Shown: in pieces, positions 1 to 35,941 of the stretch
Layout: each line of letters starts with the position of its first letter
How positions within the stretch are numbered: the first letter of the stretch is position 1
From: a virus
Reading direction: 5' to 3' (one strand)
Virus record (IMG/VR): IMGVR_UViG_3300024308_000154
Coordinates: 1 to 35,941 of that record
DNA: 35,941 nucleotides
Position numbers and translations under genes: made by a program
The notes under the pieces: model-generated
Told to the model about the DNA's origin: nothing
The model's database searches: none
Seen by the model: the letters and a program-made list of their open reading frames with translations, nothing else

Positions 1-159
1 TTTGGTCGCAGCTGCAAAGCGGGTGCCTGGTCTGCGGACCACGCCGCCCTGCACTACCACCACAGCGTTTTCGATAACCTTCGCACCGTTGGCGTAGCGG
101 GCGATATCGACACGCCCCATAAGGCGCGGGGAAACTTCGCCTGCGGTGAAATTGGTTTT
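1..159. repeat. Terminal direct repeat, left copy (pairs with 35783-35941)
   Basis: Bases 1-159 match 35783-35941 at all but one position: G at 128 against A at 35910. The repeat lies inside the tail tubular B gene and keeps its frame, so joining the ends restores one intact gene. The simplest reading is the overlap of a circular or circularly permuted genome that was linearised at an arbitrary point. A true packaged terminal repeat is less likely inside a structural gene. Confidence 0.92.
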
Positions 160-177
160 TATGAGGTTCGCGCGCAT
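1..177 (-). CDS. Tail tubular protein B, N-terminal part (cut by the window edge)
   Basis: This is the first 59 codons of the same gene that occupies 33971-35941; the two parts join when the sequence is circularised. Translation from the ATG at 177 begins MRANLIKTNFTAGEVSPRLM, followed by GRVDIARYANGAK and a later RRPGTRF. This N-terminal pattern is typical of the gp12-like nozzle proteins of T7-type podoviruses. The ATG follows the tail tubular A stop (179-181) by one base, so the two are translationally coupled. The internal ATG at position 120 (35902 in the other copy) is less likely, because the conserved N-terminal block lies upstream of it. The reading frame runs off at base 1. The Pro in the SPRL motif here is Leu in the copy at the other end. 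Confidence 0.9.
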   Translation of the reverse strand, partial: MRANLIKTNFTAGEVSPRLMGRVDIARYANGAKVIENAVVVVQGGVVRRPGTRFAAATK

Positions 178-178
178 G

Positions 179-742
179 TCAGAACCTCGACTCATAGGTT
201 GGATAGCCGCCAAGCTCTTCCGGCGGATCTTCCTGGCCGTCCACGGCTTTGGCCTGTTTAAGCAGAAACGCAGCCTCCTGCGCCAGACTATCGCGCAGAC
301 TGGCGGATCCCGTCACCGCGTATGCCAGTTTGGATTGCATCATCATTTCGGCAACATCCACCAGCGCCGCATCCCACGTGGACTCGTCCTCATTTCGGAA
401 GATGTAGCGGAGCCGGATCACATCGACGTTGGACAGCAACCGGCTTCCCTCAATCCGGTAATCAATATCGTCCCGTGGTTCGCCGACCGACAGAACGCGG
501 ATCAGGTCCCCAGGTAGCGAAAATTGATAACCGTACCCAAAAACAGGCGCAGCGCTGACGGGTGAGAGCACAACGCGTTTTATCGCACAGTTCCAGGGGT
601 GGGCTCGGAGTAATTTATTGCGAACGGTAGGGTAAAGGTTGGCGCAAAGACGGGCGTGATCCGTGTCTTCGTCGAAATCATTTATCGGGTGTGCACCCAG
701 CGCCAGAAGTGCATTTGAGCAGATTGATACACTCGAAGTCAT
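179..742 (-). CDS. Tail tubular protein A (T7 gp11-like)
   Basis: The 187-residue product fits the usual length of T7 gp11-type adaptor proteins, which form the ring between portal and nozzle in short-tailed phages. Visible family features are the N-terminal SICSNALLALGAHPI, the segment CANLYPTVRNKLLRAHPW and the central FSLPGDLIRVLSV. The ATG at 742 follows a GAGG ribosome site. The gene lies between the capsid gene, separated by a terminator-like hairpin, and tail tubular B, with only one base between stop and next start. The order capsid-gp11-gp12 is the T7 order. The assignment rests on recognised sequence pattern and synteny. Confidence 0.9.
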   Translation of the reverse strand: MTSSVSICSNALLALGAHPINDFDEDTDHARLCANLYPTVRNKLLRAHPWNCAIKRVVLSPVSAAPVFGYGYQFSLPGDLIRVLSVGEPRDDIDYRIEGSRLLSNVDVIRLRYIFRNEDESTWDAALVDVAEMMMQSKLAYAVTGSASLRDSLAQEAAFLLKQAKAVDGQEDPPEELGGYPTYESRF

Positions 743-757
743 GGCAGAACCTCAGAT

Positions 758-784
758 GAAAAAAGGCCGGGGGTATACCCCGGC
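758..784 (-). terminator. Rho-independent terminator after the capsid gene
   Basis: On the minus strand GCCGGGG-TATA-CCCCCGGC is followed by CTTTTTT, between the capsid stop (800) and the tail tubular A start (742). It would end or reduce capsid transcripts, so tail genes need read-through or antitermination. Confidence 0.75.
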
Positions 785-799
785 AAACACACCAGCGGC

Positions 800-1711
800 T
801 TAAACAACAAAATCGATGGCGACGACTTTTTTCTCGTTGGCGCGGCCAGCACCATAAGACGCATCAACAGAGATCTGAATGGTGTTGTTTTTATCGCGAC
901 GTGGACCGATATCGACGTTGTACTCAGCGCCGGTACCGAAATGCACAGCTGACTTACACCATGCGACGGCTGTTTTGGTGGTTACAGCCGGATCGCCATC
1001 GGTCACAGAATCCAGCTTTTCGTAAGCCAGCCACTTAAAGCCGAGCCAGTTGCCGGACACAGCACCTTCCTGCAGCATTTTCACCGCCATAAAGTCGGCA
1101 GAAGTCAGCGTGGTATCACTGAGGATCTGCGTCAGCATGTCGGCGTTGTAGGTGATATACAGCTCTTCACCGTTCTGCTCGTCACACTCGTTACGGCGGA
1201 ACATCGCTTTTGCAGCGATCAGCTTGGCTTTGGTCATCCCTGTACCACCAGCAACGATTTTTTGCGACGCAGGCAGCGCCACTGGCGCATATGCCCCGCC
1301 GCTGGACGTTTTACGCAGCACGGTATCGAGCAGCGCACGATATACAACATCGTCTTTTTTGCGGTTGGCGGCCGCCAGGGTGAGCTGTAGATATGGCCCC
1401 TGAGGATCGGCCAGCAGTTTACGCAGGTCGCGTTTTTCAACAGGGACAAATACACCGTAGTCCGCCATCAACGCGTTACGGGTGCCAGCCTCAGGCAGGT
1501 CCCATACGGTGTCACCGAAACGCGCGGTGATCTGCGTCATTTCGATGGTGCCCATATCGTTGATGGTGAACGCTTCGCCAGTGATCATCCCACGGTCGTG
1601 TACCGCTGCCTGCAGGCGGGAATCCTTCTGCTGCGCGGCGATTTCGAAAGAATCATGAAACTGCGTGATAAACGCAGCGGTGATCATGTTCTTATTGGTA
1701 TCAAATGACAT
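800..1711 (-). CDS. Major capsid protein
   Basis: The 303-residue product is the main head shell subunit by position and composition: it follows the scaffold gene and precedes tail tubular A. It is soluble, with no signal peptide or membrane segment. Recognisable stretches are the N-terminal SFDTNKNMITAAFITQFHD, FGDTVWDLPEAGTR, and the C-terminal DIGPRRDKNNTIQISVD with ASYGAGRANEKKVVAIDFVV, typical of capsid proteins in BPP-1/epsilon15-type and related podoviruses. I chose the ATG at 1711 because TGGAG lies eight bases upstream. An upstream ATG at 1771 would add 20 unrelated residues with no good ribosome site. The gene is flanked on both sides by terminator hairpins, and a copy of the 16-bp late dyad lies 150 bp upstream, so it may be controlled as its own unit. 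Confidence 0.88.
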   Translation of the reverse strand: MSFDTNKNMITAAFITQFHDSFEIAAQQKDSRLQAAVHDRGMITGEAFTINDMGTIEMTQITARFGDTVWDLPEAGTRNALMADYGVFVPVEKRDLRKLLADPQGPYLQLTLAAANRKKDDVVYRALLDTVLRKTSSGGAYAPVALPASQKIVAGGTGMTKAKLIAAKAMFRRNECDEQNGEELYITYNADMLTQILSDTTLTSADFMAVKMLQEGAVSGNWLGFKWLAYEKLDSVTDGDPAVTTKTAVAWCKSAVHFGTGAEYNVDIGPRRDKNNTIQISVDASYGAGRANEKKVVAIDFVV

Positions 1712-1861
1712 AACAATCACTCCAGAAAATATCGCCTGCTGGGGTATCGGTTTCCCGGCCCAAATCTGCACAATGCGGGTGGCGCTTACGCACTGCGGGA
1801 GAAATCAGGTATCCGGCGTCCCCGCCGGGCTGGTTGTGGAGAGATTGTTAGCGAGGTGCGC

Positions 1862-1877
1862 GGTCGGAATCCCGACC
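1862..1877 (-). promoter_or_regulatory. Late dyad element 1 (upstream of capsid)
   Basis: GGTCGGAATCCCGACC, a 6-bp inverted repeat around AATC. It lies between the terminator after the scaffold gene and the capsid start, 150 bp upstream of the ATG. It is one of five copies in the window. Read on the transcribed strand it is GGTCGG-GATT-CCGACC. Function is inferred; see findings. Confidence 0.7.
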
Positions 1878-1883
1878 AAATGA

Positions 1884-1910
1884 AAAAGCCAGCGGTTCAG
1901 GCTGGCTTTT
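1884..1910 (-). terminator. Terminator after the scaffold gene
   Basis: AAAAGCCAGC (1884-1893) pairs perfectly with GCTGGCTTTT (1901-1910) around a 7-base loop, and on the minus strand it ends in TTTTTC. It lies 21 bases after the scaffold stop and just before late dyad element 1. It could work in both directions. Confidence 0.8.
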
Positions 1911-1930
1911 GGTGTTGTCGTCGTGACATG

Positions 1931-2767
1931 TCACGCTACGGTTTGATCGCCGTAACGCTTCTGGTAATACGCTTTGACCGTCGCTGATACGCGTTCATGG
2001 TCGGCGTGTTTCGGGTCCATATATGCCGGGGATTTCATCAGGTCGCGAATGCTCTGCTGCTCTTCGAGGTTCACATCGCCGCCCGCCGGCGCATCTTCCT
2101 GCATTTCCGCGCCTACTTTTGCCAGCATGCGAATAACCATCGGATTATTGCCGATCTCGTCAATGCGGCCTTTGTCGGCGTCGTCAGCCAGCGAGTTAAA
2201 CGCGCGGAAAGCCAGACCGATGTTTTGCTTAAACTCCGCGTCGGTTTTCCACACCTCGCGCAGCTGAGTGGTGGCGGACTCAGAATCCAGCGCTGCGGCA
2301 CCACCAACCAGCTCAGGAGCACGCTGCGCGTATTCACCCAGGATGAAGCTCATCTGGTCGTTGGTGATACCTTTGGCGTGCGCAGTTTTCATAAAGCTCT
2401 GCATGCGCGGGTCGGCTTTGAATTCTTCCCAGTTAAATCCCTCGACCTCTACCTTAGGCGCATACTCATCTGACGTTTTCGGCGGTGCGTCGCCGCTGCC
2501 CATGCGTTTTTCAATGTGAGTGTAACTTTCCGCCAGTTTGCGGGCAGAGCTTTCAATACTGAGTTTTCCGTCTTCGCCCATAACGCGGAATTTCTCAGGT
2601 AGCCAGTCATTCGCACCCTGTTCGCCCGCGCCGGTGCTGAGCAGAGAATTGCCAGAAGGTTCACCAGCACCCGGATTATTGCCGCCATCTTCACCACCTC
2701 CGTTACCCCCGCCCGGCTGTTCTGCGCCGGGCTCAGCGTTCATGAATAAGTGTTTAAGCTTCCACAT
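1931..2767 (-). CDS. Scaffold / capsid assembly protein (T7 gp9-like)
   Basis: The 278-residue product sits between portal and capsid genes, where T7-type phages encode the scaffold that guides procapsid assembly and is then released. Composition fits: a Gly/Glu/Asn-rich low-complexity N-terminus (residues about 10-45), then mostly charged helical sequence, including NDWLPEKFRVMGEDGKLS and RKLAESYTHIEKRMG, a pattern common in phage scaffolds. No membrane segment or catalytic motif is visible. The ATG at 2767 has GGAG upstream and overlaps the end of the preceding small gene by 14 bases, implying coupled translation. The function is assigned from position and composition; a minor head protein is the main alternative. 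Confidence 0.82.
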   Translation of the reverse strand: MWKLKHLFMNAEPGAEQPGGGNGGGEDGGNNPGAGEPSGNSLLSTGAGEQGANDWLPEKFRVMGEDGKLSIESSARKLAESYTHIEKRMGSGDAPPKTSDEYAPKVEVEGFNWEEFKADPRMQSFMKTAHAKGITNDQMSFILGEYAQRAPELVGGAAALDSESATTQLREVWKTDAEFKQNIGLAFRAFNSLADDADKGRIDEIGNNPMVIRMLAKVGAEMQEDAPAGGDVNLEEQQSIRDLMKSPAYMDPKHADHERVSATVKAYYQKRYGDQTVA

Positions 2768-2987
2768 CGTCTTCTACTCCATCGGCCTTGTTGATTTCGC
2801 GCAGGATGTAATCCAGTACGGATCGCTGCCCTGCCCTGTAACACGTTTCGCGGTCGCCCTCGGTACCACCGGGGACGTACGCCGCGCGCCCGAAGCGGCG
2901 CGTTAATTCTTCCAGCACCTGAGAACCACCAGGCATTTCCTCGAAAATGCGCTTAAAGTCCTGAGGTGTAGCCTGTTTTATTCTCAT
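2754..2987 (-). CDS. Bbp19-like small phage protein
   Basis: The 77-residue protein begins MRIKQATPQDFKRIFEEMPG and continues with VLEELTRRFGRAAYVPGG and CYRAGQRSVLDYILREIN. This arrangement (FKRIF, GSQVLEELTRRF, GQRSVLDYI) resembles the Bbp19 family named from Bordetella phage BPP-1, whose role is not known to me. It is encoded between portal and scaffold genes, as in other T7-like and BPP-1-like structural modules. Its ATG overlaps the portal stop (ATGA), and its own 3' end overlaps the scaffold start. It is probably a small virion or assembly factor made at a level linked to portal and scaffold. Confidence 0.72.
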   Translation of the reverse strand: MRIKQATPQDFKRIFEEMPGGSQVLEELTRRFGRAAYVPGGTEGDRETCYRAGQRSVLDYILREINKADGVEDDVEA

Positions 2988-4609
2988 TGGTTACCTGCCA
3001 GTCGTTGCCCTATTGCCGCGCCAGCTGTCTGCCCTGCGGCCCCAGCTGCCTCGGTGCCCGCCTGCATCATGAGCTGCTGCTGTGCGGCCTGCTGCTGTGT
3101 TTTCTGGCGCTGGTCGCGGAGGTCTGCCACCGCATCGGATGAGCGCATGACCTTCGCCGGTACGCCTAACGCTTCGCCCACTACGCGGCTGGCTTCATCG
3201 CTGTCCATGTTGTCCAGTATGTCGGGGTATGCCTGCGCCAACTGCATGATGTTCTGGCCATAACGCTCGATTGCCGTGACGTCTTCCAGCTTCTGGGCGC
3301 GTGCCAGAGGCGAGATGTAACGTACGTTGAAATTGGCGTTCTGCAGGCTCTCAGGCGGCGGGGAGAAAATGCCAGCGCGGAAAGCGATGCCAAAACAGCG
3401 CACAACCAGCAACTGGAGATATTCAGCCTGGAACCGGCCATACACCGGACCAAGCAGCTGGCGAATCAGCGCGACGCGCACGTGCACTTCGGTGGCGGTC
3501 ATGGCTGGCCCGTCCTGCGGCTGCAGTTGGTCGGCCATCATGATTTTGCGGATTGATGCCTGCAGGCGATCTTCTGCGGTAAATGCGACCTGGAAATCTG
3601 CACCGGTCAGCAACGGTTTCATGCTTTCGGTGCTGTTCGCCACGATGATGCGACGCGGACCGACCTTGACCGTACGCGGGTTGAGTACGCCGTCGTCTTC
3701 GGCAATCCACATGCCGGAGATAGCCAGATCCTGCGCGGCTTTCTCCATGCGTTTGGTTTCGTTCAGCTCTTTGCAGTCTGGCAGAGCATCGTATACCGGG
3801 CCGATTCCGTAGGAGCCGCCGGGGATTTTCATCCAGCGCGGAACGCAGCACGGGAATTCGTGATAGCCGGATTCGCGCACAATCTGCTTGTTGCTCACGT
3901 CGACGTTGTACGACGCAAAGCGCATGTTTTTCGCCAGGCGGGCGTTAACCATGTAGGTTTCACGCGGGAAAATGCAGTGCAGGAAATCAAATTTATCGTC
4001 GGGCTTTTTCTTCGCTGCGTCGCGGATCTTCTCGCTGACCTTGTCCGCGCCGAACTCTTTGATGGCCTGCTCAGCAGTCAGCTGGTAGCGGCGGTATATC
4101 GTGTCCACGATGCCATCCTTGCGGGTGGACGTGACATAGCACTGCGCCAGCGGCCATTGCTGGAAGGTGTAGCCGCCCTCCTCCCGGTCCTCGTCGATGT
4201 ACAGGACGAACCAGCCAGCGCATACCACGTCGAGGTTTGCCTCATAGCCCTCGGCGTCGAAGTTAGCCGCATGGATATTTTCCCATACCAGCGTGGCGCA
4301 CTCAGACAGCCAGGCTTTGGCGTCGTCTGGCAGCGATTCGCTGTCGAGGTTCAGCCACTGCGCGTTTGCCGGAGTCATGCCGGACATGAGCGCAGAGGCC
4401 AGCATGCGGGCGCTGTCGGTGGCGGTACCGTCCAGTAGCTTCGCCACCTTGTGTTTTGCACTCTGAGCGTCGAGCACTTCGTCAGAGAATCCCGCGCCGC
4501 GCAGCGGATAGGTGTAGTCATAGCACTCGCGCCAGACGCTTTCATGCTGCTGGCGGTTGGCTTTCAGCGTGTCGGAACGCTTAATCAGCTTAACGGCGAG
4601 TTCATCCAT
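2984..4609 (-). CDS. Portal (head-tail connector) protein, T7 gp8-like
   Basis: The 541-residue product matches the length of T7-type head-tail connectors (T7 gp8 is about 536 residues). Twelve copies of such proteins form the ring through which DNA enters and leaves the head. Typical segments are the N-terminal LIKRSDTLKANRQQHESVWRE with YDYTYPLR, DGTATDSARMLASALMSGMT around residues 57-77, and EVHVRVALIRQLLGPVYGRFQ in the second half. The C-terminus is Gln/Ala-rich (QQQAAQQQLMMQAG), with predicted coiled or disordered character. The start at 4609 lies three bases after the preceding stop. It is followed by an overlapping Bbp19-like gene and the scaffold gene. Confidence 0.92.
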   Translation of the reverse strand: MDELAVKLIKRSDTLKANRQQHESVWRECYDYTYPLRGAGFSDEVLDAQSAKHKVAKLLDGTATDSARMLASALMSGMTPANAQWLNLDSESLPDDAKAWLSECATLVWENIHAANFDAEGYEANLDVVCAGWFVLYIDEDREEGGYTFQQWPLAQCYVTSTRKDGIVDTIYRRYQLTAEQAIKEFGADKVSEKIRDAAKKKPDDKFDFLHCIFPRETYMVNARLAKNMRFASYNVDVSNKQIVRESGYHEFPCCVPRWMKIPGGSYGIGPVYDALPDCKELNETKRMEKAAQDLAISGMWIAEDDGVLNPRTVKVGPRRIIVANSTESMKPLLTGADFQVAFTAEDRLQASIRKIMMADQLQPQDGPAMTATEVHVRVALIRQLLGPVYGRFQAEYLQLLVVRCFGIAFRAGIFSPPPESLQNANFNVRYISPLARAQKLEDVTAIERYGQNIMQLAQAYPDILDNMDSDEASRVVGEALGVPAKVMRSSDAVADLRDQRQKTQQQAAQQQLMMQAGTEAAGAAGQTAGAAIGQRLAGNQ

Positions 4610-4612
4610 CAG

Positions 4613-4843
4613 TTACGCCCCCAGAGTATTTTTCTGCTGCGCTGCCTGCGCACCAGAGGACAGCAGAGAGCTGCCAGAATCAGCCGCGCCCTCTGCACCA
4701 CTGGCGAGAAGGGACGAGCCTTTCTTGCGCTTCTTGCGCGCTGCTGCATCTGCGTTTGCCGCTTTTGCCGCTGCATCGGCAGCTGCATCCGCTTCGGCCT
4801 GCGGGTCGGTCTGTACGACCTTTGGCGCTCCGCCTCCACACAT
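4613..4843 (-). CDS. Small Cys/Gly-start, Ala-rich phage protein of unknown function
   Basis: The 76-residue product begins MCGGGAPKVVQTDP, continues as an Ala/Asp-rich helical stretch and a basic patch (RKKRKKG), and ends with two related SSLL motifs (KGSSLLASGAEG and SGSSLLSSGAQ) before KNTLGA. Small proteins with MC-Gly starts and GSSLL repeats are common next to head or tail genes in tailed phages, but I cannot name a confirmed function. The ATG at 4843 has an AGAGGGGG ribosome site. It lies directly upstream of the portal gene with a three-base gap. A positional role as a small virion or tail assembly protein is possible but unproven. Confidence 0.7.
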   Translation of the reverse strand: MCGGGAPKVVQTDPQAEADAAADAAAKAANADAAARKKRKKGSSLLASGAEGAADSGSSLLSSGAQAAQQKNTLGA

Positions 4844-4857
4844 AACGATTCCCCCTC

Positions 4858-5301
4858 TTAGCCCGGAACGTGCCAGCCGTGTTCAGTCAGAACGGGCTTA
4901 CCCGTAACCGGCTGGCGTTTGCCCTCGTCGTTCGTCACGTAGCCCAGCGGCGCGGCAGGCTCCGCCGTGGTGGCTTTTTTAACGAGCTGGAGGAATTCGA
5001 GATTGTCGGTCAGCTGCTGGTCAGCAAGGTCGGTGTAACCCAGCGTTTCAAAGCGGGCGATGATGGCCGCGCCCTGCTCGTTGATGGTCCCCAGCAGAGT
5101 ATTGCGCGCGGTGGGTAACAACGCTTCTTCGCTGGCCTGAGGCTCCTCAACGGTGATTACCTGCTGCTCTGCGCGCTGACCGTCAGCGTTAAGCGTCTGG
5201 ATCTCAGTCGCGGTAAGGCGGTGCTCTGCGTCCGTCTGCTGTTCTGCGCCCGTTTCAGGCTCCTGCCCTGGTACTTCGACGGTTTTCTTTGGTCGGCCCA
5301 T
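4858..5301 (-). CDS. Conserved phage protein at the head of the late operon, unknown function
   Basis: The 147-residue product begins MGRPKKTVEVPGQEP, a short basic AT-hook-like start. It continues as a Glu/Gln-rich, probably disordered region to about residue 60, then a helical part (TLLGTINEQGAAIIARFETL, LTDNLEFLQLVKKA) and a C-terminal GYVTNDEGKRQPVTGKPVL segment. No enzyme motif is visible. I chose ATG 5301 because AGGAG lies upstream. The frame extends to 5367, but that extension reads through late dyad element 2 and is not coding. As the first gene of the portal-capsid block it may be a head decoration or assembly protein. Confidence 0.65.
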   Translation of the reverse strand: MGRPKKTVEVPGQEPETGAEQQTDAEHRLTATEIQTLNADGQRAEQQVITVEEPQASEEALLPTARNTLLGTINEQGAAIIARFETLGYTDLADQQLTDNLEFLQLVKKATTAEPAAPLGYVTNDEGKRQPVTGKPVLTEHGWHVPG

Positions 5302-5349
5302 TGTGTTGGCTCCTGTGATGATTGAGCCGTAAGTGTGAAACGGGGTCGC

Positions 5350-5365
5350 GGTCGGGATCCCGACC
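5350..5365 (-). promoter_or_regulatory. Late dyad element 2 (start of the late operon)
   Basis: GGTCGGGATCCCGACC, the only fully palindromic copy of the five. It lies 48 bp upstream of the first late gene (5301). Its upstream flank on the minus strand (CATTT) matches that of element 1. Confidence 0.7.
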
Positions 5366-5376
5366 AAATGGAAGAT

Positions 5377-5406
5377 TTGTTAAAAACAGGGCCGATTTAA
5401 CATAAT
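5377..5406 (+). promoter_or_regulatory. Candidate sigma70 promoter reading away from the late operon
   Basis: TTGTTA (5377-5382), an 18-bp spacer and CATAAT (5401-5406) on the plus strand. No convincing plus-strand gene follows; a transcript would run antisense into the small HTH gene. It may be a chance match. Confidence 0.25.
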
Positions 5407-5518
5407 GGACGTTGCGCGCACCAGCGAAATGGCACTCGTTAACGATTCAGCGTGAAGCGGTTATTTGTTGCGGTTTACTGGCGGGAAGTGGTGAAAATGG
5501 ACTGCATAAATCGTGCAT

Positions 5519-5569
5519 AAAACAGGGCGGTTTTTGCATAGCGCTTTTAACCGATGAACGCCCTGTTTC
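5519..5569 (-). terminator. Long-stem terminator-like inverted repeat after the small HTH gene
   Basis: AAACAGGGCG (5519-5528) and CGCCCTGTTT (5560-5569) form a perfect 10-bp stem around 31 bases, and the loop has its own GGTT/AACC pairing. On the minus strand it lies 10 bases after the HTH stop and ends in TTTTATG. It probably separates the early leftward transcript from the late operon and could act in both directions. Confidence 0.5.
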
Positions 5570-5578
5570 TGCAAGTTT

Positions 5579-5854
5579 TCATGGTGCCAGACGCTTCGAT
5601 CGCCAGGCGTACACAAAGCGCCGTGATGTAACCTGCGCAGGCAGTTCAGAGCGCGGGCGCTGTGTGACGTAGCACCAGAAATCTATCAACGCTTCGCCCG
5701 TGTGATGGTTCGGCGCTGCGCCCTGCTTCCAGCCGATGATAGCAGACTTCGATACGTCGAGCTCTCTGGCAATCTCCTGCAGGGGGATGCCGCTGCGCGT
5801 GATGTCGTTAATCACCCGGAACCAGTCTGTTTTGAACGTTGCGACAACTGGCAT
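5579..5854 (-). CDS. Small helix-turn-helix protein, candidate late or replication regulator
   Basis: The 91-residue product contains a clear helix-turn-helix at about residues 24-46 (GIPLQEIARELDVSKSAIIG followed by WKQG), and a C-terminal RFVYAWRSKRL basic tail. It belongs to the broad XRE-like group of short phage regulators and has no cleavage or dimerisation domain of the CI type. The ATG at 5854 has a GAGGTGA ribosome site. It is the last leftward gene before the late operon and lies between the 9-bp repeat cluster (5990-6163) and late dyad element 2 (5350-5365). On context it is the best candidate to bind one of these repeats. Direct evidence for its target is absent. Confidence 0.72.
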   Translation of the reverse strand: MPVVATFKTDWFRVINDITRSGIPLQEIARELDVSKSAIIGWKQGAAPNHHTGEALIDFWCYVTQRPRSELPAQVTSRRFVYAWRSKRLAP

Positions 5855-5857
5855 GGG

Positions 5858-5956
5858 TCACCTCGCAAAACGCGCGCACGCGCGAGCATAGAGAGCGATT
5901 TTATTGAGCTTCTGGCGCTCGTTAATCGCCGTGGTGGAATCAAATCGTATTTGCAT
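5858..5956 (-). CDS. Possible 32-residue protein upstream of the HTH gene
   Basis: A short frame starts at ATG 5956 (GAG seven bases upstream) and ends in a TGA placed three bases before the HTH gene's ATG. The product begins MQIRFDSTTAINERQK and continues as a basic helix (LNKIALYARACARFAR). Its tight coupling to the next gene argues for translation. The size is too small for any statistical support, and I know no family for it. It may be a leader peptide. Confidence 0.35.
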   Translation of the reverse strand: MQIRFDSTTAINERQKLNKIALYARACARFAR

Positions 5957-5970
5957 ATCGCTACTCGCAA

Positions 5971-6163
5971 TAAATTACATGTTCATTGCTAGACCACCTG
6001 TGACCACCTAGACCACTATTTTCTAACCTTTCCCCAAATCGACTTATATATATATATGGGGTTATTAGTAAAAAGGTGGTCTAGGTGGTCTAGGTTGGCT
6101 TTCGCCTTAAATTACAGTACGTTGCCGCTAGACCACCAAACTAGCTCAGGTGGTCTAGGTGGT
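5971..6163. repeat. Cluster of TAGACCACC / GGTGGTCTA 9-bp repeats around an AT tract: candidate replication origin
   Basis: Forward copies TAGACCACC lie at 5990-5998 and 6129-6137, with a variant TAGACCACT at 6009-6017. Inverted copies GGTGGTCTA lie at 6075-6083, 6084-6092 and 6149-6157, and partial units at 6001-6008 and 6158-6163. A (TA)n tract occupies 6045-6057. Two of the units sit inside longer imperfect direct repeats (5971-5998 and 6108-6137), both starting TAAATTACA. The array is next to the 3' end of the primase-helicase gene and contains no convincing gene. An iteron-type origin is the leading interpretation; an operator array for the adjacent HTH protein is the alternative. Confidence 0.6.
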
Positions 6164-8332
6164 ACTAGTTTTTACCCAAACGCGTATCTGTTTACCGTTT
6201 ACAAAGCGCCTATCTCGCAAATACCCGCAGTTTTGCAAAACATTACCGATTCGCATTTCTTCGCGTTTTCCAATATTGCGAGAATCGAGCCCAATCGCTT
6301 CTTTCAACACGTCACTAGTTAGTAAAAATTCGCAGTTTCGCGGAATGTCGTTAGTCATCAGGTCAGGAGTGTCGAGCCATTTCTCTACCGTTTCGAGCCA
6401 CGCGTCCTTAATGGTGTACTGCTCGTGGACACTCGCACCGAGGCGCTCAGCATCGCGGAACTGGATGCCGCCGAGGCGCTTAAACGTCTCGCGGGCCTCA
6501 GCCCACAGCAAAAGGAGGTCGGTTTTTATCGCTTTCACGTCGACTTTCGACACCTCCACGGGCAACCACCGGCGGTTACCGGTCTTGTCGGCGAGGAATT
6601 CGTCCTCGTTGGTGGTACCGACGAACACCAGGCGACGCGGGAACTGGGTAGCGAACTCCCGGTATTTAGGGATCCAGTTCTCATGCGTGCGCGTCACGAA
6701 TGCCTTGATGGATTCGAGCTCTTTGGTATTAAGGCCGCGCAGCTCGCCAATCTCCGCCACCAGGCGACCGCGCATCTTGCGTGCGAGGTCATCGTCTTTC
6801 TCAGCGAACGATATCTCAGTGAAGAACGCCGGGTCGGGGCTCAGCGCTTCCACGCCGGAGGACTTCCCGCAGCCCTGAGGACCGACGAGGATCGGCACCA
6901 TATCAGCTTTGACACCGGGCTCCAGCACCCTGCCCGCCAGCGCCGTCCACATGTACATGGACACCGCGCGGGTGTATGGCGTGTCGGCGGTACCGAAGTG
7001 CGTATGGTAGAAAGTTTCGATACGCGGCACGCCGTCCCACTCCAGCCCGTTAAGCCAGGTGGTCGCCGAGTCGAAAGGCTGTTCGTCAGCGGCCAGCAGC
7101 ACCACGTCGCGTATCAGCTCACGCCCGACAGGCTTAAAGCCTCGCTTTTCCATCGTGATGCGCAGGCGCGCATAGTCCGCATCGGTGAACGCCTGCCACT
7201 GGCCGGAGCCAGCCTGGGCGAACATGATTTCGTCGCGGAACTGGTCAAAGCGAATATCGATGTCCACGAAGTCAGGACGCACAACGGCTTTGGCCGCGTT
7301 GCTGATGGTGGCCTCGATGCGGCCCCATTTGTCGCGTTCGAACGCCGGCAGCGGTAAAGGCTCAGCCACTTCGGTGCTGGTCAGGTCTTCGAAATCGTCG
7401 TTGCGGGTCCCGATGGCATTAAGGAAATCGCCGTCATCGCGGTGTGCACAGCTGGCGTGCAGGCACTTGAAATGGCCCTGCTCAAAGCCCGCGGTACCGC
7501 CCGGGAAGTAAACCGTGCTCGTCGGGTCGCCGCCGGTGCTGTGGCCGTCTTCGAACGGGCAGCGGATATAACGCTCGCCGTTCGTGCCGTCCAGCAGCGT
7601 CCAGCCGTTCGCGTCGAGGTATTCGGCTGTATCATCCGTGGCGCCGGGTGTGAACGTTGAGCGGTCGCGCATCTTCGTGCTACCCGCTTCGGTGGTGACC
7701 GACACAGGCAACTGTTCCGCCAGTCGCTGCCACAGAGTTTCGAGCTGGTCAGCAGTTATGGCTGGGGGCTCGTCCGGCAGACCGCCGTCCCATTCAATAC
7801 GCGCGCCGCTGCTGTGTGTACCGCAGGCAACGAATTGTTGGCCGTTGGCCAGCAGCTCGATAATCCCCATATCGCCCGCCAGACGGTGGATGCGCTTACG
7901 GAAATCACCCTCTACGGCGAGCAGGTACAGGCATTTGTTGCTGTTGGCGCGCCAGCGACGCGGCGGCAACTCGCCAAGCAGCTGCACCAGCGTTTTGCGA
8001 ATATCGGCCTGGATGTCTTCGTCTTCGCTGTCGCAGTCCAGCGCCAGCCAGCCATGACCAGTGCGCACACAGATGCCGTAATCCGGTTCGTTCGACCAGC
8101 GGGCAAAGTCATGCTCAGTAACGACATGCTCGGTCCACTGAGCAATGCCGGTGGCCAGTCGGTCGCGGTTATAGAGGCTCGGCGTCTTGCCCAGCGCTTT
8201 CAATTTACTATTCGGGGATATGGTCGCACCCGGGTTGCACACGACCGGCAGCAGCTGGTCAGTGCGCCCCAGCACCAGATCGAAGTGGAACCATTCGTCA
8301 GGCGTCGCCCCCCAGATCTTTTTCTCTGGCAT
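6155..8332 (-). CDS. Primase-helicase: prim-pol N-terminus fused to a VapE-type SF3 helicase
   Basis: The 725-residue protein has two parts. Residues 1-200 form a bifunctional primase/polymerase domain with the acidic pair in LALDCDSED (about 97-105) and a later GTHSSGARIEW. A Cys/His segment (about 258-297: RCPFEDGH, HFKCLHASCAHR) looks metal binding. The C-terminal half is a VapE/D5-like helicase: WDGVPRIETF, Walker A GPQGCGKSS (484-492), Walker B LVAEIGEL (about 524) and motif C VFVGTTNEDEF (569-579), followed by NRRWLPVEV. It should load at the origin, unwind and prime. It is read leftward three bases after the Cro-like gene. Its 3' end includes one unit of the 9-bp repeats. Confidence 0.9.
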   Translation of the reverse strand: MPEKKIWGATPDEWFHFDLVLGRTDQLLPVVCNPGATISPNSKLKALGKTPSLYNRDRLATGIAQWTEHVVTEHDFARWSNEPDYGICVRTGHGWLALDCDSEDEDIQADIRKTLVQLLGELPPRRWRANSNKCLYLLAVEGDFRKRIHRLAGDMGIIELLANGQQFVACGTHSSGARIEWDGGLPDEPPAITADQLETLWQRLAEQLPVSVTTEAGSTKMRDRSTFTPGATDDTAEYLDANGWTLLDGTNGERYIRCPFEDGHSTGGDPTSTVYFPGGTAGFEQGHFKCLHASCAHRDDGDFLNAIGTRNDDFEDLTSTEVAEPLPLPAFERDKWGRIEATISNAAKAVVRPDFVDIDIRFDQFRDEIMFAQAGSGQWQAFTDADYARLRITMEKRGFKPVGRELIRDVVLLAADEQPFDSATTWLNGLEWDGVPRIETFYHTHFGTADTPYTRAVSMYMWTALAGRVLEPGVKADMVPILVGPQGCGKSSGVEALSPDPAFFTEISFAEKDDDLARKMRGRLVAEIGELRGLNTKELESIKAFVTRTHENWIPKYREFATQFPRRLVFVGTTNEDEFLADKTGNRRWLPVEVSKVDVKAIKTDLLLLWAEARETFKRLGGIQFRDAERLGASVHEQYTIKDAWLETVEKWLDTPDLMTNDIPRNCEFLLTSDVLKEAIGLDSRNIGKREEMRIGNVLQNCGYLRDRRFVNGKQIRVWVKTSTT

Positions 8333-8335
8333 GGG

Positions 8336-8548
8336 TTACGCCTTTTTGTCGTTTTGTGAGCCGTGCAACAGCCAGTTAGGGTCGCAATCAAGCGCAACGG
8401 ATAATTCAAGAAGATAGCGAGGCCGAGAAATAACACCGCTTTCGATCCTGTTGATGGCCTGCTGACTAACCCCTGTTAGCTCAGCCAGCGTGACCTGCGT
8501 CATTTTGAGCTCTTTACGTCGCTCTTTTAATCGGGTAGCCAGAGTCAT
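8336..8548 (-). CDS. Cro-like XRE-family regulator
   Basis: The 70-residue product is a single HTH_3 domain: RLKERRKELKMTQVTLAELT, then GVSQQAINRIESG, RYLLELSVALDCDPNWLLHG. It shows clear relatedness to the N-terminal domain of the divergently encoded CI (both share GVSQQ.I..IESG and LL.L..AL.C.P.WLL.G), as expected for a Cro/CI pair binding the same operators. The start at 8548 has GAGG eight bases upstream; an alternative ATG at 8566 overlaps operator sequence and lacks a ribosome site. It is the first gene of the leftward early operon, directly before the primase-helicase. It probably represses cI and trims early transcription. Confidence 0.85.
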   Translation of the reverse strand: MTLATRLKERRKELKMTQVTLAELTGVSQQAINRIESGVISRPRYLLELSVALDCDPNWLLHGSQNDKKA

Positions 8549-8558
8549 AGTTATCACC

Positions 8559-8580
8559 TCATACAATTTTAGTGGTATTT
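8559..8580. promoter_or_regulatory. CI/Cro operator OL1-like
   Basis: Half-sites CATACAA and TGGTATTT flank a 6-bp spacer (TTTTAG), the same geometry as the better copy at 8604-8625. The site overlaps the -10 of the leftward promoter. Confidence 0.7.
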
Positions 8581-8605
8581 AGCAACAACTAATGATGTTT
8601 GTCAA
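8576..8605 (-). promoter_or_regulatory. Leftward early promoter (cro-like and primase-helicase genes)
   Basis: On the minus strand a perfect TTGACA (complement of 8600-8605) is followed by an 18-bp spacer and TAAATA (complement of 8576-8581). It lies upstream of the Cro-like gene, and the two operators overlap its -10 and -35, the expected layout for repression by CI. Confidence 0.7.
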
Positions 8606-8625
8606 ATACAACAAAAATTGTATTT
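8604..8625. promoter_or_regulatory. CI/Cro operator OL2-like (perfect inverted repeat)
   Basis: AAATACAA (8604-8611) and TTGTATTT (8618-8625) are exact inverted repeats around CAAAAA. It overlaps the leftward -35 and lies in front of the cI gene, so it may also set cI autoregulation. Confidence 0.8.
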
Positions 8626-8668
8626 AATAATAGGAGGTCATAATTTCAACTCTTACAAGGTATTAAAA

Positions 8669-9292
8669 ATGTCTCTCGCAGCACGCTTCAAAGCCCGCCG
8701 TATCGAACTCGGAATGACACAAACAGAAGTCGCAAACTCTGCGGGAGTTAGCCAGCAATCAATTGAGTCTATAGAAAGCGGACGTACCCGAAAGCCACGT
8801 AACCTTCTCGATCTGGCTAAGGCGCTGAAATGCAGCCCGGACTGGCTATTGAACGGTAAAAACATAATGCCGCTCGCTGAAATCAGCACCAGAAGAATCC
8901 CTGTTTTGAGTTACGTACAAGCGGGTTGTCTCACTGAAGCAAGAGACGTTACTGACCTGACAGGAGAGCTTGAATATGTTCTGGCTGATGCAGACGTACC
9001 TGAAACGTGCTTCGCTCTTCGCATCGATGGCGACAGCATGCAACCGGAGTTTAAAGAAGGCGATATCGTTATTATCGATCCGGACCTGTGCCCTACCCCA
9101 GGAGAATTCGTGGTTGCCAAGAACGGCGGCCATGAGGCCACATTTAAAAAATACCGCCCGTTGGGTGTAGGTGTTGATGACTTCGAACTGGTTCCGCTTA
9201 ACCCAGACTATCCTGTTTTGCGCAGTGCTGACATGAAGTTACAGATCATTGGTGTCATGATCGAGCACCGCATTTACCGCCGTAAACGCTAA
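8669..9292 (+). CDS. cI: CI-type lysogeny repressor with LexA-like self-cleavage domain
   Basis: The 207-residue protein has an N-terminal HTH (residues 5-62: MTQTEVANSAGVSQQSIESI and SPDWLLNG) and a C-terminal S24/LexA peptidase domain. The predicted cleavage bond is Ala85-Gly86 in VQAGC. The catalytic Ser is Ser123 in GDSMQPEF, and the Lys is Lys160 in ATFKKY, 37 residues later as in LexA. Induction by the host SOS response (RecA-stimulated cleavage) is therefore expected. The start at 8669 has AAGG eight bases upstream; an upstream TTG at 8618 would read through an operator. It is flanked by related operators on both sides, controlling the leftward and the rightward early operons. Confidence 0.93.
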   Translation: MSLAARFKARRIELGMTQTEVANSAGVSQQSIESIESGRTRKPRNLLDLAKALKCSPDWLLNGKNIMPLAEISTRRIPVLSYVQAGCLTEARDVTDLTGELEYVLADADVPETCFALRIDGDSMQPEFKEGDIVIIDPDLCPTPGEFVVAKNGGHEATFKKYRPLGVGVDDFELVPLNPDYPVLRSADMKLQIIGVMIEHRIYRRKR

Positions 9293-9338
9293 AACCCCAC
9301 CTCCGCTGGAGGGCTCTGCTGCCCTCCTCGCACCTATC

Positions 9339-9416
9339 TTGTAAAATCTTACAAACTAAATTCATTTAAATATCAATAACGTGGTATTTTTGCGCCCACA
9401 AATACCACATTTGTGG
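9339..9416. repeat. Group of small inverted repeats after cI
   Basis: TTGTAA-AATC-TTACAA (9339-9354); GTGGTATTT (9381-9389) facing AAATACCAC (9400-9408); and CCACAAAT-ACCAC-ATTTGTGG (9396-9416). They lie just upstream of the rightward early promoter, and some share half-site sequence (GGTATTT/AAATACC) with the CI operators. They may be weaker repressor sites. Confidence 0.45.
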
Positions 9417-9445
9417 TTTACACAATACAACTCAAATTGTAGATT
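9417..9445 (+). promoter_or_regulatory. Rightward early promoter with embedded CI operator
   Basis: TTTACA (9417-9422), a 17-bp spacer and TAGATT (9440-9445) form a good sigma70 promoter. The spacer and -10 contain AATACAA-CTCAAA-TTGTAGAT (9424-9444), the same half-sites and 6-bp spacing as the operators at 8559 and 8604. CI binding would block RNA polymerase. The transcript would start near 9452. Confidence 0.7.
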
Positions 9446-9462
9446 TAATCCCAAGAAGTAAT

Positions 9463-9474
9463 CGCTCTTTAACA
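9463..9474 (+). promoter_or_regulatory. boxA-like NusB/S10 site
   Basis: CGCTCTTTAACA matches the boxA of E. coli rrn leaders (TGCTCTTTAACA) and resembles lambda nut boxA (CGCTCTTA). It lies about 11 bases after the predicted transcription start, and a terminator follows 230 bases later. Confidence 0.65.
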
Positions 9475-9704
9475 AACAGAACCGCGTGACAGGTAAGCCG
9501 CTGTGCTCCTGGCAAAACGAAATGGCACCCGATGGGATCGAGGTAAGCGCCGAGTCTGTATGCGTACGGTAAGCGTAGAGGACCACACCGCGACGAGCTG
9601 ATAAGTCACGCAAGTTGAAACGCCCCGATGATGGGGCGCAGTGAATTTATCAAGCGTCTGTCAGGCGCTTCATTAAGTCCATTGCATTGCTGTGTGTAGT
9701 CTTT

Positions 9705-9730
9705 GCCCCTCGCAAGAGGGGCTCTTTTTT
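9705..9730 (+). terminator. Strong terminator in front of the first early gene
   Basis: GCCCCTC-GCAA-GAGGGGC is a perfect 7-bp stem with a tetraloop, followed by TCTTTTTT. The first early gene's GGAG ribosome site starts on the next base (9731). Early gene expression must pass this terminator. Confidence 0.85.
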
Positions 9731-9742
9731 GGAGCACTACCG

Positions 9743-9892
9743 ATGAAACCTGAATACCTCCACCGGCTGACGGGGCGCGACGTGCTCCGCTGGCGCCGCA
9801 AACATTTCGACATTATCACAGGTCTGGCCCTCGCTACTGCGTTCGGCCTGACCATTACCTTCATTCTCCTTGTAGCGAGGACCGCAGTATGA
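9743..9892 (+). CDS. Small single-pass membrane protein
   Basis: The 49-residue product begins MKPEYLHRLTGRDVLRWRRK, a basic cytoplasmic segment, followed by one transmembrane helix (residues about 25-45: ITGLALATAFGLTITFILLV) and a short tail. The positive-inside pattern predicts N-in orientation. The ATG at 9743 is placed eight bases after GGAG. It is the first gene after the leader terminator and overlaps the next gene (ATGA). No family is recognised. As the first early product it might modify the host envelope or exclude other phages, but there is no direct evidence. Confidence 0.65.
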   Translation: MKPEYLHRLTGRDVLRWRRKHFDIITGLALATAFGLTITFILLVARTAV

Positions 9893-10809
9893 GCTTAGAA
9901 ACAAATCTGGAACTTAATAACCAGCTGGTAACCCGTAACAACGAACTGCTGGAACGCCTTATCACCGCGCTGGCCTCCGGCGTGGCTCTCCGTCCGGACA
10001 CAGTAGCGCAGGTGCAGGAATACCGCGAAACGGTACCGGAAACCAAAGCGGAAAATACCGTTATCCGCAAGGTTACGCTGGACGATCTGGAGTTCAGCGA
10101 CATTATCGCCCTGGCTGCATTCTACCCGGACGCGCAGGAGCTCAGCGAAACGATGGTCCAGCGTGTTGTTGATTACCGCGACGCCGAAGGCGATAAACGC
10201 GTTGTACAGATCGACGCACTGGACAGCGCCCTGCAGGGCGTTAAACGCGCCGGCCATCTGAACAAGCCAGCGTTACTTGACCTGTCGCGTAACATCCTGC
10301 GCTTCTGGGACGATTTGCCAACCATCGCGGCACGCCGTGACTTTGCCGAGCGTTTACTGGACGCACCAGCCGATGGTCGCCATGAAGTGAAGCCGAAAAC
10401 CAGCGGTAAGGATGAGGAACGCACAGGGCCGTTCTACTGCAAGAACGTCGATGGCTCCGCCGCCAGCGAGCTCCATACCTTACGCAAGCTAAATGAGCTG
10501 CTTAAAAAGGGCCATATCGAGATCACTAAAGTTGAGTACCTCCAGCTGCAGGAAGATTTCGCGCGTAAAAACGCGGCAAAAGGCGGTACCGAAACGGGTG
10601 GTGATGCCGGGGAAGATACTGGCGAACAGACCGATTTTGCGGCACTGCGTAAAAAAGCCGAAGGGATGATCCTCCAGCTTGCGAAAGGTGGTTACCGTGC
10701 CGAAGCTGTGGCGATTCTGGAAAAGCAGGGTGCCAAAAAGCTCGGTGAAGTTGCTGACGAGAACCTCGCAGACGTGATCGCTCAGGCTGAAAAAGCGCTG
10801 GAGGGTTAA
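9889..10809 (+). CDS. Early protein of unknown function, replication module
   Basis: The 306-residue protein has a helical, acidic N-terminus with a heptad-like start ([20 protein letters not shown]), a middle region with [15 protein letters not shown], and a C-terminal helical segment ([20 protein letters not shown]) preceded by a Gly/Glu/Thr-rich linker at about residues 238-257. No catalytic motif, membrane segment or metal site is visible. Its ATG overlaps the previous stop, and its stop is two bases before the DUF2800 nuclease start, so it is translated with the recombination and replication genes. A DNA-binding accessory role is plausible, but I do not recognise the family. Confidence 0.7.
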
Positions 10810-10811
10810 TT

Positions 10812-12113
10812 ATGCCAGACGTTCATGCACGACTTTCCCCGTCATCGGCGCATCGGTGGATGCGCTGCCCGGGTAGTCTGGCGCTGGAAGCCACTCAGCC
10901 AGACAAAGAAACGTCCTTTGCTTTAGAAGGCACTGCGGCGCATGCACTTGCCGAAAAGGTGCTGCGCAACCGCCAGAGTCACCCGGAGCACTACGCAGGT
11001 TGCAACGTCGCGATGTTCCTCGGCTCCTATCCTCTTGCTGAGCACCCGGATGATACTTCCGGCCCGCGGGTAGATGAGGAAATGGTCGAAGCCGTTGGCC
11101 GCTACGTCGACACCATCTGGGCGTTGTCGCAGGGCAATGAGCTGCTGGTCGAGCAGCGTGTCGACTTCTCTCACATCGTGGGCGTAGACGAGTCCTTTGG
11201 TACCGCCGACGGGGTAATCATCGCAGGCAACGAGCTGCAAATCCACGACCTGAAATACGGTAAGGGTGTACGGGTCGACGCTGAGCAGAACGAGCAGCTG
11301 CAGCTGTATGCCCTGGGCGCGCTCGAACAGTTCAGCATGCTGTACGACTTCGAGACGGTGCGCCTGTTCATCCACCAGCCACGGCTTAACCACGTTTCTG
11401 AGTGGGCCCTGACGGTGGAAGAACTCCAGGCGTTCGGCGAACGGGCGCAGGAAGCGGCCGCCAGTGTAATCGTGATGTTCAATATTGCCGATTGCGAAGG
11501 CGTCGAAACCCTGCCGCTGGAAAACTTCACACCGGGCGAAAAACAATGCCGGTTCTGCAAAGCCAGTGCCATTTGTACCGCGAGACAGCAGTTGCACTTC
11601 GACACTATCGCTGGCGATTTCGTCGACCTGACACAACCTACTGACGAGCAGCTGGCGGAAGCAGTTAAGCGTGTGCCACTGCTCACCGCCGAACAACTGG
11701 CGGAGGTATACAGCCAGGCCGATTTTATCGAATCGTGGCTAAAGGCTGTGCGCGACCGGGTGAACAGTGAGCTGAACGCCGGGCATCCGGTACCGGGCTT
11801 TAAGCTGGTTACTGGCAAACAGGGTAATCGTGCCTGGAGTGATGAAGAAGCTGCCCGCGCGCTGCTGAAAGACCAGTTCCGATATAAAACCGAGGAGGTT
11901 TTTGACCTTAAGCTCATCAGCCCGACCAAAGCCGAGAAGCTCATCAAAAAGGCCAGCCCTCGCCGCTGGACGAAAGTCGAAGCGCTGATCACCCGCGCTG
12001 ACGGTAAACCCACCGTCGCCCCCGAATCCGACCCGCGCCCTGCGCTCAATATCAACCCTGTTAACGATTTCGACGACGTGTCCGACGACGCGCTCGCCGC
12101 AGACCTCATCTGA
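10812..12113 (+). CDS. RecB/Cas4-like nuclease, DUF2800 family
   Basis: The 433-residue protein has the PD-(D/E)XK nuclease pattern of the RecB/Cas4 group: His45 in GTAAHALAE, Asp133 in GTADG, Asp146-x-Lys148 in IHDLKYG, and the Q-x3-Y motif in [10 protein letters not shown] (about 162-171). Cys19 together with Cys246, Cys249 and Cys255 ([10 protein letters not shown]) matches the four-cysteine iron-sulfur layout of AddB and Cas4. DUF2800 genes typically stand beside DUF2815 and a family A polymerase in phages, as here. The likely role is exonuclease processing of DNA ends for replication or recombination. Activity and polarity are inferred. The start at 10812 follows GAGGG closely. Confidence 0.88.
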
Positions 12114-12127
12114 TTAAGGAAACAACC

Positions 12128-12676
12128 ATGAAAGTTAAACTGCAAAATGTTCGTCTTTCCTTCCCTGAATTGTTCGAAGCCAGCCAGGTTAACGGCCAGG
12201 GGGATTTCAAATTTCGTGCATCCTTCCTTCTTCCACCTGACCACCCGGGCAATAAAGCCATTGAGCAGGCTATCAAGAAAGTCGCTACGGACAAATGGGG
12301 AGCCAAAGCGGATACCATCCTTTCCCAGATTCGCGGTAACCCTATGCGCTTCAACTACCGTAGCGGCGATGAGAAAGCCGATTACGAAGGGTATGCGGGC
12401 AACATGGTAATCAGCGCCAGCAACAAAGCGCGGCCATTGGTTATTGATCGCGATCTTTCCCCGCTCACTGCTCAGGACGGTCGCCCTTATTCTGGCTGCT
12501 ACGTTAACGCCACCATTACCATTTTCGCATATGAGAATAACGGTAAAGGTATCAGTGCTTCCCTCGGTGGCGTTCAGTTCTACAAAGATGGCGATGCGTT
12601 CAGCGGCGGCGGTGTGGCAAGCACTGACGATTTCGACGATATCAGCGAAGGTGCAGACGCCTCCGATCTGGTTTAA
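12128..12676 (+). CDS. DUF2815 protein, probable single-stranded DNA-binding protein
   Basis: The 182-residue protein begins [20 protein letters not shown] and contains [20 protein letters not shown] and [13 protein letters not shown], then [20 protein letters not shown]. This is the DUF2815 pattern. The C-terminus is strongly acidic ([14 protein letters not shown]), as in SSB proteins and T7 gp2.5, where such a tail contacts the polymerase. It lies between the DUF2800 nuclease and the DNA polymerase. A single-strand-binding or annealing role is the usual inference; direct proof from sequence is not available. The ATG follows AAGGAAACAACC. Confidence 0.85.
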
Positions 12677-12685
12677 CCCATCCCT

Positions 12686-12740
12686 CACCCGGCCACGCGC
12701 CGGGTGCTTTGCAAAGAGCGTCCCTTTTTGCAAAGCACCC
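12686..12740 (+). promoter_or_regulatory. Two mutually exclusive hairpins before the DNA polymerase gene
   Basis: CACCCGGC (12686-12693) pairs with GCCGGGTG (12699-12706). The same GGGTG also starts GGGTGCTTTGCAAA (12702-12715), which pairs perfectly over 14 bp with TTTGCAAAGCACCC (12727-12740). The second hairpin ends immediately before the polymerase ribosome site (GAGG at 12742-12745). Only one can form at a time, a geometry like an attenuator or translational switch. The first hairpin has only a weak U tract, so it is not a strong terminator. Confidence 0.6.
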
Positions 12741-12753
12741 GCGAGGAATATCT

Positions 12754-14820
12754 ATGCCTGAAACCATTCTCTGGGGCGACCTGGAAACCTATTGCGAAAT
12801 ACCCATCACAAACGGCACTCACGCTTATGCGGAAGGTGTCGAGGTGATGCTGTTTGCCTGGGCCATCGGCGACGAGCCGGTTAGCGTCTGGGATCTGACT
12901 GCTGGCGAACCTATCCCCGGCAGGCTTCAGAAGGCTATCGCCGACCCCGATACCCTGCTTTATTTCCACAATTCGCACTTTGACCGCACGGTGCTGCGCC
13001 ATTCAATACCGCGGCTGGCCCCTGATGTAACACGCTGGCGCGACACAATGGTGCAGGCGCTGGCGCACGGCCTCCCCGGCGCGCTGGGCGCACTCTGCGA
13101 GGTGCTCGGCGTCCCGCAGGACAAGGCGAAGGACAAAGAAGGTAAAGCGCTTATCCAGCTGTTCTGTAAGCCACGTCCGAAGAACAGCAAACTGCGCCGG
13201 GCCACCAGCAAAACCCACCCGGAAGAATGGCGACGCTTTGTTGCTTACGCTGGCCTGGATATCGAGGCTATGCGCGAAGTACATAAGCGCTTGCCGAAGT
13301 GGAATTATAAAGGCGCGGAGCTGGCTCTATGGCATCGTGACCAGCAGATCAACGACCGCGGCGTCTGCATGGATGTGCAGCTCGCACGCGCCGCAATCGA
13401 GGCAGTAGATCAGGAGCAAAAACGCCTGGCAAAGCGCACGCAGGTAATGACCGACGGCGAAGTGCAGGCGGCCACGCAGCGCGATGCGCTGATTAAGCAC
13501 ATTGTTGAATCGTACGGTGTGGAGCTACCGGACATGCAGCGCAGCACGCTGGAGCGCCGTATGGCGGATCCTGATTTGCCGTCGGCCGTGAAAGAGCTGC
13601 TGGCTATTCGCCTTCAGGCCAGCACCACCAGCACCAGTAAATACAAATCGCTGATGAAGGGTGTGAGCAGCGACGGTCGTCTGCGTGGCACACTGCAATT
13701 CTGCGGCGCATCACGTACCGGGCGCTGGGCCGGGCGATTGTTCCAGCCCCAGAACCTGCCCCGCCCTTCTCTTGAGCAGGAACAGATAGACGAGGGCATC
13801 GAGGCGCTGAAAGCCGGGTGCGCCGATCTGCTGTTCGATAACATCATGGAGCTGACCAGCTCAGCGCTGCGCGGCTGCATCATGGCACCGAAAGGCAAAA
13901 AGCTGGTGGTTAGCGACCTGTCTAACATCGAAGGGCGAAAACTGGCCTGGCTTGCTGGCGAACAGTGGAAGCTGGACGCGTTCCGGGAGTACGACGAGGG
14001 AACCGGGCCGGACCTGTATAAACTGGCCTACGCCCGCGCCTTCAACATCTCACCGGACGATGTTGATAAATACCAGCGTCAGATCGGCAAGGTGATGGAG
14101 CTGGGCCTCGGCTTTGGAGGTGGTGTTGCAGCGTTCCTGACCTTCGCGCTGGTTTACGGCCTCGACCTTGACGAACTGGCGAACGCCGCGCTGCCGAACA
14201 TTCCCCGCGATGTCATCCGCGAGGCGAAAAGCTGGTACGACGAATCGGTTAAACGTAAATCGACCTTTGGCCTGTCCGAGCGTGTATTCATCGCATGTGA
14301 CTCGCTCAAACGTCTGTGGCGCCGGGCGCATCCTGCGACCTGCGATTTCTGGTACGAGCTCGAGCGCACCGTCCGCGCCGCAATAGCCACACCGCAAAAA
14401 ACGCTGTACTGCGGTTATCTGAAAGTCCGCCGTGATGGCGCATGGCTGCGCATACAGCTGCCATCCGGGCGTGCACTGTGCTACCCGTCCCCGTCCATCG
14501 AGAAGGGGAATATCACCTATCAGGGCGTTAACTCCTACTCGCGCAAATGGCAGCGGCTCAAAACCTACGGCGGAAAGCTGGTGGAAAACGTCACTCAGGC
14601 GGCCGCCCGCGACGTTCTGGCCGGAAACATGCCGCTGATCGAGGATGTCGGATACAGCATTGTGCTGACGGTACATGATGAGGTAATTACCGAAGCGCCG
14701 GACACAGACGAATTCAACGACAAAGCGCTCTCCGCGCTGCTCTCCACTAACCCCAAATGGGCGCCCGATATACCGCTGAACGCTGGCGGCTTTGAGGCGT
14801 ACCACTACCGTAAGGATTAA
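12754..14820 (+). CDS. Family A DNA polymerase with 3'-5' exonuclease
   Basis: The 688-residue phage replicative polymerase has a DnaQ-like proofreading domain: Exo I Asp9/Glu11 in WGDLETY, Exo II Asn73/Asp77 in FHNSHFD, and Exo III Tyr165/Asp169 in YAGLD. Its pol A domain has motif A Asp388 in [12 protein letters not shown], motif B around [15 protein letters not shown] (443-457) and motif C His641-Asp642-Glu643 in [16 protein letters not shown]-type residues (CGASRTGRW, 317-325) lie before motif A. There is no 5' nuclease domain, as in T7 gp5. The start at 12754 has GAGG upstream and excludes the hairpin region; a longer frame from 12709 would read through the hairpins. It belongs to the DUF2800-DUF2815-Pol unit. 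Confidence 0.95.
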
Positions 14821-14825
14821 TCGCT

Positions 14826-15038
14826 ATGGCACAAGGCAACGTAGAAAATTTCGCAATCATTGTGTTAGTCAACGGCCGCACATCACAGGTCGAACTAACC
14901 ACATCGCAAAAACGTTTGTTCGCAAAGTTAACACTCGGTGCGCTCAACGATAGTGGCCCTCTGAAACTTATGCCAATCGACGACATGGTCCAGTTACAAC
15001 CCGACACCGAAGCATTTTCAGACGGTGATCCGCTATGA
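14826..15038 (+). CDS. Small early protein of unknown function
   Basis: The 70-residue product begins MAQGNVENFAIIVLVNGRTS and includes a short helical part (TTSQKRLFAKLTLGAL) and an acidic C-terminus. No motif or membrane segment is visible. The start follows the polymerase stop by five bases, with AAGGA as its ribosome site, and its end overlaps the next gene (ATGA), so it belongs to the same operon. I do not recognise the family. Confidence 0.62.
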   Translation: MAQGNVENFAIIVLVNGRTSQVELTTSQKRLFAKLTLGALNDSGPLKLMPIDDMVQLQPDTEAFSDGDPL

Positions 15039-15238
15039 AATACATCTACATGGTCATGGACAGCCGCGCGCAGTTCGATATAGACAGCGCCGCCATTCTG
15101 GAATGCTGCGGCGATAAACAGCCCTCCTGGCGCAATCTGCGCAGAGACTGGGGTGATCAGGGCGCAGTACTGGTCCGCTTCCGTCTGGTTAACAGCGATA
15201 TGGCTACCGACCCTGAGGTTGTCGGCGTCATCCACTGA
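15035..15238 (+). CDS. Small early protein of unknown function
   Basis: The 67-residue product begins MKYIYMVMDSRAQFDIDSAA, has an internal CC pair (ECCGDKQPSWRNLRRDWGD) and ends with a beta-rich segment (AVLVRFRLVNSD). It is soluble, with no recognised domain. Start and stop codons overlap or adjoin those of its neighbours, which supports real translation within the early operon. Confidence 0.62.
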   Translation: MKYIYMVMDSRAQFDIDSAAILECCGDKQPSWRNLRRDWGDQGAVLVRFRLVNSDMATDPEVVGVIH

Positions 15239-15248
15239 GGTAATCCCT

Positions 15249-15464
15249 ATGTCATTTAAATATCGGGACAGTCCGCTTTATTACCGGACTGCACGGGAAG
15301 CTTTGCGCCTCGAGCAGTCCGGCGAGTATGACCGGGCGGCGAAGGTCTGGGCCAAAGCCAACCGCGAATCACGTAACGAACTTAATCAGGACTGGAGCGA
15401 ACGCCGGTCTGATTTTTGCCTGATGCAGAACATGCGCGAAAAGCGTAAGGCGGTGGATGAGTGA
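15249..15464 (+). CDS. ANR-family small regulator
   Basis: The 71-residue product has the pattern of ANR proteins: YRTAREALRLEQSGEYDRAA, KVWAKANRESRN, and WSERRSDFC near the C-terminus. ANR proteins (named from AggR-activated regulator of enteroaggregative E. coli) bind and inhibit AraC-type virulence activators, and short homologues occur in many enterobacterial phages. I chose ATG 15249 because it has GAGGTAATCCCT upstream; a longer frame from 15153 overlaps the previous gene. It overlaps the next gene's GTG start. Whether it acts on a host AraC-type regulator is inference. Confidence 0.75.
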   Translation: MSFKYRDSPLYYRTAREALRLEQSGEYDRAAKVWAKANRESRNELNQDWSERRSDFCLMQNMREKRKAVDE

Positions 15465-15649
15465 AAACGGTAATCCGTGTGCTTCTCTGGGTTGGTGGGA
15501 TTTTGCTGTTTTGTTTTCTATTCAGCCTTGCGGGTGATCATGATCGTGATGATTGCGAGGTTCGTATTGCCAAAGAGCTGAATACCACCGCCGTATACAT
15601 CAACGGTCATTGTATGGTCAAAGGTTACGGTCGTTTCGACGGGAGATAA
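15461..15649 (+). CDS. Small membrane or exported protein
   Basis: The 62-residue product starts at GTG 15461, which overlaps the ANR stop. An N-terminal hydrophobic helix (VIRVLLWVGGILLFCFLFSL, residues 4-23) acts as a signal anchor. The outer part has two cysteines (DDCEVRIAKEL and NGHCMVKGYG) that could form a disulfide in the periplasm. No family name is recognised. It is in an early operon of replication genes, where small membrane proteins are often accessory factors. Confidence 0.62.
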   Translation: MKTVIRVLLWVGGILLFCFLFSLAGDHDRDDCEVRIAKELNTTAVYINGHCMVKGYGRFDGR

Positions 15650-15653
15650 CGTT

Positions 15654-15956
15654 ATGGCCTATGAACGTGAAAGCCTTATCGAAAAGCACCTCGTCGCCGA
15701 AGTGAAAAAGGCTGGCGGGGTCGCCTTTAAGTTCGTTTCACCCGGTCGCCGCTCGGTACCGGATCGCATTGTCCTGCTACCCGGCGGCCGTCTCGTTTTC
15801 GTTGAATGTAAAGCACCCGGCAAACCACCACGCGCCGACCAGCTGCGCGAGCACGAACGACTTCGCGCGCTGGGATTTACCGTGGTGGTACTGGATAGCA
15901 AAAATACGGAGGGGATATTGTGCGAAAAGTCCAACGTCGCAGTAAATTCCGCCTGA
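15654..15956 (+). CDS. VRR-NUC nuclease
   Basis: The 100-residue protein is a stand-alone VRR-NUC domain. It has an N-terminal Glu in ERESLIEKHLVAEVKKAGG, the catalytic PD in RRSVPDRIVLL, the E-x-K in LVFVECKAPG, and the terminal helix DQLREHERLRALGF followed by VVVLDS. Such phage-type VRR-NUC proteins act on branched or structured DNA and are commonly encoded next to SNF2/DEAD helicases, as here. The ATG has a GGGAGATAACGTT ribosome site. It overlaps the next small gene (start at 15920). Confidence 0.9.
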   Translation: MAYERESLIEKHLVAEVKKAGGVAFKFVSPGRRSVPDRIVLLPGGRLVFVECKAPGKPPRADQLREHERLRALGFTVVVLDSKNTEGILCEKSNVAVNSA

Positions 15957-16093
15957 TCGGCGGCCCGTACGATGGCGCTATTGTGATGCTCTTTACCGCT
16001 GGCACACTGGAGTTTACAGCCAAAGGACAGACCGGGCGGTATACAGGACACAGCGGTGACAGGCTACATTGGGAGGAAAAACGTGTCAGCTAA
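15920..16093 (+). CDS. 57-residue conserved-type phage protein with GTG start
   Basis: A GTG start at 15920 follows a strong GGAGGGG ribosome site, and the frame runs to TAA at 16091-16093. The product reads (M)RKVQRRSKFRLIGGPYDG and continues to GRYTGHSGDRLHWEEK. The KFRLIGGPYDG start followed by a short beta-rich body and a GRY motif is a pattern I associate with small hypothetical proteins of enterobacterial phages. It overlaps the VRR-NUC gene by 37 bases and the helicase start by 11, showing tight translational coupling. Function is unknown. Confidence 0.65.
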   Translation: MRKVQRRSKFRLIGGPYDGAIVMLFTAGTLEFTAKGQTGRYTGHSGDRLHWEEKRVS

Positions 16094-17492
16094 CTCCCCC
16101 TCTAAAATCTTTACCCCCCGCCCCTACCAAGACCTAATTATCAACCACGAAATCGACACTCTGCGCTGCAACATCTGGGCGGGCATGGGTATGGGTAAAA
16201 CCGTGGCGACGCTCACCACGCTGGAAGATCTCTTCATGGCGGGCGCGGAGACACAGCCTGCGCTGGTCCTCGCGCCGCTGCGCGTGGCCGCCAGCACATG
16301 GCCGGATGAAGCGGTTAAATGGGGGCATCTGCGCAATATCGAGGTACAGCCGATTGTCGGTAATGCCAAAGCGCGCGCCGCGGCGCTGGCGAACAGCAAC
16401 GCGAGCGTGTTTACCATCAACTATGACAATCTGGTCTGGCTGGTGGAAGAGCTGGGCGGCCGCTGGCCGTTCGGTACAGTTATCCCCGACGAGAGCACCC
16501 GGCTAAAATCCTTCCGGCTGCGCGGGGGTGGTAAGCGCGCGGCGGCACTGGGTAAAGTGGCGCATAAGCACGCCCGGCGCTGGATGAATCTCACCGGTAC
16601 GCCAGCGCCGAACGGCCTGGTGGATTTGTGGGGGCAGGCGTGGTTTGTGGATCAGGGTCAGCGCCTCGGGCGCACGTACGGCGCATTTACCTCACGCTGG
16701 TTCAACTCAATACAGTTTCCGGGGCAGAGCTGGACGAAGCTGGAGCCGTTCGCACACTCGCAGGACGAAATACAGCGTGCACTGGCCGACGTGACTATCT
16801 CCCTGGACGCCGCCGACTGGTTCGATATCAAAGAGCCCATCCATAACGTGATCCGCGTGGACATGCCGCCGAAGGCCCGCCAGCAGTATCGCGAGATGGA
16901 AAAAGAAATGTTTCTTGAGCTGAACGGCGAGGGCATCGAAGCGCCGAACGCCGCGGCTAAAACGGTGAAGTGTCTGCAAATTGCCAGCGGCGCGGTGTAC
17001 ACCGACGACGCTGGAAGCTGGTCAGAACTGCACGACGCAAAGCTGCAGGCGCTGGACAGTATTCTCACCGAAGCAGCTGGCGCGCCGGTGCTGGTGGCCT
17101 ACCACTGGAAACACGATCTTGAACGCCTGCTTAAAGCGTTTCCCCGAGGTCGCCACCTCGACCAGGATCCACAGACCCTTCGCGACTGGAACGCCGGAAA
17201 AATCCCTGTGCTGTTCGCACACCCGGCGAGTGCCGGCCACGGCCTGAATATGCAGGACGGCGGCAACATACTGGTGTTTTTCTCGCACTGGTGGGATCTG
17301 GAACAGTACCAGCAAATTATCGAACGCATCGGGCCAACCCGGCAGATTCAGGCCGGACACAACCGCCCGGTGTTCATTCACCACATTATCGCTGCCGACA
17401 CTATGGACGAAATGGTGATGGAGCGGCGCAACTCAAAACGAACAGTGCAGGACATCCTGCTCGATGCCATGAAAAAGAGAGGTATAGCATGA
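16083..17492 (+). CDS. SNF2/DEAD-like helicase
   Basis: The 469-residue protein is a superfamily 2 ATPase: FTPRPYQDLII Q-like motif near residues 10-20, Walker A AGMGMGKT (33-40), motif II DEST (136-139), motif III TGTPAPN (171-177), motif V around ASAGHGLNMQDGG (382-394) and motif VI QQIIERIGPTRQ (410-421). It is the SNF2-type phage helicase usually found with VRR-NUC, and may process stalled forks or displace proteins from DNA. GTG 16083 is the preferred start because GGGAGG lies six bases upstream; a GTG at 16056 is possible but lacks one. The stop overlaps the AlpA-like gene start. Confidence 0.9.
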   Translation: MSANSPSKIFTPRPYQDLIINHEIDTLRCNIWAGMGMGKTVATLTTLEDLFMAGAETQPALVLAPLRVAASTWPDEAVKWGHLRNIEVQPIVGNAKARAAALANSNASVFTINYDNLVWLVEELGGRWPFGTVIPDESTRLKSFRLRGGGKRAAALGKVAHKHARRWMNLTGTPAPNGLVDLWGQAWFVDQGQRLGRTYGAFTSRWFNSIQFPGQSWTKLEPFAHSQDEIQRALADVTISLDAADWFDIKEPIHNVIRVDMPPKARQQYREMEKEMFLELNGEGIEAPNAAAKTVKCLQIASGAVYTDDAGSWSELHDAKLQALDSILTEAAGAPVLVAYHWKHDLERLLKAFPRGRHLDQDPQTLRDWNAGKIPVLFAHPASAGHGLNMQDGGNILVFFSHWWDLEQYQQIIERIGPTRQIQAGHNRPVFIHHIIAADTMDEMVMERRNSKRTVQDILLDAMKKRGIA

Positions 17493-17677
17493 CACCGGTT
17501 ATCTCTGACACTGACCTGATTAACATCAAAGAGGTTGAGCGCTCTGTTGGCCTGAAAAAATCCAGCATTTATGAGCGCATTAGTAATAACGAGTTTCCGA
17601 AGCCTAAGAAGCTCGGGAGCCGAACCTCCCGCTGGGTACGCGGCGAGGTCGAAGAGTGGAAAAAACAGTTTCTTTAA
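17489..17677 (+). CDS. AlpA-like winged-helix regulator, candidate excisionase
   Basis: The 62-residue product has the AlpA/MerR-like DNA-binding pattern: INIKEVERSVGLKKSSIYER, ISNNEFPKPKKLG, SRWVRGEVEEWKKQF. Proteins of this type in P4-like elements regulate integrase genes or act as excisionases. Its start overlaps the helicase stop (ATGA), and its stop overlaps the integrase stop on the opposite strand, so it is the last gene of the early operon and faces int. That makes a role in excision after induction likely. Confidence 0.8.
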   Translation: MTPVISDTDLINIKEVERSVGLKKSSIYERISNNEFPKPKKLGSRTSRWVRGEVEEWKKQFL

Positions 17678-18846
17678 ATCAAACGCAGCTGATCAATAAA
17701 ATCCGCATACCACTGCATCATTTCCCGACGCCCTTCCATATACAGGGCATGGTTATAAACCCCGCGTATATTGTTCTTGTCCACGTGAGCGATCTGGAGT
17801 TCAACCCAGTCAGAGTTGAATCCTTTATCGTTCAGGATAGTGCTGAATGTATGCCGGAAGCCATGCCCTACTACCCTCCCCTTATATCCCAGCGTGTGGA
17901 TCATCCGGTTTATTGTATTCTCGCTCATGACCTTTGACGGGTCATTCCTGCCGGGAAACATATTCACGTATCGACCTGTGAGACCGTGCAACTCCTTCAG
18001 CAAGACAACAAGCTGATCGGAAAGCGGTACCAGGTGTGGGCGGTCCATCTTCATAAATTCGGCGGGTATCTCCCACAGCCGATTATCGAAATCTACCCAT
18101 TCCCATTTTGAATGCCGCAGTTCGTAAGTACGCAGCCCTGCCAGCATCATGATCTGCAACCCCAGCCGGGGCAGCGGGCTCCCCTTGTAACTCTCAAGCG
18201 CCGCGAGAAAATCGGGCAGTTCTTCAGCTGTCAGGAACGGGAAGGACTCTCCTTTATGCCCGGTCATTGCGCTGTTCAGTTCGCTGACTGGGTTATACTT
18301 CGCGCGTCCGGTCGCAACTGCATAGCTGAACACTTCACCGCACCACCGGCGCGTTTTGGCTGCTTTCTCGGTTGCGCCGCGATTCTCAATTTTGCGCAAT
18401 GCCGTCAGCATCTGGACAGGCTCGATTTCAGCAACCGGCAGCTTACCCACCGCAGGGAAAATATCTTTGTTGAATGCTTCGAGAATGTCAGAGGCATAGC
18501 CAGGCGACCAGCGCGGCTTCTTGAATTCGTGCCATTCTGTGGCAATCTCTTTAAACGTGATCGTCTTTGCTGCCGCAGCTGCAAAATGGCTTTTGACTTT
18601 TACTGGGTCAACACCTGCCGCAACGTTACGTCGGGCCTCATCTCGCTTTTCCCGAGCGGCCGCCAGCGAAACAGCCGGGTACACACCGAGCGCCAGCATC
18701 TTTTCTTTACCGGCGAAGGTATAGCGATAACGCCAGTATTTTGCCCCACTGGTTTTCACCAGCAGGATAAGTCCGTTACCGTCTGGCAGCTTGTAGTCTT
18801 TCTCCGCAGGCTTTGCCGTCTCGACCTGTCGCGCGTTTAGTTTCAT
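17674..18846 (-). CDS. int: Tyrosine integrase, P4 type
   Basis: The 390-residue recombinase has the DUF4102-type N-terminus (LNARQVETAKPAEKDYKLPD followed by GNGLILLV), a SAM-like core-binding domain (about 96-185) and a catalytic domain with Arg239 in AGLRTYELR, His328/Arg331 in HGFRHTF, His354 in IAHVD and nucleophile Tyr364 in VYNHA. Length and order match P4-like integrases. ATG 18846 gives the family N-terminus; an ATG at 18861 adds five residues. The attP core and arm-type repeats lie immediately upstream, three of them overlapping or close to the start, which may allow autoregulation. It is convergent with the AlpA-like gene. Confidence 0.95.
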   Translation of the reverse strand: MKLNARQVETAKPAEKDYKLPDGNGLILLVKTSGAKYWRYRYTFAGKEKMLALGVYPAVSLAAAREKRDEARRNVAAGVDPVKVKSHFAAAAAKTITFKEIATEWHEFKKPRWSPGYASDILEAFNKDIFPAVGKLPVAEIEPVQMLTALRKIENRGATEKAAKTRRWCGEVFSYAVATGRAKYNPVSELNSAMTGHKGESFPFLTAEELPDFLAALESYKGSPLPRLGLQIMMLAGLRTYELRHSKWEWVDFDNRLWEIPAEFMKMDRPHLVPLSDQLVVLLKELHGLTGRYVNMFPGRNDPSKVMSENTINRMIHTLGYKGRVVGHGFRHTFSTILNDKGFNSDWVELQIAHVDKNNIRGVYNHALYMEGRREMMQWYADFIDQLRLI

Positions 18847-18849
18847 AGG

Positions 18850-19094
18850 TACCCGCCTCAAACTCAGATACCCGTTTATGTACCCGTTTTAAATTTGGAT
18901 TGCAACGGTAAAAGGTGGATAACGACGGACAAACAGAACAGCCAACACCGCGAAAAACAAGGAAAAATGGACAATTGGGGATGGTGCTGGATGAAATGAT
19001 GGTGCCGATAATAGGAGTAAAACACAGTAAATAAGAAATTGTTTTTACTATGTTTTATTTTTATATAACAGACAGATACCCGAATTGATACCCG
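18850..19094. other. Phage attachment region (attP) with arm-type repeats
   Basis: The core TGGTGCCGATAATAGGAGT (19000-19018) is the reverse complement of the 3' end of enterobacterial tRNA-Thr(CGU), thrW, including CCA. Arm-type candidates with TACCCG lie on both sides: 18850-18855, GATACCCG 18867-18874 and GTACCCG 18880-18886 on the integrase side, GATACCCG 19075-19082 and 19087-19094 on the other. The region is AT-rich and about 280 bases long. I see no supported gene in it. Confidence 0.85.
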
Positions 19095-19129
19095 TGTTGA
19101 TTTCGCTCCCGATTGAGGAACAAAACACG

Positions 19130-19369
19130 CTATTCCGTTGCCCTGTACCACGCCTGCCAGCGATAGATATTTGTCCGCAGCTCGCGCACACATTCCGTTG
19201 TCTGGGTATCAGCCTGCAGGTCTTCGTCGCTATCCCGTCCGGCGTTACTTGCCTTGCACGGCGGGCTCATCAAATCCTGGGATATTGTTGGCCGCATCAA
19301 TTGCTCGCTGCCGCAGCTGCACAGCGTGATCGTCAAAATCGCACTTAGTATGATTCGGGTCGTTAACAT
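19130..19369 (-). CDS. Rz1: Rz1-like outer membrane spanin subunit
   Basis: The 79-residue product begins MLTTRIILSAILTITLCSCG, a lipoprotein signal with a lipobox-like TLC/CSC segment. It starts inside the Rz gene in another frame and extends 115 bases beyond its stop, the overlapping arrangement typical of spanin pairs. After lipidation it would sit in the outer membrane and contact Rz across the periplasm to fuse the membranes at lysis. It is longer and poorer in proline than lambda Rz1, so the identification relies on lipobox, nesting and position after the endolysin. Confidence 0.72.
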   Translation of the reverse strand: MLTTRIILSAILTITLCSCGSEQLMRPTISQDLMSPPCKASNAGRDSDEDLQADTQTTECVRELRTNIYRWQAWYRATE

Positions 19370-19604
19370 ATTTCACCACGTCTCGGTAAATGGTCCGGTA
19401 AATCACCTTCCCCTCTGCGCTGGCCGCTGCCGCTTTCTGCTCGCCAGTGGCGACGGCTTCCTCAGCCTTTTTGCTCTTCGCTACATGCTCGCTGTTTACC
19501 TTATCGCTGTGGGCGTACCAGCCTTTCAGATAACCGGCGTAGTACGTCCCGACAAACAGCGCCAGCAGAACGGCCAGCGCTAGCAGTTTCGCTTTAATGG
19601 TCAC
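19245..19604 (-). CDS. Rz: Rz-like inner membrane spanin
   Basis: Starting at GTG 19604 (GGGAG eight bases upstream), the 119-residue product has an N-terminal transmembrane helix (AKLLALAVLLALFVGTYYAG, residues 4-23), followed by a charged, largely helical periplasmic part (VNSEHVAKSKKAEEAVATGE and KVIYRTIYRDVVKYVND). This is the layout of Rz-type i-spanins. A longer frame to 19667 lacks a start signal. The GTG overlaps the endolysin stop, and the Rz1-like gene is embedded in its 3' half. With Rz1 it performs the last step of host lysis. Confidence 0.85.
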   Translation of the reverse strand: MTIKAKLLALAVLLALFVGTYYAGYLKGWYAHSDKVNSEHVAKSKKAEEAVATGEQKAAAASAEGKVIYRTIYRDVVKYVNDPNHTKCDFDDHAVQLRQRAIDAANNIPGFDEPAVQGK

Positions 19605-20131
19605 TGGTCTATCTCCCAGCACGCAAGCGCACTTTCCTGATCGCGCCGTGGTGGCTGACCATAACAATTATTTGACCTGATACGGCAATCTTTACCGCCG
19701 TCGAATATCCAGCGCCTGATTTCGGCGCAAGCCCCCTTTCGATCGCCAGCGTTCAGCTTGCGGTAGAACGTCGAGGAGAAACATTTTGAAGGGCCGATAT
19801 TGTACGGGCAGAATGACGCGATACCTGCTTTCTGTGGTTCTGTCAGCGGCACTTTGATATTGCGGTCTACCCAGGCCAGGGCCTTATCACGTTCGATGGC
19901 GTTTACCTGGTCGCATTTTGCCTGCGTCAGCTTCATGCCTTGCACCACCGGTTTACCATCAACCATCGTGGCGCCACGGCAAATTGTCCAGATGCCGCCC
20001 CCGTCTTTGTACGCGGTTAAACTGTTTCCCTCTTTTTCATTCAGGAACTGATCTAGGATGACCGACGCCGGAGCGCCGGCAAGCACCAGACCCAGAACAG
20101 CGGCGCTGAGTTTAGTCTTGCTGGTAGCCAT
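19601..20131 (-). CDS. SAR endolysin (glycoside hydrolase 24 lysozyme)
   Basis: The 176-residue protein has the T4-lysozyme-type catalytic triad with correct spacing: Glu34 (EKEGNSL), Asp43 (AYKDGGG) and Thr49 (WTICRGAT), i.e. E-x8-D-x5-T. The N-terminus ([18 protein letters not shown], residues 10-27) is a weakly hydrophobic, Gly/Ala-rich helix of the signal-anchor-release type seen in phage 21 and P1 endolysins. It exports the enzyme through Sec and keeps it tethered until the membrane is depolarised. Several cysteines, including Cys51 near the active site, could take part in disulfide control. It overlaps the pinholin gene by 20 bases. It cleaves peptidoglycan at lysis. Confidence 0.92.
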
Positions 20132-20348
20132 TATCTCGGGCCTCTTTTCGGCGATCGTCTTTGATTTTGAAATACAGGTTGGTCAGGTAAGTCAGTAAAC
20201 CAAAGAGAATACTGGCAAGTACGCCAATAGCAGCCCACTGGCTAGGGCTTACTTTATCGAGAAGTTGCAGCAGCCAGTAACCAAAGCTGCCTATAGATGT
20301 GCCGTACGATAGCCCCGCAGCTACGTCTGAAAGGTTGTTCATCCTCAT
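20112..20348 (-). CDS. Pinholin (phage 21 S-like) with dual start
   Basis: The 78-residue product contains [20 protein letters not shown] and [20 protein letters not shown], then [20 protein letters not shown]. This closely resembles the phage 21 S holin, with two transmembrane segments. The N-terminus is Met-Arg-Met, giving two possible starts (20348 and 20342) separated by a basic residue. In S21 the start MKSM yields antiholin and holin forms in the same way. Pinholins open small channels that dissipate membrane potential, releasing the SAR endolysin encoded next. A copy of the late dyad lies 55 bp upstream. Confidence 0.9.
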
Positions 20349-20403
20349 GCCTCACCCCCTGTGGGGAAAATCTTGTAGTGAGCTGAGAGTAAGCGTGGAG
20401 AGC

Positions 20404-20419
20404 GGTCGGAATCCCGACC
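20404..20419 (-). promoter_or_regulatory. Late dyad element 3 (upstream of lysis genes)
   Basis: GGTCGGAATCCCGACC lies 55 bp before the pinholin start, in the divergent region shared with gtrA. It immediately follows a promoter-like TATATG on the minus strand, so it would cover the transcription start. Confidence 0.7.
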
Positions 20420-20447
20420 ATATAGAGGTGGTCGATTAGATTAACAA
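20419..20447 (-). promoter_or_regulatory. Candidate lysis promoter
   Basis: On the minus strand TTGTTA (complement of 20442-20447), a 17-bp spacer and TATATG (complement of 20419-20424). The late dyad 20404-20419 begins at the -10 and covers the predicted start site. Confidence 0.45.
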
Positions 20448-20491
20448 CAAGTGCTAAACTTCAGACCTTTCCGAATTCACTGATTTCTATA

Positions 20492-20854
20492 ATGTTAAAG
20501 TTATTCGCCAGGTACACATCGATAGGTGTCATCAATACGCTCATCCACTGGGTGGTGTTTGCCATTTGTATTTACGTTTTCTTTACAGGTCAGGCCCTGG
20601 CTAACTTCGCTGGATTTGTTGTCGCTGTATCATTCAGCTTCTTTGCAAATGCCCGATTCACCTTCAAGTCTTCTACAACGACTATGCGCTATATGCTTTA
20701 TGTCGGGTTTATGGGCTCCCTGAGCGCTGCAGTTGGTTGGGCTGCGGATAAGTCTGGTCTGGCACCTATCATCACTTTAATTCTGTTCTCCGCCATCAGT
20801 CTGGTGTGCGGCTTTATCTATTCAAAGTTCATTGTCTTTAGGGATGCGAAATGA
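20492..20854 (+). CDS. gtrA: GtrA-type bactoprenol-linked glucose flippase
   Basis: The 120-residue protein has four predicted transmembrane helices ([20 protein letters not shown]; the segment starting [45 protein letters not shown]) and the GtrA family end SKFIVFRD. GtrA flips undecaprenyl-phosphate-glucose to the periplasm for O-antigen modification. It overlaps gtrB by four bases. The ATG at 20492 overlaps a TATAAT (20488-20493), and no clear ribosome site precedes it, so the exact start or the promoter is uncertain. Confidence 0.92.
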
Positions 20855-21771
20855 AAATTTCTCTGGTCGTTCCGGTGTTTAATGAAGAGGAAGCAATTCC
20901 AATCTTCTATAAAACGGTTCGTGAGTTTGAGGCATTACAGCAACATGAAGTCGAAATCGTCTTCATCAATGACGGCAGCAAAGACGCCACAGAATCAATT
21001 ATTAACGCGCTTGCTATTGCTGATCCGCTTGTGGTTCCACTGTCGTTCACTCGTAACTTTGGAAAAGAGCCTGCTCTCTTCGCCGGTCTTGACCATGCTA
21101 CCGGTGAAGCGATTATCCCGATCGATGTAGACTTACAGGACCCTATCGAAGTCATTCCTCATCTGATAGAGAAATGGCAGGCCGGTGCTGATATGGTTCT
21201 GGCTAAACGCTCTGATCGCTCTACAGATGGCAGACTGAAGCGCAAGACCGCTGAATGGTTCTATAAGCTGCACAACAAAATCAGCAACCCTCAAATTGAG
21301 GAAAACGTTGGTGACTTTCGTCTGATGTCTCGCGACGTTGTCGAAAACATTAAGCTCATGCCAGAACGAAACCTGTTCATGAAGGGCGTTTTGAGCTGGG
21401 TTGGCGGTCGTACTGATGTAGTGGAATATGCCCGAGCAGAACGTGTTGCAGGCAGCACAAAATTCAACGGTTGGAAGTTGTGGAACCTTGCCCTTGAGGG
21501 GATCACGAGCTTCTCAACCTTCCCTCTGCGGATGTGGACGTATATCGGCCTGTTTGTTGCCGGCGCTGCATTCCTGTACGGTGCGTGGATGATTTTCGAC
21601 ACTCTGGTGTTTGGAAATGCTGTTAGAGGGTATCCGTCACTTCTTGTTTCTGTGCTATTTCTTGGGGGTATTCAATTAATTGGAATTGGAGTTCTCGGGG
21701 AGTATATCGGAAGGATTTATGTTGAAGTCAAGAAAAGACCTAGATACGTACTGAAAGGCAAAAAACAATGA
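20851..21771 (+). CDS. gtrB: GtrB-type bactoprenol glucosyltransferase
   Basis: The 306-residue protein starts [20 protein letters not shown] and carries the GT2 family features [26 protein letters not shown] and DVDLQDP (the metal and UDP-glucose site, about residues 91-97). It ends with two transmembrane helices ([18 protein letters not shown] and [20 protein letters not shown]). It transfers glucose from UDP-glucose to undecaprenyl phosphate on the cytoplasmic face. Its start overlaps the gtrA stop, and its stop overlaps the next gene, giving one conversion operon. Confidence 0.94.
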
Positions 21772-23249
21772 TTAGCAAATCTTTTTTATGGACTTATCGA
21801 TGGTCATTACTGGCCGCTGCTTTCACGTCTCTTCTTTATATTTTACCATTTATTGTTCATGAAAATTACATAATTGATGACTGGCTTCGATCTGATACTG
21901 GCGTTACAGCTTGGGAAGATAACGCCAGACCTCTTGCCAGTGTGATTATGTGGCTATTCTCCCTCAGTACGTCTGGATTCAGGTTCTTTGGTGACGGGGT
22001 TCTGCTGGACACTTTCCCATTCACTTTGATAGCGTCAACATTTTGCATTGTTCTTGCTGCATTGATTGTCGTAGAGAGGATTTCTATACGTTCAAATGTT
22101 CTTGTTGCAATTTCATCGATTTCTCTTCTAACAAGTCCTTTTTGGATCGGGAACATGCTATTCAGACATGACTCATTCATCATGGGTCTCTCTGCATTGT
22201 CTGCTGTTTGTTTTTCAATTGTTCTTTTAAACTCCGGGCCAAAGAGATATTTTTGGGGTGTAGCATTAGGATTTGTGGTTTTTACTACATACCAGGCATC
22301 AGTTAACGTCATATTCTCAACGATGTTATTGATAATATGCTCTAACTTATATTCTGGAGAGCATGTCAAAAAGCAGGCCCCTTATGTTATAAGGTGCGCT
22401 ATTTCACTGATTATTTCCGCAGTACTTTATAAACTATGTGTGAAGCATGTTATATCCCTAAGTGAGTATACTCAAAGCCACGAAAGCCTGGTGTCTTTCG
22501 ATATGAATGGCCTTAAACGGATCGGAGAGAATTCAAGTAACTTCTATGCCATATTCAGAGATGCGATGAAGGGATTCAATGGCGTTGTCACTTGGGTAGT
22601 TATGTCTGCATCTATTGTTCTTGGAGTCTTCCTGTCAAAAAGGCGCGGGCTAAACTTGCCATCAGTAATTGTGATCACAATCACTCCAGTAGCGCTTTTC
22701 TCATTAACGGCTGGGATAATGCTTATCTTGCAAAATCCAGTCGCATCCTCCCGCGTCATGATCGCCTTTGGGTTCGTATTAATTTATTTTTGCTGGTTGC
22801 TGGATAAATACCCATTCAGGTTAAAGATGATATTACCGGTTACTTTAGTGCTTTGCTCATTCTCGTTGTCATCTACAGTGTCTGGTGTTGTAAATGACAT
22901 GCAAAGGCTTGATAGATTTGTCGCGTCCTATGCAGCAGAAAAACTGTATGAAAATGGTTACAAAAAGGGAATGAAGGTGTACATCTTTGGTGGACCTTCA
23001 TATCCACCAAGCGTGGAAAGATCACTTTCAGCCAGACCATTCCTCAAAGACTTTGTTTACTCTTCTTTTGCAAATGGAAGATTCAAACACAGTCTCATGA
23101 AACAATACGGGATCATCTCATCACCTCCTTCAGGGCAGGACTTTTGGGACAGGGACAGGAGGATGAATTCCAGCACGGTTGTTTATTCTGACAGACTGAT
23201 CATGATCTATCGCTTAAAGGATGAAATGGGATTTAGGGTTTTGAAGTGA
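21768..23249 (+). CDS. GtrC-like serotype-specific O-antigen glucosyltransferase
   Basis: The 493-residue polytopic protein has about nine to eleven hydrophobic helices and, near the start, [13 protein letters not shown], whose acidic pair is typical of the GtrII (Glucos_trans_II) family. [14 protein letters not shown] follows, then [12 protein letters not shown]. The last ~110 residues form a periplasmic domain ([20 protein letters not shown]). These enzymes attach glucose from the flipped lipid carrier to a specific O-antigen sugar. It is the third gene of the gtr operon and is visibly more AT-rich than flanking genes, consistent with replacement by horizontal transfer. Which sugar and linkage it makes cannot be read from the sequence. 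Confidence 0.85.
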
Positions 23250-23252
23250 AAC

Positions 23253-23274
23253 AAAGGCCGGTTTTCCGGCCTTT
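23253..23274. terminator. Bidirectional terminator between the gtr cassette and the tailspike
   Basis: AAAGGCCGG-TTTT-CCGGCCTTT is a perfect 9-bp stem with flanking A and T runs, placed between the converging gtrC-like stop (23249) and tailspike stop (23279). Confidence 0.85.
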
Positions 23275-23278
23275 ATTA

Positions 23279-25417
23279 CTATGAGTGTAACCTTATATCA
23301 GCACTAACGATAGATGAACCCAAAGGAACAAGTACGCCGCTCCCATTATAGAATCTAAGTATCAGATTTTTACTGGATATTTCAGGGAGAATTACCAAAC
23401 CTGCAACACTAGCAGGGGTGACTGTGCATTTTCGCACAGCATCAGCGGTAACATGTGGTTTGAATGAAACTGTTAATTCACCAGTGCCAGTTGCAGATAC
23501 AGTGCTTATCAATGATTCTGTATCCGTAGTTGTGACCGTTCCGTTAGCGCTAACAATTCGAGCAAACCTCTCCCAGTTAACTGTAAGATCAGTGACATTA
23601 TCAAGGCCAACGAATGGCGCACGGGCGGTGTCGATGTTAAACACTTTAATATTACTATTGCTCCCCATAAAGCGTATTAAGGCTGCGCCTGAAGCATTCC
23701 CAGCCGAAACAAAGTCCTTGATTCCATCGAATGTGACATTAAACGCACCAGAAGCTACAAGGATGGGGTTTGCACTGCCGTGACTTTTAATACGGGTATT
23801 AGTGAAATAACTGTCACGGCACGTAACAGCTAGTGCATGAAGACGCACGGACGCAGGAGTTACACCTGACTTTACCTCCCCCTCAAATGTATAATTGTCT
23901 ACACGCAGACCAACTACAGTGTTAGGCTGCCCATCAACTCCACCTGAGATGCCATATACAGCATTATCGTCATACTGAATTATTTTCATATGACCGTTGC
24001 GTATTTGAAGGTCCTGAATGACACCGTTCTGTGCGTTAAGGCCAAATCCACCATTAGAACCAGCGACATTAAATCCATCAATCATGCAACGGTTACTTCT
24101 GCGAATGACGCCCGCGGGCATGTTTCTATTATCAATATCAGCATAGCGTGCCACTATATTTTTGATAATGATGTCTTCACAAATGTTGCCTGACGCATCT
24201 AAGGAAATGTAGAAAGCATGACGGCCTAAATCTCCATCTTCAGCACTGGCTCGGAAATTAATTCCATCAATCAACCCACGAGAGCTACCTCCTAACAGCA
24301 CTCCATAGCCACCTGCCGCTACATTATCGTGGTAGCGCATGTTACGGGCATAAACATCTCTTACAACAAAATCAGAACAACGCAGAAGCTCCATAGAGCC
24401 ACTGAACTGTTTCGCGTCAAGTCCTAGAATTTTAAAGTTTTCGCTGTCTTCTAACTGTATACCATAGGCCACATTGCCAGTGGATGGCCCATTAACAATA
24501 TTGCCGATGATGCGTAAGTTTCGGATAGTGAATCCTTTCTTGAATTCTGAATGTACAGCCCTCGCAACTGCGGTCATAGTTAAACTGCCACCTACACCGT
24601 CCACAACCTGATAATCTGTTGGTAATATTGGGCTGGAACGTAAATATGTTTTTTCAATTTCTACGTCCTGACCATTGGCCAGAACTGCTGAAACTGAATC
24701 GCCATACCCACTAGGCCTGCGGTCGATAGCATCGAGGTCGAGTTGAACGGTGCCGCGATGGCTGCTGCCGATCTTCTCCGCCCCGGTAGGCTTTGCCAGC
24801 TCAATCATCACGTCCGAAGCAGAACCTGATGCAGGTAAAACAGCTATCGGACTTCCGCTATCGTTGAAGGCCAGCAAACGGTTTGCTCGTTGAGAAACCG
24901 GGGGCAGAACAGGTACGTAAGATTCAGGAACACGAAGCGCGCGTACCAGGCTGACGTTATCGACATAATTCTTTGTCGCGGCATCCTGCGCATTCAACGG
25001 GTCGGCGAGTTTTTCAATACGGTACCCTTCTGCGTTAAACGGGCCACCCAACAAAGGTCGACGCAAAGCAAGACCGAGATAGATAAACGAGCGCTGAATT
25101 GCCATCCACAGACGATCAAAATCTTTGTTAACTGTATCAGCCAACAGGTCACCGTTGTCCTGGTAATCCGTTAGTCGATAAGTCGGTACGACGCGCTCCA
25201 GCATGACAATCGAGCCGCTGGCTGGTGGAGTAATAAATGTCACATCCCCACCGCCGACGTTTCCGGTCCCTGAAACGCTGTACCCGCTGGTTACCGTTGT
25301 GCCGTTGATGGACACCTGGATATCACCGGCGTTGATGATGTAGAACTCGAAAGGAAAAACAGTCGTCAGACCGTTGGCGTTATAAATAATATAGGGCGTC
25401 TGGTTAGGTACCGACAT
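23279..25417 (-). CDS. Tailspike with T7-fibre-like N-terminus and beta-helix body
   Basis: The 712-residue protein begins with a T7 tail-fibre-type head-binding domain (residues 1-150: TPYIIYNANGLTTVFPFEFY, GDVTFITPPASGSIVMLERV, and DFDRLWMAIQRSFIYLGLAL). It continues with a linker, then a long right-handed beta-helix-type region (about 250-600) with repeated short segments such as KGFTIRNLRIIGNIVNG, FKILGLDAKQFSG and CEDIIIKNIVARY. Such spikes bind and often cut surface polysaccharide. No catalytic residues can be named with certainty. The ATG at 25417 has AGAGG upstream, 20 bases after the terminase stop. The adjoining gtr cassette may alter the very receptor this protein uses. Confidence 0.88.
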   Translation of the reverse strand: MSVPNQTPYIIYNANGLTTVFPFEFYIINAGDIQVSINGTTVTSGYSVSGTGNVGGGDVTFITPPASGSIVMLERVVPTYRLTDYQDNGDLLADTVNKDFDRLWMAIQRSFIYLGLALRRPLLGGPFNAEGYRIEKLADPLNAQDAATKNYVDNVSLVRALRVPESYVPVLPPVSQRANRLLAFNDSGSPIAVLPASGSASDVMIELAKPTGAEKIGSSHRGTVQLDLDAIDRRPSGYGDSVSAVLANGQDVEIEKTYLRSSPILPTDYQVVDGVGGSLTMTAVARAVHSEFKKGFTIRNLRIIGNIVNGPSTGNVAYGIQLEDSENFKILGLDAKQFSGSMELLRCSDFVVRDVYARNMRYHDNVAAGGYGVLLGGSSRGLIDGINFRASAEDGDLGRHAFYISLDASGNICEDIIIKNIVARYADIDNRNMPAGVIRRSNRCMIDGFNVAGSNGGFGLNAQNGVIQDLQIRNGHMKIIQYDDNAVYGISGGVDGQPNTVVGLRVDNYTFEGEVKSGVTPASVRLHALAVTCRDSYFTNTRIKSHGSANPILVASGAFNVTFDGIKDFVSAGNASGAALIRFMGSNSNIKVFNIDTARAPFVGLDNVTDLTVNWERFARIVSANGTVTTTDTESLISTVSATGTGELTVSFKPHVTADAVRKCTVTPASVAGLVILPEISSKNLILRFYNGSGVLVPLGSSIVSADIRLHS

Positions 25418-25437
25418 GATGCGAAACCTCTGGCGGG

Positions 25438-27048
25438 TTAATAATCGACGTTGACCAGATGATCTCCGTCACTTAACTGCCAATCTTCGCGCGCATGCCC
25501 GGTCGGAATCCCGACCACTTTCCCGATACGTACAGGGGTCTGACTTATTGCACCTGCGCCGGAATCAATGAAATCGTCTGGCTGGTTAGTCAGAGCCGGA
25601 TTAAAGTCGCGCATCTGGTCATAAACAGGTCCATCAAGCACGTCGGTATGCGCCCACAGGAACCGTGAAGACAGCGGCGCTTCAAACGCATCAAGGATGC
25701 GTTTCTGCTTATTGGTAATGCTGAACTCTTCCCGGACGCCACAGCCCGTCCCCTTGAGCGCCTGACGCAACAACTTCCCGGCGAAGCTGCCGGGTCCGTT
25801 TACTTCTACACAGACAACCGGTATCTGGTATTTGAGCACCAGTTCTTTTATCTGTGCGACCTGCCCGCCGGTGATTTTGTCATTGTCGTCAAATTCAGCC
25901 AGCTCCCCGGTTAGCTCCTGGCAAATGTGCCAGTACAGGTGGCCACGCGCGTCGGTAAGCATCAGAGAGAACGCCGAAGCATCGGCCTTAACTTTGCCTG
26001 TGGCCACGTCCCACCAGGCGACGGCGCCAACGATTTGCACGTTACCTAGCCAGAGCGAGGCGGTACGGTTCGCATAGCGAATCTGTGGGTGGATGTTGTA
26101 CTCGCGGATGCGGTCAGGATCGAGACGAACGTCACCCACAGGTTTACTGTGCAGCTGATACTGGCTATCCCACTCGTTTATCGTTCGTGTTTCTTTGCGG
26201 CGATTCTCCATCTCCTCGCGCGTGAATCGCTCAGGCCAGGCGCAATCAGCATAAAAATCAATAACGGTATCGGGCGCGGTGGCAAACTCAACGCCGCTGG
26301 CCGTAAATTTGTAGTCGACATCCTCGATCAGCAAACGGGCGCTTTTATGGATTCCGGCGAAAACATATTCCGGCCTGAAAGATAACTTGTAGTGCAGCTG
26401 GGTGGCGTCTTTCGCCTCGATGCGTTTTTCTTTCTCAAACAGCCGGATTGTAAGACAGTCAGCGCCCATAGACTCCACCTCGTCATAAAGGCTGTCATGC
26501 GTGTGCGGCGTACCAATGTAGAGTTTGCGGCCGCCCGGGATCAGAATGTGCGTTTGCTCACCCAGGCGATAGCGCAGCTTTTCACGCGCCTCCGGCGTCT
26601 GGATATTACGGGGTACCTCTACATCATCGTTCTGGCATTCGTTGGCGCGGGCAGAGGTAACGTTAGACAGAATGCCTTTGGCGTACATACTGCCATTACG
26701 TAAATCGAGCGCACCATTGACCCACCACTGCTCTACCGTGCCCTGCCCATCCGGTAGCATGCCTTTGGTCAGCGGATGGTTGCGCAGAACGTTCTGGGTA
26801 TCTCGGCTGGTTTTATACGCGGTACCGTCGGATTCCGACTGGTGCAAAATACGGTACTGACGGTCGCAGTAGTACCGCCAGGCATTATAGACTGCGAGGA
26901 TTGTTGATTTACCGAACCCACGGAAACAGCGAAGCACCGCGAGATTACCGCGATGCTCCAGCCAGTGGCAGGCCTTATAGTGGCAGTCCGGTACATTCCA
27001 CTGCATCCGTTCCGCCCACATGAGAAAGAAGGCGAGGAAGGAAATCAT
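25438..27048 (-). CDS. terL: Terminase large subunit (T7 gp19-like)
   Basis: The 536-residue packaging motor begins with an ATPase domain. The Walker A-like CFRGFGKST (41-49) corresponds to AFRGIGKS of T7 gp19. SNVTSARANECQNDDVEVPR (about 128-147) corresponds to the Walker B region of gp19, and YIGTPHTHDSLYDE to its coupling motif. A C-terminal nuclease domain includes VAWWDVATGKVKADASAFSL and VCVEVNGPGSF. It cuts and translocates DNA into the procapsid through the portal. It overlaps terS by four bases. Its last 25 codons contain late dyad element 4, where the dyad encodes VGIPT. Confidence 0.92.
   Translation of the reverse strand: MISFLAFFLMWAERMQWNVPDCHYKACHWLEHRGNLAVLRCFRGFGKSTILAVYNAWRYYCDRQYRILHQSESDGTAYKTSRDTQNVLRNHPLTKGMLPDGQGTVEQWWVNGALDLRNGSMYAKGILSNVTSARANECQNDDVEVPRNIQTPEAREKLRYRLGEQTHILIPGGRKLYIGTPHTHDSLYDEVESMGADCLTIRLFEKEKRIEAKDATQLHYKLSFRPEYVFAGIHKSARLLIEDVDYKFTASGVEFATAPDTVIDFYADCAWPERFTREEMENRRKETRTINEWDSQYQLHSKPVGDVRLDPDRIREYNIHPQIRYANRTASLWLGNVQIVGAVAWWDVATGKVKADASAFSLMLTDARGHLYWHICQELTGELAEFDDNDKITGGQVAQIKELVLKYQIPVVCVEVNGPGSFAGKLLRQALKGTGCGVREEFSITNKQKRILDAFEAPLSSRFLWAHTDVLDGPVYDQMRDFNPALTNQPDDFIDSGAGAISQTPVRIGKVVGIPTGHAREDWQLSDGDHLVNVDY
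25501..25516 (-). promoter_or_regulatory. Late dyad element 4 (within the terL 3' end, upstream of tailspike)
   Basis: GGTCGGAATCCCGACC inside the coding end of terL, 83 bp before the tailspike start. This is the only copy inside a gene; it is read in frame as VGIPT. Confidence 0.65.
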
Positions 27049-27386
27049 TTTTTCCCTTTCTGCAGGCGCTCAATAATTGCGGCGGCCTCTCGCTCGGCTT
27101 TCGATACCTGCTGACCCAGCGCAAAAGCTTCATCATCCTGCCCGGGGTTATCAGAAGGCGTACCGCCGCGCGTCTGCATACCGATAAGAGAATGCACTTT
27201 AATCAGCAGCGTCAGCGATGCTGCTGCGTTTTTCTTGTCCCAGTACCGGTCGCCGCGTTCGTCTTTGGTCAGCTCGCTAGGTTTCTTTCCTGCCCCCGGC
27301 CAGTTATCCGGATCGGCTTCTTCGAGCACCACGTCGGTGAGTTTGTCGCTCAGTGTGGTAAGGCGTGTTTTGTAATCCTGATGCAT
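27045..27386 (-). CDS. Probable terminase small subunit
   Basis: The 113-residue protein lies directly before and overlaps terL (ATGA), the standard place for the DNA-recognition subunit. It is charged and helical (TRLTTLSDKLTDVVLEEADP, DKKNAAASLTLLIKVHSLIG), with a C-terminal helix (KAEREAAAIIERLQKGKK) suited to oligomerisation or contact with TerL. No sequence motif proves the assignment. A terminator hairpin occupies the bases directly before its ATG (27387-27414), and late dyad element 5 lies 46 bp upstream, so its expression may need antitermination. Confidence 0.75.
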   Translation of the reverse strand: MHQDYKTRLTTLSDKLTDVVLEEADPDNWPGAGKKPSELTKDERGDRYWDKKNAAASLTLLIKVHSLIGMQTRGGTPSDNPGQDDEAFALGQQVSKAEREAAAIIERLQKGKK

Positions 27387-27414
27387 AAAAAAGCCCCGTA
27401 GTGAATACAGGGCT
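27387..27414 (-). terminator. Terminator immediately before terS
   Basis: On the minus strand AGCCCTGTA-TTCAC-TACGGGGCT (one G-U pair) is followed by TTTTTT and then the terS ATG. It lies downstream of late dyad element 5 and would block terS-terL transcription from upstream unless overcome. Confidence 0.75.
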
Positions 27415-27432
27415 ATGATGGAACAGTCCAGA

Positions 27433-27448
27433 GGTCGGAATCCCGACC
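27433..27448 (-). promoter_or_regulatory. Late dyad element 5 (upstream of terminase)
   Basis: GGTCGGAATCCCGACC starts two bases after the internal virion protein stop (27451-27453) on the minus strand and ends 46 bp before terS, with a terminator in between. Confidence 0.7.
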
Positions 27449-27450
27449 GA

Positions 27451-30339
27451 TTAGCGCATGCCGGGGTCGACCTGATTTATCAGCGGCGCAATCCAGAAAA
27501 GGTTGTTCCCTGGCAGAAGCGTGCGCACGTTATGCAGTACCCGATCACCGGCATCGCCATTGAGCACGCCAGCGGTCACATCGGTAATGGTATCAAGCAG
27601 TCCGAACGTAGGGCCAAACGCGGAACCGATAAAGCCGCGACTGGCATAACGTGACTGTGTTCCGGTACCGAGCAAGGCCCCAAGCCCCACCATACCGCCG
27701 GATGCCTTTTCCGCCATATTGTTATATTCCATTAGCGGGCCAAGAATACCGGAGCGGTCAACACCTTCCAGTGCCAGTTTATTTGGCGACCAGTCAACCT
27801 CCTTACCGTTTGCAGACTGTTTAAGCGCGTACGTCAACGCACCGAGCCCAATCTGAAAGGCTGCACCATAATAAAATTGTGCCGTGCCTTCTGATAAGCC
27901 GCCGATTGTAGCCCGGTTATAGGACGCCGTGGTGAATGACCGGAACTGGAAGATTGAACGTCCAATTGTGGTGCTAGCCCACAATGGTGTGTCACCCACC
28001 CCGGGGGTGATGATAATGTTATTGGTATCTTTCAGCACAGCAGACTGGAAAATACCAGCGACGTGCTGATCATCCCATTTTTCAAAATTACCTATATGCC
28101 AGCCATCGATCACTTCACCGTGCTTTTCGAATTCGCCTCGAATACGCGCAGCCATATTGTCGTTAATGCCGAGCTTGGCAAGGCGGCGGCCAGCGAACGC
28201 GCCGGAGAGAATGCCGTCGGAGGTGATCATCCCGTTAATAGCTTTGTTCACATCGTTAAATTGCCCCATCAGCGTAAGCTTTCCAAAGACATCAGTTACG
28301 CGGTCAAGACCAGCCTCAACAGCGTTTGTACGCGTCGAGCTGTCAACCAGATCAGCCATTAGTCGCGAGCGAGTGTTAAGCACCGTCTCTAGCCCTACGG
28401 CCATTTTATTCATCTCGGCTTTGCTGGCTTTAAGTGCGGGCGAGCGGCTAATGAGGGCACCATAGCCTTTCATCGTTTTACTGAATCCCTGAACCATTAC
28501 CCCACGAGCAAGATCGGGAATGGCGGAAACTGTCATGCCGCCCAGCTTCGTTACAAAGTTAACATTACGCAAAGCTCTGCCAGCTCGTACGAAGAAAGAC
28601 CCAGGATCATCGGGCATTTTATACGTGCCAATAAGGCGATCACGCATAGCCATGATATCGCGGATATCATTTTCTCTGGCCTTTGCCAGCTTCGCCTGGT
28701 CTGCAGGGTTTGCGCGCATAAGTTCATCGTATTCATCCTGAATATCTTTTAACTGCTTTTCCATTGCTCGGTCACCAAACGTCCTGGTGAGTTCGATATC
28801 CGGGGCGCTCTCACGTATATGTCGCTGAAGAACGTAATTCGTATCGCTCTCAAGGTATTCGCGCATCATGCCGTCAGGTAAATTTAATGTTCTTGATTTA
28901 GAGCTGCCGGGTACCTTAACAGTAAAGGCATTAACAAAATCCTGAGGAATTCGTGCACCAACAATTTTATTAATTGTGGCATCAGCAGCTATCTCTGCTT
29001 CTTCCCTGGACATCCCCTGCGCTCCTCGCGCCCACCAGTTAACAAGAATGTCGCGGAATTTATCTCGCTCGTTTACGATTTTTCCAACACGATATACACG
29101 TGGGAAATAACTGGTTTGCCCCAGCGCTTTCAACTCGTCGTCGGGCGGAAGGAGTCCAAGCTTTTGCTGAGCTACTTTCACACGATCAACAACCGTTCTT
29201 AGTGCTTTTGCTGCATCCTGGACAACCGGATTTGCGTGAATATCACCATTTCTCATAGCGTCGCCAACCTCTTCACGAAACGCCGCGTAGCTAAGGTTTC
29301 CGCCATCAGCTTTATATTTCGTGTACGCCTGTTTATTGGTCACAACAACTGCAGCCTCTTCTCGACGCCAGCTTCGCACTCGTGTTTCTGCCGCAACGGG
29401 GGTTGCGTACCCCCTTTCGTTACCCCGCAACGTGAAATTGTTTTCAGCCAGTTCGAGAGCAGCAATTCGTGTGCTGCGTGACGGTGACGTCATGGCGCGA
29501 GTTAGCGGCGTCATATAACCACCAGCCTTAATAGCCGTATCAGCCACCCGCCCACCTGCCAACGTAAGATCGTCAAGGCTGGCATCATTAATGTGCATCG
29601 CGCCGACGCTTCCTCCATCCTGAGGTGCATCAACACCTCGAGCGATATCATTATTAATACCAGCACTATCGAGCGCGTCAGCCACTTCACGCGTGGCCGC
29701 AGTGCGGACAGATGGTGATAACGCAGCACCGGCGGCCGCAAATACACCGCTCATCAACGCACCGGCGGCGACGTGGGAGACGCTTTCCCCCCACGTGCGG
29801 GTGATCTGCTGGTTATTCAACGCAACCTCGCTCGCTGCGGTTGCAGCTGCACCGATTGCAGCCTGTGACACGATACGGGCCACTGTACCGCCCTGAGCAC
29901 CGGGGATAAACATCGAAGCGACGGTGACAGGGTCAACAACCCCGGCCGCAATACTGGCGAGAACCCCCTCACCACCAGCCTCGGAAAGTACCCGGCGGTC
30001 CTCATTCTCGTCGTCAATCTGCTGTTTCAGCCAGGCAGTTTCTTCTGGTGAGCGAGAGTCGGCAAAAGCGGATCCCCATTGTTCATAACCGTGCAGTTCG
30101 TTTTTATCAGCATATGGGTTATACCCGTCCACCGGCTCAAACTGCTTAGCCGGGCGGAACATCTGCCCCAACAAATTATTCTGGCGAAATGCAGCACCCC
30201 ACACAGACGGTTCATCCTGCTGAGGCGTCGGATTGGTACCCTCAGGTAAAGGGACATCAAACCCGGAAGGTGCCGCCAGGACGTTGCCCGCCGGAGTGAA
30301 TCCGTTATTGAGTTCTTCAGGAGTGGCGTATACCGGCAT
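27451..30339 (-). CDS. Large internal virion (DNA ejection) protein, T7 gp16 position
   Basis: The 962-residue protein is placed and sized like the last internal core proteins of T7-type virions, which are ejected with DNA and form a channel through the envelope. It has a hydrophilic N-terminal 125 residues and a Gly/Ala-rich hydrophobic region (about 128-210: GVLASIAAGVVDPVTVASMF, AAGALMSGVFAAAGAALSPS) that could insert into membranes. Long helical parts follow, including LNTRSRLMADLVDSSTRTNA. No enzymatic motif is seen. Its ATG overlaps the previous stop by one base (TAATG). The function is inferred from position and architecture. Confidence 0.82.
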   Translation of the reverse strand: MPVYATPEELNNGFTPAGNVLAAPSGFDVPLPEGTNPTPQQDEPSVWGAAFRQNNLLGQMFRPAKQFEPVDGYNPYADKNELHGYEQWGSAFADSRSPEETAWLKQQIDDENEDRRVLSEAGGEGVLASIAAGVVDPVTVASMFIPGAQGGTVARIVSQAAIGAAATAASEVALNNQQITRTWGESVSHVAAGALMSGVFAAAGAALSPSVRTAATREVADALDSAGINNDIARGVDAPQDGGSVGAMHINDASLDDLTLAGGRVADTAIKAGGYMTPLTRAMTSPSRSTRIAALELAENNFTLRGNERGYATPVAAETRVRSWRREEAAVVVTNKQAYTKYKADGGNLSYAAFREEVGDAMRNGDIHANPVVQDAAKALRTVVDRVKVAQQKLGLLPPDDELKALGQTSYFPRVYRVGKIVNERDKFRDILVNWWARGAQGMSREEAEIAADATINKIVGARIPQDFVNAFTVKVPGSSKSRTLNLPDGMMREYLESDTNYVLQRHIRESAPDIELTRTFGDRAMEKQLKDIQDEYDELMRANPADQAKLAKARENDIRDIMAMRDRLIGTYKMPDDPGSFFVRAGRALRNVNFVTKLGGMTVSAIPDLARGVMVQGFSKTMKGYGALISRSPALKASKAEMNKMAVGLETVLNTRSRLMADLVDSSTRTNAVEAGLDRVTDVFGKLTLMGQFNDVNKAINGMITSDGILSGAFAGRRLAKLGINDNMAARIRGEFEKHGEVIDGWHIGNFEKWDDQHVAGIFQSAVLKDTNNIIITPGVGDTPLWASTTIGRSIFQFRSFTTASYNRATIGGLSEGTAQFYYGAAFQIGLGALTYALKQSANGKEVDWSPNKLALEGVDRSGILGPLMEYNNMAEKASGGMVGLGALLGTGTQSRYASRGFIGSAFGPTFGLLDTITDVTAGVLNGDAGDRVLHNVRTLLPGNNLFWIAPLINQVDPGMR

Positions 30340-33047
30340 TATTCAGTGCTCCACGAAAAGTAATTTTTAACCCTGTCCATACGCTCGTTGTGCAGGCGCT
30401 TATATTGTTCGTCGAGCGCGCGGTGTTTATCTTTGAATCCGCGAATGTCCTGGCCGCGCTGCAGCTCATTGCGGTCATGTTCTTCGCGCTCTTCCTGCAT
30501 TTTTTTGTATGGCGCCCACTCTTCCAGAGACGGTTTCCAGCGCATCGGCCTGCCGTACGAATCGTAGAACGGCTGTACCGCTTCGATACCATCCTTATCT
30601 TTTGTCCGCACCATAATGGCGTAATCGCCATTGCGGGCCGTCAACACATCAGGGGTAATTTCCAGATCTCCACCAATTCGCGACTCTGGCGTTCTGCTGG
30701 TAACCTGTGCTGCATTGCCAGAGGTGATCCCAAGCTGGGTCGGGCTGGTGGTGATGTCGCCCTTGTGTTCGCCATACATCAGGCTTTCTTTTTCTTCTTT
30801 CCACTGCGCCGCCTGCCAGCCTGACGGACCGTAGTTATAAAGCGCCTCTGGCGCGTATTTCATTAATTTAGCGTCACCATTAACCTCGCTGATACTCCAG
30901 GTGCGGGCGATCTGCTGGTTGGTCATTTTCTTCGCCGCATCAGCATTGCCACCTGTGGTGCGGTAATTGATGTCATATAGTGACTGGTAGTCGTTGCGGA
31001 AACGTGCGGCCTCCGGAGTCTCGTCATCGGCGGATGGATTACCCCAGCTAAAGAAGCCCGACATGCTGCTCACAGCGGAATCCATCGCTTTGCCGCGATC
31101 TTTTTTGTACTCCTTAGTGCTCTGGGTTGATGCCAGTTGCGCTTTGAGGGCATCGGTCTGGTTGTAGGTCAGATTCTGCGCCTGCTCGATAGCGGTTTCG
31201 GATGCCATGCCGGAATCGGTAAGCTGTTTAACGGTGAGATAAAAACCCTGCATATCTTTTGGCATGTCGCCAACAGACGCGGGATCTGTATCATAGAGAC
31301 GATTAAATAACTCGGCTCCCTGACGAACCGCCTCAGGACTGCGCGCGCGGGAAATCGCCGATAACTGGGTGGTCACCTGCGAAGGAATGATCCCGGTCTG
31401 TGCCACTTGCTGCACGATCCCGTCATGGGTGGTGGCGTCGTTAACCCGGAAATTTTGCGCTGTTGGCGTGGCATCGGCGGCTTTTTGCATGGATTTATTG
31501 GTAGGGTCGAGTTTCTCCCCCATAGAAAGCGCTTCATTAAAACGGCGGGTGTCTCGCTGTGCCTGTATCGCCTCGTTACTTTTCTGCACCAGTGCGCCCA
31601 GCTTGCCATATGCATCGAGTTTCAGCGCGTAATCCGGGTCGTTTGCATGCGGCTTTAACTTCGCAATTTCTGTCTGCTGCTGTTCTGGGGAAACGTACTG
31701 TATCGCCTGGAAGGTTTTGGCATTGTTGATCGCGATGTCGAGCTGCTTGACGGCTTTTGCCCCCTGCTCGCCGTACGCAAACATGATGGATGCTTTATCC
31801 GGCATGGCGTCAGGAACTTCGCCGTTATACAGCTGCGCCATCGTATTATTCAAAATTGGGTCAATTTGCTCGCGCAGGGCTGTGCGCTGCTCACGGATTT
31901 TCGACTCGGCGATGTTATCGATTTTGTTAACCGACACAGGATCGAGACCGGTTTTGTTTTTACGGTACCTGGCCAGCCACCCTCGAGTTTCTGCAGGTAA
32001 CTGCCGGATAAAATCAGCCTCAGATATTTCGCCTTTCCGTGGGTCTCCTGCCTTTGCGATCAGCTTGTCAACGTTACCCATACCCCAGTTATACGCAGCA
32101 CCAGCCAGCGTTTCAGAGCCGTATTTACCGTACAGCTGATTTGCGTAATCACTCGCCAGCAGAGCGTTTTGCTCTTCGTCAGCCGGGTTATATTCAACAC
32201 CGCGCTTAGCCGCCAGCTCTTTGCCCGTGTCCGGCATAAGCTGATATTTCCCCTGCGCACCGGCGGGAGAAGTGATAATGCTGCCGTCGGCATTGAAATG
32301 CTTACCGCCGGATTCAACGATCCCGATGGCGCGCATATCCAGCGCACCGGTATCTTTTACCGGGAAGTCGCCATTTAACCAGCCCTGAGGGTTGGTGACA
32401 GCATAGTTCTGGGCTCGCTGGTCCATAGCACGTAAGTTGGCCTCAGAAACCGCCTGGTCAATTTGCTCCTGTGACCATCCCTGTGCCTGGCCATACAACG
32501 AAATTGAGTGCTGCCGGGCGCTGCGAATCAACGCGGCTGCCTGCGGATCGTCAAACGCCCCCGCTTCCTGCTCAACGGAAGATTTTACCGTCGCGTCCAG
32601 TTGCTGGCGCTGAGCCTGTTCGGTCTGGCTACGTTCAAAGCTGTTGTAGGTGCTGGCGCGGCGGATCTGACCTGCTTTCCATTGCGCGTCAAAATACTGT
32701 AACTGGCTCTGTGGAACGCGTTTGCGGGCTTCTTCGTAGTCTGATGAATCCAGCTTGTCCATGTCCAGACCAACGCCAGATGACTTAAACCCCTGCCGGG
32801 TTACCAGCGCGCCGGTCTCCGGGTTCTCCCAGCGGTCGCTGGATTTCGCATCGAGATCGGTAAGTATCGCCTGGGTGGCGGCCACGTCAGCTTTATCCTG
32901 CGTACGCTGCAAATCATCTACAGTCTGGCCCAGAGCAGCCCCCAGCCCGGCTACGGCATTACCTATCTGACCAACATTACTGACCCCGACCCGTGTCGGA
33001 TTAGCCTGCGGCGTAACGTTGCCAAAATTACCCGTTGGGATTCTCAC
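30339..33047 (-). CDS. Internal virion protein with lytic transglycosylase domain
   Basis: The 902-residue virion protein carries an SLT domain at about residues 237-350: ALDMRAIGIVESGGKHF with catalytic Glu245, GAQGKYQLMPDTGKEL, and AGAAYNWGMGNVDKLI. It should open peptidoglycan locally during DNA ejection, the role of the T7 gp16 transglycosylase. Flanking parts are helical and charged. It starts at GTG 33047, with GGGAG upstream inside the end of the preceding gene. Unlike in T7, the transglycosylase domain is in the protein at the gp15 position rather than at the start of gp16. It is followed without a gap by the 962-residue ejection protein. Confidence 0.88.
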   Translation of the reverse strand: MRIPTGNFGNVTPQANPTRVGVSNVGQIGNAVAGLGAALGQTVDDLQRTQDKADVAATQAILTDLDAKSSDRWENPETGALVTRQGFKSSGVGLDMDKLDSSDYEEARKRVPQSQLQYFDAQWKAGQIRRASTYNSFERSQTEQAQRQQLDATVKSSVEQEAGAFDDPQAAALIRSARQHSISLYGQAQGWSQEQIDQAVSEANLRAMDQRAQNYAVTNPQGWLNGDFPVKDTGALDMRAIGIVESGGKHFNADGSIITSPAGAQGKYQLMPDTGKELAAKRGVEYNPADEEQNALLASDYANQLYGKYGSETLAGAAYNWGMGNVDKLIAKAGDPRKGEISEADFIRQLPAETRGWLARYRKNKTGLDPVSVNKIDNIAESKIREQRTALREQIDPILNNTMAQLYNGEVPDAMPDKASIMFAYGEQGAKAVKQLDIAINNAKTFQAIQYVSPEQQQTEIAKLKPHANDPDYALKLDAYGKLGALVQKSNEAIQAQRDTRRFNEALSMGEKLDPTNKSMQKAADATPTAQNFRVNDATTHDGIVQQVAQTGIIPSQVTTQLSAISRARSPEAVRQGAELFNRLYDTDPASVGDMPKDMQGFYLTVKQLTDSGMASETAIEQAQNLTYNQTDALKAQLASTQSTKEYKKDRGKAMDSAVSSMSGFFSWGNPSADDETPEAARFRNDYQSLYDINYRTTGGNADAAKKMTNQQIARTWSISEVNGDAKLMKYAPEALYNYGPSGWQAAQWKEEKESLMYGEHKGDITTSPTQLGITSGNAAQVTSRTPESRIGGDLEITPDVLTARNGDYAIMVRTKDKDGIEAVQPFYDSYGRPMRWKPSLEEWAPYKKMQEEREEHDRNELQRGQDIRGFKDKHRALDEQYKRLHNERMDRVKNYFSWSTE

Positions 33048-33049
33048 GG

Positions 33050-33517
33050 TTATTTACTCCCTGCTTTTTTCCAGCCGTTATACGCGGTACCACCAGCGCT
33101 CAGCAGAGAACTACCCGCACTGATATAGCCAGATGTTGAAGCGTTACGTCCGCTGATTCGGTCCGCTGATGCCTGCGCGTTGAGGCGAGCGCCCTGGTTC
33201 GTTCCATTCAAGATGGTCTGGTACGCATCCTGTTCAGCGTCACCCACGATGCCGGACTGAATACGCAATGCGGTACCTTCTCCAGTGTCCACGCCTGATG
33301 CAGCCAGCGCTGCATTTGCCTGCGCTGCCTGTGCCCTGCCCGCCTTACGGATGCGATCAGCTTCTACACGTGCAGCTGCCTGCGCGGCTTCTGCGTCGGC
33401 TTCCGCCTGCGCAGCCTGATAGTTGGACATTTTCTTTTGCTGCTGCCCGCTATAAACAGCACCGCCAGCTGCAAGAACAGATGCTCCGATTGCCGCAATT
33501 TCGATACCAGTGCACAT
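33050..33517 (-). CDS. Internal virion protein, T7 gp14 position
   Basis: The 155-residue protein has an N-terminal hydrophobic Gly/Ala helix (IEIAAIGASVLAAGGAVYSG, residues 5-24), a long Ala/Gln/Glu-rich helix or coiled coil (about 27-75), GVDTGEGTALRIQSG, and a C-terminal Gly/Ser-rich end (YISAGSSLLSAGGTAYNGWK). This matches the character of T7 gp14, the ejection protein that reaches the outer membrane. The order GNAT-like, gp14-like, then two large core proteins is the T7 order. The ATG at 33517 has AGAGGTG upstream. Confidence 0.8.
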   Translation of the reverse strand: MCTGIEIAAIGASVLAAGGAVYSGQQQKKMSNYQAAQAEADAEAAQAAARVEADRIRKAGRAQAAQANAALAASGVDTGEGTALRIQSGIVGDAEQDAYQTILNGTNQGARLNAQASADRISGRNASTSGYISAGSSLLSAGGTAYNGWKKAGSK

Positions 33518-33519
33518 CG

Positions 33520-33969
33520 TTACACCTCTTTTGAATAAAGCAGGCCTGTACGGGACAGGCCGAGACGTGAATACAAATCACCAGTGCGCTCTTCATGCAC
33601 GCCCGTGGTGATACCCATATTTATGATTGCGGCGCCATGCTCTTCAGCCCAGGTGATAAAGGCTTTCGCGAGACGCGGGCCCGCCGTGCCGCCACGATGC
33701 TCAGGCGCAATAAACAGCCCGTATTCAAAGGCCATGAGCTGACGGCTGAACCACTGTTCAGCAATCCCACCGGCCAGCCAGCCGATTACAGCACCGTCTT
33801 TTTCTGCCACCAGCAGACAGCCGGCAGGAGATGAAATAAGAGTGCGGGCGAGTTCCGCACATTTTTCTTCGTCGAATGGCGAATTCTGTGAATAGAGGGA
33901 CTCGATATACATGCGCGCCCCCAGTTCGATCAGCGCCGGGATATCCCCGGTTTTTGCGTTACGTACCAT
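33520..33969 (-). CDS. GNAT-fold protein in the position of T7 gp13
   Basis: The 149-residue product is a GNAT acetyltransferase-type domain: N-terminal MVRNAKTGDIPALIELGARM, central GCLLVAEKDGAVIGWLAGGI, the acetyl-CoA loop-like FIAPEHRGGTAGPRLAKAFI and C-terminal VHEERTGDLYSRLGLS. The loop is not the perfect Q/RxxGxG/A: it reads HRGGTAG, so activity is uncertain. In T7, gp13 lies at the same place and has been noted as GNAT-like. ATG 33969 follows the tail tubular B stop by one base. A longer frame extending to 34176 is antisense-like noise over the tail gene. The role could be assembly or acetylation of a virion or host protein. Confidence 0.82.
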   Translation of the reverse strand: MVRNAKTGDIPALIELGARMYIESLYSQNSPFDEEKCAELARTLISSPAGCLLVAEKDGAVIGWLAGGIAEQWFSRQLMAFEYGLFIAPEHRGGTAGPRLAKAFITWAEEHGAAIINMGITTGVHEERTGDLYSRLGLSRTGLLYSKEV

Positions 33970-33970
33970 G

Positions 33971-35941
33971 TCAGCCCCCGTTACTGGTGAACGTGAAAAT
34001 AATTGCGAGAAGGTGGAATGGCAGCGGCTGGCGCTGCTGGATAAGCAGGGTATCTTCCCCGCGCTCCCAGCCGAGTTTTCCCCAGAAATGATCGCCGGTG
34101 AAAAGTGGCGCGGGCTGGTTGAGGATTTTTGGTCCGAACCGTCGGAACGGTATGACCTGGCCGTTACACTCTGCACCAGTGGTTTCGAGGAAACGCATTG
34201 TCACTTCGCTGGTGCGCTTCTTCGCGTTCTGAGTGGTGCCTTCAGTGGTGGCAACCTCTGGCGAAAGCGTCTCAATCGTGCTTTCGAAGTGCAGACCAAT
34301 TTCCACGCTTTTCGCCGGGCGTGACAGGGTGATTTGACCTGAGGAAACTGTGTGCTGCGGCATAACAGCGCCATCGGCCACCACATCAACCGTCTGCCCC
34401 TCAAGGTGAGCAAGACCGGACCACGTGACAGACCCTTCGCTACTGGTGCCGGTAACTGCGGCATCGGTAAAAAGATTGTTGTCGAACACCTCGACGTAAC
34501 GAACGGTTTGGCCGTTTACCTCACGACGGACGATCGCATAAACCACATCGTCGGTATCGGATGGAATTGTCGCCACCGACTCAAACGCGCCGGCAGTGAC
34601 CTGACGAGACCAGGCAATGACATCCTGCGCACGGTCGATAGCCATCGTGACCGCAACGCCATCAGCCCGAACCATCCAGATAAACGCATCTGGCTGTTGC
34701 TGGTATGCCATGTCCAGCACGCCACCCGCGGTGATATGTTCGGCCAGCACAGTCATATCGTTGGCGGAATAGGAAACAAAGCTGTCAGGGTCGTAAGCTA
34801 CTGCGTAGAGCTTACGGCCAGCACGCTGCACAAACATGATCTCGGTACCAACGCGCACCGGGCGGATCCCGTTGCAGCCGTACGGACTCGGGTTTTTCAC
34901 CGAGATATTGGTCGGTGTTATGGCCGCATCATTACCGGAGGTGATCGTAAACTCGCCGCCATAGGTGAGCGCGATCAGGGTATTCATCTGCGCCAGATGC
35001 ACAATCGGGTTGAGCTGGTCAGAAGAAAGCGTGAAGCTGATCGCGTCATCATCCTCGGTGCCAATCTCAAAGGACAGATAAACGCCCGTTTCACTCCACC
35101 AGATTGTTTGCGGGTACTTCGGCGAACCGGCAAGAACAAGCCGCTGCTGGTAAAGCGTCACCGCACCGGGATAGCCAAAATCGTCGGTCCAGACGGTATC
35201 CTCGCGCGTCCACGATCCCGGTGACGCTGCCTGCGTTGCCGTCAAATCGCTGCGGATGGTACCGACGGCAATTTGCGCACTGGTGATGCTCTTTATCAGC
35301 ACCAGACCGTCATTAAGGCGAACGTAAGAACCCACATCCTGAGCAACCCAGCCCGTGCCGGTGAATGGTGGGCTTGGGTTATCACCCGGATCCGCATCGC
35401 TCAGGGTCAGGGTAATTTCAGAGCCCACGAACTCTTTGACGGATGGCTTACACCATTTCTGCGGTGTATCGCGTACCTCGTCGAACGGCTCAACGATGAA
35501 TGGTGCAGGCTCAAGCACCCAGTCAGTTTGACCACGGCGCTGGAGGCGGTGAGGTTTCACAGACTGATGCACCAGAAACATGGTGTCAGCGCCCTGGACA
35601 TAATTCACGGCGGGCAGCATGTCAGAGGTATAGGGGCTGGCGATTTCGTACGGCGTGTTGTCTTCGTTGACCAGCTGCTTGCCGTTCTGAAAAATGCGCA
35701 TGTAGCCGTCACCGAACTCCAGCATATATGCCTGCGACCGATTGAATACGTAAGGAATGAGCCGTGATTTTTTATTGCCATATTTGGTCGCAGCTGCAAA
35801 GCGGGTGCCTGGTCTGCGGACCACGCCGCCCTGCACTACCACCACAGCGTTTTCGATAACCTTCGCACCGTTGGCGTAGCGGGCGATATCGACACGCCCC
35901 ATAAGGCGCAGGGAAACTTCGCCTGCGGTGAAATTGGTTTT
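33971..35941 (-). CDS. Tail tubular protein B (T7 gp12-like nozzle), main part
   Basis: From the window edge the frame gives 656 codons plus stop; six N-terminal residues lie at 160-177 beyond the join, so the intact protein is 662 residues. The family hallmarks are at the start (GRVDIARYANGAKVIENAVV, GGVVRRPGTRFAAATK), followed by SRLIPYVFNRSQAYMLEFGD and, further on, YPGAVTLYQQRLVLAGSPKY with PQTIWWSETG. GP12-type proteins form the tail nozzle and contact the tailspikes. In this copy codon 17 is CTG (Leu), where the copy at 1-177 has CCG (Pro). Confidence 0.92.
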   Translation of the reverse strand, partial: KTNFTAGEVSLRLMGRVDIARYANGAKVIENAVVVVQGGVVRRPGTRFAAATKYGNKKSRLIPYVFNRSQAYMLEFGDGYMRIFQNGKQLVNEDNTPYEIASPYTSDMLPAVNYVQGADTMFLVHQSVKPHRLQRRGQTDWVLEPAPFIVEPFDEVRDTPQKWCKPSVKEFVGSEITLTLSDADPGDNPSPPFTGTGWVAQDVGSYVRLNDGLVLIKSITSAQIAVGTIRSDLTATQAASPGSWTREDTVWTDDFGYPGAVTLYQQRLVLAGSPKYPQTIWWSETGVYLSFEIGTEDDDAISFTLSSDQLNPIVHLAQMNTLIALTYGGEFTITSGNDAAITPTNISVKNPSPYGCNGIRPVRVGTEIMFVQRAGRKLYAVAYDPDSFVSYSANDMTVLAEHITAGGVLDMAYQQQPDAFIWMVRADGVAVTMAIDRAQDVIAWSRQVTAGAFESVATIPSDTDDVVYAIVRREVNGQTVRYVEVFDNNLFTDAAVTGTSSEGSVTWSGLAHLEGQTVDVVADGAVMPQHTVSSGQITLSRPAKSVEIGLHFESTIETLSPEVATTEGTTQNAKKRTSEVTMRFLETTGAECNGQVIPFRRFGPKILNQPAPLFTGDHFWGKLGWERGEDTLLIQQRQPLPFHLLAIIFTFTSNGG
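35783..35941. repeat. Terminal direct repeat, right copy (pairs with 1-159)
   Basis: A 158 of 159 match to the window start; the single difference is A at 35910 against G at 128. See the left copy for interpretation. Confidence 0.92.

Follow-up and report, generated by a model that had tools for sequence, protein, structure and literature searches.

Five conserved late promoters with a common dyad operator in a temperate T7-like podovirus, most likely driven by a 91-residue Cro/CI-fold protein

The window analysed here, which is the whole 35,941-nucleotide stretch of an IMG/VR virus record, is the genome of a temperate T7-like podovirus. It encodes CI-like and Cro-like regulators and an integrase, a primase-helicase and a DNA polymerase, a portal, capsid and tail of the T7 type, and the lysis proteins endolysin and Rz-like spanins, together with an O-antigen glucosylation cassette recognized by DNA matches to gtr genes. 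The first-pass annotation had remarked on the lack of a T7-like RNA polymerase and, indeed, neither a phage RNA polymerase nor a phage sigma factor was found in the family matches for the main genes scanned. Prophage relatives are common (3 of 5426 E. coli genomes), and the best annotated isolate among the relatives is Yersinia phage YeP4.

Five exact copies of a 16-mer, the inverted repeat GGTCGG-N4-CCGACC, are found in the minus-strand sense at the positions first reported for them, each upstream of the late block that had been assigned to it. The copy at 1862-1877 precedes the capsid gene (ATG at 1711) and is kept in relatives, while that at 5350-5365 lies just downstream of the gene for a 91-residue helix-turn-helix (HTH) protein and precedes the first late gene (ATG at 5301). 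The copy at 20404-20419 belongs to the lysis block that begins with the pinholin gene (20348), and that at 25501-25516, upstream of the tailspike gene (25417), is within the 3' end of terL, the gene for the large terminase subunit, where it encodes VGIPT. The last copy, at 27433-27448, begins right after the stop codon of the gene at 27451-30339 and is followed by the terminase small subunit gene (27386). Read in the sense of transcription, four of the five dyads are GGTCGGGATTCCGACC, all in the same orientation, and the copy at 5350-5365 is the perfect palindrome GGTCGGGATCCCGACC, as originally described. With up to 3 mismatches allowed and both strands counted, the window holds 10 matches to the 16-mer, against a mean of 0.65 and a maximum of 5 in 100 shuffles. 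The claim that the 16-mer occurs nowhere else in the window stands at this threshold, but has to be amended for a degenerate sixth dyad, GGCCGGGAAACCGATA (1745..1760, minus strand), which adjoins the capsid ribosome-binding site on its upstream side and is conserved in relatives. No description of the 16-mer or of such a motif was found in the literature, and the YeP4 paper makes no reference to promoters.

The element is larger than first noted, the 16-mer being followed by 12 variable bases and then by a sigma70 -10 hexamer. In 45 non-redundant downstream contexts, and with the position not assumed beforehand, the mean -10 score peaks at a single offset, 12 nt past the dyad, where it is +1.0 versus an average of -4.2 and a best value of -1.95 in 2000 shuffles; the relatives behind these values are not independent, common ancestry persists between clusters formed at 70% identity, and a few clusters in this comparison are chance coding matches, which lower the -10 signal and do not create it. 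The only columns downstream of the dyad that exceed 1 bit in these contexts are 13 (A) and 17 (T), which correspond to -11 and -7. In the window, the minus-strand hexamers are AACAAT for the capsid promoter (1844..1849, 12 nt after the dyad, with a predicted +1 near 1837), CACACT for the first late promoter (5332..5337, predicted +1 near 5325), TACTCT for the lysis promoter (20386..20391, predicted +1 near 20379), GAAGAT for the tailspike promoter (25483..25488, predicted +1 near 25476), and CATCAT for the terminase promoter (27415..27420, predicted +1 near 27408). These hexamers are weak at all five promoters; each has both key bases, -11A and -7T.

Because the hexamer is fixed 12 nt downstream, the dyad spans -40 to -25 and stands in for the -35 box, and the -35 position itself reads GGATTC (-35 to -30). 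A short A/T-rich box (ATTT) is found just before the dyad. The TGn motif is absent from all five promoters, and around the three sites scanned there is no consensus -35/-10 promoter. Given that they have neither a -35 box nor a TGn motif, these promoters should be silent unaided. A hexamer that has -11A and -7T and keeps a constant distance, a poor -35, and an operator that overlaps -35 are the features of a sigma70 activator-dependent promoter, and from the sequence each dyad copy is most likely the operator of a late promoter of this kind, with the start sites predicted. With a matrix of the full element, precisely five sites emerge in the window, at 35-48 bits where the next unrelated score is 5.6; YeP4 likewise has precisely five (30-37 bits, the next at 4.5), followed by the same blocks. 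For relatives, the -10 part of the matrix is circular, since only sites that already had the A and the T were admitted, and the unbiased result is that of the offset test on the 45 contexts. A motif-free search regains the same element family in the window and in YeP4, on the late strand only.

Conservation of the positions in relatives had been put forward as a check on the repeat, and it is borne out. Of 80 relatives gathered by capsid match, nearly all retain the dyad ahead of the capsid gene, and often at other loci too; the dyads hold the same positions before late blocks down to YeP4. At the loci that could be oriented, the orientation of the dyad relative to late transcription is always one and the same. 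At the capsid dyad, the median identity across relatives is 33% upstream versus 62% downstream; the DNA ahead of the dyad is freely exchanged, terminators and unrelated stretches included, and the dyad with its -10 remains in place. The five sites form a real and conserved set of late promoters with a common operator, apparently undescribed, for which the 91-residue protein is the most likely activator.

At the terminase promoter, a terminator hairpin (27392..27414, minus strand) lies between the dyad at 27433 and the terminase gene and starts directly behind the -10 hexamer, with no base in between. Its stem covaries in relatives, with 97.2% pairing versus 88.9% in shuffled columns. The 5' arm of this hairpin is mostly upstream of the predicted +1 near 27408, so that read-through transcription would stop at the terminator, while new transcripts, which lack most of the arm, would escape it. 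This placement would support the predicted start site near 27408.

The dyad had also been suggested to be an RNA hairpin, with a 6-bp stem and a tetraloop, that acts in read-through transcripts in put-like antitermination or in mRNA stability. The stem is indeed perfect in the window, the orientation is fixed relative to transcription, and a terminator sits between dyad and terminase gene, all of which would suit such an element. Nonetheless, the compensatory stem changes that would point to a put- or nut-type RNA element were not seen among 18 dyad variants, whose stem pairing (85.2%) is no better than that of shuffled columns (85.6%), while the adjacent terminator stem, which serves as positive control, covaries in the same kind of test. 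Several variants carry mismatches in the stem (A1-C16, G2-A15, A5-C12), and in YeP4 the stem is broken by the G2-A15 mismatch at four of the five dyads. Furthermore, the positioned -10 lies downstream of the dyad, which means that the dyad would be absent from the transcript, and at the capsid gene the terminator precedes the dyad. An RNA hairpin, which would leave the positioned -10 element unexplained, was for these reasons rejected and is very improbable. The other option raised at the outset, that the dyad serves a dimeric regulator as its operator within a late control system specific to the phage, is supported.

The first-pass annotation had named the 91-residue HTH protein (phrog_16553; 5579..5854, minus strand) as candidate regulator, and its distribution, gene position and predicted fold agree with this role. 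The gene is the last of the early operon and is found directly before the first dyad in most relatives. Whole-record searches found a homologue in 49 of 50 relatives, the match in the fiftieth being a CI-like repressor; HTH protein and dyad co-occur among related phages, which is partly synteny. The model of the protein (pLDDT 86) has a Cro/CI-type fold with end strands, and the predicted lambda-repressor-like helix bundle with helix-turn-helix places it with XRE-type proteins. The closest solved folds include C.BclI, C.Esp1396I, SinR, and P22 c2, with a Foldseek PDB E-value of 0.02 at best. The recognition helix is nearly constant wherever the dyad is present. Covariation of recognition helix and dyad was considered as proof of contact and set aside, as the C15-to-A change shared by some dyads of YeP4 and of L083, which has a different HTH subtype, is too little. 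Distant homologues are carried by BcepC6B, Acinetobacter phage TPWB-05, and Alcaligenes phage Piluca, where the motif-free search found no repeated dyad with a -10; a hand-written consensus probe pointed to Piluca and otherwise gave weak extra matches, and it was not relied on.

From sequence, spacing, conservation, co-occurrence, and predicted fold, we infer the start sites, the binding, the activation, and the identity of the activator, and it is probable that the five late promoters are activator-dependent with the 91-residue HTH protein as the most likely activator. The protein would be a product of the last part of the early operon; its dimer would bind the dyad and recruit host RNA polymerase with sigma70. 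The five blocks would thereby come on together, namely the first late genes with portal, the capsid and tail, the terminase, the tailspike, and lysis. Three features of the sequences may count against the activator reading: the HTH protein is less conserved in YeP4 (46% identity, versus 72-79% for neighbouring genes), the -10 hexamers are weak, and the relative G046 has the promoters with no detectable HTH gene.

G046 is the sole relative of the 50 without the HTH protein, and it has a lambda-type early region instead. It carries the antiterminator Q (PF03589, E 1.6e-50), which among the 50 is found only there and is absent from YeP4 and from all relatives that bear the HTH protein. G046 retains all five promoters intact, which means that either Q drives the late genes after a recent swap, or the record is incomplete, as IMG/VR records may be, or another factor is at work on the dyads. 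In the published map of APSE, a repressor, a regulator, and an ATPase closest to those of YeP4 are followed by Q and P22-like late genes (PMC8579659). The gene order of APSE shows the reverse of the exchange in G046, with a YeP4-like early operon ahead of Q, and across mosaic phages the HTH protein and Q seem to stand in for one another.

It could also be that the dyads are promoter operators bound by another protein, such as the CI-like or Cro-like regulator, an ANR-family protein, or a host factor, or that they are sites of repression. Binding of the dyad by the HTH protein is a deduction from sequence, CI and Cro homologues are present in these phages, and G046 keeps the dyads without the HTH protein. 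However, YeP4 keeps the dyads as well, with a CI that is 28% and a Cro that is 41% identical, over short stretches only, while homologues of the HTH protein outside the phage group that have other recognition helices (L290 and L293) have no dyads nearby. The ANR-family protein, which is present in 19 of the 50 relatives and was not found in the other 31, was rejected as the regulator on this distribution, and a promoter that has nothing but a weak -10 requires activation and not repression. Altogether, another binder or a repressive role is unlikely. A function in recombination, in which the dyads would mark module boundaries for the exchange of cargo genes, is suggested by the sequence upstream of the capsid dyad, which changes wholly between relatives exactly at the dyad. 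Homologous exchange does not, however, require a -10 at fixed spacing, five conserved sites, or a fixed orientation, and a boundary at the dyad is to be expected if a transcription unit begins there, which leaves this function highly doubtful. The least credible proposal, to the point of being negligible, is that a polymerase or sigma factor encoded by the phage reads the dyads as promoters; the late genes are T7-like and T7 has its own polymerase, but the family matches for the main genes include no such protein and the -11A/-7T pattern is that of sigma70.

Operators served by an activator from the early operon, as we propose for the HTH protein, resemble several known systems. P2 Ogr and Mu C are each a single phage activator that serves several late promoters through repeated dyads with the host polymerase, and the proposal of one activator for several late promoters via repeated dyads matches this arrangement; the dyad set most likely joins the known kind of phage late activators with repeated operators. 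In P2 the sites sit around -55, and the regulator Ogr is of the zinc-finger type; Mu C belongs to the Mor type and has another operator. Among the genes scanned here, neither an Ogr- nor a Mor-type homologue was seen. Restriction-modification C proteins and P22 c2 bind dyad operators as small dimers of Cro/CI fold, and some of them activate transcription; the folds of C.BclI, C.Esp1396I, and P22 c2 are near that of the HTH protein at E 0.02 or weaker, but role and operators differ. Q is comparable in its position at the end of the early operon and in the proposed output, that is, late genes switched on. It acts on the elongating polymerase from one late promoter, whereas the window has five distinct promoters, each with an operator.

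There is a likeness in layout to CII at the lambda promoter pRE, which also combines a small phage HTH activator with a 14-16 bp operator that overlaps -35 and no -35 box. Its operator centre, at -32.5, is identical to the dyad centre here. The end of the CII site at pRE (TTGC-N6-TTGC) is 13 nt ahead of the hexamer AAGTAT. This hexamer occupies -12 to -7 of a promoter that depends on CII and matches the -35 consensus very poorly (PMC2613000). The CII site is a direct repeat, whereas the dyad is an inverted one; pRE has a TGn motif, which the promoters here do not; and CII promotes lysogeny, whereas the HTH protein would switch on late genes. Homology to CII, which had been suspected from a common motif, was rejected, as BLASTP gave no match between lambda CII and the HTH protein at E 100, and no CII structure is among the 50 best fold matches of the model. 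A few members of the HTH family match a CII-like profile weakly (best E 0.013). By the tests run, the HTH protein is CII-like in placement and is not a member of the CII family.

It is quite possible, though we hold this view tentatively, that these temperate phages have a separate solution to late control, in which an activator of Cro/CI fold with CII-like placement is put to lytic use in a module interchangeable with Q, and the late genome is divided into five self-starting blocks, some of them insulated by terminators that adjoin the promoter or are fused with it. If this is true, cargo could be inserted between late blocks without silencing late genes, which would account for the variable cargo found there, and activator and antiterminator modules of late control would seem to trade places between mosaic phages. 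The proposal applies to the group of temperate T7-like podoviruses that have neither Q nor a phage RNA polymerase, and it yields a simple sequence rule for spotting late promoters in such prophages. It also names a likely late regulator in proteins so far annotated only as hypothetical or as 'transcriptional repressor'; the HTH protein of E. coli B379 (WP_001619027.1), for instance, is annotated as hypothetical.

A natural chimaera (locus L084; genome G046, loci L296 and L297) joins a lambda-type early region to the late module of the window's phage group. The lambda-type part includes the antitermination protein Q together with genes for lysis and for an additional terminase small subunit; all five dyads are intact, and no gene for the HTH protein is detectable in this chimaera. 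Outside the group, a homologue of the HTH protein is found in Candidatus Pantoea formicae (L290, 10001-10231), with a recognition helix (VVASTLIGWK) that differs from that of the window protein, and no dyads occur near it. The early operon also encodes an ANR-family regulator (NF033650; window 15246-15464, plus strand), which was detected in only 19 of the 50 relatives.

In loci L006-L085, inserted variable cargo or unrelated sequence separates the capsid dyad from the late gene upstream of it, and the insertion junction lies directly at this dyad. A degenerate sixth dyad, GGCCGGGAAACCGATA, is located directly 5' of the capsid ribosome-binding site (window 1745-1760, minus strand). It reads GGCCGGGAAACCGACA in relatives (counterparts at 10745 in L299 and 21461 in L286), is kept as far as Yersinia phage YeP4, and in some relatives is followed 12 nt downstream by a good -10 (TAATAT). 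It could represent a second promoter for the capsid gene, or a dyad copy that has decayed.

At the terminase promoter, a terminator is fused to the -10 (window 27392-27414, minus strand), and its stem covaries among relatives. A gene starts directly after the T run, and the 3' arm of the terminator (CGGGG) may double as its ribosome-binding site. Between the tailspike and lysis promoters, on the strand opposite to theirs, sits a gtr-type O-antigen glucosylation cassette (window 20492-23249, plus strand). The two ends of the window (1-160 and 35783-35941) carry nearly identical copies of a direct repeat, about 160 bp long, which suggests that the contig is complete and closes as a circle, with a small discrepancy.

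Follow-up and report, generated by a model that had tools for sequence, protein, structure and literature searches.

Positions 5990–6163 of the DNA analysed here very probably constitute a phage replication origin, with the adjoining gene encoding its dedicated initiator and the wing of that protein reading the iterons by the mechanism proposed below. The iteron unit differs even between close relatives in a set of about 90 phages and prophages akin to this one, and only the C-terminal wing of the initiator changes in step with it. The DNA (hereafter the window) is the entire IMG/VR virus record IMGVR_UViG_3300024308_000154, 35,941 bp in length, and its relevant features are as follows.

5579–5854, minus strand: HTH protein (PHROG 16553) encoded across the origin from the initiator, used as a control; the same gene adjoins different units
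5990–6017, plus strand: right-hand iteron array, on the far side of the core, with units at 5990–5998 and 6009–6017 and a degenerate unit, GTGACCACC, at 6000–6008
6030–6066, no strand: conserved AT core that has CCCC...GGGG arms and includes a TA run (6045–6057)
6075–6098, minus strand: left-hand iteron array with a 9-bp period, comprising 6075–6083, 6084–6092 and a degenerate third copy at 6093–6098
6129–6163, no strand: outer inverted iteron pair (6129–6137 and 6149–6157) with a partial unit (6158–6163), forming a hairpin across the primase stop codon
6155–8332, minus strand: putative replication initiator of 725 aa, with a primpol domain, a VapE/D5 superfamily-3 helicase domain (PF05272, E = 2.4e-60) and a C-terminal winged helix
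6170–6319, minus strand: C-terminal winged helix, residues 672–721, predicted with AlphaFold2 (mean pLDDT of about 76–89 per 10-residue block)
6176–6211, minus strand: codons of the wing residues Arg708 (6209–6211), Gln715 (6188–6190), Ile716 (6185–6187), Arg717 (6182–6184) and Trp719 (6176–6178)
8336–8566, minus strand: Cro-like HTH protein encoded upstream of the initiator, used as a control; no covariation with the unit

The repeat region and its phage

The repeat region contains five exact copies of TAGACCACC and one variant, TAGACCACT, arranged around a 13-bp TA run. The plus-strand units lie at 5990–5998, 6009–6017 (the variant) and 6129–6137 and the inverted units at 6075–6083, 6084–6092 and 6149–6157, which bears out the first-pass annotation of three units per orientation, one variant included, within 175 bp; the actual extent is 168 bp (5990–6157). 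The TA run and the partial units beside the full ones, also noted at that stage, are located at the positions listed above, and the true iteron period is 9 bp, head to tail. A unit had further been placed within the 3' end of the neighbouring gene. A partial unit does lie inside the last codons, but the full unit at 6149–6157 straddles the stop codon (6155–6157). The longer direct repeat TAAATTACA is likewise present in the window, but it is probably incidental, since the second copy is already missing from L003, a relative that is 98% identical.

Allowing up to one mismatch, the entire 35.9-kb record holds eight matches to TAGACCACC, six of which are inside the repeat region. The maximum 9-mer multiplicity in 5971–6163 is 6, whereas 1000 dinucleotide shuffles averaged 2.3, with at least one of them likewise reaching 6; chance is excluded as the source of the repeats mainly because the layout is conserved in relatives. 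A sliding scan allowing one mismatch detected a second stretch with a 9-mer multiplicity of 6 at 4601–4893. GC skew, proposed earlier as a check, showed no clear switch at the repeats, only local effects, and provided no usable origin signal.

The outer inverted pair forms a hairpin (RNA fold z = −2.9 in the window and −3.7 to −4.6 in three relatives) that is kept in relatives, each with the unit of its own phage. This hairpin may terminate or attenuate transcription and so limit transcription into the origin. An intrinsic terminator at the end of the primase gene was considered and rejected; the hairpin is real, but a consensus scan found no terminator at that place.

The window encodes portal, capsid, tail and internal virion proteins, a large terminase, an integrase and a CI/Cro switch, and the element is a complete temperate phage. 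Its virion genes, large terminase and integrase set it apart from a phage-inducible satellite of the PICI type, which lacks most virion genes and depends on a helper. A gtrAB O-antigen module is also encoded, and the gtrA/gtrB/gtrC-like O-antigen conversion cluster at 20492–23249 is AT-richer than the remaining phage. In addition, the virion gene block encodes a GNAT acetyltransferase domain (33520–34176), flanked by internal virion genes on one side and nozzle/tail genes on the other.

The probable initiator and related origins

The neighbouring gene encodes a prim-pol/VapE fusion, as first annotated, with a PHROG assignment of helicase/primase. When a profile of 34 relatives was compared with the PDB, the sole sequence match was the SaPI Rep-type helicase 7pds_A (E = 2.2e-41), making this the nearest solved relative and, together with PF05272, identifying a VapE-like helicase domain homologous to SaPI Rep. 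The N-terminal primpol domain carries DxD and His motifs (PHROG 1156 primase), and residues Asp99, Asp101 and His173 are invariant in the 34 sequences, although no Pfam primpol match was found in the initiator at E < 0.001. In the AlphaFold2 model, the C-terminal domain has a helix-helix-strand-wing-strand topology, consisting of a helix (672–680), a recognition helix (689–701) that is nearly invariant among relatives, and two strands (704–711 and 714–721) with a short wing tip between them. A Foldseek search of this domain against the PDB returned nothing below an E-value of 0.001 and only weak matches, some of them to winged-helix regulators, and was dropped as proof of the fold; we assign a winged helix with moderate confidence.

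Relatives of the primpol-VapE gene that are 50–98% identical have the same layout directly 3' of the gene; they come from viral contigs, bacterial genomes, named phages (Yersinia, APSE, Caulobacter and Acidovorax) and prophages of E. coli. Read in the orientation of the gene, with D and R denoting direct and inverted units, the array typically runs D D (at the stop codon), R, D D D, AT core, R R R. Most relatives have three head-to-tail copies in the left-hand array, and the right-hand array is likewise RRR in most of them, often with a degenerate middle copy. Among close relatives in the main clade, the TA run and, in gene orientation, its CCCC side are almost constant whatever the unit, and past the last iteron the sequence changes without regard to the unit. 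The AT core at 6030–6066 is a probable DNA-unwinding element.

The location of the array next to the late-gene block, with small terminases a few kilobases downstream in some relatives, could point to a packaging (pac/cos) site read by the small terminase. However, the array stays with the primase-helicase gene while the gene on its far side varies among relatives (the HTH protein, antiterminator Q or others), and it is also found on plasmids that have no annotated packaging genes. We therefore set the packaging reading aside as extremely improbable.

Small circular plasmids of 10–15 kb in which vapE is the sole annotated replication-type gene possess, after that gene, iterons, an AT-rich stretch and then inverted iterons. 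The Klebsiella plasmid pRHBSTW-00995_5 (L337) and the E. coli plasmid pLAO97 (L338), both non-mobilizable and within this size range, have, downstream of the VapE gene, an AT-rich core flanked by iterons of the GGGTGGAAC or GGCTGGCCC type, and the VapE helicase appears to be their replication protein. The 77-kb circular record of the Enterobacter sp. E76 plasmid pE76_003 (L242) contains a phage module of the VapE family of the window with a TGTAACCAC origin and is possibly a phage-plasmid.

PICI origins are described as lying directly 3' of the gene for the initiator, with an AT-rich region between two sets of iterons; this organization was stated in 2018 to be common to no other known replicon (PMC6092414). 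Plasmids carrying the rep-ori region of EcCICFT073 replicate and are maintained, so that this origin is proven to be functional (PMC6092414). We read the EcCICFT073 locus sequence directly. Its unit, CTGTCTACC, has 9 nt as in the window, its direct and inverted units follow a similar order around the core, and an inverted pair lies just past the stop codon of the pri-rep gene. The origin in the window is likewise immediately 3' of its initiator-helicase gene. The first-pass proposal of a probable origin with a satellite-like layout is thus supported by relatives, plasmids and a proven PICI origin. The EcCICFT073 initiator, however, is a D5_N protein with no detectable sequence similarity to the VapE-type initiator of the window, and PICIs and SaPIs are satellites whereas the window element is a complete phage. 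Although this type of origin is already known, its occurrence in complete phages and plasmids appears to be new within the literature searched.

Other systems offer partial parallels. The helicases of SaPI and SCCmec bind iterons just downstream of their own genes through the C-terminal domain, with SaPI Rep binding apparently as two hexamers (PMC7581432). SCCmec Cch2, a D5-related helicase whose C-terminal domain binds direct repeats in this way (PMC7581432), differs in having its primase on separate proteins, only three iterons and a different unit. The P4 alpha protein, according to work cited in PMC4234260, is a primase-helicase fusion whose winged-helix domain binds origin repeats; in this comparison, made by description rather than by sequence, the P4 primase differs in being of the Toprim type. 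In pRN1 (ORF904) and crenarchaeal plasmids, the origin is just downstream of a primpol-helicase gene (PMC4234260), but the pRN1 origin is a stem-loop rather than a set of iterons around an AT core.

Covariation of the wing with the iteron unit

The iteron unit occurs in 15 core types among the relatives, including TAGACAACC, TGTACCAAC, TGTACCCAC, TGGAACCAC, TGTTACCAC, TGTATCCAC and TGTCCCAAC in addition to TAGACCACC and the TGTAACCAC unit mentioned above. The copies within one origin change together and largely agree inside each phage, and parsimony on a tree built from residues 1–640 only requires 54 unit changes. The unit was assigned by hand in a few irregular arrays (e.g. L030, L059, L064 and L084), and the mapping covers the units whose phase could be assigned, to the exclusion of those of the distant Gilliamella clade.

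Of all protein columns, those at the extreme C terminus have the highest mutual information with unit type. Among close pairs, defined as less than 12% different over residues 1–640, the amino acid at residue 715 is different in 94% of the pairs whose units differ and in 0% of those that share a unit, against a background of 7% and 6%, respectively. The corresponding values are 96% and 19% for residue 716, 66% and 0% for residue 708, 62% and 0% for residue 717, and 54% and 0% for residue 719. The strings formed by residues 708, 715, 716, 717 and 719 fall into 24 classes, and the class correctly identifies the variable unit bases for 89 of 90 sequences, while 5000 random sets of five columns assigned at most 0.69 of the sequences. 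When bases 3, 4, 5 and 7 were predicted from the nearest sequence of another clade, the wing achieved 0.87, compared with 0.48 for residues 1–640, 0.52 for the recognition helix and 0.48 at random. Phylogeny-aware sign tests, on traits picked after the alignment had been seen, gave 8:0 for G4 with Arg708, 8:0 for AGA with Gln715, about 8:0 for C7 with Trp719 and 8.6:0 for T3 with Val, Leu or Met at 715. The clearest contrasts are MTRIF with TACCA against MTRIW with TACCC, QQRVF with AGACA against QQRVW with AGACC, and KMRIF with TCCCA against KQRIW with TCCCC. There are exceptions: APSE-type phages combine Trp719 with A7, against the Trp719/C7 rule, and LVCRW is found beside two different units, one of which lies in a mixed array.

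Three neighbours of the array served as controls, namely the Cro-like protein, the CI-like repressor and the far-side ORF, and none of them showed covariation with the unit. HTH proteins are encoded on either side of the repeats, and iterons can also serve as autoregulatory sites, so an operator array for one of these regulators in place of an origin had to be weighed; binding of the repeats by a transcription regulator only had also been named at first pass as an outcome that would overturn the origin call. In the best column of any of the three proteins, however, the difference between unit-different and unit-same pairs was only 0.12–0.23, compared with 0.94 for residue 715 of the initiator, whose winged-helix tip does co-vary. 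Moreover, the window, L004, L008 and L009 have the same downstream HTH gene and yet four different units. This control test and the variable neighbours make the operator reading very unlikely, and it was discarded.

The association could also arise at a true origin by hitchhiking, in which recombination swaps a short block of wing and iterons without the wing reading the unit. The wing lies within about 230 bp of the iterons, and synonymous differences at codons 705–714 rise from 0.25 between sequences with the same unit to 0.54 between those with different units, while codons 691–704 hardly change. The wing and iterons thus appear to have been partly exchanged as one cassette, as judged from these synonymous differences, and inside the main clade linkage by itself accounts for some of the association. 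It nevertheless leaves unexplained the recurrence of identical residue-base pairings in diverged clades whose codon spellings mostly differ. These clades are more than 20% diverged, and codon identity between same-unit pairs is 0.51 in the wing against 0.43 elsewhere in the gene, the codons being mostly unrelated. Furthermore, determinant strings that are exactly common to different clades all occur with the same variable bases, Trp or Phe at position 719 tracks C or A at base 7 in several clades, and the edges of the cassette coincide with the start of the wing and the last iteron, with a constant TA core inside. We consider it unlikely, on these grounds, that hitchhiking explains the whole pattern.

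A proposed code and its implications

In the preferred reading, namely an origin recognized by its own initiator, the C-terminal winged helix would bind the 9-bp iterons, which are oppositely oriented on either side of the AT core, and two helicase rings would assemble face to face. The AT core would then melt, the helicases would load themselves and the primpol domain would prime bidirectional synthesis. We infer from the covariation that binding of the winged helix to the origin repeats is sequence-specific, with the wing (residues 708, 715–717 and 719) reading the variable unit bases 3, 4, 5 and 7 and the invariant recognition helix probably reading the constant part C6/A8/C9. Concerted change of wing and iterons would generate mutually distinct replicons. 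It is reasonably likely that this amounts to a natural, largely modular code, in which the iterons are specified one base at a time by four to five wing residues and not by the recognition helix (719 for base 7; 715, 716 and 708 for bases 3–5), with diversification having yielded at least 15 potentially orthogonal phage replicons able to coexist in one cell. Two prophage contigs with one IMG genome number, L003 (2837389702_000004) and L051 (2837389702_000003), have the units TAGACCACC and TGGAACCACC, respectively, with matching wings; this single IMG genome would fit distinct replicons residing side by side.

Conceptually, the closest precedent is the iteron-related domain of geminivirus Rep, for which a comparative amino acid-base code between the initiator and rapidly diversifying iterons has been described (PMC12548392 and its ref. 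9), although that Rep is unrelated and acts in rolling-circle replication in a eukaryotic host. No prior report of wing-iteron covariation was found in the literature searched, which mostly excluded subscription journals, and within it the hypervariable unit with its matching wing appears to be new.

Self-loading D5/VapE helicases are common in phages, satellites and plasmids, and the wider question addressed here is how each recognizes its own origin. The present analysis extends the PICI-type origin to complete temperate phages and cryptic plasmids. It also provides a natural mutational series of initiators that are more than 90% identical elsewhere but differ in their wings and have matching iterons, which brings origin recognition within reach of tests that need only a few oligonucleotides. 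If the code is true, it would supply a set of orthogonal replicons and account for how related prophages escape replicating one another.
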